From positions 1 through 56,367 of the forward strand of contig NZ_VHIB01000019.1 of NCBI RefSeq assembly GCF_008087345.1: a stretch of 56,367 bases of DNA. Direction: 5' to 3'. The DNA comes from Nocardioides caldifontis. Its GTDB lineage: Bacteria; Actinomycetota; Actinomycetes; Propionibacteriales; Nocardioidaceae. The position numbers and the translations under genes were made by a program. The notes below the pieces were generated by a model. It saw only the letters and a list, made by a program, of their open reading frames with translations, made no database searches and was not told the DNA's origin. Each line of letters begins with the position of its first letter. The stretch's first letter is position 1. Positions 1 to 56,367 of this stretch are shown here, in pieces.

Positions 1-1219
<1,219 letters not shown>

Positions 1220-1262
1220 CCTTTCCAGGATTGAGAGCCTCCATCAGACCCGGGGCGATTCA

Positions 1263-1334
1263 GAGATCCGCTCCCTGGGCTCCTATGACCGGGCACTGGG
1301 GCTGGTCGACGTCGTCGAGGATGAGGTCGTCTGA
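1263..1334 (+). pseudogene. IS21-family IstA transposase, C-terminal remnant
   Basis: The 23 codons between the IS3 end and the istB start encode EIRSLGSYDRALGLVDVVE followed by four residues and a TGA. The stop overlaps the istB ATG in a TGATG arrangement, the usual translational coupling of istA and istB. The rest of istA is absent; IS3 inserted here and the upstream part is no longer in the window. Assignment is by position and frame rather than by a diagnostic motif. Confidence 0.6.
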
Positions 1335-2155
1335 TGGCCACCCGAACCACGATCAGCCCTCGAACCCCGGGCGCGAAGACCGGTCGCGACGTCACCTCAG
1401 AGCTGGAGTTCCTCACCCGGGCGTTGAAGGCACCGACGCTGCGCGACTCGATCCAGCGGCTGGCCGAACGAGCAAGGGAGGAGTCCTGGACCCATGAAGA
1501 GTTCCTCGCCGCCTGCCTGCAACGCGAGGTCTCAGCCCGTGAGTCCCACGGCGGCGAGGGCCGGATCCGGGCCGCCCGGTTCCCCGCTCGCAAGAGCCTG
1601 GAGGACTTCGACTACGACCACGCCCGCGGCTTGAAGCGGGAGACCATCGCCCACCTGGGGACCCTGGACTTCGTCGCCGCTAAGGAGAACGTCGTCCTGC
1701 TCGGGCCGCCCGGCACCGGCAAGACCCACCTGGCCACCGGATTGGCGATCCGCGCCTGCCAGGCCGGACACAGGGTCCAGTTCGCGACCGCGTCCCAATG
1801 GGTCGACCGCCTGGCCGAAGCCCACCACGCCGGCAGACTCCAAGACGAACTCCGTCGCCTGGTGCGCTACCCGGTCCTGGTCATCGACGAGGTCGGCTAC
1901 ATCCCCTTCGAACCAGAAGCCGCCAACCTGTTCTTCCAGCTCGTCTCATCACGTTACGAACGCGCCAGCCTCATCGTCACCAGCAACAAGAACTTCGCCC
2001 GCTGGGGCGAGGTCTTCGGCGACGACACCGTCGCCGCCGCCATGATCGACAGACTCGTCCACCACGCCGAAGTCATCGCGCTGAAGGGCGACTCCTACCG
2101 GCTGAAGAACCGAGAACTCGGCCGCGTCCCTGCGGCCGTCAACGAGGAGAACTAG
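1334..2155 (+). CDS. istB: IS21-family IstB helper ATPase
   Basis: A 273-aa DnaA/DnaC-like AAA+ ATPase that delivers target DNA to the IstA transposase. Walker A is GPPGTGKT (about residues 124-131), Walker B is VLVIDEVGYI, and a sensor segment LIVTSNKNF follows, all typical of IstB. The N-terminal part is longer and more basic than in the shortest IstB proteins. The ATG overlaps the istA stop. The gene looks intact but its partner istA is destroyed, so it can act only in trans for another IS21 copy. Confidence 0.9.
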   Translation: MATRTTISPRTPGAKTGRDVTSELEFLTRALKAPTLRDSIQRLAERAREESWTHEEFLAACLQREVSARESHGGEGRIRAARFPARKSLEDFDYDHARGLKRETIAHLGTLDFVAAKENVVLLGPPGTGKTHLATGLAIRACQAGHRVQFATASQWVDRLAEAHHAGRLQDELRRLVRYPVLVIDEVGYIPFEPEAANLFFQLVSSRYERASLIVTSNKNFARWGEVFGDDTVAAAMIDRLVHHAEVIALKGDSYRLKNRELGRVPAAVNEEN

Positions 2156-2163
2156 AACCCGAG

Positions 2164-2215
2164 GGGGTCAACTTTCAACCGACGGAAAGGGGTCAGTTTT
2201 CAGCCGCCGTTGACA
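2164..2215 (+). repeat. IS21 right-end repeats
   Basis: Two direct copies of GGGGTCARYTTTCARCCG occur at 2164-2181 and 2189-2206, followed by CCGTTGACA. Read on the other strand the terminus is TGTCAACGGCGGCTG, a typical IS21-type end with multiple transposase-binding repeats. TTGACA at 2210-2215 could also act as a -35 box for the next transposase gene. Confidence 0.65.
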
Positions 2216-2263
2216 CGGGTGCGGTGGGTGAGTGTCTAAGTCGCCTACCGTCCGGAGGTCCTC

Positions 2264-3238
2264 GTGTCCCACCGTAATGCCCGCCTGAACGTGCGTGGCC
2301 GGCAACTACTCGTCGAGCGTGTTTGTGAGCAGGGCTGGGCGGTCGCCCATGCCGCCAAGGCCCAGGGTGTCTCTCGGCAGTGTGCGCACCGCTGGATCAA
2401 CCGCTTCCGCGAGGAAGGCGAAGCCGGTCTGCACGATCGTTCTTCTCGCCCGCACCACTGCCCGTCCCAGACGACGGTCGAGGTCGCGGAAGCGGTCGTG
2501 GCGATGCGCCGCGAGCAGCGCCGTGGTCAGGATTGGATCGGTCCCGAGCTCGGCGTGCCGGCCCGCACGGTGTCCCGGATTCTGCGCCGCCACGGCCTGC
2601 CCTATCTGCGCGAGTGTGACCCGCTGACCGGCGAGGTGATCCGATCCTCGAAGACCACCGCGGTGCGCTACGAACGCGACCAGCCCGGCGAGCTGGTCCA
2701 CGTCGACGTCAAGAAGATCGGCAAGATCCCCGACGGAGGCGGTTGGAAAGCCCTCGGGCGCGAAGTCACCGGCACCCATAGGAACAAGCGAACCAAGATC
2801 GGCTACGACTACGTGCACTCGATGGTCGACGACTACTCGCGCCTGGCCTACTCAGAGATCCTTCCTGACGAGACCGGTCCGACCTGCGCGGCGTTCATGC
2901 TGCGCGCCGCCGAGCAGTTCGCTGCGCACGGCATCGACCAGATCGAGCGGGTGATGACCGACAATCACTGGTCCTACCGACGCTCCACCGACGTCCGCAA
3001 TGCCATCGCCGCACTTGGCGCGAAGCACAAGTTCATCCGACCCCACTGCCCCTGGCAGAACGGCAAGGTCGAAAGGTTCAACCGCACCCTGCAGGTCGAG
3101 TGGGCCTACCGGGAGGTCTTCCTCAGCAACGACGACCGCTGCGCCGCGCTTGCCCCCTGGCTCGAGCACTACAACACTGAACGCCGCCACACCGCGCTCG
3201 GCGGACTTCCGCCGACGACCCGACTGTCACCAACCTGA
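2264..3238 (+). CDS. IS481-family transposase
   Basis: A 324-aa DDE transposase. The first about 110 residues hold two helix-turn-helix domains (leucine-rich repeat-like HTH: VAHAAKAQGVSRQCAHRWINR). The integrase core follows with Asp in LVHVDVKKIG, Asp in RVMTDNHWSY and Glu in NGKVERFNRTL, the order and spacing of IS481. Start is GTG at 2264 with GGAGG at 2252-2256. It is full length and apparently intact. Inverted repeats for this element could not be fixed with confidence on either side. Confidence 0.9.
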   Translation: MSHRNARLNVRGRQLLVERVCEQGWAVAHAAKAQGVSRQCAHRWINRFREEGEAGLHDRSSRPHHCPSQTTVEVAEAVVAMRREQRRGQDWIGPELGVPARTVSRILRRHGLPYLRECDPLTGEVIRSSKTTAVRYERDQPGELVHVDVKKIGKIPDGGGWKALGREVTGTHRNKRTKIGYDYVHSMVDDYSRLAYSEILPDETGPTCAAFMLRAAEQFAAHGIDQIERVMTDNHWSYRRSTDVRNAIAALGAKHKFIRPHCPWQNGKVERFNRTLQVEWAYREVFLSNDDRCAALAPWLEHYNTERRHTALGGLPPTTRLSPT

Positions 3239-3366
3239 CGGCCGAGTACAGCTAGGCGCTGAGTCTGACCTGCCGCGGGTTCCTACGGTCCTTGAGCGTC
3301 GCCCTCAACGTGGACTCGTGCGGCAGGCGGCGTCTCCGGGGCAGTGCGTTGATGTGGACTTGCCAC

Positions 3367-3864
3367 TCACGTGCTCGGAGCGTCCGCCGCTCGGGCGAAG
3401 TGTTCCACTCCTACCTTCACGAACACGGCGGTCGAGGACACCACTGGTCGGTCACCGGGACCGCTCGCGCTGGCAGCCACGAGAAGCTTCCGTCCTTCAC
3501 GGCGGGTCACATGAGCTTCCAGCTTGTACGTCGTTCCTATGAGCACCGGCGCCAAGTATTCAATGGACAGCTGACGGGTAACCGCTGGTCCGCCCTCAAG
3601 GTAAAGGAGGAACCCATAGAAGTCGTCAATCACTGTGGCCACCGCGCCGCCGTGGACGATTCCGGGCGCGCCCACGTGACGGTCGTCGAAGGTGTGCCAC
3701 GCCTGCACGCCGTCGCCCTGGCGAGTCACGCTCAACCGGTGGCCGTGCGGATTGTCGGGCCCGCACCCCAGGCAGTGGGCGTGGTGGGCCGGCAGCTCGG
3801 CGCCATCAGGGTGCGTACCAAACTTCTGCGCCCAAGTGGCGATCAAGGCTCGCATGTCAACCAC
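3367..3864 (-). CDS. Hotdog-fold thioesterase (PaaI-like)
   Basis: A 165-aa single-domain hotdog protein. The family signature helix is visible as GAPGIVHGGAVATVIDDF (about residues 65-82), preceded by CLGCGPDNPHGHRL, a pattern common in actinobacterial PaaI-type acyl-CoA thioesterases. It would hydrolyse acyl-CoA in the cytosol; the substrate cannot be read from sequence. Its start overlaps the upstream tetR stop by 8 bp, so the two are co-transcribed and the regulator probably controls this gene. The pair sits between IS elements and an island border and may be acquired cargo. Confidence 0.8.
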   Translation of the reverse strand: MVDMRALIATWAQKFGTHPDGAELPAHHAHCLGCGPDNPHGHRLSVTRQGDGVQAWHTFDDRHVGAPGIVHGGAVATVIDDFYGFLLYLEGGPAVTRQLSIEYLAPVLIGTTYKLEAHVTRREGRKLLVAASASGPGDRPVVSSTAVFVKVGVEHFARAADAPST

Positions 3865-4468
3865 GGGGAGCTCCGCGCAGGCGCCGTGCCCAAGCGTTCA
3901 GGGCCTCCGCCTGGTGGCGGCTGGAATGTGGCGCGAGCAGACCGCTGACTCCGCGACCGAGGAGGAGGTCCAACGTCAGCCTGATCTCGATCGAGTCGTC
4001 AGTGACGTAGGTGCGGCAGATCTCGGCGAGTTCGGCGTTGACGCGGTCCTCAGCGGGAACTAGCTCCGTCCGTAAGGCGCGGTGTGAGCGGGCGGCCACC
4101 CACAGCTCCAGACTCGCCGCGTACAGCGGGTTGGACAGGGCCTCTGCCAATAGCCTGAGTGCTGTTTCAGGGTTCTGCGTGGTCGACGACTTCTCCTGTC
4201 GGCCATCTGAGCGTCCCAATCGAGACATCTGATCTCGCACTCGCCGTAGGCGCTTCTGCGCCAGGTGCTCGACGGCTGCCACTAATAGTTGGTCACGCGT
4301 GCCGAAGTGGTGCAACTGCGCCCCGCGCGACAGACCAGCCCGCTCCGCCACCGCAGCGCTGGTCGTGCCCACGTAGCCGAGCTCGGCCAGGCAGGTCACC
4401 GTGGCGTCCAGCAGGGCCCGGCGCGTTGCGGCCGAACGCTCCTCTTGTCGTCTCACTTGCACCGGCAT
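3857..4468 (-). CDS. TetR-family transcriptional regulator
   Basis: A 203-aa regulator. The N-terminal TetR HTH (about residues 12-58) is clear: TRRALLDATVTCLAELGY, then TTSAAVAERAGLSRGAQLHHF. The remaining helical part would bind an effector and dimerise; the ligand is unknown. It is the first gene of a two-gene minus-strand operon with the thioesterase. A near-perfect inverted repeat 12 bp upstream of the ATG (4480-4501) fits an autoregulatory operator. Confidence 0.88.
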   Translation of the reverse strand: MPVQVRRQEERSAATRRALLDATVTCLAELGYVGTTSAAVAERAGLSRGAQLHHFGTRDQLLVAAVEHLAQKRLRRVRDQMSRLGRSDGRQEKSSTTQNPETALRLLAEALSNPLYAASLELWVAARSHRALRTELVPAEDRVNAELAEICRTYVTDDSIEIRLTLDLLLGRGVSGLLAPHSSRHQAEALNAWARRLRGAPRG

Positions 4469-4479
4469 GTGCCGAGGTT

Positions 4480-4501
4480 ACATGCGTGCGTGAACGTATG
4501 T
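4480..4501. promoter_or_regulatory. Probable TetR operator
   Basis: The inverted repeat ACATGCGT-N6-ACGTATGT has 7 of 8 bases symmetric. It lies 12-33 bp upstream of the tetR ATG, where autorepressing TetR proteins usually bind. The role is inferred from position and symmetry only. Confidence 0.5.
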
Positions 4502-4655
4502 AGGCAAGGGCGGGCCAGCCGGGTGTGCTGCGCTGCGATGCCTTCTGATGCGCCTCGCGGCCAGCTCGGGACCTGGCAGCGGGAAGGCACCCGATGGTTC
4601 GAGTTGCCGGTCACGACCGCTGCCCGTCAGTTCGGCGGTGCTCGGCACTCGAGCA

Positions 4656-4677
4656 GTGACAACTTTGTGACAACTTT
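4656..4677 (+). repeat. Tandem 11-bp direct repeat
   Basis: GTGACAACTTT occurs twice, head to tail and without change. It is unusually AT-rich for this DNA. Short tandem repeats of this kind near a tRNA end can be recombinase arm sites, but nothing here proves that. Confidence 0.6.
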
Positions 4678-4867
4678 GCCGCGCGGAAGCGTACGCTCGA
4701 CGGCACAAGAGCGACCAGTGGTGGGGAAATTCTAGTGACGGTTGAGTGGGCTGGGATCACCCGCGGTGGGTGGCATTCCCGCAGGTCAGAGCACAAGTCC
4801 GCGCACCCGTGCACTCATCCGCCTAAGTCGGAGCGCTCGACTGCTCACGGCCAGAACGCGACTCACG

Positions 4868-4910
4868 TGCGACCGGAGGGTTGTTGGTTCGAGTCCAACC
4901 GGGGGAGCCA
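4868..4910 (+). pseudogene. 3' half of a tRNA gene (att-site remnant)
   Basis: The stretch contains a T arm (GTTGG TTCGAGT CCAAC) followed by CGGGGGAGCCA, that is, a 3' acceptor strand with encoded CCA. No matching 5' half precedes it: bases before 4868 do not form the D arm or the acceptor partner (expected TCCCCCG). This is what remains when an element integrates into a tRNA 3' end. The tRNA identity cannot be fixed from the remaining half. Confidence 0.65.
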
Positions 4911-4913
4911 CCG

Positions 4914-4951
4914 AACCCCGTCTGACCTGCGGAAACGCGTCAGGCGGGGTT
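4914..4951 (+). terminator. Stem-loop terminator after the tRNA remnant
   Basis: AACCCCG-T-CTGAC pairs with GTCAG-G-CGGGGTT around a 12-nt loop, giving 13 pairs with one G-U. There is no long T run, but its place right behind the tRNA end fits a tRNA terminator. Confidence 0.65.
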
Positions 4952-5009
4952 CTCCTGTTCCGACCTGGGGCTGACGGCGGGAGGTGGAGCCACCCGGCCG
5001 CTGTGGCTG

Positions 5010-5804
5010 GTGACGAGCGAGCCCGGAGGACGCCGGATCCTGAGGTATACCCGTGTCGTGGAGAGTTGCCGGCCGCCGGAAGTGATCGTGATCGGCGCGA
5101 TGAAGTGCGCGACCACTGCGGTGCACGCCTACCTGGATGCCCATCCTGACATCAGGATGTCGCGGTTGAAGGAGCTGAACTTCTTCAATGGCCCCGAGCG
5201 TGCTCCGCACGGGGAGTCCGAGACCTGGTGGAGGTCCGGCCAGTGGCACCGTGGGGTGGGCTGGTACGCCGCGCAGTTCGACGACCGCGCGCCGATCCGA
5301 GGCGAGTGTTCCCCGGCGTACACCTCGCCCACGTTCCCTGAGGTGGCACGCAGGATGGCGTCCGTCGCCCCGGACGTGCGGCTGGTCTACCTCGTCCGGG
5401 ATCCCGTGGAGCGGGCCGTGTCCCAGTTCGAGCACCACCGGCGGGAGGGGACGGAGCGTCGGACGATGTCCGAGGCGCTCCTCGACCCCGACAGCCAGTA
5501 CGTCGCCCGCAGCCGGTACTTCTCCCGGTTGCAGCCGTTCCTGGAGGTGTTCCCCCGCGCGGCGCTCAGGATCGTCGTGCAGGAGAGGTTGCTGCACCAG
5601 CGGCGTCGGGAGATCGCTGCGCTGTACGACCATGTCGGCGCCCCTCCCTACTGGGACGAGGAGTGCCACGGCGCGCGCCACCACGTCGGATCCGGCAACG
5701 TGGCCATCGCCCCAGCAGTGCGCCGGAGGTTCTGGGGCCGTGTCGCCGAGGACGTCGATCGGCTGCGGGGCCTGCTCGGCGACGCGATCCCGGAGTGGGG
5801 TTAG
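5010..5804 (+). CDS. Sulfotransferase-domain protein
   Basis: A 264-aa PAPS-dependent sulfotransferase. The 5'-phosphosulfate loop IVIGAMKCATTAVHAYL (about residues 25-41) and the 3'-phosphate motif RDPVERAVSQFEHH (about 128-141) are both intact, as in the Stf0/heparan N-sulfotransferase-like group. It would transfer sulfate from PAPS to a hydroxyl or amine of a glycan or lipid in the cytosol. Being about 3 kb before a surface polysaccharide locus, it may decorate that polymer; this is inference. The start is uncertain: GTG at 5010 or an in-frame GTG about 16 codons later, closer to the conserved domain. Confidence 0.85.
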   Translation: MTSEPGGRRILRYTRVVESCRPPEVIVIGAMKCATTAVHAYLDAHPDIRMSRLKELNFFNGPERAPHGESETWWRSGQWHRGVGWYAAQFDDRAPIRGECSPAYTSPTFPEVARRMASVAPDVRLVYLVRDPVERAVSQFEHHRREGTERRTMSEALLDPDSQYVARSRYFSRLQPFLEVFPRAALRIVVQERLLHQRRREIAALYDHVGAPPYWDEECHGARHHVGSGNVAIAPAVRRRFWGRVAEDVDRLRGLLGDAIPEWG

Positions 5805-5994
5805 CGTCGACCCTCTCGGTCGTCGCCGAAACGCTCGTGGGCGTCGAAGCACGCGTTGGCTCGTCGAGAGCTGGGTACGCGCCAAGCATGCGTGCACTCG
5901 TCCTGCCGAGACGGTGAACTCCGATGCTCGTGCCGGCTGACTGCCCTGCGACCACCGGCTGAGGTGGTCGAACCATCGAGACGAGGAGGCCGAC

Positions 5995-7554
5995 GTGGCC
6001 CTGTCCTACCCGACCCGACCGGGTGACATCGACCATCTGATCGCCGACGACCACGCGATCGTCGAGCGGCAGTTCCAGCACCTGGAAGCCGGCCGCGGCA
6101 ACCGGCGGGTGCTGGTCGACCAGATCTCCTTCGAGCTGGCGTTGCACGCCTTCGCGGAGGAGACCGTGCTCTACCCGGACTGGCCCGAGGTCGGGATGGA
6201 GGACGAGCACGACGACGCCGAGCACGAGCACCAGCAGATCAAGGAGCTGCTGGTGGTGCTCGGGCGCACGGAACCCGGAGAGCAGGAGTTCGAGCAGGCT
6301 CTCGCTCGGTTGATGGAGGTCGTCCGCCACCACGTCCACGACGAGGAGGACGAGGAGCTCCCGGAGTTCCGGGCCAAGGCGGGAGCCGAACGGATGGCCG
6401 AGCTCGGCAAGCAGTTCCTCGCCGCGAAGCGGCGAGCGCCTACGCGTCCGCATCCGCATGCGCCGGACGAGGGTCTTGCCGAGCACATTGCCGGGATGCT
6501 CGCCAAGCCGCTCGACCGCGTCCGCGACATGCTCTCCGGGAAGCAGAAGGAGATGGCCACGGACGCCTCGGGGCTGCTGGACCCGGAGGCCCAGGCGATC
6601 GTCGATGCGCACTCCTCGCTGGGCCCGTTGCCCTTCGAGATCCTGGAGCCTGACCAGGCGCGCAGGCAGCCGGGCCCGGACGCCGCGGTGAAGAAGGTGA
6701 TGGCCGAGCGGGGCATCGACGGCCCGGAGCCGGTCGCTTCGGTGGACGACCTCAGGATCCCGGACGCCGGCGGTGGCGAGCAGACGTTGCGGGTCTACAC
6801 CCCCGAGTCGGGTGGGCCGGGGCCGCGTCCGGTGATCATGTGGATCCACGGCGGTGGCTGGGTCCTGTTCGACATCGACACCTACGACGCCTCCTGTCGG
6901 GGGCTGGCGAACAAGACCGGCGCGATCGTCGTGTCACCGGACTACCGGCGCGCACCCGAAGCGGGCTTTCCCGCCTCCCACGACGACGTGCTCACCGCCT
7001 ACCGCTGGGTGGTGGCCAACGCCGGCTCCTTCGGCGGTGACCCGGCGCGGGTCGGCATCGGAGGCGAGTCGGTCGGGGGCACCATGGCCGCGGCAACCTG
7101 CCTCCAGCTCGCCGAGGCCGGTGAGCCGCTGCCTGCCGCGCAGGTCTGTGTCTACCCACTGACGACGGCCGAGCAGTACGGCGACTCGATGGACGACGCC
7201 GCCGATGGCCGGCCGCTCAACCGGGCGCTGCTGTCGTGGATGGCGATGCATGCCTTCGAGGGCAAGCCGGAGGCCGCGAAGGACCCGCGCGTCGACCTCC
7301 TCGGTGTCCCGGTGGAGCGACTGGCAGCACTGCCGCCCACGCTGGTGATCACCGCAGACCGAGACGTCCTCCGGAGCCAGGGACAGGAGCTCGCCCGCCG
7401 GCTCGAGGCCGCTGGAGTGCCCACGGAGGTGCGTCACTACGACGGCGTCATGCACGAGTTCTTCGGCGCCGCCGCAGTTCTGGAGAAGGCCGAGGACGCC
7501 CAGCAGGCGGCGGCTCGGCACTTGACCGCGGCCTTCGCCGGAACCAGCGGGTGA
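5995..7554 (+). CDS. Hemerythrin HHE domain fused to an alpha/beta-hydrolase (HSL family)
   Basis: A 519-aa two-domain protein. Residues about 10-135 form a hemerythrin-like bundle with the spaced His/Glu ligands (DDHAIVERQF, HAFAEETVLYP, EHEHQQIKE, HHVHDEEDEELP). Residues about 230-515 are a hormone-sensitive-lipase-type hydrolase with the oxyanion motif HGGG (285-288), nucleophile Ser359 in GESVGG, Asp455 in TADRD and His487 in VMHEFF. All catalytic residues are present, so it should be an active esterase with an attached diiron or oxygen-sensing module. Start is GTG 5995 behind GAGGAGG. The stop overlaps the next gene's GTG by 4 bp, so they are coupled. Confidence 0.85.
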   Translation: MALSYPTRPGDIDHLIADDHAIVERQFQHLEAGRGNRRVLVDQISFELALHAFAEETVLYPDWPEVGMEDEHDDAEHEHQQIKELLVVLGRTEPGEQEFEQALARLMEVVRHHVHDEEDEELPEFRAKAGAERMAELGKQFLAAKRRAPTRPHPHAPDEGLAEHIAGMLAKPLDRVRDMLSGKQKEMATDASGLLDPEAQAIVDAHSSLGPLPFEILEPDQARRQPGPDAAVKKVMAERGIDGPEPVASVDDLRIPDAGGGEQTLRVYTPESGGPGPRPVIMWIHGGGWVLFDIDTYDASCRGLANKTGAIVVSPDYRRAPEAGFPASHDDVLTAYRWVVANAGSFGGDPARVGIGGESVGGTMAAATCLQLAEAGEPLPAAQVCVYPLTTAEQYGDSMDDAADGRPLNRALLSWMAMHAFEGKPEAAKDPRVDLLGVPVERLAALPPTLVITADRDVLRSQGQELARRLEAAGVPTEVRHYDGVMHEFFGAAAVLEKAEDAQQAAARHLTAAFAGTSG

Positions 7555-8672
7555 CCGCGCCGGGCGAGCCCGCGGTCGACGAGGCGGTCGGCTCGTTGGA
7601 GGTCGTGCACACCTTCACCGGCCCGATGCCCACCGGGGTGAGCGTGTCGGACCGGGGCCGGGTCTTCGTCAACTTCCCCCAGTGGGGTGACGACGTGGCC
7701 GCAACGGTCGTGGAGCTTCGCGATGGTGAGGAGGTGCCGTACCCGAGCCAGGCGTGGAACTCACCGAACGGGGATGACGACGCGTCGGCGTTCGTGTCGG
7801 TGCAGAGCATCGTGGTCGACCCGGCCGACCGGCTCTGGGTGCTGGACACCGGTGCGCCGATGTTCGCCGAGACGAAGCCTGGTGGACCGAAGCTGGTCTG
7901 CGTCGACCTGGACACCGACACGGTGCAGCAGGTCATCACCATCTCGCCGACCGTCGCGCTGCCGACGACGTACCTCAACGACGTCCGCTTCGACCTGCGC
8001 CCCGGCGAAGGCTGGGGCGAGGCCGGCATCGCCTACATCACCGACTCCTCCGACTCCGGCCCGAACGGGATCATCGTGGTCGACCTCGCCACCGGCGAGT
8101 CATGGCGCCGGCTCCACGACCATCCGAGCACCAAGGCACTGCACCCTCCCGACCTGCGCATGGTGGTCGAAGGAGTCGACTTCTGCGAACGGTCCGAGGA
8201 CGGCTCCACCGCACCGGTGCTGATGGGCGCCGATGGCATCGCGATCGCCGCCGACGGCTCCCGGCTGTACTACTGCCCGCTTTCGTCGCGCCGTTGGTAC
8301 AGCGTCGCCACGGAGGCCCTCGTCGACCGATCCCTGTCGGACGACGAGGTCGCCGCCACCGTCGTGGACGAGGGCGACAAGGGTTCCGCCGGGGACGGGA
8401 TGGAGACCGACGACCAGGGGCGGCTCTACGTCACCGACGGCGAGCACAACGCCATCCACCATCGGCTCCCTGACGGTTCCTGGGAGCCGGTCGTCCACGA
8501 CGAGCGGCTGCTCTGGCCGGACACCATGTCGGTCGCCGCCGACGGCTACCTGTACGTGACGGCCAACCCGCTCTACCGGCAGGCGAGGTACCACGCCGGA
8601 CGGGACGAGCGCCGCAAGCCCTACGTCCTCTTCCGCACACCGATCGGGGCAGGCAGGGTCCGGCTGCGGTGA
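7551..8672 (+). CDS. Yellow/major royal jelly protein-like beta-propeller
   Basis: About 373 aa starting at GTG 7551, which overlaps the previous stop (GTGA). The open frame extends further upstream but only as a shadow of the hydrolase. Segments such as GRVFVNFPQW, YLNDVRFDL, GIAYITDSS, GADGIAIAADG and GSAGDGMETDDQGRLYVTD are repeated propeller strands of the MRJP/Yellow family, found in bacteria as L-dopachrome tautomerase-related or SMP-30-like proteins. No signal peptide is seen. The reaction is unknown; coupling to the hemerythrin-hydrolase suggests a shared small-molecule pathway. Confidence 0.75.
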   Translation: MTAPGEPAVDEAVGSLEVVHTFTGPMPTGVSVSDRGRVFVNFPQWGDDVAATVVELRDGEEVPYPSQAWNSPNGDDDASAFVSVQSIVVDPADRLWVLDTGAPMFAETKPGGPKLVCVDLDTDTVQQVITISPTVALPTTYLNDVRFDLRPGEGWGEAGIAYITDSSDSGPNGIIVVDLATGESWRRLHDHPSTKALHPPDLRMVVEGVDFCERSEDGSTAPVLMGADGIAIAADGSRLYYCPLSSRRWYSVATEALVDRSLSDDEVAATVVDEGDKGSAGDGMETDDQGRLYVTDGEHNAIHHRLPDGSWEPVVHDERLLWPDTMSVAADGYLYVTANPLYRQARYHAGRDERRKPYVLFRTPIGAGRVRLR

Positions 8673-8798
8673 TCCGGCCTCGACGCGGGACCTGGCCACG
8701 GACTTCCCATGCCTCCCTGGCCGCCTGCCGGCTGGCTGTTCTCTGACCGCCTGACCGGTTGATGCCGACAGCACTCGACGCTCAAACCCGCCGACATT

Positions 8799-8816
8799 GG
8801 GTACCGAAGACCTGTG
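8799..8816 (+). promoter_or_regulatory. Shared upstream motif GGGTACC-N3-GACCTGTG
   Basis: The block lies 9 bp before the ATG of the UDP-glucuronate decarboxylase-like gene. Almost the same block, with a 4-nt spacer, occurs at 19160-19178 at the start of the UDP-glucose dehydrogenase gene. The two genes act in one pathway, so a shared promoter or operator is plausible. Confidence 0.4.
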
Positions 8817-8824
8817 AGTGCCAC

Positions 8825-9793
8825 ATGAGAGAACACTGGGTGGGCAGGCGTGTCGTCGTCACCGGCGGCGCCGGGTTCGTGGGGTCGTGGGTGTGCGAGC
8901 GGCTGATCGATCTCGACGCGGAGGTCGTCGCCGTCGACAACTTCCTGACCGGGACCCCGGACAACGTCCGCCACCTGGAGCACGAGCCCGGCTTCAGCCT
9001 CGTCCGGCGGGACGTGTGCGCCGGGCTGGAGGTCGAGGGCGAGGTGGACGTGGTCCTGCACCTGGCGTCACCGGCCTCGCCCGTGCACTACCTGGAGCAC
9101 CCCCTGGAGACGCTCCGGGTCGGCAGCGAGGGCACCTGGAACGCGCTGCGGCTGGCCGAGGCGCGGGGCGCCCGCTTCCTGCTCGCCTCGACCTCCGAGG
9201 TGTACGGCGACCCGCTGGTACACCCTCAACCGGAGACCTACTGGGGCAACGTCAACCCGATCGGGCCGCGGAGCGTGTACGACGAGTCGAAGCGGTTCGC
9301 CGAGTCGCTCACCACGGCGTACCGGAAGGAGCGCGGGGTCGACGCCACCATCGTCCGGATCTTCAACACCTACGGGCCGCGCATGCGGCTCGACGACGGC
9401 CGCGCCATCCCGGCCTTCATGTCGCAGGCCCTCGCCGGCCGGCCCCTCACGGTCGCCGGTGACGGAAGCCAGACGCGGTCGCTGTGCTACGTCGAGGACA
9501 CGGTGGAGGGGATCCTCGCCCTGGCTGCGAGCGGCCACCCGGGGCCGGTCAACATCGGCAGCGCCGACGAGCTGACGATGCGTGAGCTGGCCGAGCAGGT
9601 CCGTGCGCTCGCCGCGTCCGACTCGCCGCTCGAGTTCGTCGACCTGCCCGTCGACGACCCGAAGCTGCGCCGCCCGGACACCACGCTTGCCGCGGAGCTC
9701 CTGGACTGGCAGCCGCGGACCATCCTCGAGGAGGGGCTCAAGCGGACGCTGGAGTGGTTCGCCCAGACGACCCGCACGCAGTCGGGTTCCTGA
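8825..9793 (+). CDS. UDP-glucuronate decarboxylase-like extended SDR (UDP-xylose synthase type)
   Basis: A 322-aa NAD-dependent nucleotide-sugar enzyme. It has the Rossmann motif TGGAGFVGS (about 14-22), LHLASPASPVHYLEHP, STSEVYGDPLVHPQPETYWG and the catalytic pair Tyr152/Lys156 in YDESK. The block from ASPASP to ETYWGNVNP is characteristic of UDP-xylose synthases, which oxidise and decarboxylate UDP-glucuronate. The dTDP-glucose 4,6-dehydratase relatives are the main alternative. ATG 8825 is chosen because the glycine motif then lies close to the N-terminus. Its 3' end overlaps the convergent GT9 gene by 56 bp. Confidence 0.82.
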   Translation: MREHWVGRRVVVTGGAGFVGSWVCERLIDLDAEVVAVDNFLTGTPDNVRHLEHEPGFSLVRRDVCAGLEVEGEVDVVLHLASPASPVHYLEHPLETLRVGSEGTWNALRLAEARGARFLLASTSEVYGDPLVHPQPETYWGNVNPIGPRSVYDESKRFAESLTTAYRKERGVDATIVRIFNTYGPRMRLDDGRAIPAFMSQALAGRPLTVAGDGSQTRSLCYVEDTVEGILALAASGHPGPVNIGSADELTMRELAEQVRALAASDSPLEFVDLPVDDPKLRRPDTTLAAELLDWQPRTILEEGLKRTLEWFAQTTRTQSGS

Positions 9794-10724
9794 GGAGCGG
9801 CCGGCACGCGGCCACCACCTCCTCGACGGTGATCAGCAGCAGCGACGCGTCCGGCTCGGAACCCCACGGGTCCCCGGTGCCGTCGCCGTGCCAGAGCACC
9901 GTGTGCGGCCCCTGCCCCGGCGGTCCCCACCGAGCAGGCGAGGTGGGCCCGAAGAGGAGCACCGATGGGGTGCCGTACGCGGAGGCCACGTGGGCCACCC
10001 CGGTGTCCCCGCAGACCACGAGCCGGGCAGCGGCCACCAGCGCCGCGAGCTCGGCCAGGTCGGTCTCGCCCGCGACCACCGCGCCGGGCGGCAGGCCCGC
10101 ACGGCGGCGGAGCTCCTCGGCGAGGAACCGCTCCTGCGGGCCCCCGGTGACCACGACGTCGCACCCCTGCTCGGCGAGCCAGGCGGCCACCTCGCCGAAG
10201 CGGTCGACCGGCCACCGGCGCGCGGGGTACGCCGCGCCCGGGTGGACGACGACCACGCCGGATCGCACGGCCGGCTCCGGTGGCCGGGGGAGGAGCAGGT
10301 CGGAGGGGTCCGCGTCGACGCCCAACGCCTCCTCCACCAGGCGGCACCAGCGGTGCACCTCGTGCTCCTCGGCGCGCCACCTCGGTCCGGCATGCCCTGC
10401 CTCCGGGCAGCCGAACGCGACGAGGCGCCCCGGTTGCAGGGACGAGAGCACCCGGTGGCTCTCCGGCCCCTTGCCGTGCAGGTTCACCGCGAGCGCGGGC
10501 GGCGGACCCGTCCAAGGGAGCGGCTCGAGCCCCGAGGCGTCCAGGACCACGTCGACGGCGTCCACGAGCCGCACGAGGGGCTCCAGCGACCGGGGCGTGG
10601 CCAGGACCAGCTCGTGGTCGGTGTGGGCACGGCGGAGCGCCCGTAGCGCCGGGACGCCGGCGAGGAGGTCCCCCAGCCCGAGCGCGCGCAGGACGAGCAG
10701 CCGGCGACGGCCGGTCCTCGTCAC
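9738..10724 (-). CDS. GT9 heptosyltransferase-like glycosyltransferase
   Basis: A 328-aa protein of the ADP-heptose:LPS heptosyltransferase family (GT9, GT-B fold). It begins RRRLLVLRALGLGDLLAGVPALRAL, where the conserved GLGD motif binds the acceptor side; the C-terminal nucleotide-sugar site is LVVCGDTGVAHVASAYGTPSVLLFGPT. It should transfer a heptose to a glycan. Start is GTG 10724. It is the last gene of the eight-gene minus-strand operon, after an SDR with a 20-bp gap. The C-terminal extension, rich in Arg, Thr and Ser, overlaps the convergent plus-strand gene. Confidence 0.85.
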   Translation of the reverse strand: MTRTGRRRLLVLRALGLGDLLAGVPALRALRRAHTDHELVLATPRSLEPLVRLVDAVDVVLDASGLEPLPWTGPPPALAVNLHGKGPESHRVLSSLQPGRLVAFGCPEAGHAGPRWRAEEHEVHRWCRLVEEALGVDADPSDLLLPRPPEPAVRSGVVVVHPGAAYPARRWPVDRFGEVAAWLAEQGCDVVVTGGPQERFLAEELRRRAGLPPGAVVAGETDLAELAALVAAARLVVCGDTGVAHVASAYGTPSVLLFGPTSPARWGPPGQGPHTVLWHGDGTGDPWGSEPDASLLLITVEEVVAACRPLLRNPTACGSSGRTTPASA

Positions 10725-10744
10725 GGAGCCAGTGATCGGGTCGC

Positions 10745-11479
10745 TCAGGGCCAGGACCCCTCGAGCGACGGCGTGACGACGAGCTCCCGTACCTCGCAGC
10801 CGGGCGGCTGACGCAGCGCGAACAGCACCGTCCGGGCGACGTCCTCCGGTTGGTTGAGCTTGGCGTCGGCGGGCGGCTTGTACTGGTCGGCGCGGCCGTC
10901 GAAGAAGGCCGTGTGCATCCCTCCGGGGACCAGCATCGTGACTCCCATGCGCCCCTGCGTCTCCACAGCGAGGGCACGGCTGAACCCGACCACGCCGAAC
11001 TTCGAGGCGCAGTAGGCCGTCGCGTCGCTGAGCGCCCTGAGCCCCAGCGTCGAGGCGACGGTGACCACGTGGCCGTGGCGCTCGAGGAGGTCCGGCAGCG
11101 CGGCCCGGACCACCGCCACCGTGCCGATGAGGTTGACCTGCACGACGCGGTCCCACTCCTCGGGCGCCACGTCCTCGAGCCGTCCGCAGGCGTCGGTACC
11201 GGCGCAGGTGACGACGGCGTCGATGCCGCCGACGCGCTGCGAGACCCCGCGGACGACCTCCTCGGCAGCGCGCGGGTCGGTCAGGTCGACGATCTCCTGC
11301 TCGACGTCGAGGTCGGCCTTGACCCGGTCGAGCACCACCGGCCTGCCGCCCTCCTCGGCGACGGCCTGGGCGACGGCCCGCCCCAGCCCGGAGGCTCCTC
11401 CGGTGACCAGGACCGTGCCGAGCGCCGGCGGGGCGGACGGCGCACCGGTGCGCGGGGCTGACGTGTCGGGTGCGCTCAT
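10745..11479 (-). CDS. Classical short-chain dehydrogenase/reductase
   Basis: A 244-aa classical SDR: TGGASGLGRAVA nucleotide loop (about 26-37), NAG-equivalent TCAGT, Ser-Tyr-Lys catalytic set in VASTLGLRALSDATAYCASKFGVVG. The start ATG overlaps the hldE stop by 4 bp. Set among ADP-heptose and heptosyltransferase genes, it may oxidise, reduce or epimerise a sugar or its carrier; it is not an HldD-type extended SDR, so the usual ADP-heptose 6-epimerase is not obvious in this operon. Substrate unknown. Confidence 0.82.
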   Translation of the reverse strand: MSAPDTSAPRTGAPSAPPALGTVLVTGGASGLGRAVAQAVAEEGGRPVVLDRVKADLDVEQEIVDLTDPRAAEEVVRGVSQRVGGIDAVVTCAGTDACGRLEDVAPEEWDRVVQVNLIGTVAVVRAALPDLLERHGHVVTVASTLGLRALSDATAYCASKFGVVGFSRALAVETQGRMGVTMLVPGGMHTAFFDGRADQYKPPADAKLNQPEDVARTVLFALRQPPGCEVRELVVTPSLEGSWP

Positions 11480-12933
11480 GCAGGGCTCTCCTCGGGGTCG
11501 ATGACGGTTTCGGTGTGGGTGTGGGTGTGGGTGTCGATGTCGGGGTCGGGCACGGCTCGGGTGGCGACCGCCGTCTCGACGAGGCCGGTGGTGGAGCGGC
11601 CGCGGAGGTAGGGCAGGACGACGGCCTGACCGTCCCACTCCCGGAGGACCGCCGCCTCGGGGACGTCGGCGCCGGCGTAGTCGCCTCCCTTGGCCCACAC
11701 GTGCGGCTGCAGTCGTCGGAGCACCTCCACCGGAGTGTCCTCATCGAAGACGACCACGGCGTCCACGCACTCCAGCGCTTCGAGCACCCGGGCCCGGTCG
11801 GCGGCGGGGACCAGGGGCCGCGTGGGCCCCTTGAGCCGGCGCACGGAGTCGTCGCTGTTGAGGCAGACGACCAGGCAGTCCCCGAGCCGCCGCGCCGCGC
11901 GCAGGGTGGCGACGTGACCGGCGTGGAGCAGGTCGAAGCACCCGCCGGTCGCCACGACGGTCCCGCCTCGTGCGGCCACCGTCACCACCAGCTCCTCGGC
12001 GCCACGGCCGGCGTCAGTCGTCGGCGGCGGTGCGCCGAGGAGCGACGCGGGGCCGCCCGCACCGACGTAGGCGGCCGCCCCGAGGACGGCGTCCTGCACC
12101 GCCTCGGTCGTGACCTTCCCGGCAGCCAGGCCGAGTGCGGCGATCGAGGCGAACCGGTCGCCTGCCCCGCAGGGGTCCAGCCCCACGACCTCCGGTGCCG
12201 GAGTCACGACGGGGGCGCCCTCGCCGTACGACAGCAGGGCCCCGCGCGAGCCGAGGGTGACGGCGACCGCCTGCGCCTGCCAGCCGGCCACCAGCGCGTC
12301 CGCCCGTCGCCCGGCGGCCGCGAGAGGGGACCCGCCGGCTGCGGCGACGTCCAGCCGTTCGGCGAACGCGGCCGCCTCCGCCTCGTTCGGGGTCGCGAGC
12401 CGTACGCCGGGCACAGGCTCGCTGCCCCGGGGGTGTGGGTCCCAGACCACGGGCGTACGACGAGGCAGGTCGGTCAACAGCCGGCGCAGCGCGGGGAGCG
12501 ACGTGACGCCGCGGCCGTAGTCGGAGACGAGCACCGCCGACGCCGAGCGGAGCAGCGGCTCGAGGCCGGTCACGTCGTCCTCCAGGGTGCCTGGCGTGGT
12601 CCCGGTGTCGAGCCGGAGCAGTGACTGACCGGCCGCACGCACGCGTTTCTTGACCGGCGTGGGTCCGTCGTGACGAAGCCGGTGGACGGTGACGCCGTTG
12701 AGCAGCCGTTCGACCTCGCGGCCGGCGTCGTCGTCGCCCAGCGCCGTCACGAGGACCACCTCGTGGCCGTCGACGGCGGCCATGGCGGCGGCGAGGGCGG
12801 CCCCACCCGGCCGCGGACGCTCGGCGAGGTCGTCCAGGACCGGGACGGGTGCGTCCGGGGTCAGCCGGGTGGCCCGTCCCTCCAGGTCCACGTCGAGCAG
12901 CGCGTCGCCGACGACGACGAGCGGGCGGCTCAC
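11476..12933 (-). CDS. hldE: Bifunctional heptose-7-phosphate kinase / heptose-1-phosphate adenylyltransferase
   Basis: A 485-aa HldE (RfaE) protein. Residues about 1-315 form a PfkB/ribokinase-type kinase (PRPGGAALAAAMA, VVSDYGRGV-like VLVSDYGRG, and the catalytic GLDPCGAGDRF). Residues about 330-460 form the nucleotidyltransferase with GGCFDLLHAGHVATL and LNSDDSVRRLKG. Together they phosphorylate heptose-7-phosphate at C1 and make ADP-heptose. The C-terminus ends in an alternating Thr-His run, encoded by 3.7 copies of a 6-bp repeat at 11513-11534; the repeat unit is in frame, so length changes would not shift the frame. GTG start at 12933 overlaps the gmhA stop by 4 bp. Confidence 0.9.
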   Translation of the reverse strand: MSRPLVVVGDALLDVDLEGRATRLTPDAPVPVLDDLAERPRPGGAALAAAMAAVDGHEVVLVTALGDDDAGREVERLLNGVTVHRLRHDGPTPVKKRVRAAGQSLLRLDTGTTPGTLEDDVTGLEPLLRSASAVLVSDYGRGVTSLPALRRLLTDLPRRTPVVWDPHPRGSEPVPGVRLATPNEAEAAAFAERLDVAAAGGSPLAAAGRRADALVAGWQAQAVAVTLGSRGALLSYGEGAPVVTPAPEVVGLDPCGAGDRFASIAALGLAAGKVTTEAVQDAVLGAAAYVGAGGPASLLGAPPPTTDAGRGAEELVVTVAARGGTVVATGGCFDLLHAGHVATLRAARRLGDCLVVCLNSDDSVRRLKGPTRPLVPAADRARVLEALECVDAVVVFDEDTPVEVLRRLQPHVWAKGGDYAGADVPEAAVLREWDGQAVVLPYLRGRSTTGLVETAVATRAVPDPDIDTHTHTHTETVIDPEESPA

Positions 12934-13580
12934 GACACCCACCCGGGGAGTGCGTCGGCGGCGAACGACCGCTGGCGAGGTGTCTGGGCCGGGATCACGC
13001 CGAGCTCGCGGTCGAGCCCTGCGCACATGATGTGCAGCCCGACCAGGTGGAGCTCCTGCACCGTCGCGGTGAACCGTGCGTCGACGCACAGGGCCTCGTC
13101 GGCCACCTCGCAGAGCGGGTTCGGGCGCGGTCCGGTGAAGGCCCAGACCTGCATGCCCACCTTCCGGCCCCGTTCGGCGGCGGCCACCACGTTGGGGCTG
13201 CGTCCGCTCGTGGACATCACCACCAGCACGTCGCCGGGCCGGCCGTGGGCCTCGACCTGGCGGGCGAACAGCTCCTCGGGCGGGTAGTCGTTGCAGATCG
13301 CCGTCAGGCTGGAGGTCTCCGCCGTCAGGCAGATGGCGCTGAACGGAGGCCGGTCGTCCCGGTAGCGGCCGACCAGCTCGGCGGTGAGGTGCTGGGCCTG
13401 CGCGGCGCTGCCGCCGTTGCCCGCGGCGAGCAGCCGGCCCCCGGCGTCGAGGACGCTGGCCAACCGGGTCCCCCACGAGTCGGCCACCTCGACGCACGGC
13501 TCGAAGGCGTGCGCGGCCTCGATGAGCTCGTCGAGGTGGCGACGCGAGCTCGGGGTGGTGTGCACGTGGCTGTCGTTCAT
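12930..13580 (-). CDS. gmhA: Sedoheptulose-7-phosphate isomerase (SIS domain)
   Basis: A 216-aa single SIS-domain protein, a little longer than the usual about 195 aa. Key segments are GRLLAAGNGGSAAQAQHLTAEL (about 50-70), SSLTAICNDYPPEELFARQV and VMSTSGRSPNVVAAAERGRK, matching GmhA, which converts sedoheptulose-7-phosphate to D-glycero-D-manno-heptose-7-phosphate. That is the first step of the pathway completed by HldE and the GmhB domain in the same operon. Its ends overlap both neighbours by 4 bp. Confidence 0.9.
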   Translation of the reverse strand: MNDSHVHTTPSSRRHLDELIEAAHAFEPCVEVADSWGTRLASVLDAGGRLLAAGNGGSAAQAQHLTAELVGRYRDDRPPFSAICLTAETSSLTAICNDYPPEELFARQVEAHGRPGDVLVVMSTSGRSPNVVAAAERGRKVGMQVWAFTGPRPNPLCEVADEALCVDARFTATVQELHLVGLHIMCAGLDRELGVIPAQTPRQRSFAADALPGWVS

Positions 13581-14836
13581 CGGCTCGCTCCTGATCGCAG
13601 GTGCAGCGTGGGACGTGGTCGGGTGGCGGCGACCTGGTCGGCGACGCTGGCGTAGACCTCCTCGGTGGCCGCCGCGACCTGGCTCCACTGGTAGGTCGCG
13701 ACGGCGCGGCGCCGTCCGGCACGGCCGTAGGCGGCCCGGCGGGCGTGGTCGGAGAGCAGGGAACGCAGGACGTCGGCGAGGAGGTCGGGCCGGCGGGGTG
13801 CGACGAGCTCGCCGGTCACCCCCGGTACGACGGTGTCGAGCAAGCCGCCCACGGCGGAGCCGACCACGGGTCTGCCGCAGGCCATCGCCTCGAGGGGAAC
13901 GATGCCGAACGGCTCGTACCACGGCACCGCGACCACCACGTCGGACGCTGCCATGAGTGCCGGCACGTCGGCCCGGCCCACGGCACCGGTGAAGGTGACG
14001 CGGTCCGCCACGCGCAGGTCGCGAGCGAGGCGCCGGAGCCGGCCGACCTCGGGGTCGGTGTCGAGCAGGTCGGCGGCCGGACCTCCGGCGACGACGAGCT
14101 CGACCCCCGGAAGGGCGGCGACCGCCTCGATGACGTTGCCGACGCCTTTCCGCTCCACCAGCCGCCCGATCACGAGGAGCCGGGGCCGACCGTTGCGCTG
14201 CGCGGGGAGCGGCCGGAAGAGGGAGGTGTCCACCCCGCAGGGGATGACCGACGCCCGGCTCGGGGCGAGCCCGAGAGGGTAGAGCTCGCGGAGCTCGTCG
14301 CGACAGGTCGCCACGACGTGGTCGACGCTCCGGCAGAGCCGCCGCTCGTGGGGGATCCTCGTCGCGGGGCTGGTGTCCCGGCTTCCCTGCTGGCGCCGCT
14401 TCACGGACCCCAGCGCGTGGAACGTCTGCAGGACCGGGACGCCGGTCGTCCGGGCCGCCGCGAGCGAGGCGACGCCGCTCATCCAGAAGTGGGCGTGGAC
14501 GACGTCGAAGCGCTCCTGGAGGAACCGGTCGCGGAGGTGGTCGGCGAAGGCGGGCATGTACTGGAGCAGCTCGTCCTTGGGGACCTCCGACGGCGGACCC
14601 GCCGGCACGTGCTCCACGACGTACCCGTCGGTCTCCACCCGCACCGGCGACGAGGGGTCGTCCCGCCTGCTGAACACCGTCACACCGTGGCCGCGTGCGG
14701 CCAGCTGCGCTGCCAGGGCGGCCACGTGGACGTTCTGCCCTCCGGCGTCGACGCCGCCGACGGCGGCGAGGGGGTTCGCGTGCTCCGAGACGAGGGCGAC
14801 GTTCATGGCGTTCACCGGGTCGTTCACCGAGCCCAT
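13577..14836 (-). CDS. GT4 glycosyltransferase
   Basis: A 419-aa GT-B retaining glycosyltransferase. The N-terminus has GGVDAGGQNVHVAALAAQLAA, typical of the sucrose-synthase/MshA-like GT4 branch; the C-terminal domain has VIGRLVERKG (donor site) and WYEPFGIVPLEAMACGRPVV with the E-x7-E motif. A sugar nucleotide donor is expected; acceptor unknown. ATG 14836 is preferred over the in-frame ATG at 14806 because GGAAGGAG lies 6 bp before it, although it overlaps the upstream gene by 13 bp. It probably builds the same glycan as the two GT9 enzymes. Confidence 0.85.
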   Translation of the reverse strand: MGSVNDPVNAMNVALVSEHANPLAAVGGVDAGGQNVHVAALAAQLAARGHGVTVFSRRDDPSSPVRVETDGYVVEHVPAGPPSEVPKDELLQYMPAFADHLRDRFLQERFDVVHAHFWMSGVASLAAARTTGVPVLQTFHALGSVKRRQQGSRDTSPATRIPHERRLCRSVDHVVATCRDELRELYPLGLAPSRASVIPCGVDTSLFRPLPAQRNGRPRLLVIGRLVERKGVGNVIEAVAALPGVELVVAGGPAADLLDTDPEVGRLRRLARDLRVADRVTFTGAVGRADVPALMAASDVVVAVPWYEPFGIVPLEAMACGRPVVGSAVGGLLDTVVPGVTGELVAPRRPDLLADVLRSLLSDHARRAAYGRAGRRRAVATYQWSQVAAATEEVYASVADQVAATRPRPTLHLRSGASR

Positions 14837-15891
14837 GCACTGCTCCTTCCACCCGTGCCGGCGGCTGTCGGCCCCCACCGTTCGTCGCCCGCGACCTCCC
14901 GGACCGCACGGACGACGTCGTCGGCCCCCACCGAGGAGAGACAGGGGTGTCCCGGGAAGGGGCACGTCGTGGACCGCGTGTCGCGGCACGCCGCGTGCTG
15001 GTCGCCCAGGAGCACCGTCGGCACGCGGTAGGGCGCCCAGCGCGCCGCCGGCACGGTGGGCGCGAAGAGGGAGACCACCGGCGTGCCGACCGCGGCAGCC
15101 AGGTGCGCGGGGCCGGTGTTGCCGACCACCACCGCCTCGGCACGTTCGAGCACGGCGGCGAGCTCGGCCAGCCCCGTGCGGCCGCCGAGGTCGACGGCGC
15201 CGGGTGCGGCGACGGCAGCGGTGAGCGCGGACTCGGACGGTGCTCCGGTGACGACGACCGCCCGGCCGGCGGCGAGGAGCAGCGAGCAGGCCTCGCCGTA
15301 CCTCTCGGCGGGCCACGCCCGTGCCGGCACGGAGGTCCCGGGGTGGAGGACGACGTACGGCTCCTGCGGGACCAGGTGGTTCACGTCCGGCAGCGGACGG
15401 CGTACGGCGAGGGCGCCGGTGTCCCCGGGCGGCAGCCGGAACCCGGCCGCCTCGGCGAGCGAGAGCGCCCGCTCGGCCTCGGGGAGCATCTCGTCGACGT
15501 GGTGGCGCAGGTCGAGGAGCGAACCCGGGTAGTCGACGCTGATCGCGCCGATCCACGGGACGCCCGCCATCCTGAGCAGCAGCGCCATCGGGAGCGGGGA
15601 CTGGTGGAACGAGGTGAGCACCAGGGCGCGGTCGAACCGGCGCCCCGCGAGCAGGTCGACGACCGCGTCGACGTCGTCGCGGCGGACCGCGTCCGGGGTG
15701 GCGTCGATCCACGGCACCCGCCACTCGAGCACCTCGTCGACGCCCGGGAGGAGCGCCGCCGCCGCGCGTCCCTGCGGCCCGGCGAGGACCGTGACCCGGT
15801 CGCTGCCGGCGGCGACCGCCCGGACCGCGGGTCCGGCCAGGAACACGTCGCCGGCGTTGTCGCTGCGGACGACCAGGGAGGCGCTCACCAT
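14824..15891 (-). CDS. GT9 heptosyltransferase-like glycosyltransferase (second copy)
   Basis: A 355-aa GT9 protein, distinct in sequence from the one at 9738. It begins SLVVRSDNAGDVFLAGPAVRAV; here DNAGD replaces the more common GLGD. The donor site is AVVVGNTGPAHLAAAVGTPVVSLFAPTVPAARWAPY. A Cys-containing tail (HAACRDTRSTTCPFPGHPC) is a known feature of several GT9 proteins. It overlaps the upstream fusion gene by 7 bp and the downstream GT4 by 13 bp. Likely role: transfer of heptose from ADP-heptose. Confidence 0.85.
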   Translation of the reverse strand: MVSASLVVRSDNAGDVFLAGPAVRAVAAGSDRVTVLAGPQGRAAAALLPGVDEVLEWRVPWIDATPDAVRRDDVDAVVDLLAGRRFDRALVLTSFHQSPLPMALLLRMAGVPWIGAISVDYPGSLLDLRHHVDEMLPEAERALSLAEAAGFRLPPGDTGALAVRRPLPDVNHLVPQEPYVVLHPGTSVPARAWPAERYGEACSLLLAAGRAVVVTGAPSESALTAAVAAPGAVDLGGRTGLAELAAVLERAEAVVVGNTGPAHLAAAVGTPVVSLFAPTVPAARWAPYRVPTVLLGDQHAACRDTRSTTCPFPGHPCLSSVGADDVVRAVREVAGDERWGPTAAGTGGRSSAWAR

Positions 15892-17381
15892 CTCCCCGCC
15901 AGGAGGTCGTCGACGGCGTCGGTCAGGGTGGTCGCGACGTGGTCGGCAGCGGTCACCTCCTCGGCCCGGGTGTGCGGCGTCGGGACGAGAAGTCCGTGGG
16001 CGCCGGCCGCCTCGGCGGCGGCCACGTCGGAGCCGATGTCCCCCACGAGGACGGTGCGTTCGGGCGGGACGCCCAGCTCATCGCACGCCGCCTTGACCAT
16101 GCCGGGCGCGGGCTTGCGGCAGTCGCACCCCTCGTCACGGTCGTGCGGGCAATACCGCCAGACGTCGAACGGCCCGAGCAGCTCCTCCACCCGCGTGTTC
16201 ACCGCCTGCACCTGGTCGTGGGTGAGGAGGCCGGAGCCGATGCCGGACTGGTTGCTCACCACGCCGACCCGCACGCCGACACCGCGGAGCCGGTCCAGCG
16301 CCTGCCGGGCGTCGTCCACGGGGCTGACCTTGGCGGGGTCACCGTTGTAGGGCACGTCGTGGACGAGCGTCCCGTCACGGTCGAGGAGCACGAGGTCGGG
16401 CACGCCGTGCCACGGTCGGGCACCGCGGTGGCGCCAGGCGCCCCGGACGGAGTGGTAGGTGGCGGCCACCGGGATCACGGCGCTCGTCAGCACCATGCGG
16501 CGCACTTCCGAGGCGTCCCGTGGCCCCGGGGCGATGCGCGCCCACGCGAGCTCGGCCGTCCCGGCGAGCCAACCGGCGGCACCGGCGACGGCGGGACGCG
16601 GGTGGCCGGTGAGCGCACCGGCCACCCCGACGGCGGCAGCAGCGGTGATGGCGACGTGCCGCCCGCGGCGCCCCCGGGGGGCGGAGGCCCGAGCACGCCA
16701 GTCACGGCCGTGGAGCGCGCGCATCAGGAAGTCGTCGGCGTTGCCGGCCTGGACGCGGACGCTGACCCGGTCGTCGACAGGGCGGACCGGATGGGTGATC
16801 CACCGGCTGCCGCGGACGATCTCGCCCTGCGTCCCGGTGATCCGGAGCCCGAGGTCGGCGTCCTCACGGAAGGCCCGCGGGAACCGCTCGTCGAACCCGC
16901 CGACCGCGACCAGCGCCGCGCGGCGGTAGCTCATGTCGGCGGTGATCCACAGGGCCGTGACCAGTCCGGCGGTCGTCCGCTCCCAGTCCGTGGGGCGCCG
17001 GTCGAGCGGCAGCGGCACGCGGACCCGCCCTTGGCTGCCGGCGACGGAGGACGGCACCGCGGAAAGGTCCTCGGAGAGCCGCTCGGCCCAGTCGGGGTCG
17101 GTCACCACGTCGTCGTCGAGGAAGCTGACCCACGGGGTGCGGGCGTGGCGCCAGCCGATGTTCCGCGCCCGGGCCGGCCCCCCGCCTCCCGAGCGCACCA
17201 CGCGCAGGTCGATCGCGAGGTCGTCGAGCTCGGTGGCCAGGTCGGGTCCGTCACGGCGGTCGTCGACGACCACGACCGGGCCGGGGACCGGCCGCGTGCC
17301 CGAGGTGAGGGCCTCCAGGAGGGCCCGGAGGCTGGGCCTGCCGACGGTCGGCACGACGATCGAGGTCAGCGGTTCGCTCAT
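15885..17381 (-). CDS. GT2 glycosyltransferase fused to a GmhB-type phosphatase
   Basis: A 498-aa fusion. Residues about 1-225 are a GT-A family 2 transferase (SIVVPTVGRPSLRALLEAL, SFLDDDVV, then REDADLGLR). Residues about 245-320 include an Ala/Val/Gly-rich stretch that may be one or two membrane or amphipathic helices. Residues about 338-498 are a HAD-III phosphatase: LLDRDGTLV, VVSNQSGIGSG, the zinc loop CPHDRDEGCDCRKPAPG and VGDIGSDV, as in GmhB, which removes the 7-phosphate of heptose-1,7-bisphosphate. ATG at 17381 overlaps the upstream carbamoyltransferase by 4 bp. The fusion joins sugar synthesis and transfer. Confidence 0.88.
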   Translation of the reverse strand: MSEPLTSIVVPTVGRPSLRALLEALTSGTRPVPGPVVVVDDRRDGPDLATELDDLAIDLRVVRSGGGGPARARNIGWRHARTPWVSFLDDDVVTDPDWAERLSEDLSAVPSSVAGSQGRVRVPLPLDRRPTDWERTTAGLVTALWITADMSYRRAALVAVGGFDERFPRAFREDADLGLRITGTQGEIVRGSRWITHPVRPVDDRVSVRVQAGNADDFLMRALHGRDWRARASAPRGRRGRHVAITAAAAVGVAGALTGHPRPAVAGAAGWLAGTAELAWARIAPGPRDASEVRRMVLTSAVIPVAATYHSVRGAWRHRGARPWHGVPDLVLLDRDGTLVHDVPYNGDPAKVSPVDDARQALDRLRGVGVRVGVVSNQSGIGSGLLTHDQVQAVNTRVEELLGPFDVWRYCPHDRDEGCDCRKPAPGMVKAACDELGVPPERTVLVGDIGSDVAAAEAAGAHGLLVPTPHTRAEEVTAADHVATTLTDAVDDLLAGRW

Positions 17382-19024
17382 GGGGTGACCATCGGAGGAC
17401 GGCGGACGACGAACGGACCGATGGCGAGCAGGTCCACCGGGGCGGAACCGAAGCACTCCAGCGCGTCCCTCGGATCGTCGACCATCGGCCTGCCGGCGGT
17501 GTTGAGGCTGGTGTTGATCACGACCGGGAGCCCGGTGCGCCGCTCGAACGCCCGCAGCGTCCGCGCGACCAGCGGCTCCTGCTCGTCGTCGATGGTCTGC
17601 ACCCTGGCGGTGCCGTCGACGTGGACGACGGCGGGGATCCGGTCGCGCCACTCCTTGGCCACGTCGTGGACGAAGAGCATGTACGGCGAGGGCAGCGGAC
17701 CCCTCGAGAAGATCGCCGGCGCCCGCTCCGCCAGCACCATCGGCGCGACTGGTCGGAACTGCTCACGCCCCTTGACGTCGTTGAGCCGCTCGAGGTTCCT
17801 CTCGTGGCCGGGGTGGGCCATCAGCGAGCGCCGGCCCAGCGCGCGTGGGCCGTACTCGCTGCGCCCCTGGAACCAGGCCACCACCCCGTTCCCGGCCAAG
17901 CACTCGGCGACCGCCTCGGCCACGTCGTCGGGCCGCTCGAAGGGGACCCGTGCCGTCGTGAGCCACGCCTCGATGTCGTCGTCGCTCCACCCGCGGCCGA
18001 GGTCGGCGCCGGGCATCGGCGCGGTGACGTCCCCCTCGGCCCGTGCGACGTGGAGCGCGCCGCCCAGCGCCGTACCGGCGTCGCCCGCGGCGGGCTGGAC
18101 CCAGACGTGGTCGTAGGGGCCTTCCTCGAAGATCGTGGTGTTCGCGACGCAGTTGAGGGCCACGCCGCCGGCCAGCGTGAGGGCGCGGCTGCCGGTCTGG
18201 CCGTGGAGCCAGCTGCTGAGCTCGAGCAGGACCTCCTCGAGCCGCTGCTGCACGCTGCACGCCAGGTCGGCGTGGTCCTGGGTCCACTCCTCGTCGGCAG
18301 ACCGGCTCTTCACCAGCGACTGCCAGTCGATGCGCTCGGTCCGGAAGCCGCCGTCGCCGGTGGTGTACACCGCCCGCCGCAGCTCGTCGATGAACCGGGG
18401 CTTGCCGTACGACGCCAACGCCATGACCTTGAACTCGTCGCTGCTCCGCAGGAATCCGAGGTGCTCGGTCACGGTCTCGTAGAGCAGCCCGACCGAGTGC
18501 GGCAGCTCTTGGGTGCGGAACACCTCGAGCTGCCCCGCCGCGTAGTGGCCGGCCAGGTGGCTGGCCGACTCGCCCCGCCCGTCCAGGACGAGGACGTCCG
18601 CGTCCTCGTGGTGCGGCGAGGCGAGGCCGGCCGAGGCGGCGTGCGCCACGTGGTGCGGCACGAAGCGGACCGCGGCCGGGTCGAGCCCTGGAAGCGCGGA
18701 GGCCAGGAATCCCGGAGCGCGTTGGGCATAGGTCTGCCGGAGGTGGTCCCAGGGGTCGTCCAGCCCCAGCTCGTCGGCGGGGCGCGCGAGCGAGGGGTCG
18801 TAGGAGTAGGCGACCGCGTCGACGTCGGAGATGTCCAGACCGACGTGCCTGAGGCACCAGCGAGCGGCGAGCTCGGGCAGCTCCCATGCGGCGAAGGGCA
18901 CCGGGCGGTGGCCGTGCTTCCTCCGCGAGAACCGCTCCTCCTCGGCCGCCGCGACGGTCTCGCCGTCGATCACCAGGGCCGCAGCGGGGTCGTGGAAGAG
19001 CGCGTTGATCCCGAGAACCTTCAC
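17378..19024 (-). CDS. NodU/CmcH/TobZ-family carbamoyltransferase
   Basis: A 548-aa O-carbamoyltransferase of usual family length. The Kae1/YrdC-like N-terminal domain starts VLGINALFHDPAAALVIDG and has the metal-binding FVPHHVAHAASA and VLVLDGRGESAS; GGVALNCVANT follows, and the C-terminal domain carries GPRALGRRSLMAHP, FRPVAPMVL and INTSLNTAGRPMV. It makes carbamoyl-AMP from carbamoyl phosphate and ATP and carbamoylates a hydroxyl, here probably a sugar of the surface glycan. GTG start at 19024. It is the first gene of the minus operon; the promoter should lie in the 151-bp divergent gap shared with ugd. Confidence 0.9.
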   Translation of the reverse strand: MKVLGINALFHDPAAALVIDGETVAAAEEERFSRRKHGHRPVPFAAWELPELAARWCLRHVGLDISDVDAVAYSYDPSLARPADELGLDDPWDHLRQTYAQRAPGFLASALPGLDPAAVRFVPHHVAHAASAGLASPHHEDADVLVLDGRGESASHLAGHYAAGQLEVFRTQELPHSVGLLYETVTEHLGFLRSSDEFKVMALASYGKPRFIDELRRAVYTTGDGGFRTERIDWQSLVKSRSADEEWTQDHADLACSVQQRLEEVLLELSSWLHGQTGSRALTLAGGVALNCVANTTIFEEGPYDHVWVQPAAGDAGTALGGALHVARAEGDVTAPMPGADLGRGWSDDDIEAWLTTARVPFERPDDVAEAVAECLAGNGVVAWFQGRSEYGPRALGRRSLMAHPGHERNLERLNDVKGREQFRPVAPMVLAERAPAIFSRGPLPSPYMLFVHDVAKEWRDRIPAVVHVDGTARVQTIDDEQEPLVARTLRAFERRTGLPVVINTSLNTAGRPMVDDPRDALECFGSAPVDLLAIGPFVVRRPPMVTP

Positions 19025-19175
19025 CCGTCGTCCTCTCGTCCGGGCCTGAGAAGTACTAGCCCATGGCGAGTCTCGTTCCCGCGGAGAGACGCTTCGAAAC
19101 GCATGAGGGAAGTGGCTCTCCGAATGTCAAGAGGAAGTCGGATTTGGTGCCAGCGAAGTGGGTACCCGCTGACCT
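19025..19175. promoter_or_regulatory. Divergent promoter region of the polysaccharide locus
   Basis: This 151-bp gap separates the eight-gene minus operon from the ugd operon and is the only place from which both can start. On the plus side GGGTACC-N4-GACCTGTG (19160-19178) abuts the ugd GTG and repeats the block at 8799-8816. No ribosome-binding site precedes the ugd GTG, so a leaderless transcript is likely. Confidence 0.5.
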
Positions 19176-20495
19176 GTGCGCGTTTCCGTGATCGGCACCG
19201 GATACCTCGGCGCAACCCATGCAGCCTGTCTGGCATCGCTGGGTCACTCCGTGATCGGAGTCGACACCAGCGAGGACCGGGTCGACGTGCTCCGCACCGG
19301 CCGCGCTCCCTTCCACGAACCGGGGCTCGACGCGCTGTTGCTCGATGGCGTCGAGGAAGGCCGGCTCACCTTCTCCACCACGCTGGAAGCCGCCACGGAC
19401 GCCGACGTCCATTTCCTCTGCGTGGGAACCCCACAACGGGCGGACAGCCAGGCCGCTGACCTCACCGCTCTCGAGTCGGTGGTCGACGCGCTGGCCCCGC
19501 TGCTCACGCCGCACAGCCTTGTCGTGGGCAAGTCCACGGTGCCGGTCGGAACCGCCACCCGACTCGGTGCCCGGCTCAGGGAGCGCGCACCGGCGGGGCG
19601 CCATGTGGGCATCGCCTGGAACCCTGAGTTCCTTCGTGAGGGACATGCGGTGGAGGACTCCCTACGGCCGGACCGCCTGGTGTTCGGGGTCGAGGACGAC
19701 GCGGCTGACCAGCTGCTGCGTGACGTCTACGCGGCGATCCTCAATGCCGGCGTCCCGGTCATCCGCACCGATCTGGCGACCGCCGAGCTGGCGAAGGTAT
19801 CGGCCAACGTCATGCTGGCGACCCGGATCTCTCTCGTGAACCTCCTTGCGGAGGTCTGCGAGCAGGCCGCCGCCGATGTCGCCGACCTCACCACGATCCT
19901 CGGCCTGGACACCCGCATCGGGGACCGCTTCCTCGGTCCCGGGATCGGCTTCGGCGGCGGATGCCTGCCCAAGGACACCCGCGCTTTCGTCGCGCGTGCC
20001 GAGGAGCTCGGCCTCGAGGAGCCCGCCGGTCTGCTGCGGCAGGTCGATGCGGTGAACACACGGCAACGGACCCGCACCGTCGAGCTCGCCCTCAGGCTGC
20101 TGTCGGGCGACGCCGCCGGTAGGAGGATCGCTGTGTTGGGGGCAGCGTTCAAGGCCGGCTCGGACGACGTCCGCGACTCCCCGGCGCTCGACATCGCGGG
20201 GCGGCTGAGCCGCGCGGGCGCCGACGTCCACGTCTACGACCCGGAGGCCGGCCACCGGGTTCGGCGGGAACACCGCGATCTGGCCGTCGACGTGTCGGTG
20301 GAGGACGCCTGCCGGGGCGCGGAACTGGTCATGGTGCTCACCGACTGGGAGGAGTTCCGGGGGCTCGACCCGGTGGCGCTGACCGACGTCGTCGAGGTGC
20401 CGCGCGTCGTGGACGGCCGGCTTGCGCTCGACCCGGACAAGTGGCGCGCCGCGGGATGGTTGTTCCGCGCGCTGGGCAGGGGAGACGGCGGGTGA
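19176..20495 (+). CDS. ugd: UDP-glucose 6-dehydrogenase
   Basis: A 439-aa three-domain NAD-dependent dehydrogenase that oxidises UDP-glucose to UDP-glucuronate. The nucleotide motif is VIGTGYLGATHAACLASLGH at the N-terminus. Other signatures are GKSTVPVGTA, NPEFLREGHAVEDSLRPDR, and the catalytic Cys263 in FGGGCLPKDTRAF; the C-terminal domain has GAAFKAGSDDVRDSPAL. Its product is the substrate of the decarboxylase-like enzyme at 8825. GTG start with no visible Shine-Dalgarno. It overlaps the next glycosyltransferase by 4 bp (GTGA). Confidence 0.95.
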   Translation: MRVSVIGTGYLGATHAACLASLGHSVIGVDTSEDRVDVLRTGRAPFHEPGLDALLLDGVEEGRLTFSTTLEAATDADVHFLCVGTPQRADSQAADLTALESVVDALAPLLTPHSLVVGKSTVPVGTATRLGARLRERAPAGRHVGIAWNPEFLREGHAVEDSLRPDRLVFGVEDDAADQLLRDVYAAILNAGVPVIRTDLATAELAKVSANVMLATRISLVNLLAEVCEQAAADVADLTTILGLDTRIGDRFLGPGIGFGGGCLPKDTRAFVARAEELGLEEPAGLLRQVDAVNTRQRTRTVELALRLLSGDAAGRRIAVLGAAFKAGSDDVRDSPALDIAGRLSRAGADVHVYDPEAGHRVRREHRDLAVDVSVEDACRGAELVMVLTDWEEFRGLDPVALTDVVEVPRVVDGRLALDPDKWRAAGWLFRALGRGDGG

Positions 20496-21451
20496 GAGTG
20501 CTGCTGTGGCACGTGCACGGTTCCTGGACGACCTCGTTCGTGCAGGGCGATCACGACTACCTGCTCCCCGTCACGCCGGACCGCGGGCCCGCCGGGCTGG
20601 GCCGGGCCCTGACCTGGGACTGGCCGTCATCGGTTGTCGAGGTGCCTGTCGACCGGCTTGCGGAGGCCCAGTTCGACGTCGTGGTGCTGCAGCGGCCGCA
20701 CGAGGCCGTGCTTTGTGAGCGGTGGACGGGACGGCGCCCGGGCCGCGACGTTCCGGCGGTGTACGTCGAGCACAACACCCCTGGCGGTGACGTGCCGTAC
20801 TCCCGCCATCCGATGGCCGACCAGCGCGAGGTGCCGATCATCCACGTCACCCACTTCAACCGGCTCTTCTGGGACTGCGGCAGCGCCCCCACCGACGTCG
20901 TCGAACACGGGATCGTCGACCCGGGCCATCGCTACACCGGCGAGCTGCCCCACGCTGCCGTGGCCATCAACGATCCCGTGCGCAGGGGACGGGCCGTCGG
21001 CACCGACCTGCTTCCGGTCCTCGCAGAGGCGCTTCCGGTCGACGCCTTCGGGATGCGCGTCAACCAGCTCGACCTCGACGGCGTCACGCCGTTCGAGGAC
21101 CTCCCGCAGGAGCGGATGCACGCCGAGCTGGCCCGCCGGCGGGTCTACATCCACACCGCCCGATGGACGTCGTTGGGGCTGTCGCTGCTCGAGGCGATGC
21201 ACCTCGGGATGCCGGTGGTCGCGCTCGACGTCACGGAGGCGGCCCGAGCCGTGCCACCCGGTGCCGGGGTGCTCACCAACAGTCCCGAGCAGCTGGTCGC
21301 GGCGGTGCGCCGCTTCGTCGCTGATCCCGAGGAGGCCCGTGCCGTCGGAGCGACGGCCCGTGAAGCGGCCCTCGCGTCGTACGGGCTCAAGCGGTTCCTC
21401 GCCGACTGGGACGAGCGGTTGCTTGCCGCAGCGGCTAGGTCGCTCGGCTGA
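20492..21451 (+). CDS. GT4-like glycosyltransferase
   Basis: A 319-aa GT-B glycosyltransferase. The N-terminal half is atypical (VRVLLWHVHGSWTTSFVQG, then VVLQRPHE and VYVEHNTPGGDVP, a segment seen in bacterial GT1/GT4 proteins of unknown acceptor). The C-terminal half has YIHTARWTSLGLSLLEAMHLG, the donor-binding E-x7-like loop, and PVVALDVTEA. The GTG start lies within the ugd stop, indicating translational coupling. It may use the UDP-glucuronate or UDP-xylose made next door; this is inference. Confidence 0.78.
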   Translation: MRVLLWHVHGSWTTSFVQGDHDYLLPVTPDRGPAGLGRALTWDWPSSVVEVPVDRLAEAQFDVVVLQRPHEAVLCERWTGRRPGRDVPAVYVEHNTPGGDVPYSRHPMADQREVPIIHVTHFNRLFWDCGSAPTDVVEHGIVDPGHRYTGELPHAAVAINDPVRRGRAVGTDLLPVLAEALPVDAFGMRVNQLDLDGVTPFEDLPQERMHAELARRRVYIHTARWTSLGLSLLEAMHLGMPVVALDVTEAARAVPPGAGVLTNSPEQLVAAVRRFVADPEEARAVGATAREAALASYGLKRFLADWDERLLAAAARSLG

Positions 21452-21452
21452 C

Positions 21453-22310
21453 GTGGCCGCCGACCGACGCGTCGACCCGAGCGCCCACCGGATCACGGTG
21501 GTCGTCATGACGCGTGACCGGTGGCCCGACCTCGAGCAGACCCTGCCACGCCACGCGGCGCCGGTCATCCTGGTGGACAACGGGTCGGCCGACGGCACCC
21601 CCGAATTGGTCCGGCGCCACTTCCCGCACGTCGACGTCATCGAGCTCGGCACGAATCGCGGCTCGGTCGCCCGCAACGTCGGCGTGGAGCGCGCGACCAC
21701 ACCGTACGTTGCATTTGCGGACGACGACTCGTGGTGGGCGCCAGGGTGCCTGGAGCAGGCCGTGGCGATCCTCGACCGGCACCCGCGGCTGGCGGTGCTG
21801 GCCGCCCGGATCCTCGTCGGACCCGATGAGCGCGAGGACCCCGTCTGCGCGTTGATGGCGGATTCGCCGCTGGCCCGGGAGCCCGACCTGCCCGGCCCCT
21901 CGGTGCTGGGGTTCTTGGCCTGCGGTGCGGCGGTCCGGCGGGACGCGTACCTGGACGCGGGAGGGTTCGACGACGTGGTCTTCTTCATGGGTGAGGAGGA
22001 GCGGCTGGCACTCGACCTCGCCGCCATGGGGTGGGGGCTGGCCTACGACGCCGACGTGGTCGCCCATCACCATCCCTCACCCGCTCGGCAGCCGGAGGCG
22101 CAACGCGCACGCGCCGCTCGCAACCGGCTGCTGACCACGGTGATGCGCCGCCCATGGCCCGTCGTCGCCCGTGAGGTCGTGCACGACCTGGGCGCCGGCC
22201 GTGCCGGCCGACTGGCGGTTCGCCAGGCGTTGCCGGCCCTGCCCCGCGCCCTCCGGCGCCGGCGCCGGCTGCCCGCGCACGTCGAGGCCGCGCGCAGGTC
22301 CCTGGACTAG
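21453..22310 (+). CDS. GT2 glycosyltransferase
   Basis: A 285-aa GT-A family 2 glycosyltransferase. Motifs are ITVVVMTRDRWPDLEQTL, VDNGSADGTPEL, the nucleotide-binding FADDDSWW, and VFFMGEEERLALDLAAMG, which supplies the ED-type acidic motif. It is the third gene of the ugd operon and starts at GTG 21453, just past the previous stop. The C-terminal about 60 residues are Arg- and Ala-rich and could contact the membrane. Its stop overlaps the convergent aldehyde dehydrogenase by 4 bp. Confidence 0.85.
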   Translation: MAADRRVDPSAHRITVVVMTRDRWPDLEQTLPRHAAPVILVDNGSADGTPELVRRHFPHVDVIELGTNRGSVARNVGVERATTPYVAFADDDSWWAPGCLEQAVAILDRHPRLAVLAARILVGPDEREDPVCALMADSPLAREPDLPGPSVLGFLACGAAVRRDAYLDAGGFDDVVFFMGEEERLALDLAAMGWGLAYDADVVAHHHPSPARQPEAQRARAARNRLLTTVMRRPWPVVAREVVHDLGAGRAGRLAVRQALPALPRALRRRRRLPAHVEAARRSLD

Positions 22311-23746
22311 CCCCTGCGCGGCAGCCCGAGATGGACGACCTTCGTGGTGGTCATCTCGTCGAGCAGCTCGGGGCCGTAGCCGAAGCCGGTGCCGCTCGCA
22401 CCGCGCGGCTGCGCCGCCCCACCCGGTGCCCCGCCGAAGGCGGCGTTGATCTTCACGGTGCCGACCGGGAGCTCGCGCCACGCCCGCTGCGCGTGCTCCA
22501 TGTCGGTGGTGAGCACCACGGCGGCCAACCCGTAGCGACCGGCCGCGGCCGCCGCCAGGGCGGCGTCGAAGTCGTGGACGATCGTGACCGGGGCGACCGG
22601 ACCGAAGGTCTCCTCGTCGACGACCGCCATGCCGGACCGACAGCCGCTCAGCACGGTGGCCGGGTAGAAGGTGCCCGGCCCCTCGGGCACCTGGCCCCCG
22701 GCGAGCAGCTCGGCGCCGGCGGCGACGGCGTCGCAGACCTGCTGGTGGACGGTGCTGCGCATCCGCTCGTCGACGAGCGGGCCGAGCTCGGTCGCCGGCG
22801 CGGTGCCCGGGCCGATGACCCGCTCCCGGGCCCGACGGACGAGCGCGGCCAGGAACTGCTCGGCGACCTCCTCGACGACGTAGATCCGCTCGACCGACGT
22901 GCAGATCTGCCCGGCGTTGGCGAAGGAGCCGAGGGCCGCCTGCTCGGCCGCCCACTCCGGGTCCACCCCCGCATCGACCACCATCGGGTCGTTGCCGCCG
23001 TTCTCGAGCAGCAGCTTGGCGCCGGTGCGGGCGGCGGCCGCGGCGATCGCGCGGCCGGTGGCCGTGGAGCCGACGTGGGCGACGACGTCGACGTGCTCCG
23101 ACGAGGCGAGCGCGGCGCCCGTCGTACCGTCGCCGACGACGACCTCGAGCACCCCGGCGGGGAGCTCCGCAGCCACCAGCCGGGCGAGCTCGAGGCCGGT
23201 GGCGGGGGTGCGCTCCGACGGCTTGAGGACGACCGTGTTACCGGTGACGAGCGCCGCTCCGAGCAGCCCGCACGGCACGGCGACCGGGTCGTTCCAGGGG
23301 GTGATGGCGGCGACGACGCCACGAGGGCCGTGCACCATCAGGTCGGTGGCGTCCCAGGAACCTTGGAGCGACCGGCCGCGGTGCAGCGGTCCCAGCTCGG
23401 CGTACTGCCGAAGCGCTCCGACGCCGGCGTCGACTCCGCCGCGGGCGTCCGCGAGCGGCTTGCCCATCTCGCGCGTCGTCAGGAGGGCGAGGTCGTCGGC
23501 AGCAGCGGCCACGCGGTCGGCGGCCGCGGCGACCATCGCGGCGCGCTCGGCCGGCGCCGTCCGGGCCCACCCGGGCGCCGCGCGCACCGCGGCCTCCACC
23601 GCGGCGCGTACCTCGTCCTCACCCGCCACCTCGTGCTCGCCGACCAGGCTGCCGTCGGCGGGGTCCAGGACACGGACCAGTTTCGGGTTCGCGTTGGTTG
23701 TCGTGGGTTCCTCGGTGGGCATGCTGGTGAGGTCTGTCAGGGGCAC
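22307..23746 (-). CDS. NAD(P)-dependent aldehyde dehydrogenase
   Basis: A 479-aa ALDH-superfamily enzyme, close to semialdehyde and betaine-aldehyde dehydrogenases. AAITPWNDPVAVP is the Rossmann-side motif, VVLKPSERTP the cofactor loop, HVGSTATGRAIAAAAAR follows, the general-base region is LLLENGGNDPMVV, and the catalytic cysteine is in FANAGQICTSVER. DEETFGPVAPV lies near the C-terminus. GTG 23746 is chosen because GGAGG precedes it by 7 nt; an ATG eight codons later is possible. The aldehyde substrate cannot be told from sequence. No operon partner. Confidence 0.9.
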   Translation of the reverse strand: MPLTDLTSMPTEEPTTTNANPKLVRVLDPADGSLVGEHEVAGEDEVRAAVEAAVRAAPGWARTAPAERAAMVAAAADRVAAAADDLALLTTREMGKPLADARGGVDAGVGALRQYAELGPLHRGRSLQGSWDATDLMVHGPRGVVAAITPWNDPVAVPCGLLGAALVTGNTVVLKPSERTPATGLELARLVAAELPAGVLEVVVGDGTTGAALASSEHVDVVAHVGSTATGRAIAAAAARTGAKLLLENGGNDPMVVDAGVDPEWAAEQAALGSFANAGQICTSVERIYVVEEVAEQFLAALVRRARERVIGPGTAPATELGPLVDERMRSTVHQQVCDAVAAGAELLAGGQVPEGPGTFYPATVLSGCRSGMAVVDEETFGPVAPVTIVHDFDAALAAAAAGRYGLAAVVLTTDMEHAQRAWRELPVGTVKINAAFGGAPGGAAQPRGASGTGFGYGPELLDEMTTTKVVHLGLPRRG

Positions 23747-23823
23747 GTGAGCCTCCGGGCATCGTTGGGACGCGGTGCGCCCTGCTGTCGTACCAGACGA
23801 TGAGCGTCTTCGCGGGCGCGCGA

Positions 23824-24057
23824 TCAGTAGCGGTAGATCGGCTTGTGGGCGCTGAAGGACATGACGAGCGCGACGATCCACAGGACCACCGTCCAGCCGC
23901 CCAGCAGGTTGATCCAGAAGATCGTCCAGTGGTTCGACTTGCCGCGAAGGGCGGCGACCGCCCACGGCAGCATGTAACCGCCGGTCAGGAGGGCCACGAC
24001 GACGGCGACGAAGGCGCTGACCGGGCGATCGCGCTGGTCGGTCAGGTAGCTGGTCAT
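23824..24057 (-). CDS. Superinfection-immunity-like small membrane protein
   Basis: A 77-aa protein with two hydrophobic segments (about 14-36 and 47-68). The pattern GGYMLPWAVAALRGKSNHWTIF-then-NLLGGWTVVLWIVALVMSF is the signature of the superinfection immunity family (T4 Imm-like, PF14373), widespread in bacterial chromosomes. Phage Imm blocks DNA entry of a second phage; the chromosomal versions are mostly uncharacterised. The gene stands alone between metabolic genes. Confidence 0.75.
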   Translation of the reverse strand: MTSYLTDQRDRPVSAFVAVVVALLTGGYMLPWAVAALRGKSNHWTIFWINLLGGWTVVLWIVALVMSFSAHKPIYRY

Positions 24058-24119
24058 GCGTGCAGCGTACGTCGGGCGTGGCGGCCCGCGCGGCGAGGCG
24101 GTCGCCTGACGAGGCGAGG

Positions 24120-24881
24120 TCAGAGCTCGTCCTCGTCGCCGCCTCCCCAGCGCAGCGAGTAGACCTCGAACGGTGCGGCGTAGGTGACGCCCATCCGGGC
24201 ACCGACCGGGCGGCTGAACCCCTCGAGCATCTCCTCCTCGTCAAAGTCCTCCCACCCGAGCCCGTCGATGTAGGCGCGGTGGGCGCGCAGCGACTCGACG
24301 CCGACCTGAAAGGTGTCGGTGGTGTCGACCGCGTGGCGCGCGTCGGGGGAGCCGGCCGCCCACACCGCGCGTACGCCGTCCCAGCGGTCGAGCCCGTCGG
24401 TGAGCTGCTCGGGGAAGATCCACCGGTTCGCGGCGTCGCGCACCCCGTCGAGCACTGCGCGGCCGACGGCGATGTGGTCGGCCTGGTTGAGAGCTCCCGG
24501 CCCGAAGGTGTCGCGGAAGTTGCCCGTGATGACGACGTCCGGCCGGTGACGTCGTACGGCGAGCGCGACGGCCGCCCTCAGCGGCAGGCCGTACTCCACC
24601 GTGCCGTCGGGGAACCCGAGGAACTCGACCTCGGAGACGCCCACGATCCGCGCCGACTCGACCTGCTCGCGCTCGCGCACGACGCGGCACTCGTCGGGGG
24701 CGAGGCCGTCGATCCCGGCCTCGCCGCTGGTGACCATGACGTAGACGACGTCCTTGCCCTGACCGGTCCACCGCGCGACGGCAGCGGCGGCGCCGAACTC
24801 CATGTCGTCGGGGTGGGCGACGATCGCGAGCGCCTTCGACCAGTCCTCGGGCAACGCCTTGAGCGGCGGCGGCTTCTCCAC
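24120..24881 (-). CDS. PIG-L family deacetylase
   Basis: A 253-aa LmbE/PIG-L zinc hydrolase. The metal motif is AIVAHPDDMEFGAAAAV (AHPDD), with NQADHIAVGRAVLDG giving the third ligand (H-x-D-H type). In actinobacteria such enzymes deacetylate GlcNAc-containing small molecules, for example in mycothiol synthesis or conjugate hydrolysis; this member is not assignable further. The start is placed at GTG 24881 because AGGAGG ends about 6 nt upstream; a GTG two codons earlier would sit inside the ribosome-binding site. Confidence 0.85.
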   Translation of the reverse strand: MEKPPPLKALPEDWSKALAIVAHPDDMEFGAAAAVARWTGQGKDVVYVMVTSGEAGIDGLAPDECRVVREREQVESARIVGVSEVEFLGFPDGTVEYGLPLRAAVALAVRRHRPDVVITGNFRDTFGPGALNQADHIAVGRAVLDGVRDAANRWIFPEQLTDGLDRWDGVRAVWAAGSPDARHAVDTTDTFQVGVESLRAHRAYIDGLGWEDFDEEEMLEGFSRPVGARMGVTYAAPFEVYSLRWGGGDEDEL

Positions 24882-24964
24882 GGGCACCTCCTGGTGGCTT
24901 CGGCTCTGCGGTCACCTTGCCACGGCGGCGGAGCCCCCTGGGAGCACCGACCTACAGTGAGCGC

Positions 24965-26347
24965 ATGACGCGCGCTGCCACTCTCGGTGAGCTGCGCGAG
25001 CAGGGCTACCGCTCGCGCTCGGTGAAGGAAGAGCTCCGCGACAACCTCCTGACGGCCCTCCGGTCCGGCCGGCCGGCGTTCCCCGGGATCGTGGGGTTCG
25101 ACGACACGGTCCTGCCGCAGCTCGAGGGAGCGCTGCTCGCCGGCCACGACCTCGTGCTGCTGGGGGAGCGCGGTCAGGGCAAGACCCGACTGATGCGCAC
25201 CCTCGTCGCTCTCCTCGACGAGTGGCTGCCGGTGGTCGAGGGGTGCGAGATCAACGACGACCCGGCGACCCCGGTCTGCACCCGGTGCCGCCGGCTCGCC
25301 GCCGAGCTCGGCGACGCGCTGCCGGTCGCATGGCTCCACCGCGACCAGAGGTACGTCGAGAAGCTGGCCACCCCCGACACCAGCGTCGGCGACCTGGTCG
25401 GCGACGTGGACCCCATCAAGGTGGCCGAAGGCCGGACGCTGGGCGACCCCGAGACCGTGCACTACGGGCTGATCCCGCGGACCAACCGCGGCATCTTCGG
25501 GATCAACGAGCTGCCCGACCTCGCCGAGCGGATCCAGGTGGCGATGTTCAACGTGCTGGAGGAGCGCGACATCCAGGTCCGTGGCTACAGCCTGCGGCTC
25601 CCGCTCGACCTGCTCCTGGTGGCCAGCGCCAACCCCGAGGACTACACCAACCGAGGCCGGATCATCACGCCCCTCAAGGACCGGTTCGGCGCGGAGATCC
25701 GCACCCACTACCCGGTCGAGGTCGCCGAAGAGGTCGCGGTCATCGCCCAGGAGGCCGACCTCGTCGCCGAGGTCCCCGAGCACCTCCTCGAGGTCCTGGC
25801 CCGGCTGGCCCGGGGGCTGCGCGCCTCCTCGTCGGTCGACCAGCGGGCCGGTGTCTCCGCCCGCTTCGCGATCGCGGCCGCCGAGGGGGTCGCGGCGTCA
25901 GCGCTGCGCCGTGCCGCACGCACCGGTGACGAAGAGGCGGTCGCCCGGGTGTGCGACGTCCCGACGGTGATCCCCACGCTGCTCGGCAAGCTCGAGTTCG
26001 AGATGGGCGAGGAGGGGCGTGAGGTCGAGGTGGTCCACCACCTGCTCCGTGTCGCCGTGGCCGAGACCTTCCGCGAGCGGCTGGTGGGGCTGGACCTGTC
26101 CGGGTTCGCCGCCGTCTTCGCCGAGGGCGGCACGGTCGAGACCGGCGAGCTCGTCCCCGCGAGCGAGGTGCTCGGCCAGCTCGGCACCGTGGCGGGGCTC
26201 GCCAAGGTGCTCGACCGGCTCGGGTTCGCCGACGGCGCCGGCCCCGGCCACGTCGCGTCGGCCGTCGAGCTGGTGCTGGAGGGGATGCACCTGACCCGGC
26301 GGATCGACAAGGAGAGCATCGGCGGCCGGACGGTCTACGGGAGCTGA
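24965..26347 (+). CDS. Magnesium-chelatase-like AAA ATPase
   Basis: A 460-aa ATPase of the ChlI/MoxR-like clade. Walker A is LLGERGQGKTRL (about 66-77), the extended Walker B region reads GIFGINELPDLAERIQVAMF, and LLVASANPEDYTNRGRIITPLKDRFGAEI covers sensor 1 and the arginine finger. A CxxC pair (TPVCTRCRR) is inserted between Walker A and B. Its partner is the VWA protein starting 3 bp downstream. Such pairs act as chaperone-like complexes that insert metals or activate proteins; the client is unknown. ATG 24965 lies 7 nt after TACAGT (24953-24958), fitting a leaderless transcript. Confidence 0.88.
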   Translation: MTRAATLGELREQGYRSRSVKEELRDNLLTALRSGRPAFPGIVGFDDTVLPQLEGALLAGHDLVLLGERGQGKTRLMRTLVALLDEWLPVVEGCEINDDPATPVCTRCRRLAAELGDALPVAWLHRDQRYVEKLATPDTSVGDLVGDVDPIKVAEGRTLGDPETVHYGLIPRTNRGIFGINELPDLAERIQVAMFNVLEERDIQVRGYSLRLPLDLLLVASANPEDYTNRGRIITPLKDRFGAEIRTHYPVEVAEEVAVIAQEADLVAEVPEHLLEVLARLARGLRASSSVDQRAGVSARFAIAAAEGVAASALRRAARTGDEEAVARVCDVPTVIPTLLGKLEFEMGEEGREVEVVHHLLRVAVAETFRERLVGLDLSGFAAVFAEGGTVETGELVPASEVLGQLGTVAGLAKVLDRLGFADGAGPGHVASAVELVLEGMHLTRRIDKESIGGRTVYGS

Positions 26348-26349
26348 CC

Positions 26350-28308
26350 GTGGTCGACCCGAGGTTCCGGTACGGCGCGTGGCGGGGAGGGCCCGACCCG
26401 CTCAAGCCGCCGTACGACCTGCGGAAGGTGCTCGACGAGGTCGGCGAGGACGTCCTCGCGGGCGGCTCGCTGCGCGAGGCGCTGCGTGACCTGGTGCGGC
26501 GCGGGTTCGACGGTCGCCGCGGCATCGACGCGCTGCGCCAGCGCGCCCGGCAGCTGCGCAAGGCCGCCGAGCGGCGGGGCGACCTCGGTGGCGCGCTGGA
26601 CCAGGTGCGCGCGGCGCTGGACCAGGCGATGGCCGCGGAGCGGGAGACGCTGGCGGGGATGGACGGCGACGGCGCCCGGCTCGCCGAGATGGAGCTCGAC
26701 ACCGTGCCGGACGACCCGGCAGGGGCGATCCGGGCGCTGGACCAGTACGAGTGGCGCTCGCCCGAGGCCCGGGCGACCTTCGAGGCGGTCCGGCAGCTGC
26801 TCCAGCAGGAGGTCCTCGACGCGCAGTTCGCCGGGATGAAGCGGTTCCTCCAGGAGGGGGACCCGGAGGCCATGCAGGCGGTCAAGGACATGCTGGCCGA
26901 CCTCAACGAGCTGCTCGCCGCCCACGCCCGCGGCGAGGACACCACCGACCGGTTCGCCGACTTCATGGACAAGCACGGCGACCTGTTCCCGGAGGACCCG
27001 CAGGACGTCGACGAGCTGATCGACGCGCTCGCCCGGCGCCAGGCGGCCGCCGACCGGATGATGAGCTCGCTCCGGCCCGACCAGCGACAGGAGCTGGCCC
27101 AGCTGATGAGCGAGGCGCTGGGCGACCCGGACCTCGCCTCGCAGATGGCGCAGCTCTCGGACAACCTCCGAGCGTTGCGGCCCGGGCTCGAGCGCGGCCC
27201 GGTCCGGATGCAGGGCGAGGACGAGCTCGGCTACAGCGCCGCCGTCGAGGCGGTGTCGGAGGTGGCCGATCTCGAGGCGCTCGAGCAGCAGCTCGCCCAG
27301 TCGTCGGCCGGTTCGCCGCTCGACGACGTCGACGTCGAGACCCTGGAGCGCCACCTCGGCGGGGAGGCGGCGGCCGACCTGGAGGCGCTGCGCGAGCTGG
27401 AGCGCGAGCTCGAGCGGCAGGGGTTCGTCACCTCAGGCGACGACGGGTTGCGGCTGACGCCGCGGGCGGTGCGCCGGCTCGGCGAGACGGCGCTGCGCCG
27501 GGTCTTCGACCAGATGCAGGCCGCCGGCACCGGCGACCACGACGACCGGCGGACGGGCGCGGCCGACGAGCGCACCGGCGGGAGCCGTGCCTGGCAGTTC
27601 GGCGACGACCTGCCGCTCGACGCCGTGCGCACCATCTCCAACGCCGTACGCCGGGGTGGGGTGCGGCCCGGGGGCGGGTCGGCCCCGACGCTGCTGGTCG
27701 AGGACTTCGAGGTGGTGGAGACCGAGCGGCGGACCAGCGCCGCGGTGGCGCTCCTGGTCGACCTCTCCTACTCGATGGTCCACGAGGGGCGCTGGGGCCC
27801 GATGAAGCAGACCGCCCTGGCCCTGTCCCACCTGGTGCAGACCCGGTTCCGGCAGGACGCCCTGGAGGTGATCGGGTTCAACCTCGTGGCCCGCCGGCTC
27901 GCCCCGGTGCAGCTCGCGGAGGTCGAGCCCGAGTGGGTGCAGGGCACCAATCTCCAGCACGCGCTGATGATCGCGGGTCGCCACCTGCGCCGGCACCCGG
28001 ACGCCGAACCGGTGGTCATGGTCGTCACCGACGGCGAGCCGACCGCCCACCTGCTCAGCGACGGGACCCCGTTCTTCGACTGGCCGACGCGGCCGGCGAC
28101 GCTGCGCGCGACCGTCGGTCAGGTCGACGAGCTGGTGCGGTGGGGCGCGACGCTGAACTTCTTCATGCTGGGCGACGACCCGGGGCTGGCCCGGTTCGTC
28201 GACGCGATCGCACGCCGGGCCGGGGGACGGACGTTCACCCCGGACATCGGGCGGCTGGGGGAGTACGTCGTGGCCGACTACCTCAGGGCCCGGCGCGGGC
28301 GGCGCTGA
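26350..28308 (+). CDS. VWA-domain protein, partner of the AAA ATPase
   Basis: A 652-aa protein. The first about 430 residues are helical, acidic and partly coiled coil, with many Glu/Gln/Leu repeats. The C-terminal von Willebrand A domain (about 460-640) has an intact MIDAS: D471-L-S473-Y-S475 in LLVDLSYSMV, a Thr in QGTNLQHAL, and Asp in VVMVVTDGEPT. MIDAS VWA proteins paired with ChlI/MoxR-type ATPases bind a client through a divalent metal. GTG start 3 bp after the ATPase stop, so one operon. Confidence 0.88.
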   Translation: MVDPRFRYGAWRGGPDPLKPPYDLRKVLDEVGEDVLAGGSLREALRDLVRRGFDGRRGIDALRQRARQLRKAAERRGDLGGALDQVRAALDQAMAAERETLAGMDGDGARLAEMELDTVPDDPAGAIRALDQYEWRSPEARATFEAVRQLLQQEVLDAQFAGMKRFLQEGDPEAMQAVKDMLADLNELLAAHARGEDTTDRFADFMDKHGDLFPEDPQDVDELIDALARRQAAADRMMSSLRPDQRQELAQLMSEALGDPDLASQMAQLSDNLRALRPGLERGPVRMQGEDELGYSAAVEAVSEVADLEALEQQLAQSSAGSPLDDVDVETLERHLGGEAAADLEALRELERELERQGFVTSGDDGLRLTPRAVRRLGETALRRVFDQMQAAGTGDHDDRRTGAADERTGGSRAWQFGDDLPLDAVRTISNAVRRGGVRPGGGSAPTLLVEDFEVVETERRTSAAVALLVDLSYSMVHEGRWGPMKQTALALSHLVQTRFRQDALEVIGFNLVARRLAPVQLAEVEPEWVQGTNLQHALMIAGRHLRRHPDAEPVVMVVTDGEPTAHLLSDGTPFFDWPTRPATLRATVGQVDELVRWGATLNFFMLGDDPGLARFVDAIARRAGGRTFTPDIGRLGEYVVADYLRARRGRR

Positions 28309-28383
28309 CCCGGACATGAGGCGCGGCCGGCCTCGGGGGAGAGACCGGCTGCGCCACCGGACGGGGCGGTCCGGGGAAGGTCG

Positions 28384-28935
28384 TCAGCTCGGGACCTGCA
28401 CCGAGCGCACGACGTGGTCACGGATGCGGCGCACGTGCTGCCGCTCGGACACCTTGCCGACGACGCGGACCTGGTTGTGCCGCACCAGCGAGACGCTGAT
28501 CCAAGGCTCGGTCTCGTCGGTGCCCTCCGCCTCGAACGTGTAGACCCAGGTGGCCCGCACCTTCGAGTCGCGGTCCTTCACACGGAAGGCGAACTCCCGG
28601 TAGCTGTCGGCGTAGCGCTTCTTGAGCGCGGCGCGCTCCTTCTTCAGCTCGCCGAGCGTGTCCACCTTCGGGTCGAGGTGGATGCTGATGGTCCGGCCCG
28701 CGCCGTTCTGCTCGACGAACGCGACCGAGTGGCGGTTGAGCCGCTGCTTCTCGTATCCGGTCGGGATGTCGAGCGAGGCCCACTCGACACCGCCCTCCGG
28801 GTGCGTGGCCTCGACGTTCTTGGTCTCGTAGACGACCGCCTCGGCGTGCGCGGGGACGACGGCGGCGCCGAGCGTGAGGCCGGCGGCGACGAGGGCGATG
28901 GCAGCGACAGGGGCGTGTCCGGCAGTGCGGGGCAT
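28384..28935 (-). CDS. Exported protein of unknown function
   Basis: A 183-aa protein with a clear Sec signal peptide (VAAIALVAAGLTLGAAVVPAHA, cleaved after AHA near residue 31). The mature part is charged and rich in Lys/Arg, with strands such as GRTISIHLDPKVD and RATWVYTFEAEGTDETEPWISVSL; no catalytic motif is recognised. It may be a small secreted alpha/beta protein. Start ATG 28935 follows AGGAGAAGAG. It is monocistronic and convergent with the VWA gene. Confidence 0.75.
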   Translation of the reverse strand: MPRTAGHAPVAAIALVAAGLTLGAAVVPAHAEAVVYETKNVEATHPEGGVEWASLDIPTGYEKQRLNRHSVAFVEQNGAGRTISIHLDPKVDTLGELKKERAALKKRYADSYREFAFRVKDRDSKVRATWVYTFEAEGTDETEPWISVSLVRHNQVRVVGKVSERQHVRRIRDHVVRSVQVPS

Positions 28936-29042
28936 GGTCTCTTCTCCTGGGTCGGGGCACCGGTGGTGCCGTGCTCCGGCGAGTGCCGGACCCTCCCAAG
29001 ACGCAGCCCCTGCACGGGAGGTTGCATCCTTTCTTGTCGCGT

Positions 29043-29876
29043 CTACGTTTCCTCGTGCGTGTCGGGATCTCCACCGAAGAGGCGGCCGTCCGGCCGACCC
29101 AGCGCGGTGATCGCGTCCACCTCGTCGGCGGTGAGGTCGAAGCCGAAGACGTCGAGGTTCGTGCGCTGCCGCTCCGGGGTGGACGACTTCGGGATCGGGA
29201 TGCAGCCGAGCTGGACCTGCCAGCGGAGGATCACCTGGCCCGGGGAGACGTCGTGGGCCCGGGCCGCCTCGGCGACGGGCGGCTCGTCGAACGGCGCCTG
29301 CCGCTTCCCGAGCGGGCTCCAGGACTCGGTGAGGATGCCGAGCCCCGCGTTGACCTCGCGCATCTCGCGCTGCGGGAAGTAGGGGTGCAGCTCGAGCTGG
29401 TTCACGGCCGGCACCACACCGGTCTCGTCGACGACGCGGCGCAGGTGGGCCTCGGTGAAGTTGGAGACGCCGATGGACCTGACCAGCCCGTCGCGCTGCA
29501 GGTCGACGAGCGCCCGCCACGCCTCGGCGTACTTGCCGACGGACGGGTTGGGCCAGTGGATGAGGTGGAGGTCGAGGTAGTCGAGCCCGAGCCGCTCCAG
29601 CGACTCCCGGGTGCTGGCGACGGCGTCGTCGTACCCGTGGTGGCGGCCCGGCAGCTTGCTGGTGACGAACAGCTCCTCGCGCGGGACGCCCGACCGGCGC
29701 AGCGCCTCGCCGACCTCGCGCTCGTTGCCGTAGTTCACCGCGGTGTCGATCAGCCGGTAGCCGGCATCGATCGCGCTGACGATCGCCGCCGTGCCGTCGT
29801 CGCCGGTCAACGGGTAGGTGCCGAAGCCGATGGCGGGGATCGTGCGGCCGTCGTTGAGGGTGTGCGTCGGGATCAT
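29043..29876 (-). CDS. Aldo/keto reductase
   Basis: A 277-aa NADPH-dependent reductase of the AKR5-like bacterial group (2,5-diketo-gluconate reductase type). The tetrad is present: Asp in RLIDTAVNYGNE, Tyr in the same segment, Lys in LFVTSKLPG and His in DLHLIHWPN. SIGVSNFTEAHL and IPIPKSSTPERQRTNL are the family's substrate and cofactor loops. ATG 29876 is preferred to a TTG three codons earlier. This is the last gene of the normal chromosomal region before the tRNA-borne elements. Confidence 0.92.
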   Translation of the reverse strand: MIPTHTLNDGRTIPAIGFGTYPLTGDDGTAAIVSAIDAGYRLIDTAVNYGNEREVGEALRRSGVPREELFVTSKLPGRHHGYDDAVASTRESLERLGLDYLDLHLIHWPNPSVGKYAEAWRALVDLQRDGLVRSIGVSNFTEAHLRRVVDETGVVPAVNQLELHPYFPQREMREVNAGLGILTESWSPLGKRQAPFDEPPVAEAARAHDVSPGQVILRWQVQLGCIPIPKSSTPERQRTNLDVFGFDLTADEVDAITALGRPDGRLFGGDPDTHEET

Positions 29877-29940
29877 GGGCCCCAACGTACGTCGGTGGCC
29901 ACCCGCGGCGACCCGTGACGGCGGCGCCGGCCGGGGCCGC

Positions 29941-29985
29941 TAGGGTCGTGCCGCACCTGGGGGCGGTAGCTCAGCCGGTCAGAGC
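29941..29985 (+). pseudogene. 5' half of tRNA(CAT) with its promoter: left att site of the older element
   Basis: Bases 29960-29985 are identical to the first 26 bases of the intact tRNA at 39447-39472 (acceptor strand, D arm). After that the sequence diverges into the anticodon region and no T arm follows. TAGGGT at 29941-29946 could be the -10 box of the original tRNA promoter. The next bases form an inverted repeat AGGACT-N12-AGTCCT. This is the expected scar of an element that integrated inside the tRNA gene. Confidence 0.75.
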
Positions 29986-30226
29986 GAAGGACTCACAGTT
30001 TCGTCAGTCCTCTCGGAAGGTCCGAGGTCGAGGTCGTGGGGCCCCTCAGTTGAGCAGAATGGTGCGGATTTCGATGCGGTCCGTTCGCGCCTGTTCCGGT
30101 GCGCCTGCGGACTATTTGCGGACTGAGGTCCCGCTGGCCGGCAAGAGGCGTTCTCGATGCACCGGAGCGGCCAAGGAGCGCCGTGCAGGGTCGTAGCCCT
30201 GAGCCCTCTGCCGGTAGGTGCTGCTC
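29986..30226. other. Non-coding left end of the decayed element
   Basis: Only low-quality short frames are present and none has a good start site or recognisable product. The hairpin AGGACT-N12-AGTCCT lies at its left edge. Possible integrase arm sites were not identified. Confidence 0.4.
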
Positions 30227-30457
30227 CTACTCGAGCACCTCGAGCCCCTCGAGCCCCTCGGGCCCCTCGGGAATGCGGAACAACCAGAGGACGCCGGCGG
30301 TGTGACCCTCGCGGACGTCGCCCGGGTAGACATCCCCGTACGGAAGCAGCTCGTAGTGCCGCACCCAACGCTTGGTCTTCTTCGGCTTGAGCGCACGGCG
30401 CAGGAGTCGAAACGCGTCCGGGCGACCGCGCAAGGGCGGTCTGGAGCACCGAGGCAT
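30227..30457 (-). CDS. Small hypothetical protein with acidic Gly-Leu-Glu tail
   Basis: A 76-aa frame from ATG 30457. The middle part (KKTKRWVRHYELLPYGDVYPG, then EGHTAGVLWLFRIP) looks like folded protein; the end is a short repeat, EGPEGLEGLEVLE. No family is recognised. It is on the minus strand at the left end of the decayed element, and could equally be the C-terminal piece of a longer, broken gene because the open frame continues upstream. Low confidence. Confidence 0.35.
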   Translation of the reverse strand: MPRCSRPPLRGRPDAFRLLRRALKPKKTKRWVRHYELLPYGDVYPGDVREGHTAGVLWLFRIPEGPEGLEGLEVLE

Positions 30458-30516
30458 ACCGAGCCTTTGTAGCGCAGCAGGATGCCCGTGCCTCGCTGGC
30501 CAACCCTTGGGGGAGC

Positions 30517-30822
30517 TTGGCGGACCGGCCCAACGATCTCGGGCGGTACGAGCACAACGTCGACTGCCCCGGCGACGAGCTCGGATGGGCCTACGTCCCA
30601 AGCAGGGGTGACCGGGAGACGTGCCGAGGCTGCTTCTCCCAGGGCCTGGTCGAGCAGACACGTCGGTCCGCCTACGTAGCGGCGGCCGACGCCTTCCTGC
30701 AGTACCTGACGGACAGCTTTGAGGGGCTCCTCGCCGAGGTAGAGGTGACCGTGACCGGGCAGCGGTGCCTGCTTGTGATCGCGCACGAACTGCTGACCCA
30801 GAAGCGAGCTGGGAGACGCTGA
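30517..30822 (+). CDS. Hypothetical protein with Cys pairs
   Basis: A 101-aa frame (MADRPNDLGRYEHNVDCPGD at the start) with Cys residues at DCPGDE and ETCRGCF that could form a small zinc-binding site. The C-terminal half is helical. It precedes the next small frame by 2 bp, which suggests a short operon. Function unknown; it lies within the decayed element. Confidence 0.45.
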   Translation: MADRPNDLGRYEHNVDCPGDELGWAYVPSRGDRETCRGCFSQGLVEQTRRSAYVAAADAFLQYLTDSFEGLLAEVEVTVTGQRCLLVIAHELLTQKRAGRR

Positions 30823-30824
30823 CG

Positions 30825-31139
30825 GTGCTCCACAAGGCCATCTCAACGCGACTCAACCTGCCCTCGGTGGTCGAGGCGATGACTTTGGCGGACGAGCTCC
30901 GCAGCGACGACGCTGGCTCGGACACGCGGCTTCGACAGCTCGTGGTGGAAGAGGGTCGCTTGGAGAAGAACGTGGCCGCTCTCGTCACGAAGGCGGAGAC
31001 CGCCGACAAGAACATCCGCAGACTCACCGAGCGAGCGGCACGTTCTCGGGACGGGCACGACACGGCGAAGCATCCACTCAAGGCTCTAGCACTTTCGGCC
31101 CTCGAGCACGAGATGTTGAGGGTGGTGCCGGCACGCTGA
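30825..31139 (+). CDS. Hypothetical helical protein
   Basis: A 104-aa frame from GTG 30825, 2 bp after the previous stop. It is predicted to be almost entirely helical, with a coiled-coil-like central part (TRLRQLVVEEGRLEKNVAAL, then KNIRRLTERAAR). No family is recognised. Coupling to the previous frame supports it being real. The same frame is open further upstream, so a longer form is possible. Confidence 0.45.
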   Translation: MLHKAISTRLNLPSVVEAMTLADELRSDDAGSDTRLRQLVVEEGRLEKNVAALVTKAETADKNIRRLTERAARSRDGHDTAKHPLKALALSALEHEMLRVVPAR

Positions 31140-31397
31140 GGAGCGGTCGGTCGGAGGTGGTCGCTCGGCTGCCTCTTGTCGAGGTTTCAGGGCTACAGCC
31201 CAGTGAAGCCCGGCTGCTCAACCTTTGAGGGCGTGCCACCTAAAGGGGTTTGAGTAAGTGAGGCGGTCTTCCGTCTCGCGCTCTTAGGCACATCCAGAGC
31301 CCTCTTGCGCAGCGCCAGCCGCAGGAGCGGCGGGAAGCGCCCCGAGCAGATCGTCGCGGTGATCCGCGATCCTCGCCCATCCTCAGAAGGAGCAGTA

Positions 31398-31833
31398 ATG
31401 GCGGTCTCCGCTAAGTGGTACGGCAACGCCTTCAAGGCGGCGTTCAACAAGGAGGTGGACTTCAACAGCGACACCGTCAAGGTGGCGCTCTGCACGTCGT
31501 CCTACACCCCTGACCAGGACTCGCACGACTACTTCAACGATGTCACCGACGAGGTGACCGGCCCTGGCTACACGGCCGGTGGCGCCACGCTGACCTCGCC
31601 CACCCTCACCTACAACCGGGAGCACCAACACCCTCGCCCTGGACGCCGCCGACGTGTCGTGGTCGAGCTCGACCATCACGGCCCGCTACGCGGTGATCTA
31701 CGTCAGCACAGGCACCAGCTCCACCAGCCCGCTGCTGTGCTACGTGGACTTCGGCCAGGACGTGTCGACCACGGACGGCACGTTCCAGATCACTTGGGCC
31801 CCCGGTGGCATCGCCACGGTGGCCATCGTCTGA
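31398..31833 (+). pseudogene. Phage structural protein gene, one-base frameshift
   Basis: The first part (MAVSAKWYGNAFKAAF, VKVALCTSSYTPDQD, YTAGGATLTSPTLTYN) and the second part in the next frame (STNTLALDAADVSWSSSTI, then ARYAVIYVSTGT, LLCYVDFGQDV) together make a 144-aa actinophage virion protein of a common type. The break lies at CGGG, 31616-31620, where one extra G would explain it. AAGGAG precedes the ATG. It is either a decayed prophage gene or a sequencing error. Confidence 0.75.
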
Positions 31834-31840
31834 GCCTTCG

Positions 31841-32068
31841 ATGGCAGTCTTCGCGCCGACATTCGTCTGCGAGTACGAGTCCTCCGCTGGCGTCACAAGT
31901 TCCCGCGCCATAGCAGTTGCCACGACCGTCCCCGGAGAGGCGCTGGTCCTGGTAGCCGCGGCCGGAGCCGCTTCCGGCGTGTCCTTCGGGGTTTCGGACA
32001 GCAACGGCCACACCTGGACGGGGCTGACACAGGTCGACCAGTCCAGCGGCAGGCTCTATCGTTCGGCC
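31841..32068 (+). pseudogene. Phage structural protein, N-terminal fragment
   Basis: Starting at ATG 31841, the frame encodes MAVFAPTFVCEYESSAG, TTVPGEALVLVAAAG and SFGVSDSNGHTWTGLTQVDQ, a beta-sandwich pattern typical of a phage appendage or minor tail protein. It then runs without a stop into the lipoprotein gene at 32069. The junction probably marks a deletion that fused phage and non-phage DNA. Confidence 0.55.
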
Positions 32069-32542
32069 ATGATCGGGGGCTTGCGCGTCACTATCGTCGC
32101 CGCCGCATGCGTCGCCCTGACGACCAGCGGGTGCATCGCCACCGGCGAAGTGGATGGCAACGAGCCTCCGATCCGAGAGCCGGTCGAGGTGAACCCAGCG
32201 CGGGAGGCCCGTCATCGGGTGCCGAAGATCAAGATGTCTTCTCTGTGGACGTGCACCTACTCGCCCACGTACGACAACGACTGGCACAACGACGTCGTTT
32301 GCACGGACGGGACTCGAAGCGAGCGGCCCTACCTGAGGGCGTGGGACAGTTACGTGACGCCTGACGAGATCATGGAGTCCGCCAGGGAGTACGAGGCCGA
32401 GCTGAATGCGACGTACGGCGCCTTCGGGACCCCGCACCGCCGGAAGAGCAAGGGGCGAAGTGAATCGACGAGCATCCTGTGTGGACCTGAGCTTCGCGAC
32501 TACCTGAAGTCTGAGGGACTGTGGGAGTCCTACTGCGGTTGA
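32069..32542 (+). CDS. Lipoprotein of unknown function
   Basis: A 157-aa protein beginning MIGGLRVTIVAAACVALTT, a lipoprotein signal peptide, with lipobox LTTSGC (Cys at about residue 22). The mature part is hydrophilic with four further Cys (WTCTY, VVCTDG, ILCGPE, ESYCG) that may form disulfides. No family is recognised. The gene is in the same frame as the phage fragment upstream, so its own promoter may be lost or lie within that fragment. Confidence 0.6.
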   Translation: MIGGLRVTIVAAACVALTTSGCIATGEVDGNEPPIREPVEVNPAREARHRVPKIKMSSLWTCTYSPTYDNDWHNDVVCTDGTRSERPYLRAWDSYVTPDEIMESAREYEAELNATYGAFGTPHRRKSKGRSESTSILCGPELRDYLKSEGLWESYCG

Positions 32543-32779
32543 CCTGTGCCCGCCCCCCCGGGGGTTCCCTTGCTCAGCAGTGGTCGCAGACGCAGGTTTT
32601 CGGGTCGGGAAGCGGGACGTCGCGCTGCTGGCCCTGTCCTGAACCGTCGTCGAGCCGCACTTGTACGGACGGCTGATCAATGCATGTCTGACTCGGGACT
32701 AAAGTCCCGACAGAGTTTGGTCGATACACCGTAAGCGGCCACTCCGCCCGCGCCACTTCCGTCGACTGATCTGGGAGGC
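32543..32779. promoter_or_regulatory. Intergenic region with sigma-28-like promoter
   Basis: TAAA (32700-32703), a 16-nt spacer and GTCGATAC (32720-32727) match the FliA/WhiG consensus TAAA-N15-16-GCCGATAA closely. The site lies about 52 nt before the gene at 32780. A related site precedes the exported-protein gene at 35639. Nothing else is seen in this gap. Confidence 0.55.
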
Positions 32780-33919
32780 ATGCCGTTGTCAGGCCGCGGT
32801 AGCGGCGGGTCGGAAGGCCGCCTGCGTCGGTTGTTCGCGGCGCGATCCATTTGGCTCCAACGTGACGTCTTCCACATGGGAGCAGAATTGGGGTTCCTGC
32901 TAACTGCTCTGATCCTGTGGTCCTTCGGAGTATGGGCGCAGCTAGGCGGCGAGGAGCTTCGATTGAGCGAGCCGCGGCCGGCAGTCAGGGCTGATCTGGT
33001 TCAGCAGCCTGGCGGGCACCCAGCGGCCGGCCCTCAGCGGGGCACCATCGGGGGCACAATTCGGGCGGCCGGATCTCAGCGGAGGAGCACTAACGCAGAG
33101 ACGGTAAGCGGCACCCTGATCGCGGTCGCCCTCATCGCCATGATGGCCCTCGTGCTCGTCGCCTACGTGCTGCACTTTCGGCGCCGCAGCGGTGCCTCGC
33201 CGGAGTCGGACGGGGTCGGCGAGCCAGCCGGTGAGGTTGCGCCCCAACAAGAGGAGGCGGGGGTCGCCTCCGGCGAGGGTGTGGCTCGCCAAGCGCAACC
33301 GGATCAGGAGCAACCGGATGAGGTAACGGATTCATCCGGGGCCGACTCCCTCGACCTTGATGCCGCAGATGGGCGGTCCGTGGAAGACCTCCGAGCTTTC
33401 GTTTCCGAGGGGAGGACCGACAGTGCGGAGCCGAAGGGCGCTGCTGACTGTACGGCCGATCCGCACGGCGTGTCGATGGCCAAGGCGGCGGCGCCGGACT
33501 TGGGGATGGACTCCACCGCGTCGATGGGCGACAACTCGATGCTCCTGTTCGATCGCCGATTGACACGCACCGTCGAATTTCGATCTTTCGCCCGGCTTCA
33601 ATGGGCTCACCACGATGCCTGGTTGGACTCGGTGCACTTGAGCACAAGCGCCGTCGGGTGCATCACTCGCGACGCCGCACCGTTCGAGGGACCCGGCGTC
33701 GGAGTAGCGGTCTCGGTGACGCTGACACTCGATTACCGCCCCGTCACCTTCGGCACAGTTGTGGAGACCGTCCGCTCAGAAGGGGGCCGTACGTTCGTCC
33801 AGCTGCGCTTCGAGAGCGGCCGGTCCGAAGCGAAGGACTTCCTGCTGCAGACGATCGTGCGACAGGGCACGCCCTACAAGCCGCCGCGGCAGTATGCGCC
33901 CGGGAGAAGTGCGAACTGA
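32780..33919 (+). CDS. Two-helix membrane protein with C-terminal PilZ-like domain
   Basis: A 379-aa protein. Hydrophobic helices lie at about 33-53 (GFLLTALILWSFGVWA) and 111-134 (SGTLIAVALIAMMALVLVAY). A Glu/Asp-rich linker of about 110 residues follows. The last about 120 residues are beta-rich (RTVEFRSFARLQW, VHLSTSAVGC, RPVTFGTVVETVRSEGGRTF) and resemble a PilZ c-di-GMP domain, although the key D/N-x-S-x-x-G is S-x-S-x-x-G and the assignment is weak. A sigma-28-like promoter upstream suggests expression with motility genes. ATG follows GGGAGG very closely; TTG two codons on is an alternative. Confidence 0.5.
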   Translation: MPLSGRGSGGSEGRLRRLFAARSIWLQRDVFHMGAELGFLLTALILWSFGVWAQLGGEELRLSEPRPAVRADLVQQPGGHPAAGPQRGTIGGTIRAAGSQRRSTNAETVSGTLIAVALIAMMALVLVAYVLHFRRRSGASPESDGVGEPAGEVAPQQEEAGVASGEGVARQAQPDQEQPDEVTDSSGADSLDLDAADGRSVEDLRAFVSEGRTDSAEPKGAADCTADPHGVSMAKAAAPDLGMDSTASMGDNSMLLFDRRLTRTVEFRSFARLQWAHHDAWLDSVHLSTSAVGCITRDAAPFEGPGVGVAVSVTLTLDYRPVTFGTVVETVRSEGGRTFVQLRFESGRSEAKDFLLQTIVRQGTPYKPPRQYAPGRSAN

Positions 33920-34004
33920 TCGCGCCGGGGCGATTGCCGACAGCTGCCGCAGACGCAGGGGCGTAGAACGGCGATCAGCCGGCCGGCACCAGAAGATGAG
34001 CGAG

Positions 34005-34033
34005 CCCCGCGCCGACTGGGAGGTGGCGCGGGG
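34005..34033. terminator. Bidirectional stem-loop terminator
   Basis: CCCCGCGCC pairs perfectly with GGCGCGGGG around an 11-nt loop, between the converging genes at 32780 and 34051. Its left flank ATGAGCGAGCCCC recurs at 50251 beside another terminator. Confidence 0.6.
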
Positions 34034-34050
34034 TCCCGTCCAGGGGATGG

Positions 34051-34707
34051 TCAGCGGTGAAGGACGCCGCAGACTGCCGGGTCGGTCGCCTCCGACGGGA
34101 GGTTCGGGTCGAGGTCGCTCTTCCCGGCGCTCTTGAAGTCGTAGGTGCCGTTGCCGTTGTAGTCGATGCCGTGAATGACGACCACGGCCTCGCCGCGGCG
34201 GATGGCCCTCGCGACGTCCTGCTTCGTGTGGGTGGAACGCTTGTAGTGGACGTGGCCCTGGGGTGCTGTTGGGAACCGGTTCACGGCCAGACCACTGGCG
34301 GGGCTGGTGTCGCCTCGTTTAGTCAAGGACACCCTGATCGGACCGTAGGCGGGCTGCCCTTCGCCAGTCTCGATGCGGAAGTCGCCGTTCTTGTCGTCCT
34401 TGCCGGCCGTGGGGCACTCGTTTCGTGCCTGCTCGCCGAAGTGGATGTGCTGAGCGTGCGGCAATCCCTTGGCCAAACCGTGGGCCTTCACCTTCACGCG
34501 GACCTTGCGGCCCTTGACGGTGGCGGAAGCCATTCCGGTCGCTCCTGAGTTGTTCAGGGAGTTCAGGTAGGCGAGGGTTCGTGTTCCCTCGTGGTGCCGG
34601 TCGTCGTCGGTCGCCGTGGCGCTGCTGGGAAGGAAGGCGACGGTCAGAGCGGCTGACGCCAGGAAGGCGCTGCCGACGAAGGTTGGGCGTGGTGCGAGTC
34701 GGTGCAT
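34051..34707 (-). CDS. Secreted CHRD-like domain protein
   Basis: A 218-aa exported protein. The signal peptide is FVGSAFLASAALTVAFLPSS with cleavage near ATA (about residue 32). The mature part has the CHRD layout: LNSLNNSGATGMASATVKGR, then GLPHAQHIHFGEQARNECP, YGPIRVSLTKRGDTSP, FPTAPQGHVHYKRS and the closing VVVIHGIDYNGNG. CHRD domains occur in secreted proteins of unknown biochemical role. It ends at 34051 next to a terminator and has an upstream 930-bp gap for its promoter. Confidence 0.8.
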   Translation of the reverse strand: MHRLAPRPTFVGSAFLASAALTVAFLPSSATATDDDRHHEGTRTLAYLNSLNNSGATGMASATVKGRKVRVKVKAHGLAKGLPHAQHIHFGEQARNECPTAGKDDKNGDFRIETGEGQPAYGPIRVSLTKRGDTSPASGLAVNRFPTAPQGHVHYKRSTHTKQDVARAIRRGEAVVVIHGIDYNGNGTYDFKSAGKSDLDPNLPSEATDPAVCGVLHR

Positions 34708-34820
34708 GGGAACCTCCAGGTTCGCGAAGCGAGAAGGTCTCGTCTCGGATGAGGTTCGTCACAGCAGTGGCGGTGGATCGCCGCCGTTCCTCGCTGGCTA
34801 GTCATCGTCGGGTCTTGGCG

Positions 34821-34973
34821 TGACGAGCCCCGCGCCGACGGGGGAGACGACGCGGGGCTCTGAGACGAGTATCGGCACCCGCGCGGCCGCACTTGAGACT
34901 CGCCAGAGCCTCGGCGTCCGACTGCTTGAACCACAGAGGATGGCGACCGGATGTCATCCTCGCGGGCCTCCGG
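34821..34973. repeat. 150-bp repeat, copy A (includes terminator)
   Basis: It starts with the stem GAGCCCCGCG/CGCGGGGCTC (34825-34834, 34851-34860). Blocks shared with copy B (50253-50404) include CGCCAGAGCCTCGGCGT and AGAGGATGGCGACCGGA. The minus strand of copy A reads DDIRSPSSVVQA and then needs a frame change to match copy B (DVRSPSSATQAANAEALASF). Confidence 0.7.
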
Positions 34974-35111
34974 TGCTAAACAGTCTCCCCCGCCCCTCGA
35001 GACATGCGCATCAAGCCGTTTGCGTGCCGAATCCACCTGCTGTACAGACGGTGTACCACCGGCAGACCCGTGGAGGTGGCGGCGTCCGGGCGGCGCCCTG
35101 ACCGCGACGCA

Positions 35112-35141
35112 AGCCCCGCGTGGTCGTGACCACGCGGGGCT
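35112..35141. terminator. Perfect 14-bp stem terminator
   Basis: AGCCCCGCGTGGTC and GACCACGCGGGGCT pair perfectly around a 2-nt loop and are followed by TTTGTT. It is an intrinsic terminator for plus-strand transcription. Confidence 0.75.
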
Positions 35142-35512
35142 TTGTTGTGTGTGTCGTCCCATCTCGGCGGCGCCGATCCGTCGGCTTCCAGGACCACCGG
35201 TATGAGCACGCGAGCGGTGTGACCCAAGCTCGTCGGTAGTGATCGGCATCCTGCGACGAAGCTTGAGCGCTGGTGCTGTGACGCAGCTCGCTGAGTGAAG
35301 CGCCAGTACTACTCCCAACGGTATGTCGAGAACGGCCGAGGTCTCACGAAGGCTTGCAATCCGATCTCAACTGGCCTTCGCGATCTGAGCCGGGCGAGGC
35401 GCCGAAGTCGAGACGCAGCCACGTCCGCCCCGTCGTCGCCGCCGTGAGTCGGGCGGCCTTGGCGCACGAGACGGAGGTGGCGCAGCTCACATCAAATAGT
35501 CCTTTATGGGTC

Positions 35513-35562
35513 TTAAGTCCCACCCTTGCGGGGCCGAAATCCCTATCGATCACTCCGATAGG
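35513..35562 (+). promoter_or_regulatory. Sigma-28-like promoter and leader hairpin
   Basis: TTAA (35513-35516), 16 nt, then GCCGAAAT (35533-35540) resembles a FliA/WhiG promoter. CCTATCG-N7-CGATAGG (35542-35562) forms a hairpin at the start of the expected transcript. The gene start is about 95 nt further on. The core CTNAAGTCCC is shared with the site at 32699. Confidence 0.45.
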
Positions 35563-35638
35563 TCCGCATCCGCGGACCGTTGCGCCGGTCGGGACCGAGG
35601 CGTCCCGAAGGCTCACCCGATAGAGAGGCATCCTTCTC

Positions 35639-36025
35639 ATGCGCAAGCGTTCGAACAAGGGTTTCGCCGGCGTCCTGGCTGTCGCCGGTCTCGCCGTTGT
35701 CGCCGGAGGCACCGCGTTCACCGCCAGCAACACCGGCCTGCCCGCAACCGACACGGTCGGGTATGGCGCGACCACAGTTTCTGGAGCCGTGGTGAACTCG
35801 TTGTCCTACGACTACGACGTGCCGAAGAGCGGCATCGACAACGTCCTGCTCGTGCTGGACGGTGACACGACCGGCGCCACCGTCGAGTTCGCCTTCAACG
35901 ACGCGGCGCCGACCACCTGCGGCGTCGGTACCTATGACGAGGTCGAGACCCAGACGGCGTACACCTGCGCGGCTGGGGGCTTCGCCGTCAGCGACCTGGC
36001 CAAGACCGCGGTCTTCGTCGACTGA
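35639..36025 (+). CDS. Exported protein, likely SipW-type signal peptidase substrate
   Basis: A 128-aa protein with an N-terminal export signal (KGFAGVLAVAGLAVVAGGTA, then FTASNTGLPA). The Thr/Ala/Phe-rich end of the signal followed by a beta-rich, acidic mature part (NSLSYDYDVPK, TGATVEFAFND) resembles TasA/camelysin-like SipW-dependent secreted proteins. A Cys pair is present (TTCGVG, AYTCAAG). Seventy bp downstream begins a gene with a SipW-like signal peptidase domain, which would process it. The sigma-28-like promoter lies upstream. Confidence 0.6.
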   Translation: MRKRSNKGFAGVLAVAGLAVVAGGTAFTASNTGLPATDTVGYGATTVSGAVVNSLSYDYDVPKSGIDNVLLVLDGDTTGATVEFAFNDAAPTTCGVGTYDEVETQTAYTCAAGGFAVSDLAKTAVFVD

Positions 36026-36095
36026 CGTCAGGGTTGGATCCGATGGACGGCCTGGCTTCGCCCGGTCGGGCCGTCCATGCTCGCTCGGAGGCCAG

Positions 36096-37637
36096 ATGAC
36101 AGCGTCCACCAAGCGAACCGCCTCGCTGGGATTCTTCCTGCTCGCGCTTCTGGCTGCCGGTTTCTTTCTGTGGCCGACCCAGCTGGGCGGTGCGACGGCC
36201 TACGTGTCCACCCACGGCACGAGCATGGAGCCCGGGTTCCGGACGGGAGACCTGGCCGTCCTCCGTCCGGTCGAGGACTACAACGCCGGCGACGTGGCGG
36301 CCTACCGCAGCGACATGTTCGACACCGTTGTCATGCACCGGATCGTCGCGGTGCAGAACGGTCGCTACACGTTGCGCGGCGACAACAACTCGTGGCTCGA
36401 CCCCGAACACCCCACCCGATCCGAGTTCATCGGCAAGCTCGCTCTGCGCGTCCCGCAAGGCGGCCACTGGCTGCAGCGGATGACGGAGCCGATGTTCCTC
36501 GCTGCCTTGTTCGCTGTTGCCTTGTTGGCCGGCGGCGCTACCACGCACGCACGACACCGTCACAGGAGACGCACTATGTCCTCCCCCTCCGTGGCCCGCC
36601 GAGCAAGCTCCTCGCTCAGCCAGCTCCCAGCACGGGTCCAGGGTTCCATCGCTGCTTGCGCAGTCCTGGCGTTGGTGGGTATGAGCCTCGGCGTCGCGGC
36701 CTGGGCCAGTCCGACCACCGAGAAGGCGAGCTCAGGTGAGGACTCGGGTCAGCGGATGTCCTTCTCCTACAGCGCGACGGTGCCCCGGTCGCCGGCCTAT
36801 GACGGGACGACCGTCTCCTCTCCGGACACCGTCTTCCGGAAGTTGGTCGACACCCTCCGGATCAACTACACCTACACGGGCGCTGCTCCCGCCACCATTA
36901 CGCCGGTCGCGAAGCTCTCCACCGCCAGCGGATGGCACTCCACCGTGCCTCTAGGGCCGCCCGTGGACGTCGTGGACTCCGACTACACCGGGACGCTACG
37001 CCTAGACCTGGACGCTCTAGAGGCCCGGGCCGATGCTGCCGCGGCTGCGACCGGCATTCCGGCCAGCCAGACCGAGATCGCGGTCATCCCGGAGGTCACC
37101 TCCGACGGCCTTCCGACCTTCTCTCCAGCCATGAACCTCACGTTGACGCCGCTCCAGCTCTCATTGACCGGAGAGAAGACCAACCCCAGCACCACGGAAG
37201 CCACGAGCACGGCTCCGGACGCACGAAGCCTCGACGTCGCTGGTCTGCAGCTGTCAGTGGCATCGGCGCGCACCGCCTCGGTGCTCCTGGTGCTTGCAGC
37301 CCTGGCAGGCCTGGTGCTCATCGTCACGCGCGGCCGACTCCGCCGCCCGATCAGCGACAGGTCCGCCATCGACCGTCGCTATGGTCGGATGCTGGTCGAA
37401 GTTGGTCCCATGCCGACTCCAACGGGGCGGCCGGTCATCGACGTGGTCGACTTCGCGACCTTGGCTCGCCTGGCTGAACGGTATGACCTGCTGGTGCTGC
37501 ATTGGCTGCGCAGTGACGTCGATACCTACGTGGTGCAGGACCAAGGTGTCACCTACCGCTACCGCTGCGGCACCGCTCCCGAACCAGATCCGTCGTCTCA
37601 GGAAGAAGCGTTCAGTCATGGCCGTCCCGCCACTTGA
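36096..37637 (+). CDS. ER-type signal peptidase fused to a DUF5305-like membrane protein
   Basis: A 513-aa protein. Residues 1-160 are a signal peptidase of the S26B (SipW/archaeal) kind: a membrane anchor, catalytic Ser in STHGTSMEPGF, His (not Lys) in VVMHRIVAV and Asp in YTLRGDNNS. A second membrane segment follows at about 180-200 (GSIAACAVLALVGMSLGVAAW), then a beta-rich extracytoplasmic region (MSFSYSATVPRSPAYDG, INYTYTGAAPATITPV) like DUF5305, a third helix near 390-410, and a cytoplasmic tail. GGAGG precedes ATG 36096. The peptidase probably cleaves the protein encoded just upstream and the second part may help assemble it. Confidence 0.75.
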   Translation: MTASTKRTASLGFFLLALLAAGFFLWPTQLGGATAYVSTHGTSMEPGFRTGDLAVLRPVEDYNAGDVAAYRSDMFDTVVMHRIVAVQNGRYTLRGDNNSWLDPEHPTRSEFIGKLALRVPQGGHWLQRMTEPMFLAALFAVALLAGGATTHARHRHRRRTMSSPSVARRASSSLSQLPARVQGSIAACAVLALVGMSLGVAAWASPTTEKASSGEDSGQRMSFSYSATVPRSPAYDGTTVSSPDTVFRKLVDTLRINYTYTGAAPATITPVAKLSTASGWHSTVPLGPPVDVVDSDYTGTLRLDLDALEARADAAAAATGIPASQTEIAVIPEVTSDGLPTFSPAMNLTLTPLQLSLTGEKTNPSTTEATSTAPDARSLDVAGLQLSVASARTASVLLVLAALAGLVLIVTRGRLRRPISDRSAIDRRYGRMLVEVGPMPTPTGRPVIDVVDFATLARLAERYDLLVLHWLRSDVDTYVVQDQGVTYRYRCGTAPEPDPSSQEEAFSHGRPAT

Positions 37638-37841
37638 TCGGTGCGCACGGGAAGGCTGGAAACAGCCCAGGGCTCCGTCGTCCAGTCGAAGAGCACAGCG
37701 ACGAGATCGGGATCGCTGCTAGCACACTGGCAGCGGCAGCTCGTGGAGCGTGTGTCCAGGAGGAACCATCAACTAAGAGGTTGTGAATGATGAGGGGCCT
37801 TCTCTTCGCCTACTGACCCGCCACTCATCGAGGGGCTGCTC

Positions 37842-38844
37842 ATGTCTGATTTCTGGCGCGGTCTCTCCGAGACCCCCATGAGCCTGGGTGGCGCCGTGGC
37901 GGCGCCAGCGGGACTCGTATTCGACCTTTCCACCGCACCATTCGATGACAACACGACGACCCCGGGAGGCTGATCGCCAGGCTGCTCGCCGCGGCGGCGG
38001 CATCCTGGACCCCTCGGCAACGAGGAGACCTGGACCGGCTACACCTTCGGCACGACGATGGAGGGCCTGGAGTGGCTCTACCGCGAGGGTGTCTCTGAGT
38101 CGCTGTCCACCACCGGCACGGTGCTTGGTCAGGCCACCTACGACCCCCGCAACATCGGGCACGTGCTTGACGAGGAGACCTGGGCTCAGGCGTACGAGAT
38201 CGCCCAGACCCGCAGCACGGGTCAGGCGTACGCGCTCACCGGCTCCAACGCCTTCCGTGGCCTCGCTGGCGACGATGTCAACCGCCAGGTCAAGCGCACC
38301 GCCGAGTCGTGGGGTGTCGGCGGCATCATCGGCGGCACGATGGACCCGCTGGACCCGGACGCCTACAAGGAGTTCCGCGAGTCCTCGCCGATGCTGGCGA
38401 GTCTCAGGTCCGGCACCTCGGACTTGGGCGCACGCTGGTACCTGGACCCCGACATCGTCATCGGCAAGGCGGCCGGGGCCTATAGGCAGGCGTTCACTAT
38501 CGCAAGCTTGACGAGGCGTCTCGAGAGAACATCATCGACAAGATGACCGGTCAGGAAGCTGACCGGCTCACCGGGCTGGTTCGTCCTCTGCGCTTCGTCA
38601 TCCCGGGTGCTGCCAGCAGGGCTGGCATCCAGTCCCGCACTGACGGCTATCTCAACTTCATCGGTGGGGAGAACGTTCTCGGCCGGCGACTCAACACCGC
38701 CGAGATCTACGCCGCTTCGCCCGAACTGAGTGGCTCCTACGCAGGCCGCACCATCGCTTCGCTCCTGGAGGACGCCAGTCACCTCGGCACGGCCCCAGAG
38801 CGGATCAGGAACGCACAGAGGCGCATCCTCGCCGTCGCTGCCGG
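37842..38844 (+). pseudogene. Phage protein gene with several frameshifts
   Basis: Three frames carry consecutive parts of one protein: MSDFWRGLSETPMSLGGAVA and onward from 37842, then NEETWTGYTFGTTMEGLEWL and about 150 residues ending near 38490, then HYRKLDEASRENIIDKMTGQ to about 38840. The small-residue-rich, helical character fits a large phage structural or ejected protein; the exact family is not recognised. The last part runs directly into integrase sequence, indicating a deletion. Confidence 0.65.
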
Positions 38845-39442
38845 CGGTTCGGCGAACTCGCGGCATTGCGTGTGCGCTCCTTCGACATGCTGCGTCGAGA
38901 GCTTCGCGTGACAGCGACGCTGTCCGAGCTTGGTGGACGGCTTGTGGAAGGGCCACCGAAGACAGAGGGCTCCGTCCGTACGTTTCCCCGTGCCCGCGTG
39001 GCTGTTCGACGAAATGGCGCCACTGATGGGCGGCAAGGGCCCAGTGAACCGCTTGTTCACTGCCGCTGAGGGAGGGCCGCTTCGTCTCGGCAACTGGCGA
39101 GGGAGGGTCGTCGACCCAGCCGTACGACGGGCAGGCATCGCCGAGCAGAAGCCGGGGGACCTGCTCCGTCCCCACGATCTCAGGCACACGTGTGCATCAC
39201 TGCACATCAAGCACGGGACTCCGCCGAAGGTCTTGTCCTCCATGCTGGGACACGCATCTGTGGCCATCACCCTGGACCGCTATGGTCACCCCTACCCGGG
39301 CGACGCGCATGAGTACGTCGACCGGCTTGGGGAGGTCGCTCTGGCAGCTCGTGCGGACTGGATGAGGACTGACGGCGCGAATGCTCCCCAGACTGTGCCC
39401 CTCGGAGGGGCCGGAAACGGCCCTGACCTGCGGAAACAGTGA
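38845..39442 (+). pseudogene. Tyrosine integrase remnant of the older element
   Basis: The fragment starts at the first catalytic Arg (RFGELAALRVRSFDMLRREL) and keeps HDLRHTCASLHIK, LGHASVAITLDRYGHPYPGD with the catalytic Tyr, and a C-terminus ending DLRKQ. The N-terminal core-binding domain is missing and one extra C at 38985-38990 (TTTCCCCGTG) shifts the frame between VRTFP and PAWLFDEM. It stops 4 bp before the intact tRNA, the expected place for an integrase that uses that tRNA as its site. Confidence 0.8.
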
Positions 39443-39446
39443 ACAA

Positions 39447-39520
39447 GGGGCGGTAGCTCAGCCGGTCAGAGCAGAGGACTCATAATCCTTGGGTCGTGGG
39501 TTCGAGCCCCACCCGCCCTA
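39447..39520 (+). tRNA. tRNA with CAT anticodon (elongator Met or Ile2)
   Basis: A 74-nt cloverleaf: acceptor GGGGCGG with CCGCCCT (first pair G-U), D arm GCTC-AGCCGGTCA-GAGC, anticodon stem GAGGA/TCCTT with loop CTCATAA, T arm GTGGG-TTCGAGC-CCCAC, discriminator A; CCA is not encoded. A CAT anticodon means elongator Met or, with lysidine, Ile2; these cannot be separated by eye. Its 5' 26 bp also occur at 29960 and its 3' 43-bp block (39479-39521) at 55914. It is intact but lies between two integrated elements. Confidence 0.92.
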
Positions 39521-39521
39521 C
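39479..39521 (+). repeat. attL core of the 16.5-kb element
   Basis: These 43 bp, from the anticodon loop to one base past the tRNA end, are identical to 55914-55956. They mark the left boundary of the integrated element. The integrase gene begins 64 bp further on. Confidence 0.88.
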
Positions 39522-39584
39522 TACCTGCGGAAACGCGGGGATTCGATCCCGCACAACGGTGGCACAGAGGAGTATTCTGGCTCT

Positions 39585-40505
39585 GTGCCACCACGTCAAC
39601 CACCCGCCGAGGGGGAACCACTCAGCGGCTTCCTCGACGACTGGGCGATCCATCTTCGAGCGCGGAACCGCTCGCGCGGCACGATCGAGTCGTACCTGAC
39701 GGTGGGGCGCGCACTCTGTGCCTGGCTCGACGTCAGCGGCCGTCCGAGCGAGCACACCGCTATCACCAAGGCAACTCTCGAGCAGTACCTCGCCGAGATG
39801 CACGAGCGGGTCTCGCCCGCCACGGTCGCTAAGCACTACCGCTCCTTGCAACAACTGTTCCGGTGGCTCGTGGTCGACGGAGAACTCGACCGCTCACCGA
39901 TGGAGAACATGAGCCCGCCGTCCGTCCCCGACCAACCCGTCCCGGTCCTGGACGTCGACGACCTCGGCAAGCTCCTCAAGAGCGCGGCTGGCAACACCTT
40001 CGAGAACCGCCGTGACACCGCGATCATCCGTCTCTTTCTCGACACGGGAATGCGCGCGGGTGAACTCATCGGACTCCGGGTGGACGACATCGACCGTGAA
40101 CAATCAGTCGCCTTCGTCATGGGCAAGGGTGGCCGCGGTCGAGCCTGCCCCTACGGCGCCAAGACCGCCGACGCTCTGCGCCGCTACCTCCGGGAGCGAT
40201 CCCGTCACCCGGCCGGCAAGCACGCCGACGCGCTCTGGATCGGAAAGAAGGGACCGATGACCGACTCGGGCGTGCGGCAGATGCTCGAGCGGCGCTGCAA
40301 GGACGCCGGTCTCGATCCCATCCACCCTCACCAGTTCAGGCACACGATGGCCCATCGCTGGCTCGCCGCCGGGGGCCAGGAAACCGACCTCATGCGACTC
40401 GCCGGTTGGCGCTCTCGCGAGATGGTCGGCCGCTACGCCGCGTCCGCCGCGGATGAGCGTGCGCGTGATGCCCACCGTCGCATGGCACTTGGGGACCAGT
40501 TGTGA
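39585..40505 (+). CDS. Tyrosine recombinase (integrase)
   Basis: A 306-aa integrase with an N-terminal SAM-like core-binding domain (about 8-100, [20 protein letters not shown]) and a C-terminal catalytic domain. Arg157 ([12 protein letters not shown]), His249 and Arg252 ([13 protein letters not shown]), Trp275 (AGWRS, in place of His) and nucleophile Tyr284 (GRYAAS) are all present. The GTG at 39585 lies 7 nt after TATTCT (39573-39578), so the mRNA is probably leaderless and promoted from the att region. It integrates the element at the tRNA 3' end. The next gene overlaps by 4 bp. Confidence 0.92.
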
Positions 40506-40894
40506 ACGCGGGCTGCTTCGAAACCTGCGACGAGGGGTGCCCTGGGGACTCCCCTTTGGCCGTTGCGCTCTGGAAGTCATCTCGACCCACGGTCAGCGAG
40601 GTGTGGTGCGCAGACCACAAGCACCGTCTTGCGAAGGTGTTCAGTATCGACGGCCACAGGGTCCTCTGCCTGCCCCGGCACATCTACGGCTATGGAGCGA
40701 CCCCCGTTCACGCCGCTTTGGTCAATATCGACGATCCCGAGGATTTCCGGGAAGAGTGGTTGCGAAGCAAATGCGGATCCTGGTCTCTGCCTCGAGACCG
40801 ACTGCTCTCGCAGCTGGAGCGACGAGTGTCGTGGATCTTGCCGCACAAGATGACGATCTTCCGAAAGTCGGGCGACGCTCCGCAATCCACCTAG
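40502..40894 (+). CDS. Hypothetical Cys/His-containing protein
   Basis: A 130-aa protein starting at GTG 40502, within the integrase stop. Cys and His are frequent in the first half ([33 protein letters not shown]), suggesting zinc binding; the second half is helical with [13 protein letters not shown]. No family recognised. Translational coupling to the integrase suggests a role in integration, excision or early regulation, but this is inference. A 111-bp gap follows. Confidence 0.55.
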
Positions 40895-41005
40895 AGCGCA
40901 TTCGCGTCCTCTATGCACTAGTGTGAGGCACAACGGCTAGTCGGCAATGCCGCGGAACCGTGGAGATGAGCGCCACGGAGGACCTCGAAGTGAGGTTGAT
41001 TCCGC

Positions 41006-41326
41006 ATGGCCGCTCGAACCGCCGAGGATCGCTCCCTCGTTGCTCAGATCGCCGCCGCCGAGCGGTGGGGGCGAACCCACGACCGCACAGCCGCTACCGC
41101 GCCCGCGCGTGCTGGCCTCCGAGCCAAGTTCGCTCGAGAGATAGACCCAGACGGCGTCCTCGATCCAGCCGAAGTCGAGCGCCGCGTCGACCAGCTCGTG
41201 CGTGCTCACATGCTACGCATGTCCCTAGCCGCACGGACCGCGCGGCGAAAGGCTCGTGAGCTGACCGAAGCTGCAGAAGCGGCCGAGGCCGAGCTCGCCG
41301 AGGCGGGTGACGCCGATGTTGCCTGA
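41006..41326 (+). CDS. Small helical hypothetical protein
   Basis: A 106-aa protein (MAARTAEDRSLVAQIAAAER at the start) that is almost all helix, with Arg/Ala-rich segments and a C-terminal coiled coil (ARELTEAAEAAEAELAEAG). Short proteins of this style are common near the start of actinobacterial mobile-element operons; no function is known. ATG 41006 leads a series of five genes with overlapping ends running to the RepA-like ATPase. Confidence 0.6.
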   Translation: MAARTAEDRSLVAQIAAAERWGRTHDRTAATAPARAGLRAKFAREIDPDGVLDPAEVERRVDQLVRAHMLRMSLAARTARRKARELTEAAEAAEAELAEAGDADVA

Positions 41327-41516
41327 GAACCCAGGAAACAGTGAGCGCCCCGGTCGGGCAACCGAGGCGCTGGATGTCACTGCTGGCGAAGCGGACGACG
41401 ACATTCTAGAGCGATGCCGCCGGTGCGGCCATGTCCTGGTGGTCGAGTCGTCGATTCGTTTGGGCGTCGGTCCCGTCTGCCGCCGGCTCGAAATCGCTGA
41501 AGCGGTGGTCGCATGA
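41307..41516 (+). CDS. Small zinc-finger protein (DUF6011-like)
   Basis: A 69-aa protein whose second half is a compact zinc site: LERCRRCGHVLVVESSIRLG, then VGPVCRRLE. The pattern CxxC, SxRxGVGPxC is that of DUF6011, frequent in actinophages and their satellites, possibly nucleic-acid binding. Start is GTG 41307, overlapping the previous gene by 20 bp; the next gene's ATG overlaps its stop (ATGA). Confidence 0.65.
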   Translation: MTPMLPENPGNSERPGRATEALDVTAGEADDDILERCRRCGHVLVVESSIRLGVGPVCRRLEIAEAVVA

Positions 41517-41785
41517 TCGCCGGCTGCCTCTATGTAGACCTCACCCGCGAGCCGGACGTCTACGGCAGCGGCGATCGCCAAGCGCTCGACGTCCTCGAGC
41601 GTTGCCCGGACGGCGCCCGCGTCGTGGTGGATATCGGCCGTCGCGAGTTCGTGACGCAGGACGTTGCTCTCTGGCTCCACAACCACGACCACCGGCTCTC
41701 GATCGAGATCCGTGGGGAGAGTCCTGAGGCCATCCGGCGCTTCGTGTCGGCTGCGCGCGCAGGCGACTGGTCGGTGGTCGCGTGA
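41513..41785 (+). CDS. Hypothetical protein with alternating beta/alpha pattern
   Basis: A 90-aa protein. The order of strands and helices (CLYVDLTREPD, ARVVVDIGRREFVT, DVALWLHNHDHRLSIEIRG, EAIRRFVSAARAGD) resembles a small STAS-like fold, but no signature residue confirms it. It overlaps both neighbours by 4 bp and belongs to the rep operon. Function unknown. Confidence 0.55.
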   Translation: MIAGCLYVDLTREPDVYGSGDRQALDVLERCPDGARVVVDIGRREFVTQDVALWLHNHDHRLSIEIRGESPEAIRRFVSAARAGDWSVVA

Positions 41786-42015
41786 GCCGCCGCCGAGTGA
41801 CCGTCCTGGAGCGCGGGAGCACGATCGTCGTCCGCGGGTGGCGCGTCGGTGACCTACTGACTGAGGCCGGGCTCCGTCCCGTGTTCAACGGGATTGCAGG
41901 CGGGTTCGTGTTGGACGCCGATCGGCTGCCTGACGTCGTGGCCGCGCTCGAGTACCGCAACTTGCCGGTCGCCATCGTGCCTCAAGTCCCCGGTGGCCCG
42001 GGTGATGCCGCATGA
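41782..42015 (+). CDS. Small hypothetical protein
   Basis: A 77-aa protein, GTG start inside the previous stop. Beta-rich first half (RVTVLERGSTIVVRGWRVGD) and a second part VFNGIAGGFVLDADRLPDVV that ends in a mobile Gly/Pro tail. No family recognised. The stop overlaps the ATPase ATG by 4 bp. Confidence 0.5.
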   Translation: MSRRRVTVLERGSTIVVRGWRVGDLLTEAGLRPVFNGIAGGFVLDADRLPDVVAALEYRNLPVAIVPQVPGGPGDAA

Positions 42016-43094
42016 CTGGCGTGGGCTACGACGACTTCCCCGACGTGGAGGTCTCACCACCGGGAGAGCCGGTCTTTCGCCGCTCCTGGCGTCCGGTGAA
42101 CCTGGGTGAGGTGCTTGAGGGGTCCTGGCGGCCCCCAGCGCCCACTGTGGGGCGCAGGGCGGACGGCGTGGGGCTGTTCTACCCGGGGAAGCTGCATACC
42201 GTCTCCAGCGAGTCCGAGGGCGGCAAAACCTGGTTCATGCTCTCGGTGGTCCTCGACGAGCTCGGCCGCGGCAACAACGTGGTCTACGTCGACTTCGAGG
42301 ACGACGAGGGCGGCATCGTCGGGCGGCTACTGACCCTCGGCGCGGACCGTGACGCCCTGTTGCGGCGGTTCCACTACGTCCGTCCCGACGACGCCCTCGG
42401 CGGGGGAGTGCATCTCGACGACTTCGTCACGCTGCTACGAGACACCCGGCCAACACTCGGTGTGGTCGACGGGGTCACGGAGGCGATGACGCTGCATGGG
42501 TGGTCGCCGAACGACAACTCGGACGTGGCGAAGTTCGGCCGGATGCTGCCGCGCCGGCTCGCAGCGGCAGGGGCCGCGTCGGTGTCGCTGGACCACGTCA
42601 CCAAGTCGAACGAGACGCGGGGCCGCTACAGCCTCGGAGCGGTGCACAAACTCAACGGCCTCGACGGCGCCGCCTACGTGCTGGAGAACCGCACCTCGTT
42701 CGGCGTCGGGCTGACCGGCCGCTCGACGGTCCGGATCGCGAAGGACCGTCCGGGGCAGCTCCGCAAGCACGCACTGGCGTCGTCGGGTGGTCTGCACTGG
42801 ATGGGTGACCTAGTCCTGACCTCGCACAGTGAGGCGTTCGCCGAGGTGGAGATCGTGGCACCGATCGAGACGACGTCGACCGAGTTCCGGCCCACCCATC
42901 TCATGGGCGAGATCTGCGCGGTCCTCGAGAAGCACGGACCGCTCTCCGGCGCCAAGATCGAGGCGCTCGTCAAGGGCAAGGCGTCCAGCATCAGGACCGC
43001 CAAGACCCTGCTCCAAGTCGACGGCTACGTGTCTGACGGGTCGCCGCACGCTCTGTTGCGACCTTGGGATGGCGGTGGCATCGGTGATGCGTGA
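42012..43094 (+). CDS. RepA-like RecA-fold ATPase (AAA_25 type)
   Basis: A 360-aa protein with a RecA/KaiC-like ATPase domain. Walker A is HTVSSESEGGKTWFML (about residues 58-73), an NTP-contacting Glu/Asp set follows in VVYVDFEDDEGGIVGRLL, and the Walker B strand is LGVVDGVTEAM; SVSLDHVTKSNETRGRYSLG completes the core. A C-terminal winged-helix-like part (about 290-345) may bind DNA. Proteins of this kind are replicative helicase or primase-loader components of phages, satellites and plasmids. An iteron-like cluster lies just after it, so it is the likely replication initiator or helicase. Confidence 0.78.
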   Translation: MTGVGYDDFPDVEVSPPGEPVFRRSWRPVNLGEVLEGSWRPPAPTVGRRADGVGLFYPGKLHTVSSESEGGKTWFMLSVVLDELGRGNNVVYVDFEDDEGGIVGRLLTLGADRDALLRRFHYVRPDDALGGGVHLDDFVTLLRDTRPTLGVVDGVTEAMTLHGWSPNDNSDVAKFGRMLPRRLAAAGAASVSLDHVTKSNETRGRYSLGAVHKLNGLDGAAYVLENRTSFGVGLTGRSTVRIAKDRPGQLRKHALASSGGLHWMGDLVLTSHSEAFAEVEIVAPIETTSTEFRPTHLMGEICAVLEKHGPLSGAKIEALVKGKASSIRTAKTLLQVDGYVSDGSPHALLRPWDGGGIGDA

Positions 43095-43119
43095 AACGGG
43101 AAATCTTGCGGTTGGCGAC

Positions 43120-43368
43120 CTCGTCCCCGCGCAGGGACGAGGTGTGGAAGCCGAGTCCGACGCCCTACGCCGCAAATCTTTCGGCCAAGCGTCTCTTCTG
43201 GGCCTTTCGCTGGCCAGAACGTCACCTCGTCCCCTCGTCCCGACCTCGTCCCATCTCGTCCCGGACGGGGGTCACCCACCCTCGTCCCTCGTCCCCCTCC
43301 CTAAGGGGGGACGAGGACGAGGTAGTGACAGCCGCGACCGCGAGGAGCTGTACCTCGTCCCTCGTCCC
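43120..43368. repeat. CTCGTCCC iteron-like cluster, candidate replication origin
   Basis: CTCGTCCC occurs nine times on the plus strand (starts 43120, 43226, 43234, 43245, 43255, 43281, 43288, 43354, 43361) and twice inverted (43134, 43308). Several copies are head to tail, and near-copies also occur. The block falls between the RepA-like gene and the HTH gene. A 96-residue frame through it is only a translation of the repeats. Confidence 0.65.
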
Positions 43369-43385
43369 GGACGGGCGGTGACCCC

Positions 43386-43775
43386 ATGACTTCGGTGCAT
43401 TGCGTGGACCGCGAACTCGCCGGACACCTGGCGGTTGCGCTGCGGCGTCATCGGCAGTGGGCCGCACGCCAGGCGGTGCGTGTGCCGGAAGGCTTCCTCG
43501 ATGTGGAGCGGATGTTCAGTTTGCGGGCCACTGAGGGTCAGGGCGGGACAGCGCTGGAGCGGTTGTGGGAGTTCCGTGAGGCTCGGGTCATGAGCCCGCA
43601 ACTGCTGACGTACGAGGCCGCTGCCGCGGTGCTGTCGGTTTCGGTGCGGACGGTGAAGCGGCTGGTGCAGGAGGCCGTGCTGCCGGTGGTTCGCGTCGGG
43701 GAGATGCCTCGCATTCGCGTGGTTGACCTCGATGCCTACGTGGCCGGGCTCGAGACCGAGAGGAAGCCGGCGTGA
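43386..43775 (+). CDS. MerR/excisionase-type HTH DNA-binding protein
   Basis: A 129-aa protein. The C-terminal half is an HTH_17 excisionase-type domain: LLTYEAAAAVLSVSVRTVKR, then LVQEAVLPVVRVGEMPRIRV and DLDAYVAGLE, the wing and dimer segments. The N-terminal about 70 residues are helical and basic. It could be the excisionase, or regulate the gene block that follows. It starts a new run of overlapping genes immediately behind the repeat cluster, which might be its operator. Confidence 0.72.
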   Translation: MTSVHCVDRELAGHLAVALRRHRQWAARQAVRVPEGFLDVERMFSLRATEGQGGTALERLWEFREARVMSPQLLTYEAAAAVLSVSVRTVKRLVQEAVLPVVRVGEMPRIRVVDLDAYVAGLETERKPA

Positions 43776-44086
43776 AGATCGAGAACACCTACGACGAGGT
43801 GCTGTTCGCTGCGGTGCAGGCGGGGTTGGAGCCCGACGACTCCGACGTCGCTCAGGTTCGGGTTCCAGCGGGAGAGGATCCGCAGCAGTTCGCGGCATCG
43901 ATCCGCTCGACTGCCAGCCGCATCGCCGCGTTCCGCAAGCAGGGCAATAACGGTGCTGCGCGGAAGCTGGCCGATGAAGCCCAGGCCGCCTACCTGGCGA
44001 AGTTCGAGCAGTTGATGCCGATCCCAGCCGGCCGTAACGACGACACCTCCCTCGCCGAGATCGGCGCGCGGATGTTCGGAAGGTGA
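43772..44086 (+). CDS. Hypothetical protein
   Basis: A 104-aa protein, GTG start overlapping the HTH stop by 4 bp. Segments VLFAAVQAGLEPDDSDVAQV and STASRIAAFRKQGNNGAARK suggest a mostly helical protein. No family is recognised. Position between an HTH protein and a coiled-coil protein in one operon is its only clue. Confidence 0.55.
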   Translation: MKIENTYDEVLFAAVQAGLEPDDSDVAQVRVPAGEDPQQFAASIRSTASRIAAFRKQGNNGAARKLADEAQAAYLAKFEQLMPIPAGRNDDTSLAEIGARMFGR

Positions 44087-44088
44087 CC

Positions 44089-44706
44089 ATGACGACGACT
44101 TACGAGGATCTCCGTCAGCGGATGCTGGACGGTGACGACACCATCACCGCCGCGCAGCTCGACAAGGCGCGACGTGATGCGGAGTTCGAGGAGCTGCAGC
44201 GCCAGGCTGCTGAGGCAGCCACGGAGCGCACCGCCGAGCAGCAGCGACAGGCGGCGATCGAGGTGCTGCGCGGCAGGGCCGAGGTTGCGCAGACCAGCGG
44301 TTTGAGCGAGATGCAGGCCGCGTACCGCAAGGCGCTCGAGGCGCTGCGTGCGCTCCGGGCGGGCATGGAGACGTACAACGCTGAGGCCGGTGCCATCGCC
44401 GGCATAGCCAAGAAGCTAGGGGCCTCGGACGTGGACACCCCGCGAGCCTTCGACGTCGCTCACGAGATGAGCCGTCTAGCCGAGCAGGCGAAGACCGACC
44501 GGCCGCACCGCGTCGGGCTGTTCACGCTGTCTCGCCTGGTCGATGCGGACTATCGGGCCGAAGCCGAGGAGGATGACGCACGACGCCGCGCGGTGGCGAA
44601 GGAGAACGAGCGTCAACGTCTTGCCGACCTTGAGCGACAGAGGGCCGAGCGTGAGGCGGAGCAGCAGCGCCTCGATCGGCTCCGTTACGCGAACGGCTTG
44701 CAGTGA
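44089..44706 (+). CDS. Coiled-coil protein
   Basis: A 205-aa protein rich in Glu, Gln, Arg and Ala. Two long coiled coils are evident: about 25-75 (KARRDAEFEELQRQAAEAAT) and about 155-200 (DDARRRAVAKENERQRLADL). It resembles scaffold- or adaptor-like proteins of phages in character, but no family match is claimed. ATG 44089 is preferred over GTG 44083 because GGAAGG ends about 7 nt before it. Confidence 0.6.
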   Translation: MTTTYEDLRQRMLDGDDTITAAQLDKARRDAEFEELQRQAAEAATERTAEQQRQAAIEVLRGRAEVAQTSGLSEMQAAYRKALEALRALRAGMETYNAEAGAIAGIAKKLGASDVDTPRAFDVAHEMSRLAEQAKTDRPHRVGLFTLSRLVDADYRAEAEEDDARRRAVAKENERQRLADLERQRAEREAEQQRLDRLRYANGLQ

Positions 44707-44919
44707 TGGTCACTCGGGCGTCAACGTCTCCGGCTGCAGTGCCGGATCGAAGCCGCCGAGGCACGCGACCTCCAGCCCTAGACCCGGCTGCGTCCGATGA
44801 CTGTCGCGAGGGGTGGGGAGTGCCCCCTATGTCCGTTTCCAAAGGGACCGGGGCGATTAGCAATCGCCACTGAGGCAGGTTCCGAGCGCCGTTTTCGACG
44901 CCCCAAGGAGGCGCCCACC
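44707..44919. other. Intergenic region before the small terminase (candidate packaging site)
   Basis: This 213-bp gap interrupts an otherwise packed operon. It has a perfect inverted repeat, GGCGATT-AGC-AATCGCC (44852-44868), and next to it GTCCGTTTCCAAAGGGAC (44831-44848), which is partly symmetric. Terminase-recognition (cos or pac) sites often lie at this place, but no experimental or motif evidence fixes it. Confidence 0.35.
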
Positions 44920-45279
44920 ATGACCGATTCACGCGCGAAGCAGCCTCCGCCGGGGCTCAAGAAGCGCGGTCGGAGGCTCTGGAAACAGGTCCTTTCGACC
45001 TACGAACTGCGGCTCGACGAGTTGATTCTGCTCGAAACCGCATGCAAGACCGTTGACCTTCTCGACGACCTCGAGGCGGCGATGGACGGTCAGCCGCTCA
45101 TCACTAAGGGCTCGATGGGGCAGGAGCGGGAGAACCCGCTGTTGTCCGAGGCTCGCCAGCAGCGCGCACACCTCAACCGCACGTTGGCGCAGCTCAAGCT
45201 TCCCGACGAGAGCACCGGCGCCCAGATCAACCACCAGCGCGCAGGCGGCCACGCACGATGGGCGCGGGCGCATGGCTGA
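44920..45279 (+). CDS. Phage small terminase (P27-like)
   Basis: A 119-aa protein: GLKKRGRRLWKQVLSTYELR, then DELILLETACKTVDLLDDLE, a short beta turn (PLITKGSMGQERENPLL) and HLNRTLAQLKLPDE. This is the layout of P27-family small terminases, which recognise packaging DNA and recruit the large terminase. AAGGAG precedes ATG 44920. No large terminase follows, so it would have to redirect a helper's motor, as the small terminases of known satellites do. Confidence 0.82.
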   Translation: MTDSRAKQPPPGLKKRGRRLWKQVLSTYELRLDELILLETACKTVDLLDDLEAAMDGQPLITKGSMGQERENPLLSEARQQRAHLNRTLAQLKLPDESTGAQINHQRAGGHARWARAHG

Positions 45280-45523
45280 CCCGCTCGAGGCGCTCAGCGC
45301 CTACCCCGAACCCATCCTCGACCAACTCCACCGGATCGCCCGACTCGCCGCCGGCATGAGCGCTACCGAGAAGTCCGAGGCGCGCCGGTTCTTCGCCGCG
45401 CTCGTCCTCGAGTGGGCCGTCGCAGGACCAGATGACCAGATCCCGGCGGCCGAGATGGTCGGCGCGCTGGGTCAGATCGTGACCACGGCCGACGCGTTGG
45501 CCGCAACAAGGCAGGTGGCCTGA
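45272..45523 (+). CDS. Small hypothetical protein after the terminase
   Basis: An 83-aa helical acidic protein (LEALSAYPEPILDQLHRIAR, AEMVGALGQIVTTADALA). It overlaps the small-terminase stop by 8 bp and ends 1 bp before the tape-measure start, so the three genes are one translational unit. In phages, small proteins right before the tape measure are tail assembly chaperones; size and place fit that idea, but the usual slippery frameshift site is not seen. Confidence 0.5.
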   Translation: MADPLEALSAYPEPILDQLHRIARLAAGMSATEKSEARRFFAALVLEWAVAGPDDQIPAAEMVGALGQIVTTADALAATRQVA

Positions 45524-45524
45524 C

Positions 45525-48272
45525 ATGGGCGTTCGCAACGAGGCGGTGCGGCTCAGCCTCATCGACGACTTCAGTAGCGGCATGGCGAAGGCTGTCGCTC
45601 AGACGGCGCTCCTCAACCGCGAGCTGAACAGCCTTTCGGGCCAGTCGGTCGTCACGGCGCGAGTGTCCAAGAACTTCGCTCGGGACACCGACAGCATCGC
45701 GCGCTCAGCCAACAAGGCCGACACGAGCATCAACCAGCTCACGGGCCGGCTCCGCTTCATGGCGCAGGCCGCGGCCGCGCTCGGCCCCGGCCTCCTCCCG
45801 ATCGGCGCCGTCGGGATCCCGGCCGTAACCGGGCTCGCCAACCAGCTCGGTGTCGCCGCGCTGGCGGGCGGTTCCCTCGTCCTGGCCTTCCAGGGCGTCG
45901 GAGACGCGCTCGAGGCGGTCAACGAGGCGTCCATCAACCCGACGGCCGAGAACCTCGAGAAGGCGCGCGAGGCCATGCAGCAGCTCTCCCCGGCCACGCA
46001 GGATCTCGTGACGCGCCTGCAGGAGCTCCGCCCCGCGATGCAGGCGCTCAGGGACGCCTCGGCAGAGGGCGCGTTCCCCGGGATCATCGCGATGTTCGAC
46101 TCCCTCGAGACACGCGGCGACGAGGTCACGGCGATCTTCCACAACATCGCCTCCGCGGCCGGCGAGCTCGCAGCCGACGCGGGCGCCGACCTCGCCTCCG
46201 AGCGCTGGACGGCGTTCTTCGAGTTCCTGGCGACCGAGGCTCCCCGCACGCTCACCACGCTCGGTCAGACGATCGGCAACCTGACGCACGGGCTCGCCGA
46301 ACTGTGGATGGCCTTCACGCCGCTCAACAACGACTTCTCCAACTGGATGCTCGACGCCTCTCGCAGCTTCGACGAGTGGGCCGCTGGTCTCTCGCAGACT
46401 GAGGGCTTCCAGGAGTTCGTCGCCTACGTCCGCGAGACCGGTCCGCAGGTGGCCGAGACGTTCGGCGCGATGGCCGAGGCCGTCATCCAGATCGCCCAGG
46501 CCGCCGCCCCTCTCGGCGGACCTGTTCTCGCTGGGCTCGAGGCGGTCGCCAACGTCGTCGCCACGATCGCCGACTCCGACCTCGGCGGCCCGATCATGGC
46601 CGGTGTCCTGGCGTGGGGCGTGTTGACCCGGGCGGTCGAGTCCTACAAGGCGGTCGCGGCATCTGCCTTCGGTCAGAAGTTCGGCAGAGTCGTCGGGTCG
46701 CTCACCGAGGTCACGACTGCCCAGGACCGGGCGCGCCAGTCCGCGGCTTCCCTGGCGACCCAGGCGGACCGAACGAGCCGGTCCCTGTCGCTGATCGGCA
46801 AGGGGCTGATGGCCGGCGGTGTCCTGGCGGCGCTGGGGCTCCTCGACGACGCCTTCGACGACCTGTTCAACCGTGACCTCGACACCTCGACCCTGAGCCG
46901 CAGCCTCGAGGCGTTCGCGGCCCGCGGCCAAGTGCTCGGCACGATCCGAGACGTCTGGGGCGCGGATCTCGCCGGGCTCAACAACGACCTCGACACCCTC
47001 GACAACAACTACGTCCGGTTCTTCGACACCCTCGCCCGTCCGCTGCCCGGCGACGGCACCGCCACCGAGCAGGCCGAGAGCAACTTCCGCAAGCTCGACG
47101 AGGCACTCGCCAGCCTCGTCGAGGGCGGCAACGCCGACCAGGCCGCCGCGATCTTCGACCAGCTCGCTTCCAAGGCGGCCGAGGGCGGCAACAGCGCGAC
47201 GCAGCTCATGGGCCAGCTCGAGCAGTACGGCATCGCGCTCGAGAACGCCGGGGACTCCGCGAGCAACGTCAACGTCTCCTCGGCCAACGCCGTCGAGGGG
47301 ATGATGGAGGTCAGTTCGGCCGCCCAGCGGGCCAGGGATCGTGTCGCCGCGCTGAACGCAGCGATGGAGGCCCTGAGCGGCTTCTTCGACAAGCGCGCTG
47401 CGATCCGCAACTACGAGGCCGCCCTCGACGACTTCCGCAAGGGGCTGCGCGAGACTGGCCGGTCGTTCGACGTCACCACCGCGAAGGGCCGCGAGAATCA
47501 AGCGCGTCTCGACGCCATCGGGCAGTCAGCGCTCCAGGTTGCTCAGAACCTGACCGGCATCCGCCGCGCTCGGTTCGTCGACAATGTCGTCGGCCAGTTG
47601 CAGCAGATGGCGAGCCAACTAAACGGGCCGGCCAAGCAGGCGGTTCTCGATGTCATCCGTGAGCTCAAGAACCTCGGCAACCAGAAGCCGAAGCCCAAGG
47701 TGAAGGTCGAGGGCGTCCCGGAGGCAATCTCCAGCGTCAACGCGGTCGAGAACGCGCTGGACCGTGTCGACGGCGACGTCGCCACGGCGCGCATCGTGAC
47801 GATCCGCGAGACGCGCTTCACGACGAGCGGTTCGCCTAACGCTGCCCCCATCGGAGGGCCGGTCGTGGGTGAGAACGCGAATGGCGGCATCTACAAGGAC
47901 GGCCTCCGCACGTTCGCTGATGGCGGCTGGGGGTCCGATGGCCGCTACTACGACCGCGTACCCCAGATCGTCAGGGGCGGCGCGAACATCCTCTGGGCCG
48001 AGCAGGAGACAGGCAAGGAGGCGTACATCAGCGCGAAGCGCGGGATGGAGGAGCGCAACATCGCCATCCTGAACGAGGCGGCGTCGTGGTTCGGCCTGGG
48101 GCTTCGTCGGTACGCGAACGGCGGGATCTCGGGCGGCTCGACGTCGACCATCGACAACTCGCGCCCCGTGTCGGTGGTCAACAACTTCAACGGGCCGACC
48201 TACGACCCCTTCGCCGTTGCTCGCGCGGTCGAGGAGAGGCAGCGTGACGCGGTCGCGCTGATGAGCGTCTGA
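45525..48272 (+). CDS. Phage tail tape-measure protein
   Basis: A 915-aa tape-measure protein of siphophage type. The N-terminus is RLSLIDDFSSGMAKAVAQTA, followed by coiled-coil (to about 75), hydrophobic segments GPGLLPIGAVGIPAVTGLAN and QLGVAALAGGSLVLAF (about 85-125), long helical stretches, more hydrophobic helices around 330-380 and 425-445, and a Gly/Asn-rich C-terminus (ENANGGIYKDGLRTFADGGW, RYANGGISGGST). Tape measures set tail length and enter the cell with DNA. At the usual about 0.15 nm per residue, a tail near 130-140 nm is predicted. No tail-tube, chaperone or tip genes accompany it. Confidence 0.88.
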   Translation: MGVRNEAVRLSLIDDFSSGMAKAVAQTALLNRELNSLSGQSVVTARVSKNFARDTDSIARSANKADTSINQLTGRLRFMAQAAAALGPGLLPIGAVGIPAVTGLANQLGVAALAGGSLVLAFQGVGDALEAVNEASINPTAENLEKAREAMQQLSPATQDLVTRLQELRPAMQALRDASAEGAFPGIIAMFDSLETRGDEVTAIFHNIASAAGELAADAGADLASERWTAFFEFLATEAPRTLTTLGQTIGNLTHGLAELWMAFTPLNNDFSNWMLDASRSFDEWAAGLSQTEGFQEFVAYVRETGPQVAETFGAMAEAVIQIAQAAAPLGGPVLAGLEAVANVVATIADSDLGGPIMAGVLAWGVLTRAVESYKAVAASAFGQKFGRVVGSLTEVTTAQDRARQSAASLATQADRTSRSLSLIGKGLMAGGVLAALGLLDDAFDDLFNRDLDTSTLSRSLEAFAARGQVLGTIRDVWGADLAGLNNDLDTLDNNYVRFFDTLARPLPGDGTATEQAESNFRKLDEALASLVEGGNADQAAAIFDQLASKAAEGGNSATQLMGQLEQYGIALENAGDSASNVNVSSANAVEGMMEVSSAAQRARDRVAALNAAMEALSGFFDKRAAIRNYEAALDDFRKGLRETGRSFDVTTAKGRENQARLDAIGQSALQVAQNLTGIRRARFVDNVVGQLQQMASQLNGPAKQAVLDVIRELKNLGNQKPKPKVKVEGVPEAISSVNAVENALDRVDGDVATARIVTIRETRFTTSGSPNAAPIGGPVVGENANGGIYKDGLRTFADGGWGSDGRYYDRVPQIVRGGANILWAEQETGKEAYISAKRGMEERNIAILNEAASWFGLGLRRYANGGISGGSTSTIDNSRPVSVVNNFNGPTYDPFAVARAVEERQRDAVALMSV

Positions 48273-48353
48273 CCGGGGCCCCGGCAGCGCAGCGGACAGA
48301 GCCGGGCGGATGCGGCGAACGGCTGCCTTGACACGCCTGGCAGCCTGCAGTTC

Positions 48354-49541
48354 GTGACTCGACTGCCAATCTTCGATGCCAAGGAACGCACCAGCACTGA
48401 GGCGGGACGTCATAGCGAGTCGACGTATGCGTTCCTCGACCGAATCGCTGGACAGCACTGGGCAGCCGCACGCGAGCTCATGCAGGCTTGGGCCGACCGC
48501 GTAGTTACCGATGAGGACTATCACGACTTGCGGGCCCGGCTCCGCTCGAAGGACGACTACCAGTTCCGCAGCGCGTTCCTTGAGCTCTATGTGCATGAGT
48601 GCCTGCTCGAAGCCGGATACGACGTAACGGTCCATCCCCAGCTTGAGGGCACAAGCCGACGCCCTGACTTCCTCGCCGTTCGCGGCGATGAGCGGATCTA
48701 CTTCGAGGCCATAGCGCCAGGCGTGGCGCCGGCAGACCAAGCTGCCGCGTCTCGGCGAGGTGTCTTGTTCGACACCGTCAACCGGCTCGCCGACCCGAAC
48801 TTCAATCTGTGGCTCGATGACCTCGTGGAAGGCGCCAGCCCACCCTCGGCAGCGAAGCTCCGCCAGGAACTCGGCAAGTGGTTGAGTCAACTCAACCCGG
48901 ACGACTACCCGCGCTTGGAGGAAGCGCCGGAGTATCGCTGGCAGCGGGACGACTGGGCTGCAACCTTCAAGGCGATGCCGAAGGCGAAGCATGCAAGGGG
49001 CCCTGTTGAGCCGGGTGACCGAGCCATCGGTGTCTACGCGCACGAACCCGTGCGGATGATCAACGACGCGCCAGCGATCCGCGACGCGCTGGCAACGAAG
49101 CAGAGCGCCTATGGAGACGTCGGAGCGCCCTTCTGCATCGTCGTGGGCATGTACATCTGGGACACGGACCACCACCACTCGACCAATGCGTTGTACGGCC
49201 ACGAAGGCGTGCAGTTCGGGGAAACGCTGGAGGGTGCCCGTATTAGTCGCTTGGTGAGGGAGCCAAACGGCTTCTTCGGGGCTCCTCCGATGTGGGCGCA
49301 CCGGAACGTCTCGGGGGTTCTGCTGGTGAACCAGCTGCAGCCGTACTCAGTGCCCCGTGCGGATGTGACCTTCTGGCGGCATCCCGACCCGCACCATGAC
49401 CTGCCTGCAGACTTCAGCCCGCCGGGAGTGACGGTCGAGCTCGTTGACGGAGTGATCACCGAGACTGAGCCCCGAAGCGGCTATGACTTCTTCCGGCTCC
49501 CTGAACCGTGGCCGCCGGGTGAGGCTTGGCCGGACGACTAG
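48354..49541 (+). CDS. PD-(D/E)XK-nuclease-like protein, possible defence cargo
   Basis: A 395-aa protein. Residues about 70-125 have the layout of a restriction-endonuclease-like core: FRSAFLELYVHECLLEAGYD (helix with Glu), then RRPDFLAVRGDERIYFEAIA, giving Asp and Glu of the motif with Ala where Lys is usual. The rest (LVREPNGFFGAPPMWAHRNV, SGVLLVNQLQPYSVPR) has no recognised family. Proteins of this kind are often found as single-gene antiphage cargo in mobile elements. GTG start, 81 bp after the tape-measure gene, with no overlap, so it is likely an independent cassette. Confidence 0.6.
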   Translation: MTRLPIFDAKERTSTEAGRHSESTYAFLDRIAGQHWAAARELMQAWADRVVTDEDYHDLRARLRSKDDYQFRSAFLELYVHECLLEAGYDVTVHPQLEGTSRRPDFLAVRGDERIYFEAIAPGVAPADQAAASRRGVLFDTVNRLADPNFNLWLDDLVEGASPPSAAKLRQELGKWLSQLNPDDYPRLEEAPEYRWQRDDWAATFKAMPKAKHARGPVEPGDRAIGVYAHEPVRMINDAPAIRDALATKQSAYGDVGAPFCIVVGMYIWDTDHHHSTNALYGHEGVQFGETLEGARISRLVREPNGFFGAPPMWAHRNVSGVLLVNQLQPYSVPRADVTFWRHPDPHHDLPADFSPPGVTVELVDGVITETEPRSGYDFFRLPEPWPPGEAWPDD

Positions 49542-49735
49542 GCGCCCGACCGAATCCTCGGCTCCTCGAACCACCCAACATAGGTCTCCGAGACGGCGAC
49601 TGTGTATCGCACCCAGCCCTGCCAGACGCCCTCGACCTTCCGCTCCACCTCGAGCGTGCCCTCGACCCAGAGGCCGTCGTCGAGCTGCACCTGGACGGGG
49701 CGGACGTTGTCGGGGCGGAGGTCGACGTAGGTCAT
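49538..49735 (-). CDS. Small hypothetical protein
   Basis: A 65-aa beta-rich protein (LRPDNVRPVQVQLDDGLWVE, then GVWQGWVRYTVAVSETYVGW) from ATG 49735. Its 3' end overlaps the convergent nuclease-like gene by 4 bp. The strand pattern suggests a small barrel. Function unknown; short proteins like this are common in actinobacterial mobile elements. Confidence 0.55.
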   Translation of the reverse strand: MTYVDLRPDNVRPVQVQLDDGLWVEGTLEVERKVEGVWQGWVRYTVAVSETYVGWFEEPRIRSGA

Positions 49736-49764
49736 AGCGGGAGCGTAGGGCCCAGCTTCGACGG

Positions 49765-50130
49765 TCAGAGGTGCTTGGGAGCGGATGGGTAGCGAGCGCG
49801 GAAATCTGCGTCAGACAACTGTTCGAACGGTTGGCCGCCGAACCACTGTGAGCCGTGCGCGTCCCACAGCCAGTCCCCCCCGTCTGGCGCCTCCCAAGGG
49901 GTCCACGTTCCGTCGCCCTTCGGGGGCTTCGGCGAGTATCGCCCGGCGATCATTCGGGCCAGCGGAGGCACAACGATTGGCAGATAGGCATCGGCGCGAG
50001 CCCGGAAGTGCCTGCGGTTCTGCCCTGTGAGAGATGTTCGACTCGTCCTCGCTAGGACTTCGGCAAGCGCGTCGCGAACCACTGCCAGGTCTTCAGCGGG
50101 CAGCCACATGGGCGGGGGTTTCCTCGTCAT
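49765..50130 (-). CDS. Hypothetical protein
   Basis: A 121-aa protein (MTRKPPPMWLPAEDLAVVRD). The first half is helical and basic (GQNRRHFRARADAYLPIVVP); the second half is Trp-, Pro- and Gly-rich (GTWTPWEAPDGGDWLWDAHG). No family recognised. It lies 29 bp before the gene at 49538 on the same strand, so the two probably form an operon. Confidence 0.55.
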   Translation of the reverse strand: MTRKPPPMWLPAEDLAVVRDALAEVLARTSRTSLTGQNRRHFRARADAYLPIVVPPLARMIAGRYSPKPPKGDGTWTPWEAPDGGDWLWDAHGSQWFGGQPFEQLSDADFRARYPSAPKHL

Positions 50131-50252
50131 GTCAACAACCCTTCATGGGCGGATCACCGCTCGCAACCCGCCCGAGCACGGGGTAATGACGGCGCATTAG
50201 TGCACTGGTGGCACCAGCGGCGACGTGCAAAAGGGCGCGTCTAGACAGGCAT

Positions 50253-50404
50253 GAGCGAGCCCCACGCCGACGGGGGAGACGACGCGGGGCTCACAGTCCA
50301 GTGTCGGATGCCGCGCAATGGGACTTGAAGCTCGCCAGAGCCTCGGCGTTCGCTGCTTGAGTCGCAGAGGATGGCGACCGGACGTCACCGCCGCGGGCGT
50401 CCGG
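50253..50404. repeat. 150-bp repeat, copy B
   Basis: It matches copy A (34821-34973) across most of its length. The terminator-like stem is GAGCCCCACG/CGCGGGGCTC (50257-50266, 50283-50292) with one mismatch. Finding the same module in both tRNA-integrated elements suggests common ancestry or exchange between them. Confidence 0.7.
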
Positions 50405-50908
50405 CTTCGAGGCGGGTCTCCCCTTCGATCCCTGGGTCGGCGGACGCCTCGGCGCTCTCGGGTGCGCCGAAGCGTCCGCCCCCGTGAGAACAGCGCCGTG
50501 GGGGGTCGGGCGCCGCTTCCGACCTCGAAGGTAAAGGACCGGCTTGCAGGCTTCTAGGAGCCGATAGTCCTGAACTGAGTACGCCTGATGTCCGTCAACG
50601 GAACTTTGTTGCATACCCCCACCAATTTCGGTACACATGACGGCAGCGCCCCAAGAGGGCGATGTGGTGAGTCTCGGCGGGTGCAGCCACCGGGGGGATG
50701 GCGCATCTGCGTCTCCCAGCGGGATGAGCCGCCATGGATTCCCGCACCGGTCCCCGTGTGCGGGAATCCATCGGGCGTGATCCGCCCAATAGCCCCCTGG
50801 CCTTACCGACGGGTAGCCGCAAACATCAGTCACACGCGCCACAGGCGGCTTCGGTCTGCTCGATTCAACTGGGCATGGGAGGACCAGGAACGCCATGAGC
50901 TGGTGCGC

Positions 50909-50954
50909 GACGACCCCTGCCTGCCACCCCACTCACCCCCAGGCAGGGGTCGTC
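50909..50954. other. 15-bp perfect inverted repeat with 16-nt loop
   Basis: GACGACCCCTGCCTG (50909-50923) pairs perfectly with CAGGCAGGGGTCGTC (50940-50954). The loop is C- and A-rich. There is no T run, so it may be a structured RNA, a processing site or a recombination site rather than a simple terminator. Confidence 0.6.
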
Positions 50955-51207
50955 CTCAACACCGCTGAGATTGCGTCCGTGCACGCTGACGGCGTAAGGG
51001 AGCGAAGTCCCGAACATCCGGGACCTGCCCGGGGCAGTCGACCGGGTGGGTGGGGTGGGGTAGGGGTGTCCCGGAGCGGCCAGCCCAAACCGCTTCCGCC
51101 GGACCTCGCGCATCGGCGCTCACTCTGCAACGATGCACTCGTGAGGTTCCGAGCGCTCCCACCCCGCCCCCCGTGGCGGGTGTGGTCACGGACGGAGAGC
51201 GCCTTCG

Positions 51208-51369
51208 ATGGCTCACTCACCTCACCGGCAGCGCAAGGGCTGCCAGCTCTGTAAGCCCCACAAGAACCGCCGCAACGGCCGCGCAGCCCGCGAACCCTGG
51301 ACGGTCCTTCGCAAGGTCGGGAAGAAGCGCCGTCTCCGGCGTGGTGACCTCGGCGACTTCGCCGACTGA
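51208..51369 (+). CDS. Small basic Cys-containing protein
   Basis: A 53-aa protein beginning MAHSPHRQRKGCQLCKPHK and ending RLRRGDLGDFAD. CxxC plus nearby His and a net positive charge suggest a nucleic-acid-binding zinc knuckle. Similar short proteins (KGCxLCKPHK, then basic RKxGKxRRxRR) are familiar from actinobacterial genomes, without a known role. GGAGAG precedes the ATG. Confidence 0.6.
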   Translation: MAHSPHRQRKGCQLCKPHKNRRNGRAAREPWTVLRKVGKKRRLRRGDLGDFAD

Positions 51370-51414
51370 GCATACGGCGGGCGGACCACGGACGCCGGCG
51401 GCTACTCTCCATGC

Positions 51415-51738
51415 GTGGGGCACGAACTAGGTGGAGATCCCGCCGTCGAGCTGCTGGACGAGGTCGCCGACCTCGACGAGCTCGCTCAATCGACGCACCA
51501 AGGTCGGGACGCGCGCCACTTCCGGCGCATCATCGCCGCCCGCAAGTCGTGGGAGACTGCCGACGCGGAACTGAGGTCTGCGGTCATCGCTGCCCGCAAA
51601 GCCGGCGACTCGTGGCTCGTGATCGGGGCCGCGCTCGGGACCTCCGCGGAGGCCGCGCGCGAGCGGTTCGATGTCGAAGCAGTCAGTCCTCGGAGGTCAG
51701 TCGAGCGCTCTGAGGATCAGCGATCGGACCAGCGTTGA
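51415..51738 (+). CDS. Hypothetical protein, leaderless
   Basis: A 107-aa protein from GTG 51415, which lies 7 nt after TACTCT (51403-51408), a leaderless arrangement like that of the integrase. Segments ELLDEVADLDELAQSTHQGR and SWLVIGAALGTSAEAARERF suggest a helix-turn-helix-like end (IGAALGTSAEAARERF), as in small sigma-like or antitoxin proteins. Its 3' end overlaps the convergent RHH gene by 42 bp. Confidence 0.6.
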   Translation: MGHELGGDPAVELLDEVADLDELAQSTHQGRDARHFRRIIAARKSWETADAELRSAVIAARKAGDSWLVIGAALGTSAEAARERFDVEAVSPRRSVERSEDQRSDQR

Positions 51739-51939
51739 GGGAGGGAGGCCGGCGAGGTTGGCCGCTCCTCGCAGGCGACGCATCTCGTCGGCAGTAAGCC
51801 GCACGGGTAGCACGTCGGCGGCGTGCTGGTTCGGCTGCGACACCTCGGTGCGCTCGGTGATCGGCGCATCCTTGTTCAGCTCGGACGCCTCGCCCTCCTC
51901 AGCAAGCAGCTGGTCGACGTCGGGCTCACTGTTCCTCAT
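51697..51939 (-). CDS. Ribbon-helix-helix-like DNA-binding protein
   Basis: An 80-aa protein from ATG 51939. The C-terminal part VLPVRLTADEMRRLRGAANL and AGLPPSTLVRSLILRAL is a typical RHH (CopG/Arc) unit: one strand and two helices. The N-terminal half is acidic and disordered. It overlaps the stop of the upstream excisionase-like frame by 14 bp, so the two were or are coupled. It could be a repressor or the antitoxin half of a pair; no toxin is evident. Confidence 0.62.
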   Translation of the reverse strand: MRNSEPDVDQLLAEEGEASELNKDAPITERTEVSQPNQHAADVLPVRLTADEMRRLRGAANLAGLPPSTLVRSLILRALD

Positions 51940-52229
51940 CGACGCCTCCGCTCGGCTCGTCGCTCTCACCATCGCGGCCATCGCGTCGCTCTCGCAACTC
52001 CCTTTCGGTCTCCTCGTAGGCGCGCTGGATGAACTCCTCGAGCGGCGATCGCTCGATCCGCCACTGACCCCGGCCGCCGAGCTTGATGGCCGGCAGGTCG
52101 CCGCGGCGGACGAGGGCGGTGATCTGGGCCTCGCTGGTGGCGCGCGCCGGACACGGACAGGCTGCCGCGGTGCGCGTGCTCCTCGGCGACCTGAGGGATC
52201 GTGAGAAAGCGGGTGGGTGAGTCGATCAT
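51926..52229 (-). pseudogene. Excisionase-like HTH gene with disrupted frame
   Basis: The start (MIDSPTRFLTIPQVAEE) and, in another frame, SEAQITALVRRGDLPAIKLG and GQWRIERSPLEEFIQRAYEE make an excisionase/HTH_17 protein. Between them about 30 GC-rich extra bases (around 52138-52172) add a frame change. The second part continues to a TGA at 51926, which overlaps the RHH start. Either a degraded xis, a sequencing error, or an unusual fused frame. Confidence 0.6.
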
Positions 52230-52261
52230 GATTGAGACAAGAGCCGGGGGCTAGCGGCAGC

Positions 52262-52927
52262 TCACTTCCACTTGTCGGGCCGGTGGAAGGACTTTCCTGA
52301 CGCTTTGCCCGGGACCGACTGCGGCAGTTGGGCCTGTCGGATCCGCCCCTTGCCGATGCTGAAGGAGGCGGGGAATTGCGTCTTGATGTCTTGACTGTGT
52401 CGGTTCGGCGGAAAGGCGAAGAGCACGAACAGCTTCGGGTTGATCCGCCTTGCGGCTCGTACTGCTGGAAGCAGGTCGCTGTCTGCGGTGACCATCAGCG
52501 CGGTGTCGCACGAGCCAGAAGCGGCGTCAGAGATCAACTCTGAGGCGATATTGACATCGGTCTCCTTCTCCTCGTACAGGGTGTAGGTGTGCCCGCATTT
52601 GCGGCATGTCCGAAGCTTGGATTGATAGCGGCCCTGGATGATCGTGACGTTCTGGCAATGCGATGTCAGCGCGTTCTGGTACGTCTGCTGGCGTGACGCC
52701 CCTCCGGGGTCGTTAAGCACCGGGGCCGTGAAGTACTTGACCCGGGTGAGTTGCGCCTGAGGGCGCAAAAGCGTGCCGAGCGCCTCAAGGTCTAGCCAGA
52801 GCCACTTGCAACGCGCCCAGTCATGCAATCCGTGGTACAGATTGAAGCCGTCGACGTACATGGTCATGCGCTGTACCAAGGCGTGCACCCCCCGTGCTAC
52901 TGACGAGTAACTTAAGTCGGAGGTCAT
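52262..52927 (-). CDS. NYN-domain ribonuclease-like protein with CxxC insert
   Basis: About 221 aa. NYN (LabA/DUF88) PIN-like fold: first Asp in MYVDGFNLYHGL, then KETDVNIASELISDAA and LMVTADSDLLPAVRAAR supply the remaining acidic residues. An insertion TCRKCGHTYTLY between strands carries a CxxC pair, perhaps half of a zinc site. Such proteins cut RNA; several act in mobile-element or phage conflict. Start ATG 52927 is the first good one; MTMYVDGF at 52867 is the minimal alternative. AT-rich DNA near 52975 probably holds its promoter. Confidence 0.78.
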   Translation of the reverse strand: MTSDLSYSSVARGVHALVQRMTMYVDGFNLYHGLHDWARCKWLWLDLEALGTLLRPQAQLTRVKYFTAPVLNDPGGASRQQTYQNALTSHCQNVTIIQGRYQSKLRTCRKCGHTYTLYEEKETDVNIASELISDAASGSCDTALMVTADSDLLPAVRAARRINPKLFVLFAFPPNRHSQDIKTQFPASFSIGKGRIRQAQLPQSVPGKASGKSFHRPDKWK

Positions 52928-53021
52928 GACCTTCGACACGCCCCATTCGGTGGACACCAGTTGAGCGGTGTGCCTATATTTACACCAACCCCGCCACCAC
53001 CGCGCCAACGGTGATGGCCCG

Positions 53022-53049
53022 ACGGCCCCCACTCGTGGGGGCCGTTTTT
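53022..53049 (+). terminator. Strong intrinsic terminator
   Basis: ACGGCCCCCA and TGGGGGCCGT form a perfect 10-bp stem around CTCG, followed by TTTTG. It separates the NYN gene region from the gene at 53079 on the plus strand. Confidence 0.85.
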
Positions 53050-53078
53050 GTCTCTCCGGACGTACCAGGGAGGTAGCC

Positions 53079-53513
53079 GTGGACCCGTCAGCCCCTCATG
53101 AAGGTCCGCCTCCGCGTCAGGTGTATCCGGGGACACGGGTGACGGGACATCAGCTCAACGTCTCGCCCACCCGAGCCTTCTGTCGGTGCGGGTGGTCCTG
53201 AGACCGTGAGGACGCTGACCTCGGCGGCCCTCACGACGCCGCGGCGGAGCACCTTCGTACCTGCTGGCCGCACATCCTAGAGCGAGGTAGAGGCGAAAAC
53301 TGGCACGAGTTTGCAGACCGGCTGGCTCGCGAACACGATGCCGCCATCGTTAAGCGCGAGCGCATCTGGAAAGAGTTCGGCATGGGGCGGCCGACCCAGC
53401 CCGGGCACCCGCTGCCGACGATCCCTGCTGAGTGGGCGGCTGCCGACGACAGGGTAGAGGTGCTTGAGCAACAACTCGCAGAGGTGCTTAGGAAACTGGG
53501 ACGCTCGCACTGA
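53079..53513 (+). pseudogene. Zinc-motif protein gene with one in-frame TGA
   Basis: One frame runs from GTG 53079 (GGGAGG upstream) to TGA 53513 and would give a 144-residue product, with a single TGA at 53199. Before it: VYPGTRVTGHQLNVSPTRAF, then CRCGWS. After it: DREDADLGGPHDAAAEHLRT, CWPHILERGRGENWHEFADR and KEFGMGRPTQ. CxC, His and a later Cys/His could form one zinc site across the stop, and both halves keep coding character. One G-to-T change (GGA to TGA) would explain it; readthrough is the more interesting option. Confidence 0.55.
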
Positions 53514-53796
53514 GGAGTTCGACAAGTCGGTCGACGAGTCCGCGCTCGGCCAACCTGCCCGCCTCGTCGTGGGTCGCGACTTGCGCCGTCGTTAGCACCG
53601 GGCGTCCGGCGAGCAACACCTCTCCGTGCCACCGTTCGGGCTGCCCGGCGTCCTCGCAGACCGCATAGATAGCGAAGCGAATCTCGCTGTGGTTCGACGC
53701 AACCGGGATCCGCGCGCCGGTCTTAATCTCGTGCCCGCCGATCCACTTACGGCTCTCGATGATCATGCGTTCGACCGTAATCGCGACCACCGACAA
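53488..53796 (-). CDS. Hypothetical protein
   Basis: A frame of up to 102 aa; the longest form starts at TTG 53796, GTG 53790 is possible, and ATG 53766 gives a 92-aa form. Strand-rich beginning (IGGHEIKTGARIPVASNHSE, IRFAIYAVCEDAG) and a helical end (GRLAERGLVDRLVELLSASV). No family recognised. It lies 18 bp after the ParB-like gene on the same strand, so it is probably the second gene of that operon. Its end overlaps the plus-strand gene at 53513. Confidence 0.5.
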   Translation of the reverse strand: MSVVAITVERMIIESRKWIGGHEIKTGARIPVASNHSEIRFAIYAVCEDAGQPERWHGEVLLAGRPVLTTAQVATHDEAGRLAERGLVDRLVELLSASVPVS

Positions 53797-53814
53797 CGGC
53801 CGCGGCGACCGTCA

Positions 53815-54639
53815 TTACCGCGGCTCCGGAAAGTTCGCTTGCGTCAGCCCGCCCCGCGGTAGCTGTAGCTTCGTCCGGGGCTCGCTGGCCCGGTGGGCGT
53901 TCCAGGCGAGGATCGCGAGCGCCAGCGCCTCGGTCTCACTGACTCGGCCACCGCCGACGCGCATCTTGACGATGCGCGCCCTGAGCGTGGCGATCGGGTC
54001 GTCGGCTGCAAGTCCGTCGCCGTCGGCGAGGCGGGCGAGGAACCAGGCCGCGTCGTCGGTGTCGAGGTCGGAGAACAGCCAGTGGCAGAGGCCGAAGATG
54101 CTGGCCGGGAGCATCGCCTTGGAGGCGAGCTTGGTGGCGACGTCGGCTGAGGTGCGGATCCGCTGGTTGTCGGTGAGGAACTCGTTCATTTCGAGCGGGG
54201 TGGGGGAGAGGCTGCCGACCTTGGTCCGGTATCCGCGTTCCCATAGCAGCGCCCGGCGGGTGACCGCGGCGAGGACGGAGGTGTTCTCCTCGCCCTGTAG
54301 CCGTAGCGCGTCGGCGTAGGTGCGCTTGGCGCCCGCGTCGACGGTCGGCATCACCGACTCCGGGACGTTGCGGACCACGATCATCGGCACCGTCACATCC
54401 GCGACGATCACGGCGTTGAGGCGGTGCTGGCCGTCGAGAAGGTGCCCGCGGGTGTCGATCTTGATCGTCTCCCCGTTGAGGTGCCAGTGGCCGGCGACCA
54501 TGTCGCGCGCGTAGGAGTCGATGACCGACTTCCGCAGGTTCCGGTTGCGGGCGTTCCGGGACAACCAGTCCTCGGCGGTGGCGGGGGAGACGTCGATGAT
54601 CTCGACGGTGACGGCCGGGGCGTCGGTGGTGGTGGTCAT
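53815..54639 (-). CDS. ParB/sulfiredoxin-fold protein
   Basis: A 274-aa protein with an N-terminal ParB-like nuclease/CTPase fold: VEIIDVSPATAEDWLSRNAR, DSYARDMVAGHWHLNGETIK and the signature HLLDGQHRLNAVIVADVTVP. The C-terminal about 150 residues are helical. Proteins with DGQHR motifs in actinobacterial elements and phages are often annotated as ParB domain proteins; partition or regulation is possible, but no ParA is present. Two palindromes upstream (54671 and 54729) could be its operators. Confidence 0.72.
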   Translation of the reverse strand: MTTTTDAPAVTVEIIDVSPATAEDWLSRNARNRNLRKSVIDSYARDMVAGHWHLNGETIKIDTRGHLLDGQHRLNAVIVADVTVPMIVVRNVPESVMPTVDAGAKRTYADALRLQGEENTSVLAAVTRRALLWERGYRTKVGSLSPTPLEMNEFLTDNQRIRTSADVATKLASKAMLPASIFGLCHWLFSDLDTDDAAWFLARLADGDGLAADDPIATLRARIVKMRVGGGRVSETEALALAILAWNAHRASEPRTKLQLPRGGLTQANFPEPR

Positions 54640-54670
54640 GGGTTTCTCTCTGCTGGTCGGCGGGCCGATT

Positions 54671-54697
54671 GCCGATCTTTCGGCCCGAAAGATCGGC
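54671..54697. promoter_or_regulatory. 12-bp perfect palindrome upstream of the ParB-like gene
   Basis: GCCGATCTTTCG-GCC-CGAAAGATCGGC. It lies 32 bp before the ParB-like ATG. It is followed by no T run on the minus strand, so an operator is more likely than a terminator. Confidence 0.55.
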
Positions 54698-54728
54698 GCG
54701 GTAATGGAGATTCCTCCACTAGCGCGCG

Positions 54729-54750
54729 CTATTCCCGGATTCGGGAATAG
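54729..54750. promoter_or_regulatory. 9-bp perfect palindrome
   Basis: CTATTCCCG-GATT-CGGGAATAG, 31 bp from the previous palindrome in the same 181-bp gap. Two different perfect dyads side by side suggest binding sites for two regulators or for one regulator of two operons. Confidence 0.5.
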
Positions 54751-54820
54751 TGGATGTGCCCGGCCCGGCGTCCCGGGGCGGGCGGTGATGGTGGGGAGCG
54801 GCCGGCGCGATGGCGGGTGG

Positions 54821-54991
54821 TCATGCCGATCCGTCCTGGCTCGAGGCGACTTGGTCTTTCGCGAGGGGGGCGGCGACCTCGTCCTTGCTGCTGAGGCGCA
54901 GTGTGGCCTGCAGCCGGCCAATAGTGATCACGCCGCCTGTCTCCACCGCCAGGCGCTCGAGCTCCGCGAGCGACACTCTGTGCCGCGTCAT
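54821..54991 (-). CDS. Very small hypothetical protein
   Basis: A 56-aa frame (MTRHRVSLAELERLAVETGG, then VITIGRLQATLRLSSKDEVA) whose ATG overlaps the upstream stop by 4 bp (ATGA). The HTH-like flavour of the middle part is suggestive but not diagnostic. Coupling to the two genes upstream supports it being translated. Confidence 0.5.
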   Translation of the reverse strand: MTRHRVSLAELERLAVETGGVITIGRLQATLRLSSKDEVAAPLAKDQVASSQDGSA

Positions 54992-55290
54992 GACCGGGCC
55001 TCGTTCACGGCGGCCAGGATGCGGCGCGCGAACGCCTCAGCCTCGTCGAGCGGCATCGCCTCGAAAGGCGTGTCGATGTGCAAGAGCGGCGGGTCGGTCG
55101 GGTCGACGGTTCCGTCGACGTAGCTGCTGCGGGACAGCCGGATCGGCGCGTCTTCTGACCAGTGGATGACGAGGCCCTCGTGATTGGACAGCTCGGCGAC
55201 ATGCTCACTGGTCGGGATGACACACCATTCAGGGCAGACGATGGTCGGCGGCTCGGTGACCGCCACGACGTATCCGGCGACGGTGCTCAT
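54988..55290 (-). CDS. DUF6907-like protein
   Basis: A 100-aa protein. PTIVCPEWCVIPTSEHVAEL carries the CPxWC motif followed by His residues that mark the DUF6907 family of actinobacterial mobile elements and conjugative plasmids; VNEARS ends the chain. The rest, PIRLSRSSYVDGTVDPTDPP and AEAFARRILAAV, resembles the second protein encoded upstream. It overlaps neighbours at both ends by 4 bp. Function unknown; zinc binding is likely. Confidence 0.68.
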   Translation of the reverse strand: MSTVAGYVVAVTEPPTIVCPEWCVIPTSEHVAELSNHEGLVIHWSEDAPIRLSRSSYVDGTVDPTDPPLLHIDTPFEAMPLDEAEAFARRILAAVNEARS

Positions 55291-55808
55291 CCCCTCGCCT
55301 CCTTGACCAGGAACGTCAGGACGGCGATCAGGTCCTCGGTGTCGGCGATGGTAAGCCGGAGTCTGTTCTCTCGGACGTACTTGCCACGCGGGTAGTGGGA
55401 CAGGTCGATCTTCACGATCGGCTCGGACTGACCGACCTGTTCCAGGTAGGACCGGACCGTCGCGGTCTCCACGTAGGAGGGGGTCTCATCGCTGGGCTCG
55501 CGTTGGTTGCGCACGCCGCGGTAAAGGCTCGCCACCGTCGTGGGCACGGGTTCCAGTCGGTGCGTGGCGGCCATCGGCGCGGCTTCGTCGACTTCGTGGG
55601 CCCAGTCATCGCCGTGGCGCGTCCAGCACCAGGTCGGGCACGGGTCCTTGTCCGGATGCGTGGACGCTTCGGCCCAGTAGTAGGTGGGCCGCACGCTCAG
55701 ACGTTGCTGTAGGGCGACGTCGTCAGGCTCGAGGATGTCCTCGATCGGGCGGCTGCGACTGCCTGGCTGGGTGACGTCGCTTGCCGCGGGAACGTCTGTG
55801 GCGGTCAT
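55287..55808 (-). CDS. DUF6907-like protein, longer paralogue
   Basis: A 173-aa protein with an N-terminal extension, then DKDPCPTWCWTRHGDDWAHE (CPxWC with His), a linker with THRLEPVPTTVASLYRGVRN, and the closing LRLTIADTEDLIAVLTFLVK. Its C-terminal half resembles that of the gene downstream, so the two are probably paralogues. It is the first gene of a three-gene minus-strand operon reading inward from the right att site, and its promoter lies in 55809-55913. Confidence 0.68.
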   Translation of the reverse strand: MTATDVPAASDVTQPGSRSRPIEDILEPDDVALQQRLSVRPTYYWAEASTHPDKDPCPTWCWTRHGDDWAHEVDEAAPMAATHRLEPVPTTVASLYRGVRNQREPSDETPSYVETATVRSYLEQVGQSEPIVKIDLSHYPRGKYVRENRLRLTIADTEDLIAVLTFLVKEARG

Positions 55809-55913
55809 GGTGGTCCATCCCTTCGGTGCCCCTCACAGAGGGGGATTCGGGTTGCGAAGGATCGACCTCTCCGCGTCACTGAGCCGGTAGCACAAGGGTT
55901 CAGAGGTTCAGTC

Positions 55914-55956
55914 CTCATAATCCTTGGGTCGTGGGTTCGAGCCCCACCCGCCCTAC
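55914..55956 (+). repeat. attR core of the 16.5-kb element
   Basis: These 43 bp are identical to 39479-39521. They hold the displaced 3' half of the host tRNA (anticodon loop to acceptor end); no 5' half precedes it. They mark the right end of the element. Confidence 0.88.
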
Positions 55957-56225
55957 CCCTTCTCCGGCCGACCCCCGTCCGTGACCTCGGAACCTTTGTC
56001 GCGGGCGGTTGGTCCCGTGCCACGCCGGGACGTGGCGCGGTAGCACTGGACCGGTCTAGGTTGCGAGTTTGTCGGGGTGGGGCCGGGTGCCACCTTGGCA
56101 CTCGGGTCCTGTCGAGGGGGCAGGCCCTGCCACGCGGGGAGCGTGGTGCTGGGGGCGTTCGAGGTCTTTCCTGACCGGGGGACTGGGGGCGTGCCTGCTC
56201 GCACGAGTACACGGAGGAAAGACCC
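55957..56225 (+). ncRNA. Hairpin-rich leader, possible IS110-type guide RNA region
   Basis: The stretch is G-rich and strongly structured. Clear hairpins are GTGCCACG-N6-CGTGGCGC (56017-56038) and CCACGC-GGGGA-GCGTGG (56130-56146). It ends with GGAGGAAAG just before a short reading frame. A structured non-coding end of 200-300 nt before a recombinase frame is what IS110-family elements have, but the recombinase is missing here, so this is a suggestion only. Confidence 0.3.
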
Positions 56226-56255
56226 ATGCGATACCGACGGGAGCGTGTCAACTTC
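56226..56255 (+). pseudogene. Start of an unknown gene cut by IS256
   Basis: ATG 56226 follows a good ribosome-binding site (GGAGGAAAG). Ten codons, MRYRRERVNF, are present before the IS256 end at 56256. Whatever it encoded is interrupted. It might be the recombinase of an IS110-type element. Confidence 0.4.
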
Positions 56256-56367
56256 GCTGTGTAAACGGCCGGACGGGGTTTCAGGCTCCCGCGGGCAGTC
56301 GCCCCGGGAAGTGCAGTTCGAACTGGTTGAGCGCGGCGGTCCAGTGCTGGCTGGCGGCGCCGCGCAT
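56256..56367 (-). mobile_element. IS256-family element, 3' terminal part (runs off the window)
   Basis: The inverted repeat GCTGTGTAAACGGCCGG at 56256-56272 matches the one at 95-111, inverted. The transposase C-terminus lies 25 bp inside. The left flank (TCAACTTC) does not match the flank of the copy at position 111. Confidence 0.7.
56281..56367 (-). CDS. IS256-family transposase, last 28 codons (partial)
   Basis: The fragment reads MRGAASQHWTAALNQFELHF, then PGRLPAGA and a stop. W-x-x-A-L-N-Q-F-E-L-x-F near the very end is the usual C-terminus of IS256/Mutator-type transposases. The rest lies outside the window. It probably belongs to the same kind of element as the fragment at 1-45. Confidence 0.65.
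   Translation of the reverse strand: MRGAASQHWTAALNQFELHFPGRLPAGA

Follow-up and report, generated by a model that had tools for sequence, protein, structure and literature searches.

In the present study, an element integrated at a tRNA-Met gene of Nocardioides caldifontis was analysed, and we consider it, with a probability of about two in three, to be an actinobacterial phage satellite that would build chimeric tails with its own tape-measure protein (TMP). Its gene content, its sites, the recurrence of its plan and the selection on its genes were observed, and the behaviour is what these observations suggest. The window is the whole stretch of DNA analysed, 56,367 nucleotides in length. 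In this window, two exact 43-bp direct repeats (39479-39521 and 55914-55956) lie 16,435 bp apart, and the tRNA-Met (cat) gene at 39447-39521 has the first of them as its 3' end. An exact repeat of 43 bp is far beyond chance, and the scan returned 11 further direct-repeat families, all shorter and imperfect. Genes were called with a home-made caller (locus L135 is without gene calls), and the features of the element are as follows.

39447..39521, plus: tRNA-Met (cat), attachment site gene, intact (ARAGORN; Rfam tRNA 69.5 bits)
39479..39521: attL, 43-bp direct repeat (direct-repeat scan)
39585..40505, plus: tyrosine integrase, start uncertain (PF00589 107 bits; phrog_1 175 bits; gene call)
41006..41326, plus: small protein, pre-RepA block (phrog_2842 25.6 bits; homologue in L031/L068 at 46%)
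41513..41785, plus: small protein, pre-RepA block (gene call; weak match in element 2, described below)
41782..42015, plus: small protein (homologue in L031/L068 at 44%)
42012..43094, plus: RepA-like AAA_25 ATPase, probable replication protein (PF13481 38.9 bits, cut-off 27; phrog_695; 74% to L031)
43120..43367: iteron array, probable replication origin (palindromic core about 43286-43322)
43386..43775, plus: HTH_17 protein, excisionase or regulator (PF12728 31.8 bits, cut-off 27; phrog_57, phrog_66)
43772..44086, plus: 104-aa protein (gene call; no family in Pfam/PHROGs)
44083..44706, plus: 207-aa protein, probably helical (gene call; no family above cut-off)
44920..45279, plus: small terminase subunit, TerS (phrog_1496 89 bits, longer reading of the frame)
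45272..45523, plus: 83-aa protein (o83), directly before TMP (element 2 counterpart at 96%)
45525..48272, plus: tail tape-measure protein, 915 aa, intact (phrog_305 51.5 bits and further tape-measure families)
48354..49541, plus: 395-aa protein (PADLOC, weak match to defence gene PD-T7-5, 16.7 bits)
52262..52867, minus: NYN-domain protein, candidate defence gene HEC-09 (PF01936; phrog_7929; PADLOC HEC-09 225.5 bits)
53815..54639, minus: phage-type protein, phrog_5931 (239 bits; L081 counterpart near the far end, 260 bits)
54988..55290, minus: DUF6907-like protein, below cut-off (Pfam scan)
55287..55808, minus: DUF6907-like protein, below cut-off (Pfam scan)
55914..55956: attR, 43-bp direct repeat (direct-repeat scan)

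The scans bear out most of what an earlier note had read from the letters of this DNA, namely the bounding repeat of the tRNA end, the integrase, the RepA-like ATPase with an iteron-like block, the HTH regulator and the 915-aa TMP. Within 43095-43404, the motif CTCGTCC is present in 12 copies (nine forward and three inverted) versus 6 elsewhere in the element, and iterons adjoin RepA in relatives too. The small terminase that the note had called P27-type stood as a TerS by phrog_1496 (42% to the TerS of Footloose and 41% to that of Mendokysei), but PF05119, which we take to be the P27 family, stayed below its cut-off (21.8 versus 24.7 bits). Overall, this is a discrete integrated element without detected genes for a complete virion: among the 19 ORFs scanned with Pfam and PHROGs (the remaining ORFs lie mostly at 50.1-52.2 kb), there was no match to a large terminase (TerL), portal, protease, capsid, tail-tube, lysis or conjugation family, in agreement with the absences listed by the note. 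A repeated block at 50248-50404 was considered as a shared packaging site and rejected, since it holds a terminator-like hairpin and is also present elsewhere in the genome. Another element seems to adjoin this tRNA-Met gene on its left.

The RepA block and the genes for TerS, o83 and TMP form one contiguous run on a single strand, in which the o83 and TMP genes are 1 bp apart. The same genome carries, on another contig, a second element (element 2) at tRNA-Val between 31-bp repeats 10,151 bp apart, in which o83 is 96% and TMP 81% identical to those of the tRNA-Met element, and both TerS (phrog_1459) and the replication gene differ. The TMPs of the two elements diverge under purifying selection, with a dN/dS of 0.32 overall and 0.18 in codons 1-400; the value for o83 was 0.125. 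Between these TMPs the middle is the most variable part and both ends are conserved, as expected of a ruler. Furthermore, a prophage that carries head and tail genes, on contig 1 of G088, resembles the tRNA-Met element in TerS (42%) and TMP (39.6% over 652 aa). Residues 800-915 of the TMP can be aligned to almost none of the 15 TMPs of the prophage set, though other TMPs of the family match in this part (G105, residues 781-871, 47%). The structural model of o83 is all-helical with low confidence (mean pLDDT 68). No profile match of o83 to the prophage tail-chaperone cluster was found, and its role is therefore read from its position, which suggests a TMP chaperone or a helper-tail inhibitor; most likely, it is the TMP's own assembly partner. 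The small proteins before TMPs have weak mutual similarity. Homology of o83 to phage tail chaperones was rejected in view of the chaperone-cluster result, and the pre-TMP ORF of five prophages also looks unrelated by eye.

The earlier note had suggested a search for elements with the same gene order in other actinobacteria, and elements of similar plan were found; its reservation that there might be no related elements has thus been removed. TMP hits were obtained in 25 other genomes, and 20 neighbourhoods from 19 genomes were opened (G105, G013, G182, G158, G160 and G144 were left out). In total, we count 15 elements that bear a TMP and in which no capsid or large-terminase gene was detected; they come from 13 genomes and one viral contig, and each was judged on about 20 kb or less. 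L075, which starts at a contig edge, is outside this count. A tape measure is assigned by PHROGs in every one of the 15, RepA was detected in 10/15, TerS in 6/15 and flanking repeats in 5/15, and distant head genes could escape in the 10 elements where no att repeat was found, because only about 20 kb was judged. The plan of the relatives varies and comprises integrase, replication gene, HTH, helical protein, sometimes TerS, small protein and TMP, the slot of the 207-aa protein being filled by other probably helical proteins. At L081, 28-bp repeats 15,691 bp apart at tRNA-Val enclose Int, RepA, TerS, TMP and phrog_5931; the plan of L082 and L068 is similar, as is that of L087, without detected RepA. 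Fifteen unlabelled ORFs (246-435 aa) in or beside nine other elements, a selection from the ORFs of these elements (loci L060, in Catellatospora methionotrophica, L072, L073, L081, L082, L086, L087, L125, L127 and L128), gave no match to a terminase, portal or capsid family, and the matches among them were a replication protein (L086), a topoisomerase and phrog_5931 (L081). In a scan of 394 genomes of the class, the L068-type TerS was found in 1 genome at E <= 1e-15, and TMP scans of viral contigs returned only the same contig, L068, or nothing.

At seven of the 17 RepA places inspected there is a TMP, without capsid, portal or TerL; a single capsid protein is present at L134 (8.9 kb), a single head protease at L048, and larger head sets at further ones. 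The missing morphogenesis genes, which in a related intact element would have spoken to the earlier note for a deleted prophage, were found in part: some RepA-related elements (L123, L129, L130, L131) have TerL, part of them along with portal and capsid genes, and it was found in none of the TMP-bearing set. In the TMP tree (14 satellite rows, with L075 included and L125 and L126 left out), satellites and prophages interleave and at least six changes are forced; phage TMPs therefore seem to have been captured again and again. Shorter tails as the purpose of the TMP were rejected, since TMP lengths of satellites and prophages do not differ (13 versus 13, p = 0.40, with L125, L126, L075 and the viral contigs L064 and L065 left out).

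The recurrence and the selection speak against a decayed prophage, that is, a siphophage whose head and tail genes were deleted, with TerS and TMP left behind. The single genes are indeed phage genes, and TerL, portal or capsid genes are kept in a few RepA-related elements. However, a similarly reduced gene set recurs in 15 elements with differing integration sites, TerS families and TMPs, dN/dS is low in the one pair measured (the tRNA-Met element versus element 2), and TerS, o83 and TMP lie in one run with the RepA block. Since element 2 repeats o83 and TMP alongside another TerS and another replication gene, a chance deletion is unlikely, and we regard decay as hardly probable. Actinobacterial integrative elements also carry RepA-like ATPases and excisionase-like HTH genes, which would suit an integrative mobilizable element moved otherwise, by a conjugation helper or in vesicles, with the phage genes as cargo. 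An FtsK-like protein encoded at the RepA-related locus L055, with the same cluster in L066 and L133, points in this direction too. In the tRNA-Met element, the 19 ORFs scanned gave no match to an FtsK, Tra or relaxase family, and TerS and TMP have been kept, which makes this kind of transfer very improbable.

It is also conceivable, but in our judgement unlikely, that the element interferes with tail assembly, so that TMP and o83 would be mainly a decoy which poisons helper tails and protects the host, and particles would have the helper TMP or none. Tail assembly is a known target of defence, as with Tai (PMC11364771) and with the 80-aa Rta (PMC12987554), which is of a size similar to o83, and the tRNA-Met element carries candidate defence genes. 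On the other side, the TMP is of full length and under purifying selection, TerS and the replication gene point to transmission, and transfer of PLE was found to need TMP (PMC12987554).

For a satellite with chimeric tails, the reading we prefer and have modelled on the PLE satellites, the integrase would move the element into and out of tRNA-Met, and the RepA-like ATPase and its adjoining iterons, which are present as genes and sites, would replicate it upon infection by a tailed phage. TerS would steer the large terminase of the helper to satellite DNA, which would be packed into helper heads. The o83 protein and TMP would be made as a pair, and this TMP would take the place of the helper tape measure, with the helper tail-tube protein assembling on the satellite ruler to give a chimeric tail. 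The likely gain would be that tail-directed blocks are evaded, or that the TMP fits the host membrane during DNA entry. A resident helper prophage, which the earlier note had proposed to look for in the same genome, was not found: there was no match to PF03354, phrog_9, phrog_12 or phrog_10, and phrog_2 had two weak matches (21.6 and 20.3 bits).

In a wider reading, put forward tentatively as possible rather than probable, these elements would form a large actinobacterial satellite lineage with one replication core (integrase, RepA, iterons) and plugged-in phage virion parts, be it a tape measure, a lone capsid protein, a lone head protease or larger head sets. Its TMP members would be the mirror image of cf-PICIs, stealing heads and imposing their own tail ruler, with the small partner chaperoning the satellite TMP or blocking that of the helper. 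Chimeric tail building by satellites has so far been shown in one family, PLE. If an apparently unrelated lineage in another phylum has repeatedly captured TMPs from phages, this would suggest that tape-measure replacement is a general satellite strategy and not an oddity of PLE. The question of why satellites need their own ruler thereby becomes testable, and as the tRNA-Met element and element 2 share TMP and differ in TerS, the pair separates head from tail compatibility.

Compared with an autonomous temperate phage, TerL, portal, capsid and tail tube were not found in the 19 ORFs scanned. PICIs and SaPIs have an integrase, a replication module with iterons and their own TerS, and the tRNA-Met element is alike in carrying integrase, Rep with adjacent iterons and TerS. 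To our knowledge, the classical PICI/SaPI plan has no TMP; as to regulators, an HTH_17 protein is present in the element and no stl- or alpA-type regulator was identified in it. MulchRoom and MiniFlayer are likewise actinobacterial satellites, from Streptomyces, and encode capsid and packaging sets; the excerpts of their description mention no TMP for those two (PMC10690885). Our literature searches found no actinobacterial satellite with a TMP. The cf-PICIs carry a part of the virion and borrow the rest, as the tRNA-Met element would on the preferred reading; they encode heads and packaging and take tails from the helper (PMC10690885), and some are depicted with putative tmp genes (PMC12987554). 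In the tRNA-Met element, unlike these, no head gene was found, and of capsid, portal, head protease and both terminase subunits only TerS is present among the 19 ORFs scanned.

The earlier note presented the combination of capsid hijacking with a satellite's own tail-length protein as unfamiliar among described satellites, and here it has to be corrected, as chimeric tails with satellite TMPs are published for PLE and the record WillG of Mycolicibacterium aichiense (OR387121, 10.9 kb) carries TerS and TMP. WillG, the record compared here (seven sister accessions are listed), shares the TerS family of the tRNA-Met element (phrog_1496, 43%) and has its own TMP (phrog_305 636 bits), without a tblastn match between the two TMPs, and no large terminase is annotated. 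It differs in having a serine integrase and, of its own, a major capsid protein, an adaptor and a stopper. From this content we infer that WillG is a satellite; no paper on it as such was found in the literature search. In Vibrio cholerae, PLE satellites (PLE1, PLE4, PLE11) have chimeric tails from a satellite-encoded TMP, which was shown to replace that of the helper in PLE11 particles, and tmp deletion in PLE11 lowered transduction by about 99.9% (PMC12987554). PLE and the tRNA-Met element are alike as integrated elements encoding a TMP, which lies near a putative tail chaperone in PLE and beside o83 here. The helper of PLE is ICP1, with a contractile tail and a gammaproteobacterial host (PMC12987554), whereas the tRNA-Met element has a siphophage-type TMP, its own TerS, RepA with iterons and a tyrosine integrase at a tRNA, and resides in Actinobacteria. 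By these descriptions, host phylum and gene plan set the two apart, and the present lineage is apparently unrelated to PLE and of siphophage type.

In the present study, the element at tRNA-Met was delimited in a source assembly of 4.8 Mb (33 contigs, 99.65% complete), in which the window lies on contig 14. An exact 43-bp direct repeat of the tRNA end, claimed by the earlier note as its boundary, was located in both copies; the intact tRNA-Met has the first of them as its 3' end:

39479-39521: 43-bp exact direct repeat, first copy (repeat scan)
55914-55956: 43-bp exact direct repeat, second copy (repeat scan)

Inside these repeats, a tyrosine integrase adjoins tRNA-Met and is followed by small genes, a RepA-like AAA_25 ATPase, HTH_17, a 207-aa protein, a small terminase (TerS, phrog_1496 match), an 83-aa protein (o83) and a tail tape-measure protein (TMP) of 915 aa. 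Family matches recovered the integrase, RepA-like ATPase, HTH, TerS and 915-aa tape measure read earlier from the sequence. Genes of the right-hand half include HEC-09, a candidate for defence (225.5 bits), and one with a weak match to PD-T7-5 (16.7 bits). A phrog_5931 protein and two DUF6907-like proteins, both below cut-off, are encoded there on the minus strand. The phrog_5931 protein is shared with the related locus L081, close to its far end.

The left side of tRNA-Met seems to be occupied by another element (29960-39446), as indicated by a 36-bp copy of the tRNA-Met 5' half (94%) at 29960-29995 and by an ORF for an integrase C-terminus at 38930-39442. In genome G050, of the same genus, 303 bp of the chromosomal left flank recur at 81% ~1.2 kb before an intact tRNA-Met. 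The final 127 bp of the window (56241-56367) match contig 7:53-179 of this assembly exactly; therefore, either these contigs are adjacent or one repeat occurs in both.

The same type of TMP was found again on contig 6 of this genome, in an element (element 2, L032) of 10,151 bp bounded by a 31-bp tRNA-Val repeat. Element 2 has an integrase close to each end, a helicase-type replication gene different from that of the tRNA-Met element, and a different TerS (phrog_1459, 77 bits). On sequence comparison, o83 and TMP behave as a cassette, since they are 96% and 81% identical between the two elements while the other proteins match weakly (Int 31% over 178 aa, 90-aa protein 35%) or not at all. The dN/dS of this pair was 0.125 for o83 and 0.32 for the whole TMP (0.18 in codons 1-400, 0.66 in 401-600 and 0.22 in the last 150). 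A block at 50248-50404 that forms a strong GAGCCCC...GGGGCTC hairpin is dispersed in the genome and recurs, whole or partial and at 82-93% similarity, at four more sites (34817-34973, 33996-34043, L038 and L032:14546-14589); in element 2 it comes after TMP and is terminator-like.

The search for relatives in other actinobacteria, which the earlier note had proposed, was successful. An IMG/VR viral contig (L031/L068) follows the same plan, with identities of 36% for Int, 44-46% for two small genes and 74% for RepA, then TerS, a small protein and a TMP that is 44% identical over its first 377 residues. TMP matched in 26 of 197 genomes of the family. Among the 20 neighbourhoods inspected, 13 were prophages with head or tail-tube genes and six had TMP without detected head or tail-tube genes; L075, which starts at a contig edge, was placed in neither class. 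RepA matched in 25 of 391 genomes of the order, and 17 places were inspected, the tRNA-Met element included (L135 could not be gene-called). TMP was present, with TerL (large terminase), portal and capsid undetected, at seven (the tRNA-Met element, L081, L124-L128); one had a lone capsid protein (L134), and four had none of TMP, capsid, portal or TerL (L122, at a contig end, L132, L133, L136). The head genes sought in related elements as the mark of a deleted prophage were found in part: four RepA places have TerL with or without portal and capsid (L123, L129, L130, L131), and none was detected in the TMP-bearing set.

This set comprises 15 elements without detected head genes, from 13 genomes and one viral contig (the tRNA-Met element, L032, the Catellatospora locus L060, L068, L072, L073, L081, L082, L086, L087, L124, L125, L126, L127, L128). 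PHROGs names the TMP as such in all 15; RepA of the same family was detected in ten, TerS in six (the tRNA-Met element, L032, L068, L081, L082, L087) and flanking repeats in five (the tRNA-Met element, L032, L073, L081, L128). Fifteen larger unlabelled ORFs in or beside these elements gave no match to terminase, portal or capsid families. The TerS of L068 matches phrog_226, named minor tail protein in PHROGs. This name is probably wrong here and the protein a small terminase, because a phrog_226 protein of L066 overlaps the TerL gene and also matches the TerS family phrog_1897, and L068-type proteins weakly match annotated TerS (BillyTP, E 4e-4 to 0.01; Samy, E 0.004 to 0.07).

Other gene combinations were also seen. 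L134 (3955-12838, reversed frame) is 8.9 kb at tRNA-Asn with integrase, RepA and its lone major capsid protein, possibly a one-part satellite of the head. The compact L123 combines RepA and TerL with portal, tail tube, a fusion of protease and capsid and a tape measure of 376 aa, and one 952-aa frame at L065:6815-9670 matches families for portal, head protease and major capsid protein. In L048 (Streptomyces bicolor), 85-bp repeats 11.2 kb apart flank RepA and a lone protease of head maturation, whose end weakly matches a metallo-protease.

A TMP tree was made from 29 N-termini, 14 satellite-labelled (with L075, without L125 and L126) and 15 labelled as prophage or viral contig. It requires at least 10 label changes, at least six forced by well-supported branches; values as low came up in 319 of 500 label shuffles. 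The tree has several long branches, and 11 of its 26 inner ones are open. On a plain reading, the tree suggests repeated exchange of TMPs between satellites and phages. Satellite and prophage TMPs do not differ in length, and therefore retention of the ruler for shortness was ruled out.

The iteron-like block at RepA was borne out by counting. CTCGTCC has nine forward and three inverted copies in the 310 bp directly after RepA and six elsewhere in the element. The most frequent 7-mer of the 500 bp that follow RepA occurs 9 times; 100 mononucleotide shuffles gave at most 4. Counts exceeded shuffles at seven of the ten TMP-bearing loci with RepA (the tRNA-Met element, L068, L081, L124, L125, L126, L128) and not at L060 and L127; L082 exceeded them in one of two runs (5 against 4; as L137, 5 against 7). 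An identical 37-bp core around CCCTAAGGGG is common to the tRNA-Met element and L125. The block has the anatomy of a replication origin and would act as a working one.

No helper prophage came to light in the same genome, where the earlier note had suggested looking: TerL (PF03354, phrog_9), portal (phrog_12) and HK97 capsid (phrog_10) were not found there, and phrog_2 gave two weak matches (21.6 and 20.3 bits). All five of these searches were positive in control genomes; a query with one tail-tube sequence, a search without positive control, found none. Since the assembly is in 33 contigs, a resident helper may have escaped detection. An infecting phage is the probable helper, perhaps one resembling the G088 contig 1 prophage, which has both a TerS (42%) and a TMP (39.6% over 652 aa) similar to those of the tRNA-Met element.

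Gene content, att sites, recurrence and selection in one pair are observed features of the tRNA-Met element, which, by analogy with the PLE satellites, most likely makes chimeric siphophage tails. It would replicate from its own genes, the helper's large terminase would package its DNA, and its TMP would be used in tails with o83 as partner. Alternatively, o83 may poison the helper in the manner of Rta (80 aa). According to published work on the Vibrio cholerae PLE satellites (PMC12987554), these encode a TMP and a putative tail chaperone, the PLE11 TMP enters particles instead of the helper's, and tmp deletion in PLE11 loses ~99.9% of transduction. In the literature searched, which covered few subscription papers and no preprints, satellites of actinobacteria that carry both TerS and TMP were not found described. 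The view of the earlier note, that capsid hijacking combined with an own tail-length protein is not known from described satellites, is not supported: the PLE TMP is a precedent, and the 10.9-kb WillG, a deposited M. aichiense record with TerS, capsid protein and TMP, is close in kind to the tRNA-Met element.
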